From Allobosea sp. (lineage in GTDB: Bacteria; Pseudomonadota; Alphaproteobacteria; Rhizobiales; Beijerinckiaceae), in the NCBI RefSeq assembly GCF_017308075.1, contig NZ_JAFKFX010000051.1, forward strand, positions 1 to 50,095: a stretch of DNA of 50,095 bases, written 5' to 3'. The translations under genes were made by a program, and so were the position numbers. Below the pieces are notes generated by a model, which did no database searches, was not told the DNA's origin, and saw only the letters and a list, made by a program, of their open reading frames with translations. Positions 1-50,095 of the stretch are shown here, in pieces; the first letter of the stretch is position 1, and each line of letters opens with the position of its first letter.

Positions 1-405
1 TCCCCAATGCGGTCGCGGGGTCCACCCGGAGCGCTGCGCGAACCCCGAGGCCACTCGCGATCAGGCACACGACCACCACGACGAGGCCGAGCGCGAACAT
101 GTTGTCGGCTTCGAGGATCACGCGGCGCGGAAAATGGTCGCTGATGCCGACGATCAGCGTGGCACCAATGGAAAATCCGATGAGACCAAGCGCCAGCGCC
201 TGCTGAACGATCATCCCGATGATAGTTCTGTCCGGGGCGCCGATCAGTTTCAGCGTGGCGATCTGCTTCGTCTTCTCCATGGTCATGGTGTAGATGATCA
301 GGGCGATGATCACGGCGGATACGACGAGCAGGAGCGCGAGGTTCAGGCAGCTCAAGGCGCAGTCGGCGGGCTGACCCAAAGTACAATCGACGGAACGCCC
401 GCACA
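1..405 (-). pseudogene. Headless FtsX-type ABC transporter permease (C-terminal part)
   Basis: The minus strand encodes the last part of an FtsX-like permease. It reads through a hydrophobic segment (LNLALLLVVSAVIIALI), a cytoplasmic stretch with MEKTKQIATLKLIGAP, and two more hydrophobic segments ending near VDPATALG at the window edge. This order is the FtsX domain at the C terminus of DevC/MacB-type exporters, which work with an HlyD-type adaptor and an ATPase. The open frame starts only at about 405, so the N-terminal transmembrane helix and periplasmic domain (usually over 200 residues) are missing; upstream residues (MCGRSVDCTLGQ) do not look like the family. The gene therefore appears truncated at its 5' end. 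The 3' end lies outside the window, so the tail cannot be judged. Confidence 0.7.
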
Positions 406-424
406 TTGTCAGCGTTCTGAGACC

Positions 425-703
425 ATGCACGGACTCACAGCGACCTCCGGGACGGAACTAGGCGAGAACGGCCGCCAACGCCTGAAGTCGAGGCTGCCGG
501 AACACCGTCTTGCAATCGCGACCGCGACCGATGACGGCTTTCTGGAGCTCTGCGAGGCCTATGGACTGGCTTCCGCAGCCATCGCGCACTGGTCCCGCTC
601 GACGCAGCCGGAACGAGACGAACGGCTTCGCGAGTACCATGAACTCGTCGCTTCGCTGGAGAAGGAAGCTGTCGAGCACCTCCGAGGGTATCGCGGCGGC
701 TGA
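425..703 (+). CDS. Small hypothetical protein
   Basis: A 92-residue frame that I do not recognise by name. The second half is helical and charged, with composition typical of a real cytoplasmic protein (DGFLELCEAYGLASAAIA, then LREYHELVASLEKEAVEHL). The open frame continues upstream to 134, but that part is antisense to the permease fragment and unlike a protein, so I place the start at the ATG at 425; no strong ribosome binding site precedes it and the true start may be lost. It converges on the small gene at 714-920. No function can be given. Confidence 0.45.
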   Translation: MHGLTATSGTELGENGRQRLKSRLPEHRLAIATATDDGFLELCEAYGLASAAIAHWSRSTQPERDERLREYHELVASLEKEAVEHLRGYRGG

Positions 704-713
704 TCAGGCTATC

Positions 714-920
714 TCAGGCCCTGAACTTCTCGACCGCCCGCTGGGCAAGGTCTTCCTCATCCATTGCCAGTGGCGCGAGGCTGGCCACGATGACGGCCAG
801 CCGATCGCGCTCGCGCTCGTCGATGATAGGCTTCCGGGTCTTAATATCAGTCCACGCTGCCTCAAGCGCCGCGTGGGCGCGCGCGAGGTCGACCGGGCCG
901 GTCAGCGAGCTAAAAGGCAT
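714..920 (-). CDS. Small hypothetical protein, helical
   Basis: A 68-residue protein starting MPFSSLTGPVDLARAHAALE and ending in a helical tail with DEEDLAQRAVEKF. Composition and ending resemble short conserved proteins found widely in Hyphomicrobiales that have no assigned role; I recognise the type, not a function. It has no signal peptide or membrane segment. It converges on the small gene ending at 703 with 10 bases between stop codons, so the two probably share a termination zone. Nothing in the sequence points to a partner. Confidence 0.6.
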   Translation of the reverse strand: MPFSSLTGPVDLARAHAALEAAWTDIKTRKPIIDERERDRLAVIVASLAPLAMDEEDLAQRAVEKFRA

Positions 921-1136
921 CTGGGCTTCCTGTAGGCATAGTCGGCGGCAGATGTAGCGCGGGCGGCCGCAAACGCAAGAAGGCCAAGTCCGTGTGAGCG
1001 AGAACGGCCGATGAAGGAGACGGGCTGGCAGGCGGCCAGACTGCTCTCTTAGCCTTTAGGCCTACCCCAAATGGGGGGTACAAATCTGCATTGAGCGGGT
1101 ATGTTTTCGGGCGCGGCGCCAAAATGAGGGTGTGTC

Positions 1137-1424
1137 TTGGCTACCGAGCCCCTACCTCCAGTATTTGCCTGCGATCAGTGCGGCGCGGTCATCATCGAGA
1201 TTCCGGAATGGACGGACGACCAGGCCGTCCTTAGCTGCCAAGACTGCGGAGAGCCGATCGGCAAGATCAGGCAGCTGCTCACGGTGCTTCGGGCCGCCTT
1301 GGTCGACAATGAAAACGAGCCGCCAGACGCCGAGGAGACCCCAGCGACCTCGGACGCGGGAGATCGACATCGGAATCGTCTGGGCCGACCTGGTCGACTG
1401 AAACGGAGAGGCACGCGGCGATAG
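1137..1424 (+). CDS. Small zinc-ribbon-like protein
   Basis: A 95-residue protein with two CxxC knuckles, FACDQCGAVII (residues 10-20) and LSCQDCGEPIG (about 32-42), the spacing of a treble-clef or rubredoxin-like zinc ribbon; zinc binding is inferred. A helix (GKIRQLLTVLRAALV) and an acidic tail follow. The start is TTG at 1137: a stop lies just upstream in frame, and a GAGGG ribosome binding site sits 7 bases before it. The last 25 residues are arginine-rich and may be a frameshifted or non-conserved end. The gene stands alone between decayed neighbours; role unknown. Confidence 0.55.
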   Translation: MATEPLPPVFACDQCGAVIIEIPEWTDDQAVLSCQDCGEPIGKIRQLLTVLRAALVDNENEPPDAEETPATSDAGDRHRNRLGRPGRLKRRGTRR

Positions 1425-1438
1425 ACCTGGCATCAGCA

Positions 1439-1702
1439 TCAGCGGATGCCGACGAGGACTTCCTTGCTGCCGTCGAACTTGTAGTAGTGGCTCTTACCAT
1501 CGCTTACCTCGCAGCGCGCGGTGCCATTCTTTTGCTCGGCGGACGCGCTGAGAGCAGCGGGATTTCCAGAGGCAGAGGACTGGCTCACCTGCCAGACCCA
1601 CCATTGACCGCGGGTCGGAGCGACCCACTGGCCGGCGCCGCCAGCAGCAACCTCGAGTTCGTCGTCGGTCAGGGCGATGTTGTTCAGGTCCTACTTGGTC
1701 AC
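1439..1702 (-). pseudogene. Double-glycine-leader secreted peptide gene with amber codon 4
   Basis: An 87-residue frame on the minus strand. GTG start at 1702 follows a GGAGA ribosome binding site; codon 4 is TAG (1693-1691). After it the sequence reads LNNIALTDDELEVAAGG, which matches the leader of peptides cleaved after Gly-Gly by C39-peptidase ABC exporters (bacteriocin or Nif11-like type). The predicted core begins AGQWVAPTRGQWW and is rich in Trp, Gly and Ser, with one Cys (TARCEVSDGK). It ends with KEVLVGIR and TGA. No alternative ATG or GTG start precedes the leader after the amber codon. The nearby export permease fragment (1-405) would fit as its transporter, but that is inference. 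Either a pseudogene or a gene needing amber readthrough. Confidence 0.5.
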
Positions 1703-1825
1703 CGGCTTCTCCTCTCTCCATCCATCCGACCGTCGCGGCCGGCTCGTTCCGTGAGAGGACCTTATGCCGGCCCGCCTTACAGCAGCCTTACAGCCCGGCA
1801 GGCCCCAGCGGGGCGTTAATGGCGT

Positions 1826-1853
1826 GCGCGGGGAGCGTCGCGCGGGGAGCGTC
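1826..1853. repeat. 14-bp perfect tandem duplication
   Basis: The unit GCGCGGGGAGCGTC occurs twice head to tail at 1826-1839 and 1840-1853. It lies immediately upstream of the recognisable IS3 orfA remnant and changes the frame by two bases, so it may be one of the slips that destroyed that gene. Confidence 0.8.
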
Positions 1854-2045
1854 GCGCTGGAAGCGCGGGATCTCGACCTCCATGAGAACGTCCTGCGCAA
1901 AAGGGTGTAGGAGTTTGCCGCCGATCCGGGGCAGGCCTTTCCTGGCCACAGCCAGATGAGGCCGGAGCAGCTTGAGATCGAGCGTTTGCGGCGTGAGGTC
2001 GCCAAGCTCTAGGCGGGGCGCAGCATTCTAAAACGTATGGCCGCC
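1854..2045 (+). pseudogene. IS3-family transposase OrfA remnant
   Basis: Reads ARDLDLHENVLRK, then EFAADPGQAFPG, then QMRPEQLEIERLRREVAKL and ILKR, which is the helix-turn-helix plus leucine-zipper part of an IS3-family OrfA (the PGQ and ERDILKKA landmarks are typical). Two in-frame TAG codons interrupt it, after LRKRV and after REVAKL, each at a place where the family has Lys or Arg. The beginning of OrfA and all of OrfB are missing. Its right end joins directly to the truncated end of a ParE-like toxin at about 2045, so the element or a deletion from it probably removed the toxin tail. Confidence 0.75.
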
Positions 2046-2327
2046 CCGTCGGCAAGGATGTCGCTGGACAACGTGATCCGCGGCGACGGTGTAGACGATC
2101 ACATGGGCTTCATGCCTGTGAACCCGCACGGGCGGCGTGAACTCGGCGCGCTCCCGCGCCAATGTCGGCATGGTGGCGATCGTTTCGAACAGCTGGGCCA
2201 AGGCGTCGACATAGCGGTCGGCCTGCGCGGTCGACCAATTCTCCGCGGAGAAACGCCAGATTTCGTCGAGATCGTCCAGTGTCCGAGGCGTGAGCCTATA
2301 GCGGGCTCCGCTACCTAACGGCTTGAC
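2046..2327 (-). pseudogene. parE: ParE-family toxin, no start codon and truncated end
   Basis: The minus frame reads YRLTPRTLDDLDEIWRFSAE, then QADRYVDALAQLFETIA, PVRVHRHEAHVIVYTV: the alpha-helical hairpin and beta-sheet of a ParE/RelE-type toxin that poisons gyrase in this family. It begins within the last codons of the antitoxin gene, the usual coupled arrangement, but the expected start codon position (VKPLG, 2327-2325) is GTC rather than GTG. The C-terminal strand with the conserved Arg is replaced by HVVQRHPCRRGG where the IS3 remnant begins. I consider it dead. Confidence 0.7.
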
Positions 2328-2556
2328 GCTCGCGCATACGCAATTTGAATGCGTCGACGTCGAGGGGCTGCGGCTCTCCGCTTTCGACCCCTTCGGTGAT
2401 GGCGGCCTGCAGTGCCGCGATCGCTTCCGCCCGCTGCTGATCCTTGCGGATCAGATCCCGGACATAGTCGCTCGCGTTGCCGTTTCGGCCGCCTGTCGCC
2501 TAGCGTTCGACCCAGGCCTTCATCAGCTCAGGCAAGGACACATTCATCGTCGCCAT
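2311..2556 (-). pseudogene. parD: ParD-family antitoxin with amber codon 19
   Basis: An 81-residue frame starting MATMNVSLPELMKAWVE at the ATG at 2556, preceded by a perfect GGAGGA ribosome binding site. It continues GNASDYVRDLIRKDQQR, the ribbon-helix-helix DNA-binding part of ParD antitoxins (CC2985 type), and ends with a toxin-binding tail. Codon 19 (2502-2500) is TAG, where relatives often have Gln. The rest of the frame is undamaged, so this is either a recent inactivation or depends on amber suppression. The toxin gene downstream is also broken, which would remove selection for the antitoxin. Confidence 0.75.
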
Positions 2557-3221
2557 CGGCTCCTCCATTCACTGTGGACGCTACCACAGATGACAATCTT
2601 TGCCAAAAGCGTATCGATGATTTGGGCATGTGAGGCTTTCGCGCAGGCTCCTTCCCACGAAGGAAGCGCGAGGGAATGCGCACCGGAGGCCCTGATTGCG
2701 ACTTATCCCGTCCATGTTCGTGACCGCGGCGCCGTCTCGGCTTTCAAGACCATGATCATGAAAGCCGCGCCGGTGGCTCTGGCGATTCCCGCAGCTCCTC
2801 CGAGGCGACGAGTGCCCGAGAGGGTCGGCTTGTTCCCCGCGACGATGAGCGCGAGGAAAGGATGGAAGGGCCTTGCTACTCCGCCTCCATCACCTTCCCC
2901 TCGCGCCTACCTCACCAGGCAGGGGGTTTCTTCCGACCTTTGGCATGAAAGAGCGAGGGGAAAATGGGGAAACTCCTTCGCCAGCAGGTGACGCCGGTCC
3001 AGGGAGGCTCGACCTCTGCCCCCTGCGCGTGCACGGCGGTAGCCCAGTGTCAACCGCCCGCGTCCGCCTGCTGAAGGGGCAGAACGGCCTCCCAGGCAAA
3101 CCGGAACAGAATTGGCAGCAGAGACTTCTCGTTCAGTCCTCACCCCTCCCTCGCGCCCCTCTTCTTCCGAAGCCACCACGGCAACCGCGCACGCAAACCG
3201 ATGCTGCCGCTCGTCATCCGA

Positions 3222-3272
3222 CCCACCACCACCCGCTCACCCCTGGACAGGGGGTGAGCGGGTGGTGGTGGG
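3222..3272. repeat. Perfect 22-bp stem hairpin A
   Basis: Arms 3222-3243 and 3251-3272 are exact reverse complements (outer part CCCACCACCACCCGC), with a 7-base loop TGGACAG. There is no T-run on either side, so it is not a standard terminator. It shares the CCACCACCACC/GGTGGTGGTGG outer stem with hairpin B 100 bases away, so both belong to one dispersed palindrome family. Confidence 0.9.
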
Positions 3273-3342
3273 CTTGATGCAAGCGCGCCGGCAACCAAAG
3301 GAGGTTGGCTGCGGACAGCCGTCTCAGCGCCCAGACGCTCAT

Positions 3343-3390
3343 CTCCACCACCACCTCCTCCCCTGGTAAGGGGAGGAGGTGGTGGTGGAG
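3343..3390. repeat. Perfect 22-bp stem hairpin B
   Basis: Arms 3343-3364 and 3369-3390 are exact reverse complements (outer part CTCCACCACCACCTCC) around the 4-base loop GGTA. Similar in outer stem to hairpin A but different in the inner stem, as expected of diverged copies with compensated changes. Confidence 0.9.
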
Positions 3391-3424
3391 TCTTCGCCTG
3401 GACGCTAGAGCTTGTATCATGTCT

Positions 3425-3450
3425 ACGGCTCGGGCAGCCGCCCGAGCCGT
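3425..3450. repeat. 11-bp stem hairpin C
   Basis: ACGGCTCGGGC at 3425-3435 pairs with GCCCGAGCCGT at 3440-3450 around AGCC. It lies about 170 bases beyond the stop of the AAA ATPase gene and lacks a T-run; it could act in termination or be another repeat. Confidence 0.7.
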
Positions 3451-3617
3451 CCCAGAGAGACCCCGACAGAGGGGCGCGAGGGATGGGGGCGATCTGTTCG
3501 CGACGATGAGCGACCTCGCCCCTCCCACTCGACACGGCTTGATCTGTGCAACCGCGAGCTGGCCGGCCGCAGGGAGCTTGGATCACAGCGCCATTGTCGC
3601 GTGATCGCCCCTGGTGC

Positions 3618-4898
3618 TCATGCTTCCTCTACCGCCACCGGATCATCTTCACGATCTGACGTCGACAGCGCGTCCGCAGCGGCTTTACGCTTGCCAGCCG
3701 CGACGCGCCTGGAAGCTGGCGTCGCAGCGACTTCCTTTCGCATGGTGGCGTAAGGTCCCACGCCCCTGATGCACAACCGCTCCCGAGTATTCTTGCCCGG
3801 ATCGTTATAGGTTTCGATGGCTGCGAGATTCAGCATGAAGTCGATGAGGCTCTCGATCTGCCTGCGGTTCGCCTTGCCGTCGATGCCGAGCTGATCGGCC
3901 ACCGCGAAGCCGAACCATTTTTCAGAGCCGAAATTGTAAACATGTCTGGAATCACCCAGCGCATCCAGCGCCGCAGAGGCCCATTCGGTGAGATCGACCT
4001 CCACGACTTTTGGCTTGAACGGCTGAACGACGCCGACGATGTCGCCGGGTTTTCCGGAATCGGGGTCGTTCCCGATCGCGACCGCGCTGAGCCTGATCCA
4101 GCGGGTTCCGGCCACCGCGGTGTTGTTCTGCTTGGTCACGCGGATGGCGACGTGGCTCTGGCGCTCTTCTTCCCCGACACCAGAGGTTCTGGCCTCCGCC
4201 CCGCTCATCTGCGCAAGGTTGCGAACATACCGCGCCGCCGCGGCAAGCGAACTCGCGCCGCGACTGGCATCGGCACTATCGCTGCTGCCGCCCTTGGACG
4301 TGTGATGCACGAGATGGACGGCACACCCGCCCTCCTCCGCGATCCTCGCCCAGGCCTTCGCCATCATGTCGATGCCAGAATTGTCGTTCTCCGAGATCGA
4401 ATGCGTCGAGATGAACGGATCGACGATGACGACATCGATCCGACCGCGGATGCTGTCGATCAGGCTCCTGACAAGTTCGTCGTTGACCTGCATCCCCTTG
4501 TTCTGCACCGACTTGGAAAGGTCGATGCGCTTGGCTCCCCGGCCCGAATTCACGAAGAGCGACTCGCGCAATTCGGCATGATCGAGCCCCTGGGCGATCG
4601 CCGCAGCCCTCACCCGTCGGTCGAGTTCATCAAGCGGCTCCTCGCCATTGTAGATCCAGACGCGTAATGGACGCGTCGGTGTTTCGAGGAAGTCGGTTCC
4701 GGATGCCATCGCGACGGCCTCGGCGATGCAGAGCGAGGTCTTCCCGGTACCACCACCGGCAATAGTCAGGGTGACCTGTTCCTTCTGGTACGCCGGCCCG
4801 AACAGAAACTCGCGCATGGGCAAACGCGCTCCTTCAAGAGCTCGGTAAGGTTCCGGGGCAGGAAAAATCGGCGCTGTGGAAGAAACAGGGTTAGTCAT
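3618..4898 (-). CDS. RepA-like AAA family ATPase
   Basis: A 426-residue RecA-fold ATPase of the plasmid RepA / AAA_25 type. Walker A is AGGGTGKTS (residues 47-55 from the chosen start), Walker B is VVIVDPF near residue 160, and HLVHHTSKGGSSDSADASRG shows the sensor region with the SxxADxxRG pattern of hexameric RepA helicases. A C-terminal winged-helix-like part and a basic, low-complexity tail follow. Such genes occur on plasmids, integrative elements and prophages, where they act in replication or regulation. I start at the ATG at 4898; an in-frame TTG at 4940 would add 14 residues. There is no integrase or relaxase in view, so it is an orphan of a lost element. Confidence 0.8.
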   Translation of the reverse strand: MTNPVSSTAPIFPAPEPYRALEGARLPMREFLFGPAYQKEQVTLTIAGGGTGKTSLCIAEAVAMASGTDFLETPTRPLRVWIYNGEEPLDELDRRVRAAAIAQGLDHAELRESLFVNSGRGAKRIDLSKSVQNKGMQVNDELVRSLIDSIRGRIDVVIVDPFISTHSISENDNSGIDMMAKAWARIAEEGGCAVHLVHHTSKGGSSDSADASRGASSLAAAARYVRNLAQMSGAEARTSGVGEEERQSHVAIRVTKQNNTAVAGTRWIRLSAVAIGNDPDSGKPGDIVGVVQPFKPKVVEVDLTEWASAALDALGDSRHVYNFGSEKWFGFAVADQLGIDGKANRRQIESLIDFMLNLAAIETYNDPGKNTRERLCIRGVGPYATMRKEVAATPASRRVAAGKRKAAADALSTSDREDDPVAVEEA

Positions 4899-4941
4899 GA
4901 TGCCAGTGAGCTTTCGGTCAGGTGCGGAGGCGCATTGCAAG

Positions 4942-4953
4942 TCGCACGTGCGA
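4942..4953. promoter_or_regulatory. Perfect 12-bp palindrome upstream of the AAA ATPase
   Basis: TCGCACGTGCGA is self-complementary and lies 44 bases before the ATPase start, a suitable place for an operator. No regulator gene adjoins it, so function is inferred only from position and symmetry. Confidence 0.4.
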
Positions 4954-5242
4954 GCTGCCGCACAACACGGCCGCTGGTGCCCATCGAAACGAGAATGGAT
5001 TGAGATATGACTGACGCTTAGCGTGCATGGGTGGTTAAGAATTTATCGCCAAAACCAGAGAAACTGAGGTTGGTGATGATCTGGTCATCGCCGACGGACG
5101 GGAGCATTACGATATTGACGACACAGCTGAGCTATCTCTTGTCGGGAATAGACTGGAGAAGCCCGCAAAAAACATGACGTCAGACGCGTATTGGATAGCA
5201 TTATCTGATTAAGCATCTGTCCCAATCTGATTGAATGGCTTT

Positions 5243-5675
5243 GTGACTTCGAAGCCGAATGATCTCCCTCTGGACCTTGCCAGCGCCTACCAGGGGCTGT
5301 TGGCCGAGCGTGAAGCCCGGCTTCAGGTCGAGGCTGAACGGGACATCGCTGTCGCGGGTGCCGCCAACGCGCAGGCGCAGCTGTCCGACCGCGGCGCGCT
5401 GATCGCGCATCTCGAACTGCGCATCGAGAAGCTAAAGCGCGAGATCTATGGGCCGCGCCCGGAGCGCCCGGCGCGTCTGATCGACCAACCAATTGGAGCA
5501 GAAACTCGAGGAGTTCGTCTCCGTGGCGAGCAAGGACGGGCTTGCTGCGACCGCCGCGACGGCGAAGACCCAGACCGTCCGAGCCTTCACGCGCAAGCGG
5601 CCGGTGCGCAGGCTCTGGCCAGACGATATTGAGCGCGAGCGCGTCGTCATCGATCCGCCTGCGGCCTGCCGCTAT
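5243..5675 (+). pseudogene. IS66-family TnpC remnant, frameshifted
   Basis: From a GTG at 5243 the frame reads LPLDLASAYQGLLAER, then ALIAHLELRIEKLKREIYG, the N-terminal coiled coil and leucine zipper of IS66 TnpC. At about 5488-5495 the frame changes; the second frame continues EQKLEEFVSVASKDG, TVRAFTRKRPVRRLWPDDI and ERERVVIDPP, the normal linker. Homology stops at PPAACR, where the Cys-rich zinc finger should begin, so the catalytic domain is absent. The next sequence is the end of an unrelated permease gene. TnpA and TnpB are not present upstream. Confidence 0.8.
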
Positions 5676-5703
5676 ATTCTGCCGGAGGTGGTCGAGCCCG
5701 TAT

Positions 5704-6010
5704 CTTGCCACGCCATGCTGCACCTGCCGGGTATCGCGCTCGCGCTAGCAGCTCTCGGCTTCCTCGGGTTCGGCGCGCGCTCGTTAGCGGCCGAATGGAG
5801 CCTGATCCTGGCAGAGGACATCGTATTATCGAGCGCCCAGCTTAGGCCGTGCTCATCCCCGCGTCGGCGCTTGCGTTGCTCTCGGTGCTGGCGGTGTCGT
5901 TTTGCAGCCTATCTTGGAGCCGGCCGCAGCAGACGGCTGCACTCCAAGAGGCAAGGCATGAAGCGAAGATCAAGCTTCCGCAGGGTGGCGACACCATCGG
6001 GGGAGTGTGA
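5704..6010 (+). pseudogene. DppC-type peptide ABC permease, C-terminal remnant
   Basis: One frame reads LPGIALALAALGFLGFGAR and SLAAEWSLILAE, the last BPD_transp_1 segment of a DppC/OppC-like permease (the family has SFLGLG followed by EWG.ML.E). After a frameshift near 5830-5850 another frame carries VLIPASALALLSVLAVS, SWSRPQQTAALQEARHE and stops at 6010. This is only the last third of the protein. It follows the IS66 remnant directly, so an insertion with deletion probably removed the front. Confidence 0.55.
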
Positions 6011-6084
6011 AAACTCGCCGGCACGTAGAGTAGGCCTACGACCTGGATCTCGACGCCGGGGAAGACGGAAACCATGGATAGCCC

Positions 6085-6102
6085 GGCCGCCTTGCGGCGG
6101 CC
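6085..6102 (-). terminator. GC-rich hairpin downstream of phasin
   Basis: GGCCGCC (6085-6091), loop TTGC, GGCGGCC (6096-6102). It begins 9 bases past the phasin stop codon in the direction of transcription. There is no clear U-run, so strength is uncertain. Confidence 0.55.
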
Positions 6103-6110
6103 AGACGAAA

Positions 6111-6488
6111 TCAGGCTGCCTGCTTGGTAGCGGCTGCAACAGCAGCGGCAGCAACCGGAGCGGCCTTCGCGATGGCGCCCTTGAACGGCGTATAGGTGTT
6201 TTTGGCGAGAGCCACATAGAACTCGCCTATCTTGGTGAACTGGGCGACCGCGTCTTCGAACGAGCTCTTGACGTAGTCGGCCTGGATCTCAAGGACCTTG
6301 TCGAAGGACTTCACGCCAGCGAGCTTCTCGATGGCGGCGGTGCCGGCCTCGAAGGACTTCTTGGCATAGTCGGTGGTCTCGGCGGCGATGGTCTGCACAC
6401 CCTTGGAGGTGGCGTCAAAAGCCTTGAGAGCTGCGTCGAGATTATCTTTGGAAGCCTTCTGAAAAGTCTCGAACTGCTGGATCATCAT
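6111..6488 (-). CDS. phaP: Phasin family protein
   Basis: A 125-residue protein of the phasin_2 type: MMIQQFETFQKASKDNLDAA, a central amphipathic helix (KSFEAGTAAIEKLAGVKSFD, QADYVKSSFEDAVAQFTKIGE) and an Ala/Lys-rich tail (AAPVAAAAVAAATKQ). Phasins coat polyhydroxybutyrate granules. The start follows a GGAGA ribosome binding site; the longer upstream frame is not coding. The gene is monocistronic, with its own promoter region carrying two TGC-type boxes (6598-6639) and a hairpin after the stop. The granule role is known for the family; carbon-storage regulation here is inferred from the boxes. Confidence 0.9.
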   Translation of the reverse strand: MMIQQFETFQKASKDNLDAALKAFDATSKGVQTIAAETTDYAKKSFEAGTAAIEKLAGVKSFDKVLEIQADYVKSSFEDAVAQFTKIGEFYVALAKNTYTPFKGAIAKAAPVAAAAVAAATKQAA

Positions 6489-6597
6489 CTTCTCCTGCGC
6501 GCCTTGTGTGCGGCTTTTGGTGATCGGCCGAAACGGATCGACGTATCGCCTCGAGGTTGATAGAAAGAGATTATCGGCGAGCCTTGCAACCATATCG

Positions 6598-6639
6598 TGC
6601 GATGCAGAATGAATAGCAAGTATATGCTGCAATGCAAAA
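6598..6639. promoter_or_regulatory. Pair of TGCRATGCARAA boxes upstream of phasin (PhaR-type)
   Basis: TGCGATGCAGAA at 6598-6609 and TGCAATGCAAAA at 6628-6639 are two direct copies exactly 30 bases apart, about 110-150 bases upstream of the phasin start. TGC/GCA-rich sites are known targets of the PHB-responsive repressor PhaR in alphaproteobacteria; assignment to PhaR is inference. Confidence 0.5.
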
Positions 6640-6659
6640 TACGTAGACCGTTTTGAGCG

Positions 6660-7033
6660 TAACCGTTTAAGTGTTGATGATCGTGTCTCCGCCGCGATCT
6701 CGCCGTCGAGAAATTCGCGCTCGAGCTTGGCACCAGCCCCGCACCTCGGCCATCTCGGCAACGGCGCGCCCGAAAGCGCGAGGCATCCCTTCAGGTCGTC
6801 CGATGCCGCTGCCGTTGGACTTGCTGGCCGGCTTGGAACAGGAACGATCCAACCTGCGCCCCAGGCGAACTCGAAAGCAGACCGCTGGCCAGCAACCGGT
6901 CGAGCAGTGCTTCAGGACTTCGCGCTTCGCTTCCTCGGGCCCGTCGCCGGCAAACCCCGCGAAGACGCCGACCTCGCTCCAGTGCGCCTTGAGGGGCCTT
7001 CTGCCCGCTTGCCCGTCAACGCCCCTGCCTGAG
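6660..7033. other. Unassigned 370-bp stretch
   Basis: Both strands have open frames but none keeps protein-like composition over its length. Short plausible pieces on the minus strand (AKLEREFLDGEIAAETR; EALLDRLLASGLL) lie in different frames, suggesting the decayed remains of one or two genes. I see no ribosome binding site or known domain. Confidence 0.4.
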
Positions 7034-7327
7034 TCAGGCTTTGACGCGAGACAGGTAGTCGGCGTTCGGGCAGAAGGGCGGCGCCTCGCTTCCTGCAGTG
7101 TGATCGAGCCAGTTGCGGCATTCGCCTGCATGCGGACAGGCCAAGCAGCGCCGCGCGGCCGCGGCAAAGGCTACTCCGCGTCCGTCTCTCGCGGCCGCTC
7201 CGGAGGCGGCCCCGGTATGCTCCATCATTTCTCCGAAGAGATGCGCCTGTCTCTGGACGCGCTCGAAGATCGGCCACCAGCGTGACTGGCCTTGTCCCAG
7301 GACTCTCATGAACATGAGCCTCCCCAT
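7034..7327 (-). CDS. DUF6455 family protein
   Basis: A 97-residue protein ending with the family hallmark: RRCLACPHAGECRNWLD, then PPFCPNADYLSRVK, giving four conserved cysteines that may bind metal. The N-terminal part (ERVQRQAHLFGEMMEHTGA) is helical. I place the start at MGRLMFMRV (7327); a frame with no stop runs to 7384, and a later Met at 7315 is possible. DUF6455 proteins are small, widespread in Rhizobia-like bacteria and uncharacterised. The gene points away from the catabolic island and is probably not part of it. Confidence 0.7.
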   Translation of the reverse strand: MGRLMFMRVLGQGQSRWWPIFERVQRQAHLFGEMMEHTGAASGAAARDGRGVAFAAAARRCLACPHAGECRNWLDHTAGSEAPPFCPNADYLSRVKA

Positions 7328-7433
7328 ACCGCGATGATCGGGGAGCGTAGCAGACCGGCCTCCGGGTTCATTGACCGGGAGCAAAGAAAGGCGATGGGCG
7401 GATGTGAGCCGAAAATCCCGAGATTGTCCGAGA

Positions 7434-8234
7434 TCAACGAAATCGACAGCGCCGGTCGCTATATCTCAGCCTTTCCACCGCATCGCGATGATCCTGCGTG
7501 TCGTGAGCCAGCGCCTGCATGGGCGCTGCCATGTCCAGCACGGTATCGAGCCGCGCGGCGCAGGACGACCTGAGCAGGCGCTTGGTCATGCGCACGGCGT
7601 GGCGCGGATTTGTGGCGATGCGGCGGGCAAGTGCCTTGGCCGCCGGCAGGAGTTCCTCCGGCTCGGTGACGGCCGAGACCAGGCCGATGGCGAGCGCCTC
7701 GGCGGCCTCGACCGGGTCGCCGGTCAGGGCCATTTCGCAGGCCTTCGAGAAGCCGACGATGCGGGGCAGCAGCCAACTGCCGCCATCACCGGCGATCAGC
7801 CCGAGTTTGACGAAATTCTCGGCGAAGCGGGCATTGGTCGAGCCTATGCGCAGGTCGCACATCAAGGTCAGGTCGCAGCCGGCGCCCATGGCCGGCCCGT
7901 TCACCGCAGCGATCACCGGCACGTCCAGCGCCTCGAAAGCGAGCGGTAGCCTCTGGATGCCGTTTCGGTAATTGCGGCGGGTGTTCAGCGGGTCGGGATC
8001 GCGCAGGCCACTGCCGGAGCCCATCGCCCGCAGATTACCGCCGGAGGAGAAAGCGCTGCCCGCACCGGTGAGGATCGCGACGCGCACCGCGTCGTCGCGC
8101 TCGAGCCGCTGGAGCGCCGCCAGCAGCGCCTCAACGACATCCGCATCCGAGATCGCGTTACGCGTCTCCGGCCGGTTCAGCGTCAGCAGGCAGATGCCTT
8201 CGGGGTCGACGTCGTAGAGGACTGGTTCAGACAT
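7434..8234 (-). CDS. Enoyl-CoA hydratase/isomerase (crotonase fold)
   Basis: A 266-residue crotonase-family enzyme. LTLNRPETRNAISD (residues 17-30), the first oxyanion-hole segment SAFSSGGNLRAMG, and the second segment AVNGPAMGAGCDLTLMCDLR are intact; the position of the first catalytic Glu of hydratases falls in KLGLIAGDGG, which lacks it, so isomerase or another crotonase reaction is also possible. It binds acyl-CoA thioesters in the cytosol. It is the last gene of the leftward catabolic operon, 42 bases after the nitroreductase. The last residues (RLRYSDRRCRFR) are unlike the family and may be a shifted tail. Confidence 0.85.
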   Translation of the reverse strand: MSEPVLYDVDPEGICLLTLNRPETRNAISDADVVEALLAALQRLERDDAVRVAILTGAGSAFSSGGNLRAMGSGSGLRDPDPLNTRRNYRNGIQRLPLAFEALDVPVIAAVNGPAMGAGCDLTLMCDLRIGSTNARFAENFVKLGLIAGDGGSWLLPRIVGFSKACEMALTGDPVEAAEALAIGLVSAVTEPEELLPAAKALARRIATNPRHAVRMTKRLLRSSCAARLDTVLDMAAPMQALAHDTQDHRDAVERLRYSDRRCRFR

Positions 8235-8276
8235 CGTAGGTTCCGGGTTCGTGGAGACGGAGGGGCGAGGGACAGG

Positions 8277-8966
8277 CTACCAGGCGAAGGAGGCGAACTC
8301 GGACATCGCTGCCCGTTCGGTCCTCGCCGCAATGCAGGGATGGCTGGCATCCCGATAGCCGAGCGACATGCCGCAGAAGAGCGTCCGCCCGTCCGGCACG
8401 CCGAGGAAATCCCTCAGCGTCGCGTTCCAGCTGCCCCAGACCTGCTGCGGGCAGGTGTCGAGCCCCTCCTCGACCGCCAGCAGCATGAGCGATTGCAGGA
8501 ACATGCCGAGATCCGCCCATTGCGGCGGCCCGACCCGGGCGTCGAGATAGAAGAACAGCCCGACCGGCGCGCCAAAGAAGTCGAAATTCCGGCGCAGGAG
8601 TTCGGAGAGGCCGCTGCCGTCCTTGTCGGCGAAGCCGAAGGCCTCGTAACGCAGGCGCCCGGCTGCGGCGCGACGCGCCCGCAGCGGCTCCCAGAGCGGC
8701 GATGGGTAGGAGGCGAATTCGAGCGGCTCGCCCGCGGGGTCGCGCGCGAGCTTCTCGGCGATCAACCGCTTCAGCGCAACGAGGCGCTCGCCACCGACGG
8801 CATAGACGTGCCAGGGCTGGAGATTGCCGGTCGAGGGCGAACGGCGCGCACGATCGAGGATGTCTCGAACTTTGCCTTCGGCGACCGGCCGATCGCTGAA
8901 GGCCCGCACGGACATGCGGCGCTCGATCGCCTCCGACACCGTCACGGAGGTCGCCGGCTCAGCCAT
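8277..8966 (-). CDS. Nitroreductase-family FMN oxidoreductase
   Basis: A 229-residue nitroreductase-fold protein. The FMN phosphate site is RRMSVRAFSDRPV (residues 16-28), followed by RSPSTGNLQPWHVY, which contacts the isoalloxazine ring, and GLDTCPQQVWGSWN near residue 165. CGMSLGYRD near the C terminus is the usual closing motif. Length fits the short group. The ATG at 8966 overlaps the end of the acyl-CoA ligase gene by 8 bases, showing translational coupling. In this operon it may reduce an enoyl-CoA, quinone or unsaturated acid; the substrate cannot be read from the sequence. Confidence 0.85.
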   Translation of the reverse strand: MAEPATSVTVSEAIERRMSVRAFSDRPVAEGKVRDILDRARRSPSTGNLQPWHVYAVGGERLVALKRLIAEKLARDPAGEPLEFASYPSPLWEPLRARRAAAGRLRYEAFGFADKDGSGLSELLRRNFDFFGAPVGLFFYLDARVGPPQWADLGMFLQSLMLLAVEEGLDTCPQQVWGSWNATLRDFLGVPDGRTLFCGMSLGYRDASHPCIAARTERAAMSEFASFAW

Positions 8967-10533
8967 GGCCGGACTTCCCCGCATCGCCCCCGGCCGTCGC
9001 TTCCCTGTCGGCGACCAGCGTCCGCAGCTCGGTCTTGAGGATCTTGCCATAGGAGTTCTTTGGTAAGGCTTCGAAGAAGAGGTAGTGCTTCGGCCGCTTG
9101 AAGCGGGCGATGTGCTCATCGCAGAGCCGGTCGAGTTCGGTCCGATCGATCGTCGCGCGATTGCGCACGCTCACTGCGGCCACGACCTCCTCGCCCCAGT
9201 CGGCATGCCGGCGGCCGAGCACAGCGACCTCGGCGACATCCGGGTGGCGCAGCAGCACCTCCTCGACCTCGCGCGGGTAGATGTTGACGCCGCCGGAGAT
9301 GATGACGTCCTTCGAGCGATCCTTGAGCGTCAGCAGGCCGCCCTCGTCGAGCGAGCCGAGATCGCCGGTATGAAGCCAGCCATCGCGCAGCGCCGCCCCC
9401 GTGGCCTGCGGATTGTTCCAGTAGCCGCTCATCACGCTGTCGCCACGCACCAGCACCTCGCCGACCGCGCCGGTGGGGAGCGACTGGCCGTCTTCGCCGG
9501 CTATGCGCAGTGACACGATCGCCTGCGCATAGCCGACCGAGCCGAGCCGGTGGTCGAGCTGCCCGTCGCCGGGGTCGGCGTGCAGGCTGCGTGGCAGGAC
9601 GGTGATCGTCATCGGGCTCTCGCCCTGGCCGTAGATCTGGACGAGGCGCTGGCCGAAGACCTCCAGCGCCCGCCGGCTGTCCTCGACATACATCGGGCCG
9701 CCGCCATAGATGATCGTCTTCAGGCCGCGTCGTTCGGCATCGCCGATCACGCCGGCATTCATCAGCCGTGTCACGATGGTCGGCGCCGCGAAGAAGGCGC
9801 AGCCGCGATGGGCCCGCAGCAGCGCGGCGAGTTCCACCGGGTCGAAGCGCCCGCTTTCCGGCACGACCTGCGCCGCCATCGCCGCGACATGCGGAATGGC
9901 GTAGATGCCCGAGCCATGCGAGAGCGGCGCCGGATGCAGGATGCAGTCTCCCGGCGCGACATGATCGACTTCCGAAAGGTAGCCGCTGGTCATCGCCATC
10001 AGGTTGCGATGGGAGAGCACGGCTCCCTTCGAGCGCCCGGTCGTGCCGCTGGTATAGAATAGCCAGGCTGGGTCGCCGGCCTCGACCTCCCGCTGCGCCG
10101 CTTCGTCGAAGCCGGCGAGTTCGCTCGCCTCGATCTCGTCGGCCGGCAGCACCAGAGGCACCCGCTGCTGCATGAAGCCGAGCGCGTCCGCGACCGTCGC
10201 CGAAAGGTCGGCCGTGACGAAGACCAGGCTGGCGCCGGAATCGTCGAGGATATGGGCGATCTCGCGGGCATGCAGCTTGGCATTGACCGGTACGGTGACC
10301 AGCCCGGCGCGCCAGCAGGCGAACAGCAAGGCGAGATAGGCCGGGCAGTTGCGCATCACCAGCGCGACACGGTCGCCGGGCCCGAGGCCATGGCGCGCGA
10401 CCAGGCCGGCGGCGATCCGCGCCGAGTGCGAGGCCAGCTCACGATAGCGCCAGACCGGCCGCTCGCCCTCGAAGACGGCGACCCGGTCGGGCCGGACCTT
10501 TGCGGCGCGGATGAGGAGCGAGGCGATGTTCAT
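8959..10533 (-). CDS. AMP-forming acyl-CoA synthetase (ligase)
   Basis: A 524-residue ANL-superfamily enzyme that activates a carboxylate to its CoA thioester through an acyl-adenylate. The P-loop-like motif is YTSGTTGRSKGA (160-171), the ATP motif IYGQGESPMT lies near 315, TGDLGSLDEGG and DRSKDVIISGGVNIYPREVE form the hinge, and the catalytic lysine is K497 in NSYGKILK. It is the medium/long-chain or feruloyl-type group. The gene starts 3 bases after the livF stop and overlaps the nitroreductase, so it is tightly coupled to the importer, suggesting it activates the imported acid. Confidence 0.9.
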   Translation of the reverse strand: MNIASLLIRAAKVRPDRVAVFEGERPVWRYRELASHSARIAAGLVARHGLGPGDRVALVMRNCPAYLALLFACWRAGLVTVPVNAKLHAREIAHILDDSGASLVFVTADLSATVADALGFMQQRVPLVLPADEIEASELAGFDEAAQREVEAGDPAWLFYTSGTTGRSKGAVLSHRNLMAMTSGYLSEVDHVAPGDCILHPAPLSHGSGIYAIPHVAAMAAQVVPESGRFDPVELAALLRAHRGCAFFAAPTIVTRLMNAGVIGDAERRGLKTIIYGGGPMYVEDSRRALEVFGQRLVQIYGQGESPMTITVLPRSLHADPGDGQLDHRLGSVGYAQAIVSLRIAGEDGQSLPTGAVGEVLVRGDSVMSGYWNNPQATGAALRDGWLHTGDLGSLDEGGLLTLKDRSKDVIISGGVNIYPREVEEVLLRHPDVAEVAVLGRRHADWGEEVVAAVSVRNRATIDRTELDRLCDEHIARFKRPKHYLFFEALPKNSYGKILKTELRTLVADREATAGGDAGKSGHG

Positions 10534-10536
10534 TGG

Positions 10537-11243
<707 letters not shown>

Positions 11244-11247
<4 letters not shown>

Positions 11248-11975
11248 GACACGGCACTCCCGAGATAGGCTTCCTGCACCCGGGCATCGGCCAGCACCGC
11301 GCGGGTGGTGCCACTCGCCAGCATCTCGCCGAAATTGAGCACGATGGCGTTGCCGCAGAGCTGGCTGATGATCGGTACGGAATGCTCCACCATGAGGATG
11401 GTGACGCCCTCTGCATTGATGCGCCGGATCTGGTCGCACAGGGCGGCAGCTTCCGTCGCCGTGAGCCCGGCAAGCATCTCGTCGAGCAGCAGAAGCCGTG
11501 GCTCCGTGGCGATGGCGCGCGCGATCTCGAGGCGGCGCATCTCGGCGACGCTGAGCCGCTCGGCATCGAGATCGGCGAGGTGATCCATGCCGATCCGCCT
11601 CAACGCCAGATGCGCGTGATGCTCGGCGTCAGCGGAGGCCGGATGTCGGCCGAAGGCGGCGACCTTGACGTTCTCCAGAACGCTCATCCCCTGGAAGGGC
11701 CGCACGATCTGGAAGGTCCGGGCGAGGCCGAGCCGGCAAATATCATGCGGGCGCATGCCGTCGATCCGCCGGCCGTCGAGATGCACGGCGCCGGAGGAGA
11801 GCGGGAGCAGGCCGGACAGGCAGTTGAACAGCGTGGTCTTGCCCGCTCCGTTCGGCCCGATGATGCCGAAGATCTCGCCCGGCATCACCTCGAAGCTGAC
11901 ATCCGATACCGCCTTGAGGCCGCCGAACGACTTGCCGAGCCCGGTGACCGCGAGCAGAGGCTGCTGTGTGCTCAC
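11244..11975 (-). CDS. livG: Branched-chain-amino-acid-type ABC importer ATPase LivG
   Basis: A 243-residue ATPase. Walker A GPNGAGKTT (40-48), the LivG-type insert (RTFQIVRPFQGMSVLENV), Walker B RLLLLDEMLAGL and H-loop ILMVEHSVP. The signature reads LSVAEMR (141-147) rather than LSGGQ; relatives in LivG-like sets often have degenerate signatures, but the Gly-Gly pair is missing here. It overlaps livM by 4 bases and livF by 4, so all three are translated together. Confidence 0.9.
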
Positions 11976-12982
11976 TGTGCAGCCTCCATGGCGAGAGCCT
12001 TGGCATCTGCGGCCGGCTTCTCCGGCGCCCGTCGCCGCAGGCGCGCCGCCAGCACACCGCCGAGGCCCTGCGGCAGCAGCAGCGCCAGCACGATCAGCAA
12101 CAGCGCATAGGCGACGATGTTGACGCCGTGGAAACCGGAGCCGAGATAGTTCCGCAACAATTCGCCGGCCGGGATCAGCAAGGCGGCGCCGAGCAGCGGG
12201 CCCCAGAGCAGCCCGAGGCCGCCGATGATGCCGAAGACGAGGAGCTGGATCGAGAGTTCCACGCCCAGCGTCGAGCGCGGATCGACGAAGGCGAAGGTAT
12301 TGGCGAAGATCGCACCACCGATCGCGGTCACGACGGCGCTGAGTGCGAAAACCAGCAGCTTGTAGCGCATGGCCGGCACGCCGAGAGCTTCCGCCGCGCC
12401 CTCATTGTCGCGCAGCGCACGCCAGTAATAGCCCGGCCGCGCCGTGAGCACGGCCTGCGAAATGAAGAGCGTCAGCGCCAGGAAGCCGACGATGATCAGG
12501 CCATAGGGCCATTTATGGTCGAACTGCAGATAACGCAGTGCGTCCGGGGACGAGGGCAGCATCATGCCGTCGGAGCGGCCGAGCCAGAGCGTCGCCGAGA
12601 CGAGCAGGAAGGCGACCTCGCTGAAGGCGAGGGTCGCGATCGAGAAGAAATAGCCGCGCAGGCCATAGCGGAAGCAGAGCAGGCCGATGAAGAGCGCGCT
12701 CGCCAGCGCCAGCAGGGCGGCGATCGGCCAGGTCGCGAGCGGACCCAGCCCGAAGCCGACCTGTCCGTAGGCGACGGTGTAGGCGCCGATGCCGAAGAAC
12801 AGCGAGTGGCCGAGCGAGACCAGGCCGGTAAAGCCCGCCATCAGGTTCCAGGCGACGGCAACGGTGCCGATCAGCCCAACCATGATGAAGATCTCCATGA
12901 AATACGGATCGCTGAGGCTGGCGCAGAACGCCGCGATGGCGAGCAGGGTCGGCACCAGAGCGGGAAGGAAGCGACGAAGCAT
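11972..12982 (-). CDS. livM: Liv-type ABC importer permease LivM
   Basis: A 336-residue inner-membrane permease with about ten hydrophobic segments. The family hallmark GFTGLVSLGHSLFFGIGAYT is at about residues 51-70, followed by YFFSIATLAFSEV and the EAA-like loop GGAIFANTFAFVDP. It ends in a short basic and Ala-rich tail. It shares one base with the livH stop codon and 4 bases with livG. Together with LivH it forms the channel. Confidence 0.9.
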   Translation of the reverse strand: MLRRFLPALVPTLLAIAAFCASLSDPYFMEIFIMVGLIGTVAVAWNLMAGFTGLVSLGHSLFFGIGAYTVAYGQVGFGLGPLATWPIAALLALASALFIGLLCFRYGLRGYFFSIATLAFSEVAFLLVSATLWLGRSDGMMLPSSPDALRYLQFDHKWPYGLIIVGFLALTLFISQAVLTARPGYYWRALRDNEGAAEALGVPAMRYKLLVFALSAVVTAIGGAIFANTFAFVDPRSTLGVELSIQLLVFGIIGGLGLLWGPLLGAALLIPAGELLRNYLGSGFHGVNIVAYALLLIVLALLLPQGLGGVLAARLRRRAPEKPAADAKALAMEAAQ

Positions 12983-13857
12983 CAGCGCGATCCTCCCGCG
13001 GGGACGAGACCTTCCGGCCGCAGCAGCATGACCAGGATCAACAGCGCGAACGGCACCGCGGCGGCAACCGAGGCGGTCAGCCAGGAGGCGGCGAGGCTTT
13101 CGGCGACGCCGACCAGCAGCGCGCCGATCAGCACGCCGCCGAAGGAGCCCATGCCGCCGACGATGACGATCACGAAGGCCTTCAGCGTGAAGAGCTGGCC
13201 GACATGCGGGTTGACATAGAGCGCCGAGACCATCAGCGGCCCAGCGATGCCGAGCGTGCCGAGCCCGATCGCCATCGCCCAGCGATAAGTGCCGCTGATG
13301 TCGATGCCGGACAGCGCCGCCCCGTCGCGCGACTGCGAGACGACGCGCATGATGAGGCCGAGATCGGTCTTGCGCAGGGTCAGGTAGAACAGGCCGAGCA
13401 GGATCACCGAGGCAAGCGCGGCGATCGCCTGCGGCATCTGGATCAGCACGGGGCCGAGCCAGATGCTGGCGGTGGAGCGCTCCTGCGTCACCAGCAGGTT
13501 ATCGGCCTTGAAAACGACGAGCGCGAGATATTGCAACAGGAGCGACAGGCCGAGCGTCACCGCCATCTGGTTGATCTCCGGCACCTTGAGCGCCGGGCGG
13601 ATCAAGCCGTCGAAGAGCAGATAGCCCATCAGCATAAGCACCGGAGCGACCAGGAAGACCGCGAGGATCGGGTCGACGCCGAGGAAGGTGAAGGCGAGAT
13701 AGCCGCCATACATGGCGAGCATCAGGAATTCGCCATGGGCGAAGTTGACGATGCGCATGACGCCGAAGACCAGCGTCAGCCCCACGGCGACGAGCGCGTA
13801 GATCGCCCCGTTGGTCAGCCCGCTGAGCAGGGCCTGGAGGAAGATTGTGCTCGACAT
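12982..13857 (-). CDS. livH: Liv-type ABC importer permease LivH
   Basis: A 291-residue permease starting MSSTIFLQALLSGLTNGAIY, with VGLTLVFGVMRIVNFAHGEF at about residues 30-49, the LivH hallmark, and GGMGSFGGVLIGALLVGVAE near 225-244 as the coupling loop. Eight or so membrane segments. The start at 13857 was preferred over one 30 bases upstream because the extra residues (MAEARRARSR) are absent from the family. It lies 60 bases after livK, the usual place for an mRNA processing site that allows the binding protein to be made in excess; I see no clear hairpin. Confidence 0.9.
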   Translation of the reverse strand: MSSTIFLQALLSGLTNGAIYALVAVGLTLVFGVMRIVNFAHGEFLMLAMYGGYLAFTFLGVDPILAVFLVAPVLMLMGYLLFDGLIRPALKVPEINQMAVTLGLSLLLQYLALVVFKADNLLVTQERSTASIWLGPVLIQMPQAIAALASVILLGLFYLTLRKTDLGLIMRVVSQSRDGAALSGIDISGTYRWAMAIGLGTLGIAGPLMVSALYVNPHVGQLFTLKAFVIVIVGGMGSFGGVLIGALLVGVAESLAASWLTASVAAAVPFALLILVMLLRPEGLVPAGGSR

Positions 13858-13917
13858 GCGACTCCTCGCGCGGCGCGCCTCCGCCATTGCCGGCGAAGGC
13901 GCGGCTGGGCGTAATGA

Positions 13918-15138
13918 TCAGCCCTGGACGGGCGCCGGCGGACGAACGGCGACTGCCTCCGGCCAGACCGTGACGAACTTGCCGTCGATCGCCTGGACGA
14001 TCACGCAGGTCGCGGGCGACTGGCCCTGCTCGTCGAAGGAGAGCACGGGGGCCGGCAACACCGCCGCTGGACCATCGGTGATCTTCAGCGAGGTCAGCGC
14101 CTCGCGGATCGCGTTGCGGTCGGTCGACTTGGCGGCGTCCGCCGCGAGCGCCAGCGCATAGGTCGCGACGAAGGCCTGGGCCTGGTTGCTGAGCGGCGTC
14201 TCGCCGGGATGCGCCTCGGCGAAGGCCTTCACGAAGGCCAGGCTGGCGGGCTTGTTGAGGTCCGGCGACCATTCGACGACGCCGAAGGTGCGGTCGCTCG
14301 GCTTGCCGGCGGCGAGCACCGTCTGGTTCACATGCGCGCCGCCAAAGCCGACATAGAGCGGCCGGAAGTTCTGCGCGGCGAGCGCGCGCAGCAGCACCGT
14401 CGAATCCTCGGCATAGGCGCAGGTCAGCAGCCCGTCGGCGCCGCTGGTGCGCAGCTTGGTCGCGATGGTGCTGAAGTCCGGCGTGCCGGTGCGGAAGGTC
14501 TCGTCCGCCACGATCGGATAGCCGCGCCCCGGCATGACGGAGGTGTAGTTGGTGCGCACTGCCTGGCCGGCCGGCCCGTCCTCGGTCGCGAGCGCGAGCT
14601 TGGCGACGGGAACGCCCTTCGACTTCTGATAGTCGAGGAAGTCGGCGATATAGCCACCGAACCACTTCGCCTTCACCGCCGTGCGGAAAACGTATTTCAT
14701 GCCTTGCTCGGTCAGCGCGTCGTTGACGGCGCTGGTGATCATGAAGGGCGTGCGGTTGCGATCGGCGATCTGCGCCGCGGGGATCGTCGTCGCGGAGGCC
14801 CAGGCTCCGGTCAGGGCGCTCACCCGCTCGCGGCTGATCAGGCGTTCCGCCTCGGCGCGCGAAACCTCGGGCTTCGACTGGATATCGGTGACGATGAGCT
14901 CGAGCTTGGCGCCGCCGAGCGATTTGATGCCGCCCGACTCATTGATCATCTTGGCCGCGAGCTGATGCGCCTTGAGCATGCGGATACCGTCCGAGGCATG
15001 GACACCGGTCGTCGGCACGAGCACGCCGATCTTCAGCGCCTCCGTCGCGGCGCGCCCGCGCGAGGGGATGATGGCGGGCATCGCGATCGCAGCTCCCATC
15101 AGAAGGGTCTGCCGGCGATCGATCGTGAACTTCGTCAT
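13918..15138 (-). CDS. livK: Periplasmic substrate-binding protein, LivK/ANF-receptor type
   Basis: A 406-residue type I periplasmic binding protein. The signal peptide has twin arginines (RRQTLLMG, R8-R9), a hydrophobic run and RGRAAT as cleavage region, so Tat export is possible. The mature part opens with LKIGVLVPTTGVHASDG, the fold's first strand, and carries INESGGIKSLGG and ELIVTDIQSKPEVSRAEAERL. Binding residues differ from amino-acid-binding LivJ/LivK (no clear YTSG pocket), in line with another ligand. It begins the transport half of the leftward operon, 70 bases after the alcohol dehydrogenase gene. Confidence 0.9.
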   Translation of the reverse strand: MTKFTIDRRQTLLMGAAIAMPAIIPSRGRAATEALKIGVLVPTTGVHASDGIRMLKAHQLAAKMINESGGIKSLGGAKLELIVTDIQSKPEVSRAEAERLISRERVSALTGAWASATTIPAAQIADRNRTPFMITSAVNDALTEQGMKYVFRTAVKAKWFGGYIADFLDYQKSKGVPVAKLALATEDGPAGQAVRTNYTSVMPGRGYPIVADETFRTGTPDFSTIATKLRTSGADGLLTCAYAEDSTVLLRALAAQNFRPLYVGFGGAHVNQTVLAAGKPSDRTFGVVEWSPDLNKPASLAFVKAFAEAHPGETPLSNQAQAFVATYALALAADAAKSTDRNAIREALTSLKITDGPAAVLPAPVLSFDEQGQSPATCVIVQAIDGKFVTVWPEAVAVRPPAPVQG

Positions 15139-15207
15139 GATTGCGTTCCCTCTCTCGTGAATGCGGCGGCGGGTTCTGCTGCCCGCCGCTCGGTTCGGAT
15201 CTTCAGC

Positions 15208-16260
15208 TCATGGACACAGCACGGCGCGACCGACGAAGCGGCCCTCGCGCAGTCCGAGCAGCGCGTCATTGGCGGCTTCGAGCGGCAGCCGGGTGACCGG
15301 GATCGGCGCGATCTTGCCCTCGCGTGCAAGCGCGACGAGCTCGCGCAGTTCGGCGAGGTTGCCGACCAGGCTGCCCTGGATACGGGCTGCCTTCATCGGG
15401 ATCAGCGGCAGCGACCAGGGCGCGGTTCCGCCGAAGAGCCCGACGATGACGAGCGTGCCGCCCTTGGCCAGGGCATCGAAGCCGAGCGCGGCCGACTTCT
15501 CGTTGCCGACGAGGTCCACGGCCGATTGAGCGGGACCGCCGATCGCCGCTGCGATCTGCGCGAGCGCATCGGGAGCGGCGCCGTCGATCGCGGCGAGAGC
15601 CCCGGCCTCCAGGGCCGAGGCCCGCTTGGCCGGATCGAGATCGACGAGCACGGCGCCCACGCCGCCAAGCGCGCGCAGGATCTGGATGCACATCAGCCCC
15701 AGCCCGCCGGCGCCGATGACCAGGACCGGCTGGCGCGTGATCTGATCGCCGAGCTTCTTCAGGGCGCTATAGGTCGTCACGCCCGAGCAGGCGAGAGGGG
15801 CGACCTGTGCCGGATCGAGATCGCCGATCGGCAGGAGATAGCGCGCATCCGGCACGCGCAGATATTCGGCATAGCCGCCGTCGCGATGGACGCCGAGATA
15901 GCCCGCCTTGGCGCAATAGTTCTCGAACCCGTCCCGGCAGGTCTGGCATTGGCCGCAACCGATCCAGGGATAGGCGAGGCAGCGCTCGCCGATGCCGACC
16001 CCCTCGACCTCTGGCCCGAGCGCAACCACCTCGCCGACGGTCTCGTGCCCCATCGTGATCGGCAGGGCGACGCCGCGATCCTTGAGCGAAAGCTTGCGGC
16101 CGGCGCCGAGGTCGTAACCGCCTTCCCAGAGATGAATGTCGCTATGGCAGACGCCGGCCGCCTTGACCTTGATCACCACCTCGCGACCGACCGGGACCGG
16201 CTGCGGCTTCTCCGCCGCCGCCAGCGGCGCGCCGAATTCCTCGATGCAGAAAAAGCGCAT
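15208..16260 (-). CDS. Zinc-dependent alcohol dehydrogenase (MDR family)
   Basis: A 350-residue medium-chain dehydrogenase. Catalytic zinc ligands are C38 (CHSDIHLWEGG), H72-E73 (MGHETVGEV) and a Cys near 152 (PLACSGVTTYSAL). The structural zinc site is complete, with cysteines at 102, 105, 108 and 116. The NAD-binding motif VIGAGGLGL lies near 177 and VLVDLDP ends the second strand with Asp, indicating NAD preference. It oxidises a primary or secondary alcohol to an aldehyde or ketone, fitting with the aldehyde dehydrogenase gene of the same operon. Confidence 0.9.
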   Translation of the reverse strand: MRFFCIEEFGAPLAAAEKPQPVPVGREVVIKVKAAGVCHSDIHLWEGGYDLGAGRKLSLKDRGVALPITMGHETVGEVVALGPEVEGVGIGERCLAYPWIGCGQCQTCRDGFENYCAKAGYLGVHRDGGYAEYLRVPDARYLLPIGDLDPAQVAPLACSGVTTYSALKKLGDQITRQPVLVIGAGGLGLMCIQILRALGGVGAVLVDLDPAKRASALEAGALAAIDGAAPDALAQIAAAIGGPAQSAVDLVGNEKSAALGFDALAKGGTLVIVGLFGGTAPWSLPLIPMKAARIQGSLVGNLAELRELVALAREGKIAPIPVTRLPLEAANDALLGLREGRFVGRAVLCP

Positions 16261-16281
16261 GGCCGGCTCCGTTCCCTTCTT

Positions 16282-17052
16282 TCAGCGCGCCGTGAAGCCG
16301 CCATCGACCGGCAGAGCGACGCCGGTGACGAAGGAGGCATCGTCAGAGGCGAGCCAGAGCGCCGCATGGGCGATCTCTTCGGGACGACAGAGCCGTCCGA
16401 GCGGCACGGCTGCGAGCAGCTTCTTCTCGTTAGCTGCGGCTTCCGCGAGATCGCCGGAGCGGCTGGTGAAATTGGTCGCCATCGGCGTATCGGTCAGCCC
16501 GGGACAGATCACGTTCACGCGGACCTTGTCGGGCGCGAAGGTCTGGGCGAGCGATTTGGTCAGACCGACCACCGCGAATTTGCCGGCTGAATAAACCGGA
16601 CTGAACATCGAGCCAACCAGCCCCGAGACCGAGGCTGTGAAGATCAGCGAGCCGCCGCCGCGCTTGCGCATATGCTTGATGACCTCGCCCGCGGCCAGGG
16701 CGGCCGAGTCGACATTCAGCGCCATTGCGCGGCCATAGGCGGCAAGGTCGAGATCCTCGATGCCGGCCGGCCCGGGAATGCCGGCATGGGCCCACATCAC
16801 GTCGATGCCGCCCAGGCGCGCCGCCGCTTCGTGGACGGAACTGCGCATGACTTCCTGGCGCGAAAGATCGGCCTGCAGCGTCTCGACGCTCTGCCCTCGC
16901 CCCCTCGCCTCTTCGGCGAGCTTTGCCAAAGCCGCCGCGTTGACGTCGATGGCGAGCACCTTCGCGCCTTCGCGCAGGAAGAGCTCGACGCCCGCCTTCC
17001 CCATTCCCGACGCCGCCGCCGTGACGACGGCGAGCTTCCCAGCCAGACGCAT
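16282..17052 (-). CDS. Short-chain dehydrogenase/reductase
   Basis: A 256-residue classical SDR. TAAASGMG (11-18) is the glycine-rich cofactor loop, D37 after VLAID suggests NAD, N113 and S141/S143 with Y154 and K158 (YSAGK) form the active site. The usual NNAG motif reads AHAG (89-91 region), a variation seen in some SDRs. PGLTDTPMATNFTSR and the C-terminal VALPVDGGFTAR are typical. It would oxidise a hydroxyl group of the pathway intermediate, perhaps a 3-hydroxyacyl-CoA; substrate is not predictable. It lies between the aldehyde and alcohol dehydrogenase genes with gaps near 20 bases. Confidence 0.9.
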   Translation of the reverse strand: MRLAGKLAVVTAAASGMGKAGVELFLREGAKVLAIDVNAAALAKLAEEARGRGQSVETLQADLSRQEVMRSSVHEAAARLGGIDVMWAHAGIPGPAGIEDLDLAAYGRAMALNVDSAALAAGEVIKHMRKRGGGSLIFTASVSGLVGSMFSPVYSAGKFAVVGLTKSLAQTFAPDKVRVNVICPGLTDTPMATNFTSRSGDLAEAAANEKKLLAAVPLGRLCRPEEIAHAALWLASDDASFVTGVALPVDGGFTAR

Positions 17053-17072
17053 GTTCGTTTCCTCCGCAGATC

Positions 17073-18593
17073 TTATTGAGCGTAGGCGTCGGGAAACTGC
17101 CCGGTTGTGCTGACGACGGTCGTCCGCGTTTCCAGGTAGTTGTCGAGCGCTTCGAGCCCGTTCTCGCGCCCCCAGCCGCTCGCCTTGAAGCCGCCATAGG
17201 GCGTCGACCAGCGGATATAGCGGTAGGTATTGACCCAGACGATGCCGGCCTGGATCCGGGCGGAGACGCGGTGGGCGCGGCCGATGTCGCGGGTCCAGAG
17301 GCCGGCCGTCAGGCCATAGGTCGTATCATTGGCGATCGCGATCGCCTCATCCTCGCCGGAGAAGGGGATCAGCGAGGCGACCGGCCCGAAGATCTCCTCG
17401 CGGGCGATCCGCATGTCGTTGGCGACATTGGCGAAGACGGTCGGTTCCACGTAGAAGCCCTCGGCCAGCGCGCCATCCTCCAGCCGGCGCCCGCCGGCGA
17501 CCAGCGCGGCCCCTTCGGAGCGACCGATGTCGATATAGGACAGGGTCTTGGCGAGTTGCTCGGCATGGGCCTGCGGGCCCATATGCGTCGCCTCGTCGAG
17601 CGGGCGGCCGACACGAACCTTGCGCGCACGCTCCGAGAAGGCCTCGACGACGCGGTCGTAGATCGGCCGCTCGACCAGCACGCGTGAGCCGAGCGCGCAG
17701 CTCTGGCCGCAGACCGCCCAGGCCGAAGAGGTCGCGGCGTTGATCGCCTGGTCGATATCGGCGTCGGCGAAGATGATGTGCGGTGCCTTGCCGCCGAGCT
17801 CGAAGGAGAAGCGCTTCAGATTGTCGGCACCGGCGCGCAGGATCGCTTTGGCGGTGCGGCCCTCGCCGGTGAAGGCGATCTTGTCGACACCGGGATGGGC
17901 GACGAGATGGGCGCCGGTGTCATGGCCATAGCCGGGCACGACATTGAACACGCCTGGCGGAAAACCCGCCTTCTCGATCAGGCGGGCCAGCTCGAGCGCC
18001 GTCACCGGCGTCTGCTCGGCCGGCTTGAGCACGACAGTGCAGCCCGCGGCGAGTGCCGGAGCGACTTTCCAGACCGTCGTCAGCATCGGCGCGTTCCACG
18101 GCGTGATCGCACCGACGACACCGACCGGCAGGCGTGTCGTGAAGCAGTGGACGGAGTCGTCGATCGGGATCGTCCGCCCGGAGATCTTGTCGGCCAGCGA
18201 CGCGAACCACTGGAACCAGTGATGATGCGCGCCGAGATCGTTGCGCGATTCACGAATCGCACGGCCGGAATCGCGCGTCTCGAGGATCGCCATCTCGGGC
18301 GCCGCCTCGCGATAGAGATCCGCCAGGCGTCGCAGCAGGGCGGCGCGCTCCCAGCCCGGCATCCGCCGCCACGGCCCTTCGAATGCGGCGCGCGCTGCGA
18401 CGACCGCCCGGTCGATGTCACGCGGCCCACCGAAGGCGACGCGCGCCCAGGGCTTTCCGTTGGACGGGTCAATGCTGTCGACGATGCCGCCATCGAGGGG
18501 AGCGACCCATTCGCCGCCGATGAAGAGACGCTCGTATCGGCGCAGCTCCGACCCGGATTCCGGGGTGGGCTGCCTGAACGCTGTCGCCATCAT
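17073..18593 (-). CDS. NAD(P)-dependent aldehyde dehydrogenase
   Basis: A 506-residue ALDH-superfamily enzyme that oxidises an aldehyde to a carboxylic acid. Landmarks in order: RLFIGGEWVAPLDGG, ITPWNAPM, VLKPAEQTPVTALELA, the catalytic Glu in FELGGKAPHI, catalytic Cys in VCGQSCALGSRV, GFYVEPTVFANV and the terminal YGGFKASGWGRENG. The first gene of the leftward operon. The start is one of two adjacent ATGs (18593 or 18590) after a GGAG ribosome binding site; a frame open to 18635 is not preceded by a site. It probably acts after the alcohol dehydrogenase and before the acyl-CoA ligase. Confidence 0.9.
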   Translation of the reverse strand: MMATAFRQPTPESGSELRRYERLFIGGEWVAPLDGGIVDSIDPSNGKPWARVAFGGPRDIDRAVVAARAAFEGPWRRMPGWERAALLRRLADLYREAAPEMAILETRDSGRAIRESRNDLGAHHHWFQWFASLADKISGRTIPIDDSVHCFTTRLPVGVVGAITPWNAPMLTTVWKVAPALAAGCTVVLKPAEQTPVTALELARLIEKAGFPPGVFNVVPGYGHDTGAHLVAHPGVDKIAFTGEGRTAKAILRAGADNLKRFSFELGGKAPHIIFADADIDQAINAATSSAWAVCGQSCALGSRVLVERPIYDRVVEAFSERARKVRVGRPLDEATHMGPQAHAEQLAKTLSYIDIGRSEGAALVAGGRRLEDGALAEGFYVEPTVFANVANDMRIAREEIFGPVASLIPFSGEDEAIAIANDTTYGLTAGLWTRDIGRAHRVSARIQAGIVWVNTYRYIRWSTPYGGFKASGWGRENGLEALDNYLETRTTVVSTTGQFPDAYAQ

Positions 18594-18889
18594 CCGCTCC
18601 AACCTGCTTCTTGGATGGACAACTTGTACACGCACATGAATTTTTTCGTCAAGCCCGAAACCAACCAGCGGTGCAGAAATCGAAAATCGACAAGCCTATG
18701 TAATATCAGCACTTATTATCAAATCACGGCTAGTCAAACTCTGTCGCATCGCACAAAATTCTTGCTGCACTGCCGCGCATAATTGTCTCGCTCTGGCCAA
18801 GATTGGCTATTTCCGAGACAAATAATTCCTGTATATGAACATTCAACGCGCCACATGAACCCGGCGCGCGAAATGGGACGGGAGCCGAG
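18594..18889. promoter_or_regulatory. Divergent promoter region of the catabolic island
   Basis: A 296-bp AT-richer stretch between the leftward aldehyde dehydrogenase and the rightward CoA-transferase genes, with no coding frame. It must hold both operon promoters. It includes the spaced inverted repeat described next, an AT-rich TGTATATG segment (18830-18837) that could be the rightward -10, and TTGTACACGCACATGAA (about 18624-18640) close to the leftward start. Confidence 0.7.
18783..18821. promoter_or_regulatory. Spaced inverted repeat TTGTCTCG-N23-CGAGACAA
   Basis: Perfect 8-bp arms at 18783-18790 and 18814-18821, centres 31 bases apart (about three helical turns), 69-107 bases upstream of the rightward start. 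Geometry fits a dimer-of-dimers regulator or looping. The only regulator gene in the island is the IclR-type gene at 25112, the natural candidate; this is inference. Confidence 0.5.
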
Positions 18890-20128
18890 ATGGGGCCGCT
18901 TGCAGGCATCAAGATCATCGACATGACCTCCGTGCTCATGGGACCCTCAGCAACACAGATGCTGGGCGACATGGGCGCCGACGTGATCAAGGTCGAGGCG
19001 CCCGATGGCGATGTCACGCGCCAGATCCCGCCCTATCGCCATGCCGGAATGGGCGCGATCTACCTCAACGCCAACCGCAACAAGCGCAGCATCTGCCTCG
19101 ACCTGAAACAGCCCGACGGACATGCGGCGCTGCTCCGCCTCGCCTCGGATGCGGACGTGCTGGTCTACAATATACGTCCGCAGGCGATGCGCCGGCTCGG
19201 GCTCGGCTATGAGACGCTGGCCGAGCTCAATCCGCGTCTGGTCTATGCCGGCATGTTCGGCTTCGGCCAAACCGGCCCCTATGCCGCCAAGCCCGCCTAT
19301 GACGACCTCATTCAGGGCGGCTCGGTGATGTCGCATCTGATCGCGAAGGCCGGCGACGGCACGCCGCGCTATGTTCCTTCCGCCATCGCCGATCGCGTCG
19401 TCGGGCTCGCGGCTGTCGGCGCCATTTGCGCGACCCTGGTCAATCGCGACCGCACGGGCCTCGGGCAGCAGGTCGACATCCCGATGTTCGAGACGATGGT
19501 CGGCTTCGTGCTCGGCGATCATCTCGCCGGGCTGAGCTTCGAACCTGCCCTCGACCGTGGCGGCTATCCGCGCCAGCTCTCACCGCAGCGGCGTCCCTAC
19601 CAGACCAAGAACGGCCATGTCTGCGCGCTGGTCTATACCGACAAGCAGTGGACCAGCTTTCTGGGCGCGATCGGCCAGGCGGACCTGCCACAGCGCGACC
19701 CGCGCTTCGCGACCTTCACCGAGCGCAGCCGCAATATCGACCATGTCTATGGCGAGCTCGCGCGCATCTTCCTGGAGCGCACGACCGAGGAGTGGCTCGC
19801 CCTGCTCGAGCGCGCCGACATCCCCTCGATGCCGATGCACGACTTCGAAAGCGTGCTGAACGACCCGCATCTGACCCAGACCGGTTTCTTCCGGACGGTC
19901 GAGCACCCGACCGAGGGGACGCTGCGCCTTTTGCCGCTGGCCGTCTCCTGGTCGCGGACGCCGGCCGAGATTCAGCGGCTGCCGCCGCGCCAGGGCGAGG
20001 ACGGGGTCGAAATCCTTCGGGAGGCCGGTTTCAGCGAAGAAGCGGTCGCCGACCTCCGGGTGCGCGGCATCATGCTGGTGCCGGAGCCGCCTGCCACCTC
20101 ATCCGCAGACAAGCGACGGAGCGCCTAG
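18890..20128 (+). CDS. CaiB/BaiF family III CoA-transferase
   Basis: A 412-residue class III CoA-transferase. Opening LAGIKIIDMTSVLMGPSATQ, then MGADVIKVEAPDGD and KRSICLDLKQPDG, and the catalytic Asp at about D138 in PAYDDLIQGGSVM; the C-terminal part has RDPRFATFTERSRNID. It moves CoA between an acyl-CoA (often succinyl-CoA) and a free acid through an aspartyl mixed anhydride. It lacks the His/Asp pair of racemases, unlike the second CaiB-like protein of this operon, so the two are not redundant. First gene rightward, preceded by GGGAGCCGAG near the start. Confidence 0.9.
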   Translation: MGPLAGIKIIDMTSVLMGPSATQMLGDMGADVIKVEAPDGDVTRQIPPYRHAGMGAIYLNANRNKRSICLDLKQPDGHAALLRLASDADVLVYNIRPQAMRRLGLGYETLAELNPRLVYAGMFGFGQTGPYAAKPAYDDLIQGGSVMSHLIAKAGDGTPRYVPSAIADRVVGLAAVGAICATLVNRDRTGLGQQVDIPMFETMVGFVLGDHLAGLSFEPALDRGGYPRQLSPQRRPYQTKNGHVCALVYTDKQWTSFLGAIGQADLPQRDPRFATFTERSRNIDHVYGELARIFLERTTEEWLALLERADIPSMPMHDFESVLNDPHLTQTGFFRTVEHPTEGTLRLLPLAVSWSRTPAEIQRLPPRQGEDGVEILREAGFSEEAVADLRVRGIMLVPEPPATSSADKRRSA

Positions 20129-21295
20129 ATGGACTTCAGACTGACCGACGAGCAGGAGGCGATCCGCGATGCGATCTCCGGCATCTGCAAGCGCTTCGGG
20201 GATGACTACTGGCTGAAGCGCGATCGCGAGGGCGGTTTCCCGAACGATTTCTACGCCGCCTTCGCCGATGCCGGCTGGCTCGGCATCTGCATCCCCGAAG
20301 CCTATGGCGGCTCGGGGCTTGGGATCACCGAGGCGGCGATCATGATGCGCACCATCGCCGAATCCGGGGCCGGAATGTCCGGCGCCTCGTGCCTGCACAT
20401 CAATATCTTCGGCCTCAATCCCGTTCTGGTCCACGGCACCGAGGAGCAGAAGCAGCGGATGCTGCCGCCGATGGTTCAGGGGCGCGAAAAGGCCTGCTTC
20501 GCCGTCACGGAGCCGAACACCGGGCTCAACACGACGCAGCTCAAGACGCGCGCTGTCAGGAAGGGCGACGGCTATGTCGTCGACGGCCAGAAGGTCTGGA
20601 TCTCGACGGCCCAGGTCGCCGACAAGATCCTGCTCTTGGCACGCACGACGCCGCTGGAGGAGGTGACCAAGCCGACCCATGGGCTCAGCCTGTTCTACAC
20701 CGATTTCGATCGCTCGCGGATCAAGGTCCACGAGATCGAGAAGATGGGGCGCAAGATCGTCGACTCGAACGAGCTCTTCATCGAAGGGCTGGAAATCCCG
20801 GTCGAGGACCGGATCGGCGAGGAAGGCCGCGGCTTCGAGTACATCCTGCATGGCATGAACCCGGAGCGTGTGCTGATCGCGGCCGAAGCCGTCGGGCTCG
20901 GCCGGCTCGCGCTCGCCCGCGCCACCGCCTATGCCAAGGAGCGCATCGTCTTCAACCGGCCGATCGGGCAGAACCAGGCGATCCAGCATCCGCTAGCGCA
21001 GAATTGGATGGAGCTTGAGGCGGCCTGGCTGATGATCATGCGCGCCGCCTGGGAATATGACAGCGGCCTGCCCTGCGGCGCCAGCGCCAATGCCGCGAAG
21101 TACCTTGCGGGCGAAGCCGGCTTCAATGCCTGCCAGCAGGCGGTCATGACCCATGGCGGCTATGGCTATGCCAAGGAATTCCATGTCGAGCGCTATCTGC
21201 GCGAGGTGATGATTCCGCGGATCGCCCCGATCAGCCCGCAGCTCGTGCTCTGCTTCATCGCGGAGAAGGTGCTCGGCCTGCCCAAATCCTACTGA
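20129..21295 (+). CDS. Acyl-CoA dehydrogenase
   Basis: A 388-residue FAD flavoenzyme with the N-terminal helical (1-115), middle beta (CFAVTEPNTGLNTTQLKTRA, about 127-146) and C-terminal helical domains. NERVLIAAEAVGLG-type (here NPERVLIAAEAVG), HGGYGYAKEFHVERYLRE and the terminal GLPKSY are conserved in a subgroup where the active-site Glu lies in the last domain. It introduces a 2,3 double bond into an acyl-CoA and passes electrons to ETF. Its ATG follows the CoA-transferase stop with no gap. In the itaconate-like scheme it could form an unsaturated dicarboxyl-CoA. Confidence 0.9.
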   Translation: MDFRLTDEQEAIRDAISGICKRFGDDYWLKRDREGGFPNDFYAAFADAGWLGICIPEAYGGSGLGITEAAIMMRTIAESGAGMSGASCLHINIFGLNPVLVHGTEEQKQRMLPPMVQGREKACFAVTEPNTGLNTTQLKTRAVRKGDGYVVDGQKVWISTAQVADKILLLARTTPLEEVTKPTHGLSLFYTDFDRSRIKVHEIEKMGRKIVDSNELFIEGLEIPVEDRIGEEGRGFEYILHGMNPERVLIAAEAVGLGRLALARATAYAKERIVFNRPIGQNQAIQHPLAQNWMELEAAWLMIMRAAWEYDSGLPCGASANAAKYLAGEAGFNACQQAVMTHGGYGYAKEFHVERYLREVMIPRIAPISPQLVLCFIAEKVLGLPKSY

Positions 21296-21301
21296 GTGAT
21301 C

Positions 21302-22555
21302 ATGCGGACTCTCGATCCAGCGGCACCCGACCTTTCGGCCTTCATCCGGCCGGGAGATCGGGTGCTGTGCGCGCAGACCTGCGCCGAACCGTCCTTGCTG
21401 GCAGCGGCGCTGCCGGCTGCCCATGCCGCTGTCGGACCGTTCGAAACCTTCGTCGGCACGGTCGTCTCGACCAGCTTCGACCATGCGCCGGAGACGATGG
21501 CGTTCGCCGGCTATGGCGCCATGGGGCGCGCGGCCCGCCTGGCGCGCCGGGGCCAACTCGATGTCTGGCCGCTGCATTACAGCGCGCTCGAGGCGGGCTT
21601 CGCCTCCGGTGCGATCCGCGCCGACGTCGTGCTGCTCCAACTGGCCCAGGGACCGGGTGGCTACTGCGCGACGCTCGCCAATGATTACGTGCTGGCGGCG
21701 GCGCGCCATGCCCGCTGCGTGATCGCGCAGGTCAATGCGCGCGCGCCCTGGTGTGTAGGCGCCGAGCTGGATCCGGAGCTGCGCATCGATGCCGCAGTGG
21801 AAACGGAAACCGACCTAGTAGAGGCTGCCTCGGCGCCCTCGGGCGAAACCGAGGCGGCGATCGCCCGCTATGTCGCCGGGCTCGTCCCGGACGGCGCCAC
21901 GATCCAGATCGGTGTCGGCGCGCTGCCCGACGCGGTGCTCGACGCGCTCGAAGGCCATCGCGATCTCGGTATCCATTCCGGCGTTCTCGCCGACCGGATG
22001 GCCGGGCTGATCGCGCGCGGCGTCGTCACCAACGCCCGCAAGACGCTGGAGCCGGGCATCAGCGTCGGCAATCTCGTCATCGCCACGCAGCGGCTCTTCA
22101 ACATGATCGACGGCAATCCGGCCTTCGCGCTCCGGCCGGCCGCGCATACCCACGCCATCGGCACGCTCGCCCGTCAGGAGCGCCTCGTCACGATCAATTC
22201 GGGGATCGAGGTCGACCTGCTCGGGCAGGTCAATGCCGAGCGCGCCGACGGCCAGCCCGTCGGCGGCACCGGCGGCCTCGTCGATTTCACCCGCGGTGCG
22301 CAGCTTGCGCCGAACGGGCGCGCCATTCTCGTCCTTCGCGCCACCGATCGCAGCGGCGAACGCTCGCGGATCGTGCCGCGGGTCCAGGCGGTGACGATCG
22401 GCCGGGCCGATGTCGATACGGTCGTGACCGAATACGGCGTCGCCGAACTCGCGCATCTGGGCGCAGCGGAGCGCGTGCGGGCGCTGATCGCGATCGCCGC
22501 GCCGCAGCACCGCGAAATGCTCGAGCGCGCCCTGCGCGAGGGAGGGGCGTCGTGA
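21302..22555 (+). CDS. Acetyl-CoA hydrolase / CoA-transferase, Cat family
   Basis: A 417-residue family I (Cat1/4-hydroxybutyrate CoA-transferase-like) protein with both halves: an N-terminal Rossmann part ([18 protein letters not shown]) and a C-terminal part with [31 protein letters not shown] and GGTGGLVDF. The segment that usually holds the catalytic Glu (LGIHTEM.SDG) reads [12 protein letters not shown], so the Glu is absent; relatives with HSG exist but their mechanism is less certain. The start is ATG 21302 or GTG 21296, just after the previous stop. Overlaps the next gene by 4 bases (GTGA). Confidence 0.8.
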
Positions 22556-23745
22556 CGCCAGTTGCTAGTCCTCGCGGGCCGCTCGCCGGCATCAGGATCG
22601 TCGAATTCGCCGGCATCGGCCCGACACCGATGGCGGGCATGCTGCTCGCCGATCTCGGCGCCGAGATCGTGATCATCGACCGGTTGGAACCGAGTGGCCT
22701 CGGCATCGCCCGCGCGCCGCGCTTCGACGTCACGCGTCGCGGCCGGCGCTCGCTCGCGCTCGACCTCAAGCGTCCCGATGGCGTGGCACTGGCGCTCGAC
22801 CTTGTCACGCGAGCCGATGCCCTGATCGAGGGTTTTCGCCCGGGCACGATGGAACGGCTCGGCCTCGGCCCGGAGACCTGCCTCGCCGGCAATCCGAAGC
22901 TCGTCTATGGCCGCGTCACCGGCTGGGGGCAGGACGGCCCGCTGGCGAAGGCGGCCGGGCACGATCTCAACTATATCGCGCTCGCCGGCGCCCTTTCGGC
23001 GATCGGCCGCCAAGGCGAAGCGCCGACGATCCCGCTTAACCTGATCGGCGATTATGGAGGCGGGGCGATGCTGCTCGCCTTCGGCCTGGTCTGCGCGCTG
23101 CTCGAGGCGCGCGGCTCGGGCCGCGGCCAGATTGTCGACGCTGCCATGGTCGAGGGCACGGCGACGCTGATGGCGAGCCTTTACGGGCTTGCAGCGGCCG
23201 GGCTGCACCAGCCCGAGCGCGGCACCAACCTACTCGATTCCGGTGCCCCGCATTACGAGACCTATCGCTGTGCCGATGGCGAATGGATCACCATCGCCCC
23301 GATCGAGCCGAAATTCCGCCAGGTGCTTCTCCAGCGGATCGGCTTCGCGCCGGAGGACTTCCCTGACATGGCGGACACTGCCGCCTGGCCGGCGGCCCGA
23401 AAACTGCTCGCCGAACGTTTCGCCGAACGCAGCCGGGAGGAATGGCGAGCCCGGCTGGAAGGGAGCGACGCGTGTTTCGCGCCTGTGCTGTCATTGGCCG
23501 AGGCGCCGCTTCATCCGCATGCGCAGGCGCGCGGCATGTTCGTCACGCTCGCGGGCGTAGTACAGCCGGCGCCCGCACCGCGCTTCAGCCGCACGCCAGC
23601 GGCGATTCCCACTCCGGCGGAGGAACCCGGCGCGAGCGGCCGCGCCGCGCTCGCCGATTGGGGCGTCAGCCCCGACGAGATCAGCCAGCTGGAAGGCGCG
23701 GGCGTGATCCGCGCCGCCGCAAATATCCCGACACCCGTTCCCTGA
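22552..23745 (+). CDS. Alpha-methylacyl-CoA racemase-like CaiB family protein
   Basis: A 397-residue CaiB-fold protein of the AMACR branch. It opens [20 protein letters not shown], then [13 protein letters not shown] and [21 protein letters not shown]137 of AGHD and D168 of IGDYGGGAM match the proton-shuttling His and Asp of AMACR enzymes. It would invert a 2-methylacyl-CoA centre so that the dehydrogenase can act on one enantiomer. It starts at GTG 22552 after a GGGAGGGG ribosome binding site, overlapping the previous gene. A racemase here is strong evidence for a 2-methyl-branched acyl-CoA intermediate. Confidence 0.85.
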
Positions 23746-23764
23746 ATCCAAAGGAAAAACGCCC

Positions 23765-24223
23765 ATGGCCGGACGCTATTATGAGGAATTCGAGGAGGGT
23801 CAGCTCTTCGAGCATGCCTTCTCGCGCACCGTCACCGAGCAGGACAATATCGGTTTCAGCCTGATGACGCTGAACCCGCAACCACTCCATGTCGACGCGG
23901 ATTTCTCGGCCAAGACCGAATGGGGCCAGCCGCTGTTCAACAGCCTCTACACGCTCGGGATCATGATCGGCATGAGCGTCTACGATACCACGCTCGGCAC
24001 CACCGTCGGCAATCTCGGCATGAGCGATGTGCGCTTCCCGAAGCCGGTCTTCCATGGCGACACCCTGCGCTCGCGCACCAAGGTCGTCGGCAAGCGCATC
24101 AGCAAGTCGCGTCCCTCGGTCGGGCTCGTCGAGTTCGAGCATGAATGCCTCAACCAGCACGGCGAGGTGGTGGCGATCTGCCGGCGTATGGCGATGATCC
24201 ACCGCAGCAAGGAGGCCGCCTGA
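23765..24223 (+). CDS. MaoC-like hot-dog hydratase
   Basis: A 152-residue single hot-dog hydratase. RTVTEQDNIGFSLMTLNPQ and PLHVDADFSAKTEWGQPL hold the Asn/His region of the active site of MaoC-type hydratases, and GDTLRSRTKVVGKRISKSRP is the conserved second half. The form with EQDN and NPQPLH is seen in itaconyl-CoA or mesaconyl-CoA hydratases that work with a CitE-like lyase. It hydrates an enoyl-CoA to a (hydroxy)acyl-CoA. One base overlap (TGATG) with the lyase gene shows coupling and supports a shared substrate. Confidence 0.85.
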   Translation: MAGRYYEEFEEGQLFEHAFSRTVTEQDNIGFSLMTLNPQPLHVDADFSAKTEWGQPLFNSLYTLGIMIGMSVYDTTLGTTVGNLGMSDVRFPKPVFHGDTLRSRTKVVGKRISKSRPSVGLVEFEHECLNQHGEVVAICRRMAMIHRSKEAA

Positions 24224-25083
24224 TGCGCAGCCTCCTGTTCGTACCCGGCGACAGCGCGCGCAAATTCACCCGCGCCTGCGAAAGTGCAGCCGATGCGCTG
24301 ATCCTCGACCTCGAGGATTCCGTCGCCGCCGAGGCCAAGGAAACAGCGCGCCGCGAGACCGGCACGATGCTGCAGGCGCCACGCGGGCGCCAGAAGCTCT
24401 TCGTCCGCGCCAACGCCTTCGACACCGGGCTCGCGGCGGCCGACCTCGCGGCGGTGATGCCGCATGCGCCGGATGGCATCGCCCTGCCGAAATGCGACGG
24501 TCCCGACCAGGTCAGGAGGCTCGGGCATATGCTCGACGCTTTCGAAGCCGCCCATGGCCTGGCGGCCGGGAGCACGCAGATCCTCGCCATCGTCACGGAG
24601 ACGGCCGGCTCGCTCTTCGGTCTCGGCTCCTATCGCGACTGCAGCCCGCGGCTCTGGGGCATGATGTGGGGAGCGGAAGATCTGGCCGCCTCCTTGGGCG
24701 CCACGACAAACCGTGAGGGCGGGGCGCTGTTGTCACCCTACCGCCTGGCACGTGATCTCTGCCTCGCCGGGGCGGCGGCGGCCGGGGTGGTCGCGGTGGA
24801 CACGGTCGCAACCACGATCGACGACCTCGACGCCGTGGCGCAGGAGGCGCGCGCCGCGCGCCGCGACGGCTTCCTGGCGAAGGGGATCATCCATCCCAAA
24901 CACGCCGAACTGGTCAACGCCGCCTTCCGGCCCAGCGAGGACGAGATCGCCTGGGCACAGCGCATCGCGCAGGCGTTTGGCAGTGGCGCCAATCTCGGCG
25001 TAATGAAAATCGACGGTCAGATGATCGATAAACCGCATCTCACGGCGGCCGAGCGTATTCTCGCCTCGCTGGGCACCGGCTGA
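24223..25083 (+). CDS. CoA-ester lyase, HpcH/HpaI (CitE-like) family
   Basis: A 286-residue TIM-barrel lyase of the CitE/malyl-CoA lyase family. RSLLFVPGDSARKF starts the barrel, LILDLEDSVA has the conserved Asp/Glu pair, E127-region VTETAGSLFGL and D-region WGAEDLAASLGA give the Mg ligands, and FLAKGIIHPKHAELV binds CoA. It cleaves or forms a C-C bond next to a hydroxyacyl-CoA (citramalyl-CoA, malyl-CoA, methylmalyl-CoA). ATG at 24223 overlaps the MaoC stop; a longer upstream frame is antisense-free but unrelated. As the last catabolic gene, it releases acetyl- or propionyl-CoA and an oxo-acid. Confidence 0.85.
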   Translation: MRSLLFVPGDSARKFTRACESAADALILDLEDSVAAEAKETARRETGTMLQAPRGRQKLFVRANAFDTGLAAADLAAVMPHAPDGIALPKCDGPDQVRRLGHMLDAFEAAHGLAAGSTQILAIVTETAGSLFGLGSYRDCSPRLWGMMWGAEDLAASLGATTNREGGALLSPYRLARDLCLAGAAAAGVVAVDTVATTIDDLDAVAQEARAARRDGFLAKGIIHPKHAELVNAAFRPSEDEIAWAQRIAQAFGSGANLGVMKIDGQMIDKPHLTAAERILASLGTG

Positions 25084-25111
25084 TCGGCACAGGGATTCGA
25101 CAAGGAAGCGC

Positions 25112-25870
25112 ATGCAGGTCAAGCAGGCCGCCAACGTTCTCGAACTGCTCGAGTTCTTCGCCCGCCGGCAGAAGCCGGCGACCCTCGCCGAGCTCTCAGA
25201 CGAGCTCGGCTGGCCGCGTTCCAGCACCTTCAACCTGATCGGTACGCTGGCGGATAAAGGCTATCTCTACGAGCCGCGCGCGCGGGGCGGCTACTATCCG
25301 AGCCCGCGCTGGCTCGCCATGGCGCAGGCCGTCGCGAGCGCCGAGCCGCTGCCCGAGGCTGTGCTGCAGCTCGTCGCCGAAGTCGCGCGGGAAACCGGAG
25401 AGACGACGGCGATCGGCGCCCCGTCCGGCACGCATGCAGTCTTCATCTACGTCATCGAATCCGAGGCGCCGATCCGCTATTTCGCGCAGGAAGGGCACCG
25501 CCTGCCGATCCAGGCAAGCTCGACCGGGCGCGCGATCCTGGCGCAATACTCGGTCGCGGAGCGCGATGCGCTTTATCGCAAAATCACCTTCGAGCGCTAC
25601 GCGCCGACGACGCCGAGTAATATCGACGCTGTCGAAGCGGAGCTGCGGCGCTCTTCGGTGCGCGGCTATCATTTCAGTGATGGCGACTACAGCCGCGATC
25701 TGGTCGGCATTGCCTGCCCTCTGCCACTTCCGGAAAGACGGCTTTCCATCGTCGTCGCCGGTCCGCAGTTCCGCTGCCTGCCGAGAGCGGAGGAAATTGC
25801 CGCGACGCTCAGAGCAGCCATCGAGCGCTTCCGGGGGGAGATAAATCCTGCGCCATCCGGTGGAGCCTAG
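25112..25870 (+). CDS. IclR-family transcriptional regulator
   Basis: A 252-residue IclR-type protein. The N-terminal winged helix reads AANVLELLEFFARRQKPATL and DELGWPRSSTFNLIGTLADK (residues 6-50); the ligand domain has ETTAIGAPSGTHAVFIYVIE, LPIQASSTGRAILAQ and a Cys-Pro-Leu segment (GIACPLPLPERRLS). Such proteins sense small organic acids or their CoA derivatives and act as repressors or activators. Start is ATG 25112, 28 bases after the lyase stop. Being last in the operon, it may regulate itself and bind the divergent region at 18.6-18.9 kb. Confidence 0.9.
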   Translation: MQVKQAANVLELLEFFARRQKPATLAELSDELGWPRSSTFNLIGTLADKGYLYEPRARGGYYPSPRWLAMAQAVASAEPLPEAVLQLVAEVARETGETTAIGAPSGTHAVFIYVIESEAPIRYFAQEGHRLPIQASSTGRAILAQYSVAERDALYRKITFERYAPTTPSNIDAVEAELRRSSVRGYHFSDGDYSRDLVGIACPLPLPERRLSIVVAGPQFRCLPRAEEIAATLRAAIERFRGEINPAPSGGA

Positions 25871-25897
25871 CACACAGGTCTGCTTCGTCGCCTCGGG

Positions 25898-26287
25898 CTA
25901 GGTGTATAGTCCCGGCGTGTCATGGTTTGGCTGTCGAAGGAACAGCTTCGACTTTTCGATGTTGACGGCTTTGAGAGCGCCTAGCGGTGTTCTGAACCGA
26001 AGCGCCCTGAGCTGTTTGGCGTAGTTGTAGGCGAGCAGCCAGTCCCGGACGTAGCGTCTCAGCTCGTTGATGGTGCCGTAGTGGACGGCGCGGACGGTTG
26101 CGTCCTTGATGGTGCGGACCATCCGCTCGGCCTGGCCGTTGATCCACGGATGATACGGCTTGCTGAGCCTGCGCTCGACGCCACGTTCGGCGCAGACCCC
26201 GCCGAAGATATGGACGACGGAGCCAGCCTCGGCTCGTTTATCGTGCTGGACGAACTGAACGCCGTAGCACATTGGAAAGAGGCTCAA
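25898..26287 (-). pseudogene. IS481-family transposase, C-terminal remnant
   Basis: Carries RRLSKPYHPWINGQAERMVR and TIKDATVRAVHYG, then RDWLLAYNYAKQLRAL and a tail ending in PGLYT: the last third of an IS481-type integrase-core transposase, including the final DDE Glu (in NGQAER). The N-terminal HTH and first two acidic residues are missing. The sequence upstream (VQFVQHDKRAEAGSVVHIFG) is only weakly related. It adjoins the IS110 remnant. Confidence 0.75.
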
Positions 26288-26360
26288 CCGTTGGTTGACG
26301 GCGCGCGAAGCCTTGTGTAGCGCAGCGCGCCGTCACGGCGGTCATGGCCGGCCAGCCGGT

Positions 26361-26397
26361 CTCTAAAGTGAGGTTGTCGAGACAACACTTTGGAGAG
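26361..26397. repeat. Nested palindrome in the left end of the IS110 remnant
   Basis: TTGTCGAGACAA (26374-26385) is a perfect 12-bp palindrome, flanked by CTCTAAAGTG (26361-26370) and CACTTTGGAGAG (26386-26397), which pair with a two-base bulge. It lies 10 bases before the transposase ATG. In IS110-group elements the noncoding end upstream of the gene encodes the bridge RNA, so this may be the leftover of that structure. Confidence 0.5.
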
Positions 26398-26406
26398 AGG
26401 CCGACC

Positions 26407-26697
26407 ATGACCAAGCGCTTTTCTACTCCCACCGGAGCCGTGCTGGTAGCGATCGACATGTCCAAGCACCGTCAAGGAGGTGCTGATAGAACGGCCGGAA
26501 GGCGGTCGACGCCGGCGGATGACCGTGTTGGCGACCAAGCCGGATTACGATCGCCTGGCTGCTGCGCTTTCCGCGATCGGACGACCGATCCTCGTGGGCT
26601 TCGAGGCGACCGGCAACTACCATCGCACGCTCGCTTACCGGCTTCTGACGGCAGGCTCGAGCTGCAGCTGATCTCCTCGGTCGCGCTGGTCCGAAGC
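26407..26697 (+). pseudogene. IS110-family transposase, N-terminal remnant with two frameshifts
   Basis: Starts MTKRFSTPTGAVLVAIDMSK with the first RuvC-like Asp of DEDD transposases. Near 26470 the frame shifts and continues EVLIERPEGGRRRRMTVLA and AALSAIGRPILVGFEATGNY; near 26658 it shifts again to LQLISSVALVRSR. The rest, including the catalytic Ser domain, is missing. At about 26697 it passes directly into a histidine kinase frame, so the junction marks a deletion or insertion end. Confidence 0.8.
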
Positions 26698-27352
26698 CGA
26701 GCGCAGCTTTACCGCCAACTCCGCGCATGAGCTACGCACGCCGGTGGCCGCCGCGCTCGCGCAGACGCAGAGACTGATCGTTGAAACGACCGACGCTGCC
26801 GCGCGCAACCAGGCTCGCGACATTGAATCCGCATTGCGCCGGCTCTCGGCTCTCTCGGAAAAACTGATGCAGCTGGCCAGGGCGGAAGGCGGCAGTTTGC
26901 ATGGCGCCGCGCCGGTCGACATCGGCGCCCTACTCCGGTTGATCGTGGATGAACTGACCGCCAACGCCGGCGCAGCCGGGCCGATCAAGCTGGCCCTGCC
27001 CGATGCCCCAGTGCTCTCCCGCATCGATCCCGATGCCTTCGCGATCCTGATGCGGAACCTGATCGAGAATGCGCTGAAGCACGGCTCGCAGGCCGAACCG
27101 GTCTGCGTGACGCTGTCGATGGACGGCCTCCTGCGCATCGCCAATGCCGGGCCGGCCGTACCGCAGGATCTGCTCGCCCGCTTGCTCGACCCGTTCGAGC
27201 GCGGCCGCTCGCAGGCGAAAGGCGCCGGGCTCGGGCTGGCCATCGCGAAGGCGATCGCCGCCGGTACCGGCAGCAGCCTCGAGCTGATCTCCTCGAGAGA
27301 GGGACACCAAGACGGCTTCGAGGTCCGCCTCCGGATCGGCCGGCTGGATTGA
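26698..27352 (+). pseudogene. Sensor histidine kinase lacking its sensor half
   Basis: Encodes SFTANSAHELRTPVAAAL (the phosphoacceptor His in the H-box), a DHp helix, NLIENALKHG (N-box), RIANAGPAVP (G1) and KGAGLGLAIAKAIAAGTG (G2), ending at 27352. This is the catalytic half of a QseC/TctE-like kinase; membrane segments and HAMP are gone because the IS110 remnant replaces them. No start codon with a ribosome binding site precedes the H-box, and no response regulator gene is nearby. Probably dead, though a soluble kinase made from an internal start (Met at 26879) would lack the His. Confidence 0.75.
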
Positions 27353-27489
27353 TCCAGTCGGGAGGGCGCGACCACTTACTCGGCCAGCAGCGTCGTTAAA
27401 ACATATATTTTTAATGAATGTTTATGAATTGCCTCTGCAGATGAACCGAAGCCGGCGTTGGCCGGACGTTTTCTCAGGCAAGCAGACTC

Positions 27490-29559
27490 ATGCGTTCCTT
27501 CTCCATTCGCACCGCGCTCGTCGGCAGCCTCGGCGTGCTGACATTGGCGCTCGTCGCCGGCCTCGCTTACGCCGTGTTCGCGATCACCGCGATGTCGCGT
27601 GACGAGCATGCGCTGACGCAGCAGATCGTCCCGATCGTCCGTCTGAGCGGCGAGGTGGGAGGCCGGGTCGATCGCAGGCATCTCCTGCTCAACATGCACG
27701 TCAACAGCCTCGACGCCGCGACGCGCTCGCAGATCGAGAAGAGCATCGAGGAACAGACCCGCGGGATCGAAGCGGCCACGGCGGATCTGTACCGGTTGAT
27801 GATACTGCCCTCGAATATCGAGGCGCTGCACCGGTTCGAGCGAATGACCAGCGTGTATCTCTCTCGCCTGCAGAACATCCTGGCCCCGTCCAACAGCGGA
27901 GACAAGCCCGCGGCGACGCAAGCCCTGCGCGAGATGCGCCCTCTCGTCAGCGAAATGGAGCAAACGGTTGCGGGCATCATCGAGCGCGCCAACAACCGCG
28001 CCACCGTTATCGCAATCACGGCCGAAACAAACTATCGACAGAACCTTCTGACGCTGGCCTTGATCGGTCTCCTGGCCGGGCTGGTCGCTACAGCGGCAAT
28101 CTGGTTCGTGACCGGGCGGGTCATCCGTCCGTTGTTGGCAACGACGGCCACGACCGGGCATCTCGCCGCTGGCGACTTGCAATGTGATGTCGCGTTTCAG
28201 GAGCGCGCCGATGAAATCGGAACGTTGGCTAGGGCACTCGACCTCTTCCGTCGCAACCTGCAGCATATGCGCGATCTTGAGCAGAGCGAACGCGCGGAAC
28301 AAGCCCGCCGTCTGGCGCGCAGCCAAGCCATGGAGGCGATCGTTTCGGATGTCGGCGAGGTTGTCGCCGCCGCAGCCGCCGGCGATTTCTCAGCTCGCCT
28401 GCAGATTGACGATGCCGATGAGCAGATGCAGAGGCTCGTCGCCGGCATCAACCAGATCAACACCGTCGTCGACGGCGCCACGCTCGAATTCGTCGCGACG
28501 TTGCAACGGGTCGCCGAAGGCGACCTGACACAGGACATCCCGACCCACTACCAGGGCCGCTTTGGCGAGCTGAAGACGGCCGTGAACGAGACCATCAAGC
28601 GCCTCGCCTCGACTGTCAGGACGATCCAGGCGACGGCGGCGGATGTGAGCCTCTCCGCCCATGAGATCGCGACCGGAGCCGACGATCTCTCCAGGCGCAC
28701 CGAAGAGCAGGCGTCCTCACTCGAAGAGAGTGCAGCGACCACGGAAGAGCTCGCCGCATCGGTCAAGGCATCGGCCCAGGCCTCACGCCAGGCGGCAACG
28801 ACCGCGGAGGAAGCGACGCGCGAGGCCGAGGGCGGTGGCGAGATCGCAGGCCGCGCGATCGCCGCCATGGTCCGTATAGAGGAGGCTTCGAAGAAGATAT
28901 CCGACATCACCCGAGTGATCGACGACATCGCCTTCCAAACCAACCTACTGGCTCTCAATGCGGCGGTGGAAGCCGCTCGCGCTGGCGATGCCGGCAAGGG
29001 TTTCGCCGTGGTGGCAAGCGAAGTACGCACCCTGGCACAGCGCTCGGGCGAAGCCGCCAGGGACATCTCGACGCTGATCACCTCGTCCAATGCCGAGGTC
29101 GCCGGTGGCGTCGAGCTCGTACGCCAAGCCGGCGATGCCCTGACCCGCATCATGACCGCATCCCAGAAGGTCGCAGCAACCATCGCCGATATTTCCGCTG
29201 CCGCGTCCGAGCAGGCCAACGGCATCGAAGAAATGAGCCAAACCGTCGCCCACATGGACGAGATGACCCAGCAGAACGCGGCCTTGTCCGAGCAAAGCGC
29301 CGCTTCCGCCAATGCGCTCGACCAGCGCATCGGCCAGCTCAACGACCTTGTCGCGGCTTTCAGGACCGGCAGCGACGCAGACCCAGCCATGCGCCGGGTC
29401 CCGACGCCGGCCGTCACGCCCCATCAACGCTCAGCCACTCTGAGACCAGCCGGCGGGCCGGAGCTCCTTCAGCAGCTTGCCGAGCAGGCTTTCACCGCAG
29501 CGCCCAGAAGGGTCGCCAATGCCGGCAGGCACCATGTCGCCGGCTGGGCGGAATTCTAG
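27490..29559 (+). CDS. Methyl-accepting chemotaxis protein
   Basis: A 689-residue receptor. TM1 at about 9-33, a mostly helical periplasmic four-helix-bundle sensor (35-184), TM2 at 185-209, HAMP (210-262), a second HAMP-like segment ([20 protein letters not shown], about 345) and a long cytoplasmic coiled coil. The kinase-binding tip is [20 protein letters not shown]. The tail is Pro/Ala-rich and ends HHVAGWAEF, an aromatic-acidic end that could tether adaptation enzymes as pentapeptides do, though it is not the NWETF consensus. No che genes adjoin; the region 27353-27489 is an AT-rich promoter. Confidence 0.95.
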
Positions 29560-29618
29560 GAAGCTCCCGCTTGGTGGCTGCCGGCGTATTCTCGCGCCGT
29601 TGCGAACGAGGCGGGGGG

Positions 29619-29900
29619 TTAACTCGCCCCCCACTTCTTGACCGTTCCTCCGACGACGTCCAGCGTCACCGGGTGAATTCTGACCCGCAAGATGTTCCCG
29701 TTCACATCCGTCACCTTGAGCCGATAGCATCCGTCTCCAATCCTCACCCTGGAGATGGTCCAGCCGAATTCGTCTGCGAGTTTCGACACGGCCGCCAAGG
29801 ATTGCCTTGGCTCTGCCGGATTCCGGCATCCATCGTCAGCCAAGGCTGCTGCTGTCGGTGTCGCCACAAGAAGGGCGATCATAGCCAACATCTTTTGCAT
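29619..29900 (-). CDS. Secreted PepSY-like small protein
   Basis: A 93-residue protein with a signal peptide (MLAMIALLVATPTAAALA, cleaved near residue 21) and a PepSY-type domain: SLAAVSKLADEFGWTISRVR, GDGCYRLKVTDVNGNILRV, DVVGGTVKKWG. Two cysteines (CRNP and DGCY) probably form a disulfide. Such periplasmic proteins often accompany two-component systems that sense envelope or cation stress; the beheaded kinase lies 2.3 kb away. The upstream region has a long imperfect dyad (29950-29998). Confidence 0.8.
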   Translation of the reverse strand: MQKMLAMIALLVATPTAAALADDGCRNPAEPRQSLAAVSKLADEFGWTISRVRIGDGCYRLKVTDVNGNILRVRIHPVTLDVVGGTVKKWGAS

Positions 29901-29949
29901 CTCCTGCTCCTCGGTTCAGGTTGTCGATGCAAAAGCCTATGCTGCGAAG

Positions 29950-29998
29950 CTGACGCGTTGCTGAAGCCTTCCAGCGTTTGACGTCAGCAATGCGTCAG
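29950..29998. promoter_or_regulatory. 15-bp inverted repeat upstream of the PepSY gene
   Basis: CTGACGCGTTGCTGA (29950-29964) and TCAGCAATGCGTCAG (29984-29998) are reverse complements with one mismatch, separated by 19 bases, 50-98 bases before the PepSY start. A likely operator for a dimeric regulator, or a hairpin in the leader. Confidence 0.5.
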
Positions 29999-30169
29999 AA
30001 GCCGGAATACTTGGGTTCTGCATAAGGCGCGCGCAGTAGGCTGCGCATGAAAATCTGCGTAGCGCATGCACCCGGCGCATGAAGCCATGGTCGACAGTCG
30101 ACAGAGCCCAAGCCATGCCGCCTATCTTGCACCTCTCGTGGGGTGGAGGCGCATCGAGACCTCTGAGAG

Positions 30170-30186
30170 TGTAAACTTGTTTTACA
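30170..30186. promoter_or_regulatory. TGTAAA-N5-TTTACA palindrome
   Basis: Perfect 6-bp arms in AT-rich context, 29 bases before the small frame at 30215. The spacing suits a helix-turn-helix dimer. No assigned regulator. Confidence 0.35.
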
Positions 30187-30214
30187 AGAACGGATTAGGC
30201 CGCTTCGAGCCCCG

Positions 30215-30361
30215 ATGCCGACTGGATCAAGCGCAAGAGAGATCGGCTTCGGACGAGCGGACTGGCGCCGCGTGGTCGCAGATTTCGACAGCGGCATGGT
30301 TTTCGTCGTGGCGGAATGGCTCGAAGGGATGGATAGTCTCGCAACGGATGCGGAACGGTGA
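30215..30361 (+). CDS. Putative 48-residue small protein
   Basis: ATG at 30215 opens a frame with protein-like content: EIGFGRADWRRVVADFDSG, then MVFVVAEWLEGMDSLATDAE and TGA. It is acidic, with no cysteines and no membrane segment. No good ribosome binding site is visible (GAGCCCC precedes). The frames around it on both strands are unconvincing. Could also be the surviving end of a larger gene. I do not recognise it. Confidence 0.35.
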   Translation: MPTGSSAREIGFGRADWRRVVADFDSGMVFVVAEWLEGMDSLATDAER

Positions 30362-30518
30362 CCGATGTCGACCTTGACGCAAAAAGCGACCCGGTTCGAC
30401 AACGACATCAACGGCAGCCCGATGCGGCTCGGTCAGGCTCAAAGCCGAAGCCGTTCTCCTGATCCTCCGACGCACGGTCCGCTCTGGAGCGATATTGCTG
30501 AGCGGAGAGGTTGACGAG

Positions 30519-30986
30519 ATGGCCGATGGTTCGGGACAGGTTGCAGCGGAACTCGGTTTAGCGCTTCTCGCTAGCGAAGCGGAGGCCATTCTGGCAACCG
30601 ATCGGAACGGGACCATCCGGTTCTGGAATCCCGGCGCGGTCCGGCTTTTCGGCTTCACACCGGAACAGGCTCTCGGCGCGCCGCTCAACCTGATCATTCC
30701 CGAACGGCTGCGGCAACGGCACTGGACCGGCTGGGAACAGGTCATTGCGACGGGCACCACGCGCTATGGCGCCGGAGATCTGCTCTCCGTCCCGGCTCTC
30801 GCGGCGGGTGGCCGGCAGGTCTCGGTCGAATTCACAATCACCTTGCTGCGCGGGCTCGATGGCGGGATCACCGGCATGGCGGCCATCCTGCGCGATGTCA
30901 CGCCCCGCTTCGAGGAACTACGCCGGCTGCGACGCGAGCTGGCAGAGCGGAGCGGGACAGGGCAAACGAGAGGAACGAGGCCGTGA
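30519..30986 (+). CDS. Single PAS-domain protein
   Basis: A 155-residue protein consisting of one PAS domain: AILATDRNGTIRFWNPGAVR, LFGFTPEQALGAPLNLIIPE, then FTITLLRGLDGGITGMAAIL and a short helix. This is the PAS_4/PAS_9 form that binds small ligands, flavin or haem; no effector domain is present, so it may act as a stand-alone sensor. ATG 30519 follows GAGAGG; an upstream in-frame TTG at 30495 is less likely. Its stop overlaps the following peroxiredoxin start by four bases (GTGA), pointing to a joint redox role. Confidence 0.8.
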   Translation: MADGSGQVAAELGLALLASEAEAILATDRNGTIRFWNPGAVRLFGFTPEQALGAPLNLIIPERLRQRHWTGWEQVIATGTTRYGAGDLLSVPALAAGGRQVSVEFTITLLRGLDGGITGMAAILRDVTPRFEELRRLRRELAERSGTGQTRGTRP

Positions 30987-31461
30987 TCGCCACCGCCGAC
31001 CTGGCCCCGACCCTCGATGTGATGCGTTGGTTCAATACGCCGCGGCCACGCGCTCTCGCGGACCTGCGCGGGCGGGTCGTGGTTCTCCACGCATTCCAGA
31101 TGCTCTATCCTGGCTGCGTGCAGGGCGGCCTGCCGCAAGCGCAGCGGACTCCCGACTCTTCCCCGCAGAAGAGGTCGCAGTCATCGGGCTCCACACGGTC
31201 TTCGAACACCATGCGGCGATGACGCCGGTCTCGCTCGAGGCCTTCATCCACGAATACCGCCTGACCTTTCCGATCGGCATCGACCGCCCTACGGAGGACG
31301 GGCCGATTCCGCAGATCATGGCCGCTTATGGCATGTGCGGAACGCCGAGCCTGATCCTGATTGACCGGGCGGGGCGCATCCGCAAGCACGGCTTCGGGGC
31401 CGAGGACGACATGCGGATCGGTACCGAGATCGCGACACTCCTGGCCGAGCCGGCCGATTAG
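30983..31461 (+). pseudogene. AhpC/TSA-type peroxiredoxin with frameshift
   Basis: The first frame (GTG 30983) reads MIATADLAPTLDVMRWFN, LRGRVVVLHAFQMLYPGCVQ and GLPQAQR; from about 31140 another frame continues LFPAEEVAVIGLHTVFEHHA, PFPIGI-like GIDRPTEDGP, AAYGMCGTPSLILIDRAGRI to 31461. Together they make a complete thioredoxin-fold peroxiredoxin. One base too many or two too few separates the frames. The active-site motif, usually with two cysteines as CPGC in relatives I know, is YPGC here. Loss of function or a sequencing error are both possible; coupling to the PAS gene is intact. Confidence 0.7.
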
Positions 31462-31477
31462 TAGATCGCAGCCTCGC

Positions 31478-32149
31478 CTAGCGATTCCTGATGCCGGTTT
31501 CGGTTACGATGTGGTGCATGGGGATGTCATGCGGTTGCGGTATGATCGACGCCATCGCCGCCTGATCATAGCCGACGCCGATCGCGACTGTGCTTGCAGG
31601 CAGCTGCACCAGCGTCCGGTCGAAGAAGCCGCCGCCATAGCCGAGCCTATAGAAGTCTCGATCGAAGCCGACGAGAGGCGCAATCACGATATCCGGGATG
31701 ACGACTTCGCCACCCGCAGGAATCGGGATGTTCCAGACACCGCGCGCCAGGCGATCTCCCTGTCGCCAGCTTCGGAAGATGAGCGGCGTCCGGCTCGCGA
31801 CCACCACGGGCAGCGCCGTGTGTGCGCCGCGGACCTGGAGTGACGCCAGCCATGGCCGCAGATCCGGCTCGCCGCGGAACGGCCAATAGGCGCTGACAAC
31901 TCGCCCACCGAGGTCGCCGCTCAGCGTGTCGAGGGCTCGCGCGATCTTTGCCGCTGCATCGCTCCTGAATGCGGCCGACAGCACAAGGCGATCCGCGATC
32001 AGTCGTTCCCGCTGGACCTTGCGCCAGGCGACGACGCTTTGCGTTGGCGGGGACGGCGGAGCGAAGCCGAAATACGCAGGATCGACCTCTCGCATAAAGC
32101 AGGGCGGCGAGGCGTAGCCGCGCGGCTCCTCATCGTCATCGCCAGTCAT
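31478..32149 (-). CDS. 5-formyltetrahydrofolate cyclo-ligase family protein
   Basis: A 223-residue enzyme that converts 5-formyl-THF to 5,10-methenyl-THF with ATP. AYWPFRGEPDLRPWL binds ATP, PDIVIAPLVGFDRDFYRLGY and GGGFFDRTL are the core folate/Mg motif, and the end is DIPMHHIVTETG. It carries an extra N-terminal segment of about 40 residues (REVDPAYFGFAPPSP) seen in alphaproteobacterial forms. Its start overlaps the Tim44-like stop by 4 bases, making it the last of four overlapping genes. Confidence 0.85.
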   Translation of the reverse strand: MTGDDDEEPRGYASPPCFMREVDPAYFGFAPPSPPTQSVVAWRKVQRERLIADRLVLSAAFRSDAAAKIARALDTLSGDLGGRVVSAYWPFRGEPDLRPWLASLQVRGAHTALPVVVASRTPLIFRSWRQGDRLARGVWNIPIPAGGEVVIPDIVIAPLVGFDRDFYRLGYGGGFFDRTLVQLPASTVAIGVGYDQAAMASIIPQPHDIPMHHIVTETGIRNR

Positions 32150-32790
32150 CTCCCCTCCATCTGCGTTGCCACAACCCGCCAGAGGTCGCCTGGCACCGCC
32201 GCGTTACGGGCGAACGTCCAGATGCCGGCGCTGCGTAACGGGCTCGAAACATTGCGGAAGAACAGGCTCACCGGGCGCCCCGGCAGCTTGAAAGATTCAC
32301 TGGTGAAGCGGATCGACACCTCCATCAGCTCCTTTTCGACCCGGGCTTCGACAATCTCGGGCTCGATGCGCGAGAATAAGGTCTCAACCACTTCTTCCCC
32401 TGCTTCCTCGCGCTCGTTGATCGTCTTGTTGAAGGCATCGTAGACCTCGGGCGAGAGCCAGCGGCTCAACGTATCCCGATCCCCGGCGTCGAAGGCCGAA
32501 ACGATCGCCTCATAAGTCGCGAGCGCCTTTCCAACAAAAGCTTCGACCGAGATCGTGCCGTCGCGCTGCAAGATCTCGCGCATCGCGGCGGCTGACCGCG
32601 ACGCGGTCGCGGACCGGGCAAGCAGGTTGGGTTTCTGCATCGCCTGATCGCCCACTGCTAGCTCAGTCGGCTCTGGGTTCCCGGCCTGTCCGAGCGAGGT
32701 CAGTTGCCGTGTGAACCAGACAAAACTCCAATAGCCCCAGAGTAACCAGAAGAGGGTGGCCAGTCCGATGCTGTCGGCTTCATGGGGCAT
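32146..32790 (-). CDS. Tim44-like domain membrane protein
   Basis: A 214-residue protein with an N-terminal membrane segment (IGLATLFWLLWGYWSFVWFT, residues 7-26), a linker, and a Tim44/MRP-L45-like domain: AFVGKALATYEAIVSAFDAG, RDTLSRWLSPEVYDAFNKTI and VEKELMEVSIRFTSES. The fold binds membranes and helps complex assembly. Start is ATG 32790 behind a strong GGAGG; the longer frame into the oxidase gene is rejected. It lies 43 bases after the oxidase stop. An assembly role for the oxidase is an inference from position. Confidence 0.8.
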   Translation of the reverse strand: MPHEADSIGLATLFWLLWGYWSFVWFTRQLTSLGQAGNPEPTELAVGDQAMQKPNLLARSATASRSAAAMREILQRDGTISVEAFVGKALATYEAIVSAFDAGDRDTLSRWLSPEVYDAFNKTINEREEAGEEVVETLFSRIEPEIVEARVEKELMEVSIRFTSESFKLPGRPVSLFFRNVSSPLRSAGIWTFARNAAVPGDLWRVVATQMEGR

Positions 32791-32833
32791 GACGACCTCC
32801 CTATCCTGGTTCCGCTCCGCTTCCGAACGCGCT

Positions 32834-34447
32834 TCAGGCTTCATGATCGGTGCCAAAGATGCGCGGCAGCGTCTCGAACTGATGGAAGGGCGGCGGAGAG
32901 GACAACGTCCACTCCAGTGTCGTCGCACCTTCGCCCCATGGATTGTTGCCCGCCGGGCGCTTGCGCCAGAACGCCTCGCCGACTACCGCGAAGAAGACCA
33001 GCAGGCTTGCTGCCGAGATGTAAGAGCCGACCGACGAGATCAGATTCCAGCCCGCGTAGGCGTCGGGATAGTCAGCGTAGTGGCGCGGCATACCGGCGAG
33101 CCCGAGGAAATGCTGCGGAAAGAACACCAGGTTCACGCCGACGAACATCATGACGAAATGGAGCCGCCCGAGCCATTCATTGGTTAGATAACCGCTCATC
33201 TTCGGGAACCAATAGTAGAAGCCCGCAAAGATGCCGAACACGGCGCCGAGCGACAGCACGTAGTGGAAATGAGCGATGACATAGTAAGTGTTGTGCAGGA
33301 CGCGGTCGATGCCGACATTGGCCAGCACCACGCCGGTCACGCCACCAATGGTGAACAGAATAATAAAGCCCATCGCCCAGAGCATCGGGACGCCGAAGCG
33401 GATTGAGCCGCCCCACATCGTCGCAAGCCAGGAGAAGATCTTGACGCCAGTTGGGACCGCGATCACCATCGAGGCGAAGGCGAAGTAGCGCTGTGTGTTG
33501 AGCGACAGGCCGGCGGTGTACATGTGGTGCGCCCAGACGATGAAACCGATCAGGCCGATCGCGACGATGGCATAGGCCATGCCGAGATAGCCAAAAATCG
33601 GCTTCTTCGAGAATGTCGAGACGACATGGCTGACGATGCCGAAGGCCGGCAAGATCATGATGTAAACTTCGGGGTGCCCGAAGAACCAGAACAGGTGCTG
33701 GTAGAGGATCGGGTCGCCGCCGCCAGCGGGGTCGAAGAAGGTCGTGGCGAAGTTGCGGTCGGTCAGCAGCATGGTGATCGCACCCGCCAGCACGGGTAGC
33801 GCAAAGAGCAACATGAAGGCGGTCACCAGCATGGCCCAGGCGAAGAGCGGCATCTTGTGCATGGTCATGCCGGGCGCGCGCATGTTCAGAATCGTGGTGA
33901 TGAAGTTGATCGCGCCCAGGATCGAAGCCGCGCCGGAGAGATGGATCGACAGGATGACGAAATCGACCGCCGGGCCGGGCTGACCGGTCGCGGCCGAGAA
34001 GGGCGGATAGAGCGTCCAGCCGCCGCCATGACCGGAGGTGCCCGGCGCGCCCTCGACGAAGAGCGAACAGAGGAAGAGCACGAAGGACGCGGCCAGCAGC
34101 CAGAACGAGATGTTGTTCATGCGTGGGAAGGCCATGTCCGGCGCGCCGATCATCAGCGGCACGAACCAGTTGCCGAAGCCGCCGATCAGCGCCGGCATGA
34201 TCACGAAGAAGATCATGATCAGGCCGTGAGCGCTGACGAACACGTTGAACACCGCGGCACTGGAGAAGATCTGCATGCCGGGCTGCTGCAGCTCCATCCG
34301 CATGGCGACCGACAGGGCGGTGCCCAGCACCCCGGCGCAGCACGAGAAGATCAGGTAGAGCGTGCCAATATCCTTGTGGTTGGTCGACAGGAACCAGCGG
34401 GTCCAGAAGCCGAGCCTGTGGCCGGCGGTTTCGACGTGAGCTGTCAT
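32834..34447 (-). CDS. ctaD: Cytochrome c oxidase subunit I (A-type), orphan
   Basis: A 537-residue haem-copper oxidase subunit I with twelve predicted helices. [15 protein letters not shown] opens it; [16 protein letters not shown] carries the D-channel Asp and Asn; [17 protein letters not shown] holds the CuB His, E and cross-linked Tyr; [13 protein letters not shown] gives two CuB histidines; [17 protein letters not shown] gives the haem ligands. The Mg-site pair, normally His-Asp, reads H385-N386 (VLHNTYY). Subunits II and III and haem genes are absent. It overlaps xdhC by 4 bases (ATGA). Confidence 0.95.
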
Positions 34448-35343
34448 CTCATTCTCCCGACGAGGCGCAGTGGCTCGGCACGTGCCAGCATGACCGGTGA
34501 CCGCGTCTCGCCAAACGCGGTCATCAACGCGTCCTCCGTCTGCGCCTTGGCTTTCCGGTCGGCGCGACTGCGGCGGACGAGCAAAATCTCTGCAATGGCC
34601 GACAACGCGATTTCCTCCGGCGTGCGCGCGCCGCGAGCGAGCCCAGCCCGGGCAAGGATTCGATCGAGCACCTGGCGTCGGAAGCCGGCCTTGCGCAGAT
34701 GGGCCAGCACCAGCCCGGCACGCTTGCGGCTGGCGATCAACGCGAAATGGCCGCCCTCGCTCGAAAGCAGACGGCCAAGCGATGCGTGGTCGCCACGATG
34801 CTGCGTCGCGACGGCCGCAAAGTCCTCGGCCGCCGGCGCCACCACCGCGTAGTCAGGATCGTCGGGGATGATGCGGGAAGCTTCGAGCAACCCTTCCGCA
34901 CCGGCCATGGCGTCATCGACGATGGCCGCGAACCCAAGCAGGGCGCCGAAGTGGCGCAGGCGTTCAGCCACGCGGCCATGCCCCAGAACCCAGAGCGAAG
35001 ATCGCGGCAGGACTGGCTCAACATAGGCCCGCATCCGGCCGCCGCAGGGCATGCAGGCGCCGAGTACCTCGCTGTCGAGATCGACCTCAACGAACTGCGG
35101 TGTGCCGCTGGCAGAGGTCTCGACAGCAGCATTCGCAATCGTGGATTCGGCACAGCCGCCGCCAACCCAGCTCGCAATGACTTCCCCTTCGGTATCGAAC
35201 AGCGCCTTCGCACCGGCGCGCCCTGCGCCGGAGCCGCGCGCTTCGACGACGACACCGAGCGCGAAAGCGCGGCCCGCGGCAGACAGTTCGGCGGCCAGTT
35301 GGAGGACATCCGTCCCGGTAAAATCGACAGGGCGCACGCCCAT
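34444..35343 (-). CDS. XdhC/CoxI family molybdenum-cofactor protein
   Basis: A 299-residue XdhC-type protein. The N-terminal XdhC_CoxI domain has [40 protein letters not shown] and [17 protein letters not shown] (Cys motif); the C-terminal Rossmann XdhC_C domain has [26 protein letters not shown] and [16 protein letters not shown]. The family binds the Mo cofactor and supports its sulfuration and insertion into hydroxylases such as xanthine or CO dehydrogenase. No molybdoenzyme gene is adjacent; instead a cytochrome oxidase subunit overlaps it. First gene of its operon, with a LysR gene facing away. Confidence 0.9.
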
Positions 35344-35524
35344 GGCATCCCATCCCAGAAGACTGGGAACGCCATGTTCAGGGGATCGTGCCGGTCAGCT
35401 GTTCCGCATGGACGATGGCGTTGCCCAGCTCCGCCATCTTGCGCCTTTAGAAAAAGCGAACAAACGAATTTAATGGCACGTTGAATGCAGGAATAATGCT
35501 ACAAAGGCCTCGGAGGCGCTGTGC

Positions 35525-36418
35525 ATGGATATCGAGCTGGCCCGAACCTTCCTGGAGATCGTGCGGATGCGCAGCTTCGTGCGCGCCGCCGAACAGCTCA
35601 ATGTCAGCCAGACTGCCGTCAGCGCACGCGTCAAAGCGCTCGAAGCGCAGCTGGGGAGGCCGCTCTTCATCCGCAACAAGAATGGCGCGTCACTGACGCC
35701 GGCCGGGGAACAGTTCCTGCGCTATGCGCCCATGTTCATGCAGCTCTGGCAGCGAGCACGGCATCAGGTTGCCGTTCCTCCGGGACGACGGGCCGTGCTC
35801 AGCGTCGGCGGCGAGCTCAGCCTCTGGCATCCCTGGCTCATGGACTGGCTACGCTGGATGCGCCAGGCCGCGCCCGACATCGCGCTGCGCGTCGAGGTCG
35901 GCCTGCCCGAAAGCCTGACCCATCAGGTTTCGACCGGGGCGCTCGACATCGCCGTGATGTATCAACCGCAGCACCGGCCGGGCGCGCGCGTCGAATTGCT
36001 GCTCGAAGAAAAGCTGGTGCTAGTCTCGACTACCGCCGACACCGAAACCGCAGGGGCGGACAACTACGTTTATGTCGACTGGGGCCCGGACTTCGCCCAG
36101 CATCACGAACTCAGCTTCCCTGAGGAGAACAACCCCGGCCTGTTTGTCAGCCTAGGACCGCTCGCCCTGAGCTATATTCTCGAAGCTGGCGGCTCGGGCT
36201 ATTTCCGCCAGCGGGTGGTCGCGCCACACATCGCCGCCGGCCGGCTTCATCTCGTCGCGGACGCGCCGAGTTTCCTCTACCCGATTTATGCCGTCTGTTC
36301 GGCCCAGGCCGATGACGAGCTAGTCAGCCTCGCCCTTGCCGGATTGCGCAACATCGCCGTGGCAGATGCGGTCAAGACGGCGTGCTTCCAGGCCCCCGAC
36401 AGCGATGCGTCGAGTTAG
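35525..36418 (+). CDS. LysR-family transcriptional regulator
   Basis: A 297-residue LysR regulator. DNA-binding part ARTFLEIVRMRSFVRAAEQL and NVSQTAVSARVKALEAQLG (residues 5-43), linker helix, then effector domain beginning AVLSVGGELSLWHPW and including GALDIAVMYQP. It is divergent from xdhC with 181 bases between (35344-35524), the standard layout for a LysR regulator controlling its neighbour. The intergenic piece has AT-rich TAATGCTAC near the start but I could not fix a T-N11-A box. Effector unknown. Confidence 0.9.
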   Translation: MDIELARTFLEIVRMRSFVRAAEQLNVSQTAVSARVKALEAQLGRPLFIRNKNGASLTPAGEQFLRYAPMFMQLWQRARHQVAVPPGRRAVLSVGGELSLWHPWLMDWLRWMRQAAPDIALRVEVGLPESLTHQVSTGALDIAVMYQPQHRPGARVELLLEEKLVLVSTTADTETAGADNYVYVDWGPDFAQHHELSFPEENNPGLFVSLGPLALSYILEAGGSGYFRQRVVAPHIAAGRLHLVADAPSFLYPIYAVCSAQADDELVSLALAGLRNIAVADAVKTACFQAPDSDASS

Positions 36419-36572
36419 AACGGGGTTCCTTCGATCTCCCCAAGCAGGATATCTGGGGTGCCGAAGACGGAGTAGCTACCCAGATTAAGACATCAGGGAC
36501 GCGCTAACGCAACAGTCACCGGGCTGACCTGGCGGCCGGAAGACATCCGGCAAACCGCCGTTTCGGCATCGC

Positions 36573-37142
36573 TTACGGATAAGCGCTCGAGCCTAGCTGC
36601 GCTTCGGCGGGCTCTGTCGGATAGGTCACCTTCCCGTCGCTCGTCCTCACGGCTCCCGGCGTCGGCGTGGCATGCTCGATCTGTCCTGGCCCCATCAGGT
36701 GATCGACCGGATGGCCGTTCAGGACAAGATAGTCGGTGATGATGCGGCGGTGGCATCGCCACCAGACGGCCTCCGCGCACATCAACGCCACGCGGCGATT
36801 GGCGCCGAGATCCAGCACCTGTCGGAGGGCATCACCGAACGCGTTGCTCAGCGCGTAATCGGCGTAGTTGTGAAAGCTTTGATTCCGCCACAGCGCGTTG
36901 AGCCGATCGTCCACTCCGTCTTGCTTCGCGCGGCGTCCGCCAAGCTCGGGGATGTGGCAGTAGCCAATCTGGAAGCGCTCTAGATCATCGGGCAATCGGT
37001 CGATATTGAACTCTGGATTGGCTCGCGATCGCGGAAAGCTGCGGACATCGATCAGGAGATCGACGCCGGCCTCCTGCAGCATCGTCACGAATTCGGGGAG
37101 GGAGCGGTTGGAATGACCGATCGTGGAGAATTGGGCCACCAT
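36573..37142 (-). CDS. DUF488 family protein
   Basis: A 189-residue DUF488 protein: FSTIGHSNRSLPEFVTMLQE, DLLIDVRSFPRSRANPEFN (the VR.P.S motif) and ALMCAEAVWWRCHRRIITD (the CaE..CHR motif). The fold is uncharacterised; it has been linked to DNA repair or nucleotide metabolism only by context. The tail (ATPTPGAVRTSDGKVTYP) is low-complexity. It starts within the stop of the downstream-lying DUF2945 gene (one shared base), so the two are co-translated. 36419-36572 upstream of its stop shows no gene. Confidence 0.85.
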   Translation of the reverse strand: MVAQFSTIGHSNRSLPEFVTMLQEAGVDLLIDVRSFPRSRANPEFNIDRLPDDLERFQIGYCHIPELGGRRAKQDGVDDRLNALWRNQSFHNYADYALSNAFGDALRQVLDLGANRRVALMCAEAVWWRCHRRIITDYLVLNGHPVDHLMGPGQIEHATPTPGAVRTSDGKVTYPTEPAEAQLGSSAYP

Positions 37143-37351
37143 CAGTCGATCTTCGTCAGGGCAGCGTCCTTGTGGGCGGCGACATGCTCGCTCCTGTCGC
37201 TCCTGATCTCATATTGCGGCTCCGCCGGCGAAGCGCGATGTCGGTAGCCCTTGTAGTCGAAATCGGCGTGATGGACCCTGATGATCCTGCCGCTCACCAT
37301 GCCGGCCTCGGAATTCCAGCGGACGTGATCGCCAACCTTGAACTTGTCCAT
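37142..37351 (-). CDS. DUF2945 / HVA1-type TUDOR domain protein
   Basis: A 69-residue protein beginning MDKFKVGDHVRWNSEAGMVS, followed by GRIIRVHHADFDYKGYRHRA and a tail EHVAAHKDAALTKID, the whole of the HVA1 (hypervirulence-associated TUDOR) family. Small beta-barrel, cytosolic, function unknown, often beside DNA-repair or stress genes. ATG 37351 is chosen over the frame start at 37381, which adds MRILPRRQNV without a site. First gene of a two-gene unit with the DUF488 protein. Confidence 0.85.
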   Translation of the reverse strand: MDKFKVGDHVRWNSEAGMVSGRIIRVHHADFDYKGYRHRASPAEPQYEIRSDRSEHVAAHKDAALTKID

Positions 37352-37513
37352 GACGTTCTGCCTTCGGGGTAGAATACGCAATCAACGAACTTGTTCCGGG
37401 TGCATGCGAGAACCGGGCCCTGACCTGCATGGAACGGCATGAACGATCTGAGGCGTGCCCTGCATTCAACCGACACGGGAACGATCGCTCGCAGCCTCAC
37501 AGGAACCATCGCC

Positions 37514-37753
37514 CTAACTGAGGCCGTGGACCAACATTAGATCATAGAAATCGACCAAAAGATTGAAGTGTAGCTCATTGTCTGCCGCAATCTCCCTGGC
37601 ATAGCGCATGAAAAGATCGACCTCCGTCCTGGCGATCCCGCGCGCCTCGGCGCATTCGCTGTTGCTGCGCAGAGCAGGCGCCGGAGGCAGGAACTGCAGC
37701 GAAAACGACCAGCGCTGGTCAAGTTCGTGGGCCGCTTGCAGATACGAGATCAT
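37514..37753 (-). CDS. Small hypothetical protein
   Basis: A 79-residue helical protein (AAHELDQRWSFSLQFLPPAP; EVDLFMRYAREIAADNELHF). It has no Cys-rich motif or membrane segment. Composition is protein-like and the frame closes cleanly at VHGLS. I do not recognise the family. The 132 bases before the DUF2945 gene and 157 bases toward the DMT gene hold no other frame. Confidence 0.5.
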   Translation of the reverse strand: MISYLQAAHELDQRWSFSLQFLPPAPALRSNSECAEARGIARTEVDLFMRYAREIAADNELHFNLLVDFYDLMLVHGLS

Positions 37754-37910
37754 GAGGCGCCTCGTTCAGACGGTTTTGTTGGCCGCACGGAATGCCGAAC
37801 GTGGAAGCGCCCTTCATCCATACGACAAGAGGATCGTGTTCTCCGGCCCACCAGTCGTCAAGCATGCGGCACCGCGATAGGACTACACGTCTCTCGGGGC
37901 CTCTGTTTCG

Positions 37911-38792
37911 TCATTTGGATTTTGCTCTCTGCCCTAGCGCCACCACGACGACGACGGCGACCGCCGCAGCAATGGTCGACAGGTCGATACCTTCACCATT
38001 AATCAAAGCCGCCAGGCCAAGCGTCATGAATGTCTGCAGCAACTGAGTCTGACTGGCATTGGCGACACCCGCCAAGGCGAGGCCGGCATTCCAGGCGAAG
38101 AAGCCGATGAACATGCTGAACAGCGTGACATAGCCAAGCCCCGCCCAGGCAGACGTCGGCACGACGCTCAGATTTGCGGGCATCAGCCAAAACGTGGCCG
38201 GCACGGTCACAGGCAGCGAAATCACCAGTACCCATGAAATCACCTCCCATCCGGGCAACTGGCGCGAGAGCTTTCCGGAATATACGTGTCCTATCGACCC
38301 GGTCAGGGCGCCCGCGATCAGATAGAGATCGCCGACACCAAAAGCCTCGCCTCCATCGCGCAACACAAACCCAGCCACGATCGCGGTGCCTAGAATAGCA
38401 AACAGCCAGAACCGCACCGGCGGGCGCTCGCCCAGTATAAGAGCGGCAGCGGCGGCAGTGGTGAGCGGCATGATCCCCAGCACCACACCGCCATGCGCTG
38501 CTGGCACCGTACGCAAACCCAATGCGACGAAGCCGGAGAAGCCAATAACGAAGCAGAAGGCGCAGACCCCCATCAAGCACAGTTGAGCGTTCTGCGGCCG
38601 ATTCCGGCGTAGGCCAATCAATAACAGCGCCGCAATCAACCCTGCGACAGCGGCACGAGCAGCCGTAACGAAGTAGGCGTCGAGGCCGGCGACCGCGAGC
38701 CGAGTTGCTGGCACGGTGCCGCTGAATATGACAACTCCGACCAAAGCTAGAGACATGCCAGTCGCGTGGCGGCTGGATGAAGGCTCAGTCAT
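37911..38792 (-). CDS. EamA/DMT-superfamily transporter
   Basis: A 293-residue membrane protein with ten hydrophobic segments in two EamA repeats (SLALVGVVIFSGTVPATRLA; GVGDLYLIAGALTGSIGHVY). SLAVLGERPPVRFW-type loop is present as LILGERPPVRFWLF. Such proteins export metabolites or amino acids across the inner membrane. It ends with a basic tail. Transcribed alone; the promoter region 38793-39002 has no gene. Confidence 0.9.
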   Translation of the reverse strand: MTEPSSSRHATGMSLALVGVVIFSGTVPATRLAVAGLDAYFVTAARAAVAGLIAALLLIGLRRNRPQNAQLCLMGVCAFCFVIGFSGFVALGLRTVPAAHGGVVLGIMPLTTAAAAALILGERPPVRFWLFAILGTAIVAGFVLRDGGEAFGVGDLYLIAGALTGSIGHVYSGKLSRQLPGWEVISWVLVISLPVTVPATFWLMPANLSVVPTSAWAGLGYVTLFSMFIGFFAWNAGLALAGVANASQTQLLQTFMTLGLAALINGEGIDLSTIAAAVAVVVVVALGQRAKSK

Positions 38793-39002
38793 TCTCAGTC
38801 GCGCTCTCTACCAGATCAAGGAACTGCGTGGCGTTTGTAGAAGACAGTTCGATAGACTCAGGGCGGCGCTATATCTCCCGCAATCGCTACGGTCGATTCC
38901 GAAGCATGACGGATTAGCCCCCGCCATTGCGCTACATGATCGAAATAGAAGTGAGAGAAAGAACTGCAATAATCCAGTTCTCGTGGCGGCGAAGCTCAGG
39001 CT

Positions 39003-39674
39003 TCACGCTGCATCGGCAAAGCCCAGAACACTCGGCAGATCGCCAAAATCTGTCAGCGCATGCTGAGCGCCCAGACACACCAGGTGCGAAACTGATTGAA
39101 AACCCCAGGAAACAGCGATCGGCGTTACCCCAGCCGCCACTGCCATGTCGATATCGTAAGAGCTGTCTCCAACCATCGCGGTACGCTCGGCCATCGTGCC
39201 GACTTCCGCCATCGCGCGGAGGACCATGCCCGGATGAGGTTTGGAGGGCGCGTCATCAGCCGTCTGCACGGTGTCGAAAAAACCCTGCCAATCGTGCTGT
39301 GCGAGAACAAACTCGGTCCCCTTGCGGGACTTGCCGGTGGCGATGCCGAGTTTCAACCCTGAGCGTTGCTTCAGAAGCGACAGCGTTTCTGCCACCTTGG
39401 GAAAAAGCGGCGCGCGAAGCGCGGGATCGGCCAGGGCGCGTTCGTGCATGGCGCCAATGACTTCGCGATAGGTCCGCGTCAAGAGATCATCGGGCTCGGC
39501 CAGGCCGGCGAGCTTTGCCATCGCAGTGCCCAGCGAAAGCCCGACGACTGCGAGACCGGCTTGCCGCCCCGGATGAAGACGCCCGCATCGCCGGAAGGTT
39601 TCTGCTTGAGCCGCAAGAAGGGTCGCGCCAGAGTCAACCAGCGTGCCGTCCAGATCAAAAATCACGAGGTCCAT
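39003..39674 (-). CDS. HAD-superfamily phosphatase (phosphoglycolate-phosphatase-like)
   Basis: A 223-residue HAD hydrolase. Motif I VIFDLDGTLVDSG (nucleophile D7, acid D9), motif II LGIATGKSRKG, motif III lysine in KPHPGMVL, motif IV MVGDSSYDIDMA. The four-helix C1 cap sits between motif I and II (GLAVVGLSLGTAMAKLAG). It dephosphorylates small phosphometabolites, possibly 2-phosphoglycolate. ATG 39674 is chosen because the extra upstream residues MELLCRKSA are not conserved. The 265 bases to the next gene contain no frame. Confidence 0.85.
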   Translation of the reverse strand: MDLVIFDLDGTLVDSGATLLAAQAETFRRCGRLHPGRQAGLAVVGLSLGTAMAKLAGLAEPDDLLTRTYREVIGAMHERALADPALRAPLFPKVAETLSLLKQRSGLKLGIATGKSRKGTEFVLAQHDWQGFFDTVQTADDAPSKPHPGMVLRAMAEVGTMAERTAMVGDSSYDIDMAVAAGVTPIAVSWGFQSVSHLVCLGAQHALTDFGDLPSVLGFADAA

Positions 39675-39939
39675 AGCGCTCTTTCGGCAAAGAAGTTCCA
39701 AGTCGACGCTTTGGATCAGGAGGCCGCATGGAGACTATAGTGCCCCCTCGAATGCGAGCCGGAATGGCCTACCGGGGGCTGGCTAGCGCACTCCGGCTCG
39801 CCCCCCCGCGGTTGGGGCAGCGCGGGGCTCGGGCAACAGGCTCCTTCTTTCTCGATGCGTCAAGAGCCATCGGCATTCTATCCCTTCCAAGTTGAAGAGG
39901 CGCTCAGCCGACGGACGCCGAGCATCGTGCGAACTCCCC

Positions 39940-40737
39940 TCAATGGGCCTGTGCCTTCGCGTGCAGGATCTGGCCGAGGAATTTGCGGGTGCGCTCGTTC
40001 TCCGGTGCCCGGAAGAACTGCTCGGGCGGCGCGACCTCGACGATCTCGCCGGCATCCATGAAGATCACCCGGTCGGCGACCTTGCGGGCAAAGCCCATCT
40101 CATGGGTCACGACCAGCATGGTCATGCCGCTCTCGGCGAGTTCGACCATGACGTCGAGCACCTCGCTGACCATCTCCGGATCGAGCGCCGACGTCGGCTC
40201 GTCGAACAGCATGATCTTCGGGTTCATGCAGAGCGAGCGGGCGATCGCGACGCGCTGCTGCTGGCCGCCGGAAAGCTGGATCGGAAACTTCATCGCCTGC
40301 TCGGGGATGTGCACCCGCTCGAGCATGATGCGTGCCGCAGCCTCGGCCTCCGCCCTCGGGATGCCGCGGACCTTCATCGGCGCCAGCGTGCAGTTCTCCA
40401 GCGCGGTCAGATGGGGGAACAGGTTGAAGCTCTGGAACACCATGCCGATCTCGCGGCGGACATCCTCGATGCCGCGCAGGCCCGCATGCACCGTAATGCC
40501 GTCGATGACGATCTCGCCGGACTGGTGCTCCTCGAGCTGGTTGAGGCAGCGGATCAGGGTCGGCTTGCCCGAGCCCGAGGGCCCGCAGATGACGATGCGC
40601 TCGCCGCGGGTGACCGAGAGGTCGATGTTCCTGAGCACATGGAAGTCGCCGTAGAACTTGTCGACCTTGCGCATCTGGATGATCGGGGCTTCGTCCGACC
40701 TTGCCGCGGGCTTGGTCGCGGTCGCTTCGCTCGCCAT
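39940..40737 (-). CDS. Amino-acid ABC transporter ATPase with altered Walker A
   Basis: A 265-residue GlnQ/AapP-type ATPase. [20 protein letters not shown] opens the fold; signature [15 protein letters not shown], Walker [14 protein letters not shown] and H-loop VVTHEMGFA are intact. Walker A reads GPSGSGKPT: residue 59, always Ser or Thr because it binds Mg, is Pro (CCG, 40564-40566; one T-to-C change from TCG). That should abolish ATP hydrolysis. The partner binding-protein gene upstream is truncated and the permease genes are missing, so the gene is probably decaying. Start ATG 40737; in-frame GTG at 40740. Confidence 0.9.
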
Positions 40738-40767
40738 CACTTTTTCTCGTCGCTTGCGTCTTGTGGC

Positions 40768-40796
40768 GCTGCGCCCGGCGCTTGACCGGGCGCAGC
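40768..40796. terminator. Intercistronic hairpin between binding-protein remnant and ATPase
   Basis: GCTGCGCCCGG (40768-40778), loop CGCTTGA, CCGGGCGCAGC (40786-40796): an 11-bp perfect stem, without a U-run. It lies 20 bases after the stop of the binding-protein frame, the usual place of an mRNA-stabilising or partial-termination hairpin in amino-acid ABC operons. Confidence 0.6.
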
Positions 40797-40816
40797 GTCG
40801 TCGTCCTGGATCAGAA

Positions 40817-40972
40817 CTACGGCATCGGCGGCAGTTTGGTCAGCTCGACGCCGAACCAGCGCTTGTTGATCGCCGAGAGCTCGCCGTTCTTCTCGATCTC
40901 GGTGATCTCACCACGCTTGTCAGCGCCGATGACGGCGGCGGCGGGCGCGACCAGGTCGAGATAGCCACGATC
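40817..40972 (-). pseudogene. Amino-acid ABC substrate-binding protein, last ~50 residues
   Basis: The frame ends WDRGYLDLVAPAAAVIGADK, then EITEIEKNGELSAINKRWFG and [10 protein letters not shown], the typical C terminus of family 3 solute-binding proteins. Everything before is lost: upstream the same frame is IS5 transposase sequence (GGAVAVLNDIRHRYPWLRHI), so an in-frame fusion is encoded, without a promoter or signal peptide. The permease genes expected between binding protein and ATPase are absent, so the operon had a further deletion or a different order. Confidence 0.75.
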
Positions 40973-41085
40973 CCACAGATCGGCCTCGATATGGCGCAGC
41001 CAGGGATAGCGATGACGAATGTCGTTCAGCACGGCAACGGCCCCGCCGTGGTCCTGGATATCAGCACCATGAGCTACGAGCCCGA

Positions 41086-41867
41086 CTAGGCGGTGTGGAC
41101 GGATTTGATTAGGACGAATGCTGCGGCGAGCGCGACGATGGCCGCGAAGTTCCGCTTTGTCTTTTCGCAGCGTAGGGCGACCCGCTTGAAGCGCTTGAGC
41201 TTTCCGACAGCCTGCTCGATGCGGGCTCGCCCTCGATAAAGGGCCTTCGCGAAGAAGGCTGAGTTGTCCTTCTCGTTGGTCTTGTGTGGAATGATCGGGA
41301 TGATGCCGCCCGAGCGCGCTGCCTGCCGGTTAGCCTTGCTGGCGTAGCCCTTGTCGCCGACAGCGGCGCGCGGATCGATATCGGGGCCGAGCCCGAGCAG
41401 AACCGGGAAATGTGGTGCATCGCCCTTCTCGCCCCCGGTCAGGTCGAAGGCGATGGGATGGCCGTCGAAATCGGTCTTCAGGTGGATTTTGGTCGAGAAA
41501 CCGCCACGGGAACGGCCGAGCGCCTGTCCCTCCTGCCCCCTTTGGCGCCTGCCGCAGAGACATGGGCGCGCACGATGGTCGAGTCGAACATCTGCACGAG
41601 GTGCGCTGAGGACGATAGCGAGGCCAGGTGATCGAAAAAGGTCTCGAACACGCCAGCCTTGCTCAACCGGTAGAAGCGCTTCCAGACGCTGTTCCACTTG
41701 CCGAACCGTTCCGGCAGAGTCCGCCACGTGATGTTGTGAACCGAGAAATAGTGCATCGCTTCCAGGAACAGCCGATCGTCACGACCCTTGTCGCCCCGGC
41801 GCGGCAGCGAGGCCCGGAACACCTCCAGCGCCACAAACCAATCCGCATCCGCCATCTTCGTGGACAT
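41086..41867 (-). CDS. IS5-family transposase, two frames joined by -1 frameshift
   Basis: OrfA starts at ATG 41867 (MSTKMADADWFVALEVFRAS) with SVHNITWRTLPERFGKWNSV and VQMFDSTIVRAHVSAAGAKG; it closes at 41478 if read alone. OrfB in the -1 frame gives GQALGRSRGGFSTKIHL, PRAAVGDKGYASKANR, IIPHKTNEKD and the Y-R-E-type end RIEQAVGKLKRFKRVALRCE. DDE Asp residues are MFDSTI and GDKGY. The minus-strand run AAAGGGGG (41543-41536) at the junction is a likely slippery site. The stop codon TAG lies in the terminal CTAG. About 260 residues when joined. Confidence 0.85.
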
Positions 41868-41965
41868 CGCCGACCTCCAAATCAGTCGGCTCTCCATGAA
41901 TCAGACAAAGCGCGTCAGAGGAATCCTCTCCGATCGACATGCGGCAATCCGTCCACACCGCCTAG
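41086..41965. mobile_element. Intact IS5-family (IS427-like) insertion sequence with target duplication
   Basis: Terminal inverted repeats are perfect over 16 bp: GCGGTGTGGACGGATT at 41090-41105 and its reverse complement at 41946-41961. Both are flanked by CTAG (41086-41089 and 41962-41965), either a 4-bp target duplication of the YTAR type or part of the ends. Removing 41086-41961 restores the frame of the older IS5 transposase, which proves the insertion point. The body is 872 bp and holds one frameshifted transposase. It looks recent and possibly active. Confidence 0.85.
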
Positions 41966-42424
41966 GTGGCCAAGCGTATCGATGACGATGCGGCGCTAGC
42001 GGCCTTTGACTTTCTTGCAGCACCGAAGCCCCAGATGCCGCCGCCTTCCGTGGTCTTGACACTCTGGCCGTCGATGACGCCAGCGGTCGGGCCGACCTCC
42101 CGGCCTTCCAGGTCGCGAGCCGCCGTGACCAGGTGGTGGCTGATCGTTTTCAGGAGGCGCGGTCACACCAGTCGTAGAAATAGCGCTGGACGGTCGTGAA
42201 AGGCGGAAAATCCTGAGGCAGCAGCGACCATGGACAATCGCTCGACGCCAGATAGAGGACCGCATTCATGACCTCGCGCAAGTCCGTCACGCGGGGTCGA
42301 CCGATCGGTTTCGGCTCGGGCAGAAATGGGCGGATCAGCACCCATTCCCGATCGGTCAGGTCACTTGAATAGCGCTGCCCTTGCCGTGCATGATCATGCC
42401 GGGCGGCTTCGGTCCAGGCCATTG

Positions 42425-42793
42425 TGGCCTACATCACGTCTCGTAACCAACCTGCTGAAACTACCCAACCCTATTTGGGTTGGGCTCTCAGGCAATCCGC
42501 CAGCCGCCGGCGCGCCACCGCCGGGCGGAGCAAAAACAGGCCACCGATGAGAAGGCCGAGCCCGACACCGGCGAGACCATCGCCTGATCAACATCGGCAG
42601 CGCGATATGGCAGGGGCCCCGATCGGCCCCCCTGCCATATCCGCCTCACCTCAACGACAGTGGCCTGCTTTTGCTCCGCCGCACTGGCCTGGAATCCGAC
42701 CGCCGTTGACATGATGCGAATGCTGGGCGTGATCTGATCGATAGCTCATCAGCGAGCATCTGTGACCAATCGGCGGCAACCAAGAGGCGGGCA
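42425..42793. other. Noncoding stretch with nested inverted repeats
   Basis: Between the IS5 remnant and the urea transporter gene. It holds a 21-bp inverted repeat with one mismatch (42524-42544 and 42660-42680) around a shorter 13-bp hairpin. A minus-strand piece GVGLGLLIGGLFLLRPA looks like the last membrane segment of a lost protein (perhaps a HupE/UreJ-like one), and another frame starts MSTAVGFQASAAEQK; neither forms a full gene. Confidence 0.5.
42524..42680. repeat. 21-bp inverted repeat enclosing a 13-bp hairpin
   Basis: GGCGGAGCAAAAACAGGCCA (42524-42543, plus C) and its reverse complement at 42660-42680 match at 20 of 21 positions. Inside, GATATGGCAGGGG (42604-42616) pairs with CCCCTGCCATATC (42629-42641). 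The 157-bp unit has the architecture of a small palindromic mobile unit or two convergent terminators. Confidence 0.7.
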
Positions 42794-43786
42794 ATGGCCG
42801 TGTTACGACTTTCCACGACCGGCCTTGAAGTTCATTGCGATGACCCGCTCTCGCGTCTGGCAGGCTTCCTCGACAGCGTGTTGCGCGGTGTCGGGCAGGT
42901 AATGTTTCAGAACAACAGCTATGCCGGGCTGCTGTTCCTGATCGGCATCGCCTATAACTCCTGGCTGTTCGCGGTGGCCGTCCTCGTCGGAACGGTGGCC
43001 AGCACGCTCACCGCCATTGTGCTGGGTGCGGATCGTATCCTCGTGCGTAGCGGCATGTTCGGATTCAATGGCGGGCTGGTCGGCGTCGCGCTGTTGTATT
43101 TCCTGCAACCCGTCCCGCTCACCTGGGCCTGTGTCATCCTCGCCGCCGCCTGCTGCACCATCGTCATGGCTGCTATGCTTGCCGCCTTCGATATCTGGAA
43201 GCTGCCGGCGCTGACGGCGCCGTTCGTGTTCATCTCGCTGTGCTTTTTCCTCGCTACCGCGCGCTTCGGGCGACTGGAGACCACTGGCTTTCTGCCAACC
43301 GCGGGACTGCCGAAGGCCGCGGCTGTTGAAGGCGTGGCGAGCGCGTCCACGATAGCTGAAGGACTGTTCAACGGCGTCAGCCAAGTCTTCTTTCAGGGCA
43401 GCGCCACCACCGGCATGCTGTTTGCGGCGGGGCTTCTAGTTGCCTCACGCATGGCCTTTGCGGCGGGATTGGCGGGTTCGCTCGCAGGCCTGCTCGTCGC
43501 CTGGGGCATGGGTGCGGCAGAGCCTGCGATCCGTGCCGGGGCGTTCGGCTTCAACAGTCTACTGGTCGCCATTGCGCTTGCCGGCACATTCCTCACGCCA
43601 AGCTGGGCTGCAATCGCCTATGCCTTGCTCGGCGCGATCGCCACCCCCTTCGTGGCTGCGGCCGCCGCCGCCGCGTTGGAACCGCTCGGCATGCCTGCGC
43701 TGACGCTGCCGTTCGTGCTGGTCACCTGGATCTTCCTGCTCGCCAGCCGGAGGTTTCCGAAGTTCCGAGCCAAGCCAACCGCATAG
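42794..43786 (+). CDS. Urea transporter (UT family)
   Basis: A 330-residue membrane protein made of two homologous halves. Each half begins with the UT signature: LDSVLRGVGQVMFQNN (about residues 28-43) and LFNGVSQVFFQGS (about 193-205); each contains an N-G pair in a gold helix (GMFGFNGGLVGVALL; GAFGFNSLLVAIALAG) and a LPALTAPFVF / MPALTLPFVL urea-filter loop. It moves urea down its gradient, normally to supply urease. No urease genes are in the window. Ten membrane helices expected. Confidence 0.9.
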   Translation: MAVLRLSTTGLEVHCDDPLSRLAGFLDSVLRGVGQVMFQNNSYAGLLFLIGIAYNSWLFAVAVLVGTVASTLTAIVLGADRILVRSGMFGFNGGLVGVALLYFLQPVPLTWACVILAAACCTIVMAAMLAAFDIWKLPALTAPFVFISLCFFLATARFGRLETTGFLPTAGLPKAAAVEGVASASTIAEGLFNGVSQVFFQGSATTGMLFAAGLLVASRMAFAAGLAGSLAGLLVAWGMGAAEPAIRAGAFGFNSLLVAIALAGTFLTPSWAAIAYALLGAIATPFVAAAAAAALEPLGMPALTLPFVLVTWIFLLASRRFPKFRAKPTA

Positions 43787-43882
43787 CACGATAGCACAAC
43801 CACCGTTCTCAGTGCCGAACCAGATACGCCGATCAGGCTGCAGCGCTTCCGAGGAGCGGATCTCGCAGGCTGGATTGGCCAT
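43559..43882 (-). CDS. Doubtful small protein overlapping the urea transporter
   Basis: ATG at 43882 follows a GGAGGAAG ribosome binding site; the first 32 residues (MANPACEIRSSEALQPDRR, then WFGTENGGCAIVLCG) look protein-like and lie outside the transporter gene. The remainder is antisense to it and is Gln/Arg-rich, so the frame probably represents a truncated gene whose tail was replaced. No family recognised. Confidence 0.25.
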   Translation of the reverse strand: MANPACEIRSSEALQPDRRIWFGTENGGCAIVLCGWLGSELRKPPAGEQEDPGDQHERQRQRRHAERFQRGGGGRSHEGGGDRAEQGIGDCSPAWREECAGKRNGDQ

Positions 43883-44113
43883 GTCGATCTTCCTCCTTGA
43901 GCGCACGATACCGATCGCGCGCACGATCAAGGCTATTCGCCTCCACTGATAGAAAAGATACAACGATGATCTGGCGCACACGTCGCAATAGGTTTACGCT
44001 CAGATCAACTTAAGAAATGTATTTTCTTTATTCCTTACATGACATAATGCCGCACGATCTAGAAAAATATAACAATATACATAAATACTATCTGATAACT
44101 GAGGAGATATGCT
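43883..44113. promoter_or_regulatory. AT-rich intergenic promoter region
   Basis: The segment 43990-44100 is much richer in A and T than its surroundings (runs such as AAAAATATAACAATATACAT). It ends with GAGGAG, the ribosome binding site of the small gene at 44114. No gene seen. A promoter is likely but I cannot fix the boxes. Confidence 0.5.
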
Positions 44114-44266
44114 TTGAATAAATTCAGTACTGGGATCAAAGAAAGCCGCCAAGAGCGCACCGATAGGATTTCCAGTGAAATCTTACTTTCCGAGCAGCGG
44201 GCTCGGGAGAGCAAAATGGCCCGGCTTCGAGCCTTGCGGACGGGATTGGAAAAGGCCGCGAACTAG
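44114..44266 (+). CDS. Small basic helical protein
   Basis: A 50-residue protein with a TTG start, 7 bases after GAGGAG. It reads NKFSTGIKESRQERTDRISS, then SEQRARESKMARLRALRTGL and ends KAAN. This is a single long amphipathic, highly charged helix, a type I know as a conserved short protein in Bosea/Rhizobium relatives without a function. A small hairpin ACCCGC-TT-GCGGGT follows its stop (44270-44283). Confidence 0.65.
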   Translation: MNKFSTGIKESRQERTDRISSEILLSEQRARESKMARLRALRTGLEKAAN

Positions 44267-44269
44267 GGG

Positions 44270-44283
44270 ACCCGCTTGCGGGT
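44270..44283 (+). terminator. Short hairpin after the 50-residue gene
   Basis: ACCCGC (44270-44275), loop TT, GCGGGT (44278-44283), beginning 4 bases after the stop codon. No U-run; probably weak or only a 3' end stabiliser. Confidence 0.4.
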
Positions 44284-44420
44284 AGATAAAGTACGTCGAC
44301 GGGTCTCGGTGGGACACCGGGCTCGCTGCTGATCGGGTTACGCGCAGCTGCATCTCGTCGATCGCTTGGTACCCAGGGTGCCAAAGCGGATTCTTCGAAC
44401 TTCAGCATAAGGAGCTGATC

Positions 44421-45200
44421 ATGGCCATTAACGGGAAAGTTGCTTTGATTACCGGCGCAGGTCAGGGAATCGGACGTGCGATAGCCCTGCGGCTGGCAAA
44501 AGATGGTGCCGACATCGCCCTGGTTGACGTCAAGAACGACAAGCTGAAAGCCGTCGCGGACGAGGTCAAGGAGGCGGGCCGGAAAGCAACGACATTTGTA
44601 GCCGACGTCACCAAGCGCGATCAGGTCTACGCCGCGGTCGATCACGCTGAGAAGGAACTCGGCGGCTTCGACATCATCGTCAACAATGCCGGCATCGCAC
44701 AGGTTCAGGCTCTCTTGGACGTAACACCGGAGGAGGTTGAGAAGATCCTCAAGGTCAATGTCGAGGGCGTGCTCTGGGGGATACAGGCAGCCGCCCGAAA
44801 ATTCCGGGAGCGGAAGCAGAAGGGCAAGATTATCAATGCGTCGTCCATTGCCGGGCATGACGGCTTCGAGCTTCTGGGTGTCTACTCCGCAACCAAGTTT
44901 GCGGTCCGGGCCCTCACACAGGCAGCGGCCAAGGAGTTTGCCAGCGACGGAGTAACCGTCAATGCTTATTGTCCTGGCATCGTCGGTACCGACATGTGGG
45001 TTGAAATCGACAAGCGATTTGCCGAGATCACCGGTGCGAAGGTGGGGGCAACCTATGCAAAATACGTGGAAGGTATCGCTTTGGGGCGTGCGCAGACGCC
45101 CGAGGACGTCGCCGCGTTCGTCTCGTTCCTCGCGGGGCCGGACTCGGATTACATGACCGGACAGGCTCCGCTGATCGACGGCGGGCTCGTCTATCGCTAA
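44421..45200 (+). CDS. butA: Acetoin (diacetyl) reductase / 2,3-butanediol dehydrogenase, SDR
   Basis: A 259-residue classical [11 protein letters not shown] (11-18) binds NAD, D36-V37 after IALVD favours NADH, NNAG at 88-91, S141-S142, Y155 and K159 (YSATK) form the active site. The segment [20 protein letters not shown] and [20 protein letters not shown] are characteristic of BudC/ButA acetoin reductases. It interconverts diacetyl, acetoin and 2,3-butanediol. ATG follows AAGGAG. It stands alone, followed by a strong terminator. Confidence 0.85.
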
Positions 45201-45208
45201 GGGCAGGG

Positions 45209-45242
45209 AATATCGCTCACGGCTGCCGTGAGCGATATTTTC
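45209..45242 (+). terminator. Rho-independent terminator of the acetoin reductase gene
   Basis: AATATCGCTCACGG (45209-45222), loop CTG, CCGTGAGCGATATT (45226-45239), then TTCT. A 14-bp perfect stem starting 8 bases after the stop codon, with the paired T bases and following T-run giving TTTTCT. The clearest intrinsic terminator in the window. Confidence 0.9.
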
Positions 45243-45960
45243 TAGGGTCAGGACCCGAAAATTCCTATTCACATTGGGATTGTACGAAGAAGGCTCTGCG
45301 GCAGAATTGAGCGATCGAGGCTGGAAACCCAACCTTCCAGCGATCCAGCAGATGATCTCGGATCAGAACCAGTCGGCGTCACAGCCCCGGTCGGCGAGCA
45401 ACCATTGCGCTTTGGGCAGTTCGCCCAACAGTGGCGCTGCACCGATATAGTCGCTAATCACGCGCCGGTCATGAAGACGCTCAGGGAGCGGACGTTCGCA
45501 TCGGTAACAGCATGGAGCTTGGTGTTCATGTTACCCTTGATGCGCCCCGTCGGTCGACCGAGATCCCCTTTTTTGACCCGCGGGCTCGATGCCGTGCGAT
45601 GCGTCTTAAGATAGGTCGCGTCGATCATCACGGCCTTGCGCTCGGCACCGACGGCAGTCAGCCCTTCCATCATCCGAGCGAAAACCCCAATATCGCGCCA
45701 CTGCTTTTATCGATTGTACAACGTCTTGTGGCGCCCGTACTCCTTCGGCGCATCCCGCCACCGCCACCCACTGCGATTGACGAAGATGACCCTGCTCAGC
45801 ACCTGCTGATCGTCCACTCGCGGCTTGCCAAGGCTCTTCGAGAAATACGGCTTGAGCCGCGCCATCTGTTCGTTCGGCGACCAGTAAAAATCGCTCACAT
45901 CCAGTCTCCTCGCAGAGCCTGATCAGATCGCGCCTCTCCGATCAATGAGTCCTGACCCTA
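45243..45960 (-). mobile_element. Degenerate IS5-family element
   Basis: Ends are TAGGGTCAGGAC (45243-45254) and GTCCTGACCCTA (45949-45960), perfect 12-bp inverted repeats. The transposase begins at 45898 (MSDFYWSPNEQMARLKPYFS; VDDQQVLSRVIFVNRSGWRW), breaks near 45707, resumes as GLTAVGAERKAVMIDATYLK and HRTASSPRVKKGDLGRP near 45670-45560, and breaks again after VTDANV. The end (PLLGELPKAQWLLADRGCDA in a third frame) stops at DADWF. About 718 bp with several frameshifts and a shortened end. Flanks are CTAG and CTAA-like. Confidence 0.75.
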
Positions 45961-46150
45961 ACCAGAAGTAGAGCCTAAAGAGAGAATCTTCTTTTTCCGG
46001 CCTACTGCCAGGCTGAGCGCCGACAGCTTTCTCGACGGCGACAATTCGTGGCAGGTGGTCTCAGCGGTAATTGGCGGAAAGCCCGTTGGGGTCGTCATAA
46101 AACCCGCCCTATAAGACCTACTAAAATTGTCTTGCATGGAAGGAAATCGC

Positions 46151-47494
46151 ATGGGCGAGAGCAAAGCATCAGAGCTTTCTAGCCTTTTTTTGCAGGATGA
46201 TCTTCAGGAGAACTCCACAAGACTTGCCAGCGGGCATCCAGCCGATATTGCCGCCGCACTGCAGGAAATCAAGCCGGCACCAGCATGGTCCATCCTGAAG
46301 GAGGCAACCCGGCTGCGGCAGGCGGACATATTCGGCTATCTCGACGCCGGCTTTCAGTTAAGGCTTGCCGCCGTCATACCGCGCGCAGATCTGGCCGCGA
46401 TCTTCGTGGAGATGGATGCTGACGACCGAACTGATCTCTACAAGCACCTGTCGGATCAACAGCGTGAGGCGCTGATGCCCGCACTCGCACATGCCGAGCG
46501 CGAGGACATCAGGCAACTGGCTGCCTATGAAGAAGGCACGGCTGGCGCCATCATGACCTCGGACTATGCGTCCCTGTCGCCACAACTCAATGCGACGCAA
46601 GCGATCGAAGTGCTTCGCCGCGAAGCTCCCAACAAAGAGACCATCTACCGCGCCTATGTCCTCGATACCGGACGCCAGCTTGTCGGCTCTGTCAGGTTGC
46701 AGGACCTTATCACCGCGCCGGCCAGCGTCAGGGTCGCCGATCTCATGGAACGCAACACCCATGCAATCCGGGTGAATGACGACGTTGAGGACGCTGCTCG
46801 CAAGATCGCCCGCTATGACGTGATCGCGCTGCCGGTGATCGACGCACAGGAGCGACTGGTCGGCATCATCACCCATGACGATGCGCTGGATGTCATGGAA
46901 GCCGAGGCGACCGAGGATTTCCAGCGGATCGGAACCGTCACCAATCTGGATTCCAGCGTGGCGACCGCGACCGTTCCCATGCTTTACCGTGCCCGGATCG
47001 CCTGGCTGATGCTGCTTGTCTTCGGCAACATCTTTTCAGGCGCAGGCATCGCCCATTTCGAGGACACGATTGCCGCCCATCTGGCACTGATGTTCTTTCT
47101 GCCGATCTTGATCGCCTCAGGTGGCAATGCGGGCTCGCAGTCCGCCACGCTGATGGTGCGCGCGCTGGCGACAGGCGATATTCGCATTTCGGACTGGGGC
47201 CGCGTCCTAGGCCGCGAGCTGGTCGTTGCCATTCTTCTCGGTCTCAGCATGGCGGCGGCCATCGCCGTTATCGGGGTCTTTCGCGGTGGCCGCGACATTG
47301 CCATCGTGATTGCCCTGTCGATGATTGTGATCGTCACCGTCGGCAGCATGATCGGCATGTTACTGCCCTTCATTCTCAGTCGCTTCCGGATGGACCCGGC
47401 GACGGCCAGCACGCCGCTCGTGACCTCGATCGCTGATGCCACCGGCGTCTTGATCTACTTTTCAATAGCCAAGGCCCTGCTGTCACTGCCTTGA
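46151..47494 (+). CDS. mgtE: Magnesium transporter MgtE
   Basis: A 447-residue MgtE channel. N-terminal superhelical domain (GHPADIAAALQEIKPAPAWS; IFVEMDADDRTDLYKHL), paired CBS domains (LMERNTHAIRVNDDVEDAAR; RLVGIITHDDALDVMEAEAT) that sense Mg, a connecting helix, and five membrane helices from about residue 275 with FFLPILIASGGNAGSQSATL, the pore motif. ATG 46151 follows AAGGAAA; an in-frame TTG at 46127 is less likely. The first gene of a probable unit with the two genes downstream. Confidence 0.95.
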   Translation: MGESKASELSSLFLQDDLQENSTRLASGHPADIAAALQEIKPAPAWSILKEATRLRQADIFGYLDAGFQLRLAAVIPRADLAAIFVEMDADDRTDLYKHLSDQQREALMPALAHAEREDIRQLAAYEEGTAGAIMTSDYASLSPQLNATQAIEVLRREAPNKETIYRAYVLDTGRQLVGSVRLQDLITAPASVRVADLMERNTHAIRVNDDVEDAARKIARYDVIALPVIDAQERLVGIITHDDALDVMEAEATEDFQRIGTVTNLDSSVATATVPMLYRARIAWLMLLVFGNIFSGAGIAHFEDTIAAHLALMFFLPILIASGGNAGSQSATLMVRALATGDIRISDWGRVLGRELVVAILLGLSMAAAIAVIGVFRGGRDIAIVIALSMIVIVTVGSMIGMLLPFILSRFRMDPATASTPLVTSIADATGVLIYFSIAKALLSLP

Positions 47495-47673
47495 ACAGAG
47501 ATGTGCGGCAGTCGGCCGCAACGCAATGCATTGTGCGCGCGGTAACTAAATGGCTTGTTGAACTTGGAGGTTGCGCCAAATATTTTGAATTTTTCTGACA
47601 GCAACCATTGTCCGAATTGGATTCGCTACTGTCGGAATTCCAATCTGTCACGATTAACATTAGTGGAGAGATT

Positions 47674-48795
47674 ATGCTTTACGTTGACCTGCCCACACGC
47701 TCCGAAATTGCGAACCTTTCCAACATTCGCGCAGACGCCTGCGTTTCGATCTATCTGAAAACGACGCCTGTAACCCAGGAGGTCGGTGGATCGCGTATCG
47801 AGTTCGGGAATCTGATCCGAGAGGCGCAGGCTCAGCTTCAGGACGCAAATTTCGACAAGAGACGCCTTGCGGTGCTGCTCGACGGTCTCCATGACCTGCT
47901 TGATGACGATGAGTTCTGGCGATTTCAGGCAAACAGTCTCGCCGTCTTCGTCACCCCCGACCGCATCCGCACCCACCGCCTGGCCAACGACCTGACGTCG
48001 ATGGTGCAGGTTTCCGATCGGTTCCACCTCAAGCCGCTTCTGCGCGCCGCGACCTTCCCGCACTCGGCTTTCATCCTTGCTCTTTCCGAAAATGCCGTGC
48101 GCCTGGTCGAGATGCATGCCGACCTGCCGCCAGAGGTGGTGAAGGTACCTGGCATGCCCAAGGATGCTGCCTCGTCGGTTGGACAATCAACCTTGAACGA
48201 CCGCTCTTTCAGCGGACGCATCCATGGGTCCGAAGGGCAGAACGTGCGTTTCCAACAATACGTTCGGCAGGTCGACGTGGCGCTTCGCCAGGTCCTGTCC
48301 GGCCGCGATATTCCGCTGATATTGGCCGCGACCGGCAGACTGGCATCACTTTTTGCCCAGACCTGCTCGTATCCGCACCTGATGAAGGATGCGATCGCCG
48401 ATAGTCCGGACCAGTTCAGCGCTGCCGAACTTGCGAGCAAGGCCCGGCCGATTCTTGACGAAGCATATGCATCCGACATCGCGGACATACATGCGCTGTT
48501 TGACAGGCGTACGGGCGAAAGCCGCACGACGACCGATATATCGGATGCCGCCCGGGCGGCGACCTTCGGTGGTGTTCATACCCTGCTGATCGATATCGAC
48601 AGCACCGTTCCGGGCTTCGTCGATGATCAGAGTGGCGCCGTCACTTTCGTCGAACAGGACGACGCGAAGGCCTATGGTGTGGTCGACGAGATCGCAACAC
48701 GGGCCCTTGCAAGTGGCGCGCGGGTCATGGGCGTGCGGCGCGAGGATATTCCAGGCGGCAACGAGCTGGCGGCGATCCTTCGCTATCCAATCTAA
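47674..48795 (+). CDS. Bacterial archaeo-eukaryotic release-factor-like (BaeRF) protein
   Basis: A 373-residue protein of the eRF1-like BaeRF family: MLYVDLPTRSEIANLSNIRA, CVSIYLKTTPVTQE, FWRFQANSLAVFVTPDRIRT, then FILALSENAVRLVEM and FGGVHTLLIDIDS near the end with RREDIPGGNELAAILRY, which corresponds to the L7Ae-like domain. Members may act on stalled or hibernating ribosomes. No GGQ loop is obvious. ATG 47674 follows GGAGAG and replaces an upstream frame start at 47608. Sits between mgtE and a universal stress protein. Confidence 0.75.
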   Translation: MLYVDLPTRSEIANLSNIRADACVSIYLKTTPVTQEVGGSRIEFGNLIREAQAQLQDANFDKRRLAVLLDGLHDLLDDDEFWRFQANSLAVFVTPDRIRTHRLANDLTSMVQVSDRFHLKPLLRAATFPHSAFILALSENAVRLVEMHADLPPEVVKVPGMPKDAASSVGQSTLNDRSFSGRIHGSEGQNVRFQQYVRQVDVALRQVLSGRDIPLILAATGRLASLFAQTCSYPHLMKDAIADSPDQFSAAELASKARPILDEAYASDIADIHALFDRRTGESRTTTDISDAARAATFGGVHTLLIDIDSTVPGFVDDQSGAVTFVEQDDAKAYGVVDEIATRALASGARVMGVRREDIPGGNELAAILRYPI

Positions 48796-48850
48796 GAATT
48801 TGTGGGGAGGCGGCATCTGCCACTCCCCATGCCCCGGGAGGCAGGCCGGC

Positions 48851-49735
48851 ATGGCGATCCAGACAATAGTTGCGGCAATCGCCCTTGAGCACGGCGATGA
48901 GCAGGTGGCTCGGCGCGCCATCCAGCTTGCGGTGGAGCATCGCGCTCGGCTTATTCTGAGTCATGCGATTGAAAGCCTGCCTGCACCCGATCACGATCTC
49001 CCGCCACCGGCGGGGAACGCGACGATTGCCGGAGTGCTTGCAACCGATGCGACTGCAGCTTTTGAGCGCCTTACCATACCAGCAGACGTTCAGGCACAAA
49101 TCAGGGTCGAGTTCGGCAAGGCCGATCAGGTGATCGATCGGCTGGTACGTGACCACGCCGCCGACCTGCTCATCATAGGTCCCGGAAAGCCACGAAACCT
49201 GCGCGAGAGACTGTTTGGTTCGACTGCGGATCGGCTTCTACGCTCCAGTCCGTGCCCAATTTTGGTCGTAAAGCAAAAAGCGGCAGAGTCGTACCGTCAC
49301 GTGGTTGCGGCCATTGATTTCTCGCCGATGTCACTGGCCGCCGCGCAGGCTGCTGCCCAGGTTGCCCCTGAGGCAAAACTTGAACTCGTCCATGCCTTCG
49401 AAATCCCGATGACCTTCGAGCAGGCCATGCTGAAGGCGGGCACTCCCCAAATCGAGATCGACCGATATCGGCGAGCCAAAGAGGAGGCTGCCAGGAAGGA
49501 GCTGGCTTCGGCCCACTCGAGCCTCGCGGTGCAGGGCAAAATCCGGGTCGTTCGCGGTGACGCCGCAACGGCTCTGGTGAGGCTCGCACGATCTGGGAGA
49601 ACGGACCTCTTGGCTCTTGGCGTCCAGGGAAGGACCGCAGTTTCCGAGATGATACTGGGTAGCGTCGCGCGCCGAGTGCTTGCGGCATCCTCTTGTGATT
49701 TGCTCCTGGCAAAGAAACCAATTTCGGCGACTTGA
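48851..49735 (+). CDS. Universal stress protein, tandem UspA domains
   Basis: A 294-residue protein with two Usp folds. The first (MAIQTIVAAIALEHGDEQVA to CPILVVKQKAAES) carries DLLIIGPGKPRNLRERLFGS, a variant of the G-2x-G-9x-G(S/T) ATP motif; the second (YRHVVAAIDFSPMSLAAAQA to the end) has LLALGVQGRTAVSEMILGSV with a fuller match. Cytosolic, ATP-binding, linked in the family to starvation, oxygen and osmotic stress. It follows BaeRF by 55 bases; the longer upstream frame overlaps BaeRF and is rejected. Confidence 0.9.
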   Translation: MAIQTIVAAIALEHGDEQVARRAIQLAVEHRARLILSHAIESLPAPDHDLPPPAGNATIAGVLATDATAAFERLTIPADVQAQIRVEFGKADQVIDRLVRDHAADLLIIGPGKPRNLRERLFGSTADRLLRSSPCPILVVKQKAAESYRHVVAAIDFSPMSLAAAQAAAQVAPEAKLELVHAFEIPMTFEQAMLKAGTPQIEIDRYRRAKEEAARKELASAHSSLAVQGKIRVVRGDAATALVRLARSGRTDLLALGVQGRTAVSEMILGSVARRVLAASSCDLLLAKKPISAT

Positions 49736-50011
49736 TAATGTCCCGCGAGGGGCAGGCCAGAAGGGTCGGCCGATGCCGATGATCGGGAGCTTTCGCTGCG
49801 CCCATCCGTCCTGGAAAACAGCCGGGTGCATCATGGTGCGTCATAGTCGGGCAAGATCCGATCCAAACCCGCCTTGTTCGGCCCTTCTGGCGGGAACATA
49901 TCCACACGTTAGCCGAAGCCGCGCAGCGCTCCTGTCGGATTGTCCTGGTCGTGTCCCTGATGGTGGTGTAGCTTCGCGGAGCCACCACGATGCCGGCGTT
50001 GGCCGGGCGGG
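49736..50011. other. Intergenic stretch
   Basis: No convincing gene. It lies between the stress protein and a partial frame entering from the right edge. GTGTCCCTGATGGTGGTGTAG near 49950 may be the end of a mobile element whose gene enters from the right, but no matching end is visible inside the window. Confidence 0.4.
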
Positions 50012-50095
50012 TCAGGCGGCCACGGCGGGCAGGCTGACGATGGGATCATCGCTGATCGGTGCGATGCTTTCCAGCGTGATGTAGCGGGCTCGCTG
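50012..50095 (-). CDS. Partial gene at the right edge (C-terminal end)
   Basis: The last 27 codons of a minus-strand frame: ARYITLESIAPISDDPIVSL, then PAVAA and TGA. Beginning lies outside. Not identified; the ending and the neighbouring possible end repeat suggest a transposase-related gene, but this is weak. Confidence 0.35.
   Translation of the reverse strand, partial: QRARYITLESIAPISDDPIVSLPAVAA

What the first reader, a model, noticed from the sequence alone, without database searches (positions are those of the whole stretch)
7434..25870. 18-kb divergent CoA-dependent catabolic island with its own Liv-type importer and a racemase
Eighteen genes form two facing-away operons with overlaps or near-zero gaps. 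The set combines alcohol, aldehyde and SDR dehydrogenases, a complete Liv importer, an acyl-CoA ligase, nitroreductase and crotonase on one side, and two different CaiB-type proteins, an acyl-CoA dehydrogenase, a Cat-type transferase, a MaoC hydratase and a CitE-like lyase with an IclR regulator on the other. MaoC plus CitE plus CoA-transferase is the known core of itaconate and related C5 dicarboxylate breakdown; the AMACR-like gene argues for a 2-methyl-branched CoA intermediate. The addition of alcohol/aldehyde oxidation and a dedicated importer suggests a pathway for a branched alcohol, diol or methyl-branched acid that I cannot match to a described one.
Basis: partly seen in the sequence, partly recalled or inferred. 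Interest (0 to 1): 0.8.

Follow-up and report, generated by a model that had tools for sequence, protein, structure and literature searches.

The report
Mobile branched-diacid breakdown gene cluster
An 18-kb, horizontally shared set of bacterial genes most likely imports and breaks down a small methyl-branched diacid, or the alcohol or aldehyde it comes from; it resembles known itaconate and methylsuccinate pathways but uses a different set of enzymes, and its exact food molecule is still unknown.

Summary
In detail: 18 tightly packed genes at 7434-25870 form two divergent operons (11 minus, 7 plus). Fifteen of them recur in the same order in Bosea thiooxidans and two Azospirillum species, yet only 5 of 61 Bosea genomes carry the racemase at 75% or more: an accessory island, probably spread between orders. 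But it is not the known itaconate cluster: the dehydrogenase lies next to, not inside, methylsuccinyl-C4-CoA dehydrogenase (46-48%); transferase and lyase are 29-36% to Ict and Ccl; the hydratase gives no BLAST match to pseudomonad Ich; and homologues of Ict, Mcd, Ich and Ccl lie elsewhere in the same genome. The importer varies (TRAP, Liv or both). SDR and ALDH occur only with Liv (SDR in 6 of 6 Liv loci, ALDH in 5; neither in 74 others), suggesting that Liv brings a precursor that is oxidised to the diacid. Substrate unresolved: methylsuccinate-like, methylglutarate-like or larger. New variant of a known kind.

The parts
7434..8234 (-). ECH: crotonase-family enoyl-CoA hydratase/isomerase (PRK09245 subfamily)
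   Evidence: NF006699 363.5 bits, over cut-off 354; 71% to ECH of the B. thiooxidans cluster; 58-61% to ECH beside a CaiB1-ACAD pair in Cupriavidus oxalaticus and Variovorax
8277..8969 (-). NTR: nitroreductase-family FMN enzyme, role unknown
   Evidence: PF00881 99 bits; homologues in the Frigidibacter (41%) and A. oleiclasticum (33%) clusters
8959..10533 (-). ACS: AMP-forming acyl-CoA ligase
   Evidence: PF00501/PF13193; 45% or more in 22 of 80 related loci within the flanks; 80% beside LivF in B. thiooxidans
10537..11247 (-). LivF ATPase
   Evidence: PRK11614 LivF best model, below cut-off
11244..11975 (-). LivG ATPase
   Evidence: PRK11300 LivG best model, below cut-off
11972..12982 (-). 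LivM permease
   Evidence: PF02653
12982..13887 (-). LivH permease
   Evidence: PF02653
13918..15138 (-). LivK periplasmic binding protein
   Evidence: PF13458; model mean pLDDT 68, best structural match the L-pyroglutamate-bound SAR11_0655, then Leu/GABA/aromatic-acid binders
15208..16260 (-). ADH: zinc-dependent medium-chain alcohol dehydrogenase
   Evidence: PF08240/PF00107; in 4 of 80 loci, 3 of them with LivK
16282..17052 (-). SDR: short-chain dehydrogenase
   Evidence: PF13561; in exactly the 6 of 80 loci that have LivK
17073..18593 (-). ALDH: aldehyde dehydrogenase, HpaE/BADH-like
   Evidence: PF00171 574 bits; TIGR02299 542 bits, below cut-off
18594..18889 (.). Divergent promoter region with two shared motifs: GTACACRNNNRTGAA at 18626-18640 and YCTGTATATGRA at 18828-18839
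   Evidence: each once in the window, 0.00 expected in 100 shuffles. Outside the window YCTGTATATGRA is at 5 distinct places (L063, L064, L065=L043, L066, L067) and GTACACRNNNRTGAA at 5 (L063, L064, L065=L043, L066, L109) among 185 fetched loci; the first is absent from L068, L069 and L071
18890..20128 (+). CaiB1: class III CoA-transferase
   Evidence: PF02515 368 bits; best solved relative succinate-hydroxymethylglutarate CoA-transferase
20129..21295 (+). ACAD: acyl-CoA dehydrogenase in a clade next to methylsuccinyl-C4-CoA dehydrogenase (Mcd)
   Evidence: 46-48% to four Mcd; 18-row clade 100/99 beside Mcd clade 100/100 inside a 24-row clade 100/100; Glu246 in an NPER motif and no YEGT-type glutamate, as in Mcd
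21296..22555 (+). Cat: class I CoA-transferase of the 4-hydroxybutyrate CoA-transferase kind
   Evidence: PF13336; 3eh7 best at 220 bits; 3qli (listed as coenzyme A transferase; recalled to be Yersinia RipA) 181 bits
22552..23745 (+). CaiB2/AMACR: alpha-methylacyl-CoA racemase
   Evidence: MCR structures E about 1e-108; H126, D156, E241 of 1x74 conserved
23765..24223 (+). MaoC: single-domain (R)-type enoyl-CoA hydratase
   Evidence: PF01575; 59% to the MaoC of a Tistrella cluster with acyl-CoA dehydrogenase and biotin-dependent carboxylase
24223..25083 (+). CitE-like beta-hydroxyacyl-CoA lyase
   Evidence: PF03328; R64, M133, G135, D138, V181 of Rv2498c aligned, E112 after a one-residue insertion
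25112..25870 (+). IclR-family regulator
   Evidence: PcaR/PcaU and BhcR models, below cut-off

Best explanation
The island is a complete uptake-and-breakdown unit for a short methyl-branched dicarboxylic acid (most likely a 2-methylsuccinate-like C5 acid) and for the alcohol or aldehyde from which it is made. Liv imports the precursor. ADH, SDR and ALDH oxidise it to the diacid. ACS or the two CoA-transferases make the CoA ester. The AMACR-type racemase makes both enantiomers usable at the CoA level, the job that the free-acid isomerase Msi does in the known cluster. ACAD inserts the double bond, MaoC adds water to give a tertiary 3-hydroxyacyl-CoA, and the CitE-like lyase splits it into a short acyl-CoA (acetyl-CoA if citramalyl-type) and a keto acid. 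IclR controls both operons from the shared 0.3-kb region. Shown: gene content, order, family and residue conservation, spread, and homologues of the canonical genes elsewhere in the genome. Inferred: every reaction, the order of steps, the regulation and the substrate.
For: ACAD's nearest characterised relative among those compared is Mcd, with the same non-canonical catalytic layout. CitE has the Mg- and methyl-contact residues of Rv2498c, which cleaves (S)-citramalyl-CoA and (R)-HMG-CoA (PMC6689899, passages read). AMACR catalytic residues intact. CaiB1+ACAD+MaoC+CitE co-occur in 38 of 80 loci; TRAP DctM in 35 of 80, with CaiB1 in 31. SDR in 6 of 6 Liv loci and 0 of 74 others, ALDH in 5 of 6 and 0 of 74. 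Parallel: the genome's Ich-Mcd-Ict operon also sits divergently to its own Liv importer and an ALDH, conserved in 1 of 4 further Bosea loci checked. Same 15-gene order in Bosea and Azospirillum and one promoter motif shared between them in 6 of 9 distinct clusters compared.
Against: No substrate is demonstrated. Homologues of Ict, Mcd, Ich and Ccl exist in the same genome, so plain methylsuccinate or itaconate would be redundant. AMACR needs CoA on the carboxyl next to the methyl (C1 ester), whereas citramalyl-type cleavage needs the C4 ester, so an extra CoA shift must be assumed. Three CoA-activating enzymes, ECH and NTR are not explained. The catalytic layout of ACAD is shared by all 24 rows of its larger clade, in several gene contexts, so it is not specific for methylsuccinyl-CoA. 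MaoC and CitE are closer to leucine-type relatives than to itaconate enzymes. CaiB1-ACAD pairs occur without CitE in the stretches fetched from other bacteria. ADH is also in one locus without Liv (L109). ABC and TRAP systems in one locus can import the same compound (CouPSTU/TarPQM, PMC3610893, passages read).
Confidence: 0.4

Rival explanations
1. The lyase step is of the HMG type: 3-methylglutarate (or mevalonate-derived HMG, or 3-methyl-1,5-pentanediol) goes through 3-methylglutaryl-, 3-methylglutaconyl- and HMG-CoA to acetyl-CoA and acetoacetate, which Cat re-activates.
For: MaoC/CitE are 59%/49% to the pair in a Tistrella cluster with acyl-CoA dehydrogenase and biotin carboxylase; a Sphingobium cluster annotated with isovaleryl-CoA dehydrogenase and methylcrotonyl-CoA carboxylase has a 54% MaoC, though no CitE in the stretch fetched. 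ACAD relatives (62-72%) lie with MaoC-CitE beside acetoacetate-CoA ligase (Azoarcus) or beta-keto-acid cleavage enzyme and a 34% Cat-like transferase (Diaphorobacter, Sphingopyxis). CaiB1's best solved relative is succinate-hydroxymethylglutarate CoA-transferase. Rv2498c itself is an (R)-HMG-CoA lyase (PMC6689899).
Against: AMACR has no obvious role on a beta-methyl substrate. The leucine- or acetoacetate-linked CitEs in my sample have Thr where the window type has Met; weak, because the HMG-cleaving Rv2498c also has Met. No acetoacetate ligase, SCOT or carboxylase among the 18 genes.
Confidence: 0.22
2. The substrate is a larger 2-substituted succinate or an aromatic/alicyclic acid; the minus operon handles uptake, activation and side-chain oxidation and the plus operon clears the branched diacid that remains.
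For: In relatives ABC importer, TRAP importer, acyl-CoA ligase and crotonase stand together, resembling the coumarate locus cou/tar of Rhodopseudomonas palustris (PMC3610893, passages read). AMACR accepts bulky 2-substituents (recalled). Ltp-type thiolase, SDR or MaoC-N genes lie by CaiB1-ACAD in other genomes. The species name of A. oleiclasticum and the recorded source of Frigidibacter mobilis (oil-production water) hint at oil.
Against: No ring-attacking enzyme or thiolase among the 18 genes; the nearest characterised relative of ACAD is C5-specific; TRAP-only loci keep the core six without Liv, SDR and ALDH (L065, L068, L071).
Confidence: 0.18
3. [quoted passage not shown]
For: It is the simplest C5 scheme in which the AMACR substrate and the ACAD substrate are the same ester. 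MaoC has 63 bits to the mesaconyl-CoA hydratase model.
Against: CitE scores only 39 bits to the halobacterial malyl/beta-methylmalyl-CoA lyase model. The genome has a CitE homologue and a 353-aa MaoC-domain protein near each other on contig C42 (L164) that look like that pathway's own enzymes (inference). Mcd, the nearest characterised relative of ACAD, uses the C4 ester (PMC12290011, section 12 read).
Confidence: 0.08
4. The two operons are unrelated neighbours that happen to share a promoter region.
For: Relatives carry the plus operon with TRAP and without Liv, ADH, SDR and ALDH (L065, L068, L071); reorganised versions occur in Bradyrhizobium.
Against: The same divergent pairing of Liv-ADH-SDR-ALDH with the plus operon is in 5 genomes (window, B. 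thiooxidans, G229, two Azospirillum), a Liv-SDR version in L064 and a Liv-SDR-ALDH version in L069; in the uncultured Bradyrhizobium L107 ACS-Cat-AMACR-ALDH-SDR-Liv follow one another on one strand.
Confidence: 0.07

Closest known systems
Pseudomonas aeruginosa / Cupriavidus necator itaconate-methylsuccinate cluster (ict, mcd, ich, ccl, msi; PMC12290011, PMC9875883)
   Same: Same logic: class III CoA-transferase, acyl-CoA dehydrogenase of the same larger clade, hydratase, CitE-like lyase, a TRAP importer in P. aeruginosa and in many relatives of the window cluster, and a device that makes both enantiomers usable
   Different: CaiB1 29-34%, ACAD 46-48%, CitE 32-36%, MaoC without a BLAST match to Ich; AMACR instead of MmgE/PrpD Msi; extra Cat, ACS, Liv, ADH/SDR/ALDH; IclR regulator; the genome has an Ich-Mcd-Ict operon as well
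Yersinia-type ripABC itaconate cluster
   Same: Class I transferase + single-domain MaoC + CitE-like lyase
   Different: RipB and RipC models far below cut-off; Cat is nearer to other 4-hydroxybutyrate CoA-transferases than to 3qli (recalled to be RipA; 220 vs 181 bits); the Y. [quoted passage not shown] absence of racemase and importer recalled
Leucine-type MaoC-CitE pair (Rv2498c kind; PMC6689899)
   Same: MaoC and CitE are closest in sequence to this kind among the references compared; CitE catalytic and methyl-contact residues conserved
   Different: No isovaleryl-CoA dehydrogenase or methylcrotonyl-CoA carboxylase recognised among the 18 genes; ACAD only 26% to the Tistrella dehydrogenase
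R. palustris cou/tar coumarate locus (PMC3610893)
   Same: ABC importer beside acyl-CoA ligase and crotonase, with a TRAP importer too in B. thiooxidans
   Different: No branched-diacid module there (recalled); here racemase, ACAD, MaoC and lyase

Membership tests
P. aeruginosa-type itaconate/methylsuccinate cluster | Ict orthologue (45-70% among the four references) | tested here: not met
   CaiB1 29-34% to four Ict
P. aeruginosa-type itaconate/methylsuccinate cluster | Mcd orthologue (64-81% among the four references) | tested here: not met
   ACAD 46-48%; in a clade next to, not inside, Mcd
P. aeruginosa-type itaconate/methylsuccinate cluster | Ich of about 280 aa | tested here: not met
   MaoC is 152 aa with no BLAST match to the four Ich references at E 1e-5
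P. aeruginosa-type itaconate/methylsuccinate cluster | Msi (MmgE/PrpD) | tested here: not met
   none among the 18 genes; no match in the whole genome at E 1e-20 (without a positive control)
ripABC itaconate cluster | RipB/Ich and RipC/Ccl equivalog scores over cut-off | tested here: not met
   134 of 340 and 163 of 375 bits; the Ccl-type lyase of the Variovorax reference cluster also fails, 163 of 375
alpha-methylacyl-CoA racemase (AMACR/MCR) | Sequence family and His/Asp/Glu catalytic set | tested here: met
   E about 1e-108; H126, D156, E241 conserved; residue roles recalled
alpha-methylacyl-CoA racemase (AMACR/MCR) | Racemase activity | not testable with these tools
   no assay
Liv/HAAT ABC importer | LivK, H, M, G, F all present in one operon | tested here: met
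Leucine-type MaoC-CitE catabolic cluster | Adjacent isovaleryl-CoA dehydrogenase and biotin-dependent carboxylase | tested here: not met
   not recognised among the 18 genes
CitE-like (S)-citramalyl/(R)-HMG-CoA lyase | R64, E112, D138 and methyl pocket M133, G135, V181 of Rv2498c | tested here: met
   E112 needs a one-residue insertion, as printed for 3qll; numbering mapped by counting
Mcd-like acyl-CoA dehydrogenase | Activity on methylsuccinyl-C4-CoA | not testable with these tools
   only neighbouring-clade position and shared catalytic layout

The most novel reading that the evidence does not exclude
A third, independently assembled pathway for branched dicarboxylates, in which stereoisomers are equalised at the CoA level by an AMACR-type racemase and CoA is then moved to the other carboxyl by one of the two CoA-transferases before dehydrogenation and lyase cleavage; carried between alphaproteobacterial orders as one island and fed, through its Liv/ADH/SDR/ALDH half, by a natural branched alcohol, lactone or aldehyde not yet known as a bacterial carbon source.
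Probability: 0.25. Interest if true: 0.7.

Novelty: new variant of a known kind. Interest (0 to 1): 0.46.

Why it matters
Where methylsuccinate and related branched diacids come from in soil, and how both enantiomers are used, was opened only recently (PMC12290011, PMC9875883, parts read as listed in the report). This island adds a non-orthologous enzyme set, apparently with a different solution to the stereochemistry (racemase on the CoA ester instead of an isomerase on the free acid), and ties it to importers and oxidoreductases that point to upstream substrates. If right, it would widen the enzyme toolbox for itaconate- and methylsuccinate-type plastic monomers and give a marker for a carbon source shared by Bosea, Azospirillum and perhaps Bradyrhizobium.

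Tried and rejected
Family models alone: the six core plus-strand enzymes all score below equivalog cut-offs, so no name could be assigned from them. Canonical itaconate/methylsuccinate cluster: rejected as membership. Cupriavidus metallidurans as reference gave only a 37% CitE in unannotated DNA, so Variovorax, Mesorhizobium, P. aeruginosa and Comamonadaceae plasmid clusters were used. CitE alone is not a good marker: of the 7 genomes besides the window's own with CitE at 61-80% identity, the module was found in 2 (G189, G077), an AMACR-CitE remnant at a contig end in 1 (G127), and CitE without the module in 4 (G145, G154, G160, G180), two of these on contigs under 8 kb. The CitE of contig C2 (with its MaoC) has no leucine genes beside it, so it is called leucine-like only by sequence. 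AlphaFold of ACAD failed (mean pLDDT 36) and was not used. The LivK fold search is suggestive only: best hit an L-pyroglutamate binder, then many amino-acid and aromatic-acid binders. A third promoter motif, GCATCGCACMAA, was found only in the Bosea clusters (5 of 185 loci, one place counted twice and one the window itself). The dicarboxylate RB-TnSeq paper PMC12543098 holds no match for methylsuccin, methylglutar, methyladip, CaiB or racemase (term search). Hypotheses recalled but untested: tulipalin or 4-methyleneglutamate as natural precursors; one paper search that included the latter found no paper with the term among those listed. tRNA and Rfam scans were empty.

Full report
What is there. 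The window lies in a Bosea-like genome: genomes ranked as same genus have contigs with the lengths and gene places of the records of B. thiooxidans, Bosea sp. BH3 and the Rhizobiales isolate L065 (identification by me from lengths and positions). Between 7434 and 25870 there are 18 genes, 11 on the minus strand (ECH, nitroreductase, acyl-CoA ligase ACS, LivF, LivG, LivM, LivH, LivK, ADH, SDR, ALDH) and 7 on the plus strand (CaiB1, ACAD, Cat, a second CaiB-family protein, MaoC, CitE-like lyase, IclR). Within each operon genes overlap or nearly abut. In 2-kb steps the island has 65-69% G+C from 8 to 26 kb, against 62-64% to its left and 56-66% to its right. A fragment of an integrase core domain lies directly right of it (25898-26272, minus) and an AAA_25 protein to the left (3618-4817).

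Is the arrangement real. A scan of the species-genome collection with an ACAD alignment gave 374 relatives, of which the best 80 were kept; most are Bradyrhizobium, and flanks are 10 kb or less. LivF-G-M-H-K-ADH-SDR-ALDH // CaiB1-ACAD-Cat-AMACR-MaoC-CitE-IclR recurs in the same order in Bosea thiooxidans, Azospirillum oleiclasticum and A. agricola and in the unnamed Bosea G229. Counting at 45% identity and 60% coverage, of 80 loci: MaoC 66, CitE 70, CaiB1 43, IclR 41, Cat 38, DctM 35, ACS 22, AMACR 11, LivK 6, SDR 6, ALDH 5, ADH 4, ECH 0, NTR 0; all six core plus-strand enzymes in 8, CaiB1+ACAD+MaoC+CitE in 38, ACAD+MaoC+CitE in 64 (the Dct count is by clustering). ECH lies further out: it is in the same run in B. 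thiooxidans, where the order is ECH-DctM-Q-P-ACS-Liv, so the window's nitroreductase stands where B. thiooxidans has a TRAP importer. In A. agricola the ECH copy near the cluster lies in a neighbouring, different operon, and no ACS was seen beside LivF. ACAD is 90-91% identical between the window and Azospirillum, which belongs to another order (recalled), and only 5 of 61 Bosea genomes have the racemase at 75% or more (two more at 62 and 56%). Together with the borders this points to horizontal transfer; that is inference.

Regulation. The 0.3-kb divergent gap is AT-rich and mostly unalignable, but YCTGTATATGRA is present in 6 of 9 distinct clusters compared (window, L063, L064, L065, L066, L067; not L068, L069, L071), 49-72 bases before the CaiB1 start. 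It occurs once in the window with 0.00 expected and in 7 of 185 fetched loci, all of this cluster (L043 and L065 are one place, L166 is the window itself). GTACACRNNNRTGAA is found once in the window and in 6 of 185 loci (L043, L063, L064, L065, L066, L109), not in L067. They are candidate operators or promoter parts; function untested.

What the enzymes are. CaiB2 is an AMACR/MCR-type racemase by sequence, not a transferase: E about 1e-108 to MCR structures, with H126, D156 and E241 conserved (roles of these residues recalled). CaiB1 is a class III transferase nearest to succinate-hydroxymethylglutarate CoA-transferase among solved structures. Cat is a class I transferase of the 4-hydroxybutyrate CoA-transferase kind. 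The lyase keeps R64, D138 and the methyl-contact residues M133, G135 and V181 of Rv2498c, and E112 if a one-residue insertion is allowed, an enzyme shown to cleave (S)-citramalyl-CoA and (R)-HMG-CoA (PMC6689899, passages read). Seven leucine-like or acetoacetate-linked relatives in my sample carry Thr at the M133 position. ACAD lacks the usual YEGT-type glutamate and has Glu246 in an NPER motif, the position used by isovaleryl-CoA dehydrogenase (position recalled), and so does Mcd. In a 36-row tree ACAD falls in an 18-row clade (100/99) that also holds pairs from other gene contexts; the five Mcd form another clade (100/100); both lie in a 24-row clade (100/100) with one further Polaromonas enzyme whose place is unresolved, and the catalytic layout is shared across that clade.

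Not the known itaconate cluster. PMC12290011 (abstract, section 5 part 1, section 12, section 14 part 1 and passages read; [quoted passage not shown] PMC9875883 (passages read) shows that PA0878-0886, including a transporter, confers growth on itaconate, methylsuccinate, (S)-citramalate and mesaconate. Four reference clusters recognisable by the five-gene set were fetched: Variovorax, Mesorhizobium, a P. aeruginosa plasmid, a Comamonadaceae plasmid. Against them CaiB1 is 29-34%, ACAD 46-48%, CitE 32-36%, and MaoC has no match. The window's own genome has Ich-Mcd-Ict homologues on contig C4 (Mcd 82%, Ict 48% to Mesorhizobium; Ich 48% to Variovorax) and an Ich-like (44%) plus Ccl-type pair on contig C60; Msi was not found (without a positive control). 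In the genus, 41 of 61 genomes have Mcd at 83% or more and 7 more at 65-67%; all five racemase carriers are among these 48, G189 at 66%. So the island adds something to a genus that mostly already carries Mcd. Against this: of four further Bosea loci checked, Mcd stood without Ict and Ich in two (L193, L196) and with Ich but no Ict match in a third (L194).

What it probably does. The recurring backbone is transferase, dehydrogenase, hydratase, lyase, accompanied by TRAP importers in 35 of 80 loci. SDR is in exactly the 6 loci with LivK and in none of the other 74; ALDH in 5 of those 6 and none of the other 74; ADH in 3 of the 6 and 1 of the 74. B. thiooxidans, Bosea BH3, G229 and one Bradyrhizobium have both importers. 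The simplest reading is that TRAP takes up the diacid and Liv a precursor that SDR, ALDH and ADH oxidise. A parallel supports it: the genome's Ich-Mcd-Ict operon is divergent from a second, complete Liv importer with an ALDH, an arrangement conserved in G248 but not in the three other Bosea loci checked. Against it: R. palustris uses ABC and TRAP importers for the same coumarate (PMC3610893, passages read). The end reaction is open: pyruvate + acetyl-CoA (C5, C4 ester), acetoacetate + acetyl-CoA (C6) or glyoxylate + propionyl-CoA (C5, C1 ester). The racemase fits the C1 ester, an Mcd-like ACAD the C4 ester; an intramolecular CoA transfer of the ThnP kind (PMC11659651, search listing only) would reconcile them. 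ECH, NTR and the number of CoA-activating enzymes are unexplained.

Novelty. No described cluster with this enzyme set came up in six paper searches, which cover open-licence papers only and were read as listings except for the papers named above. I rate it a new variant of a known kind: same chemistry class, different enzymes and apparently a different stereochemical solution, unknown substrate.

Noticed in passing
L180 7045-17134 (contig C4 of the window's genome): An Ich-Mcd-Ict operon is divergent from a second complete Liv importer and an ALDH; conserved in G248 (L195), not in L193, L194 or L196.
   Followed up: partly
L160 1-2114 and L157 3318-5973: TPP-dependent decarboxylase-like subunits and an aldehyde dehydrogenase flank the P. 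aeruginosa-type itaconate/methylsuccinate clusters of Mesorhizobium and Variovorax (ALDH piece 65% alike): a possible upstream route from a branched 2-oxo diacid to methylsuccinate.
   Followed up: no
L058 1-3224 (contig C60): A 3.2-kb contig with an Ich-like and a Ccl-like gene and, near its end, several tandem copies of a short repeat containing CTGGACCGCGATCTCTGAAACGCTAATCT, followed by what may be the start of a transposase gene.
   Followed up: no
window 25898-26272: Integrase core (rve_3) fragment immediately right of the island.
   Followed up: no
window 3618-4817: AAA_25-domain protein left of the island; few long ORFs with coding-like base composition lie in 1-7 kb.
   Followed up: no
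L184 4934-14435: Rhodococcus opacus plasmid cluster with MaoC (55%), acyl-CoA ligase, ACAD (49%), AMACR-like CaiB (45%), ECH, ALDH (41%) and a CitE-like lyase (34%): a possible actinobacterial analogue.
   Followed up: partly
L150 8774-12488; L147 8753-12444: CaiB1-ACAD pairs with a MaoC-N hydratase and an ECH 58-61% to the window's ECH but no CitE in the stretch; the Variovorax record has this as well as a canonical cluster.
   Followed up: partly
window 42794-43786 and 32834-34447: Urea transporter (UT family), and a cytochrome/quinol oxidase subunit I gene beside XdhC/CoxI-family and LysR genes, downstream of the island.
   Followed up: no
L163 8990-10311 (contig C2): A MaoC-CitE pair (59%/49% to the window's) with no leucine-pathway genes recognised beside it; CitE relatives at E 1e-40 or better were found in 116 of 199 genomes of the family.
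   Followed up: partly
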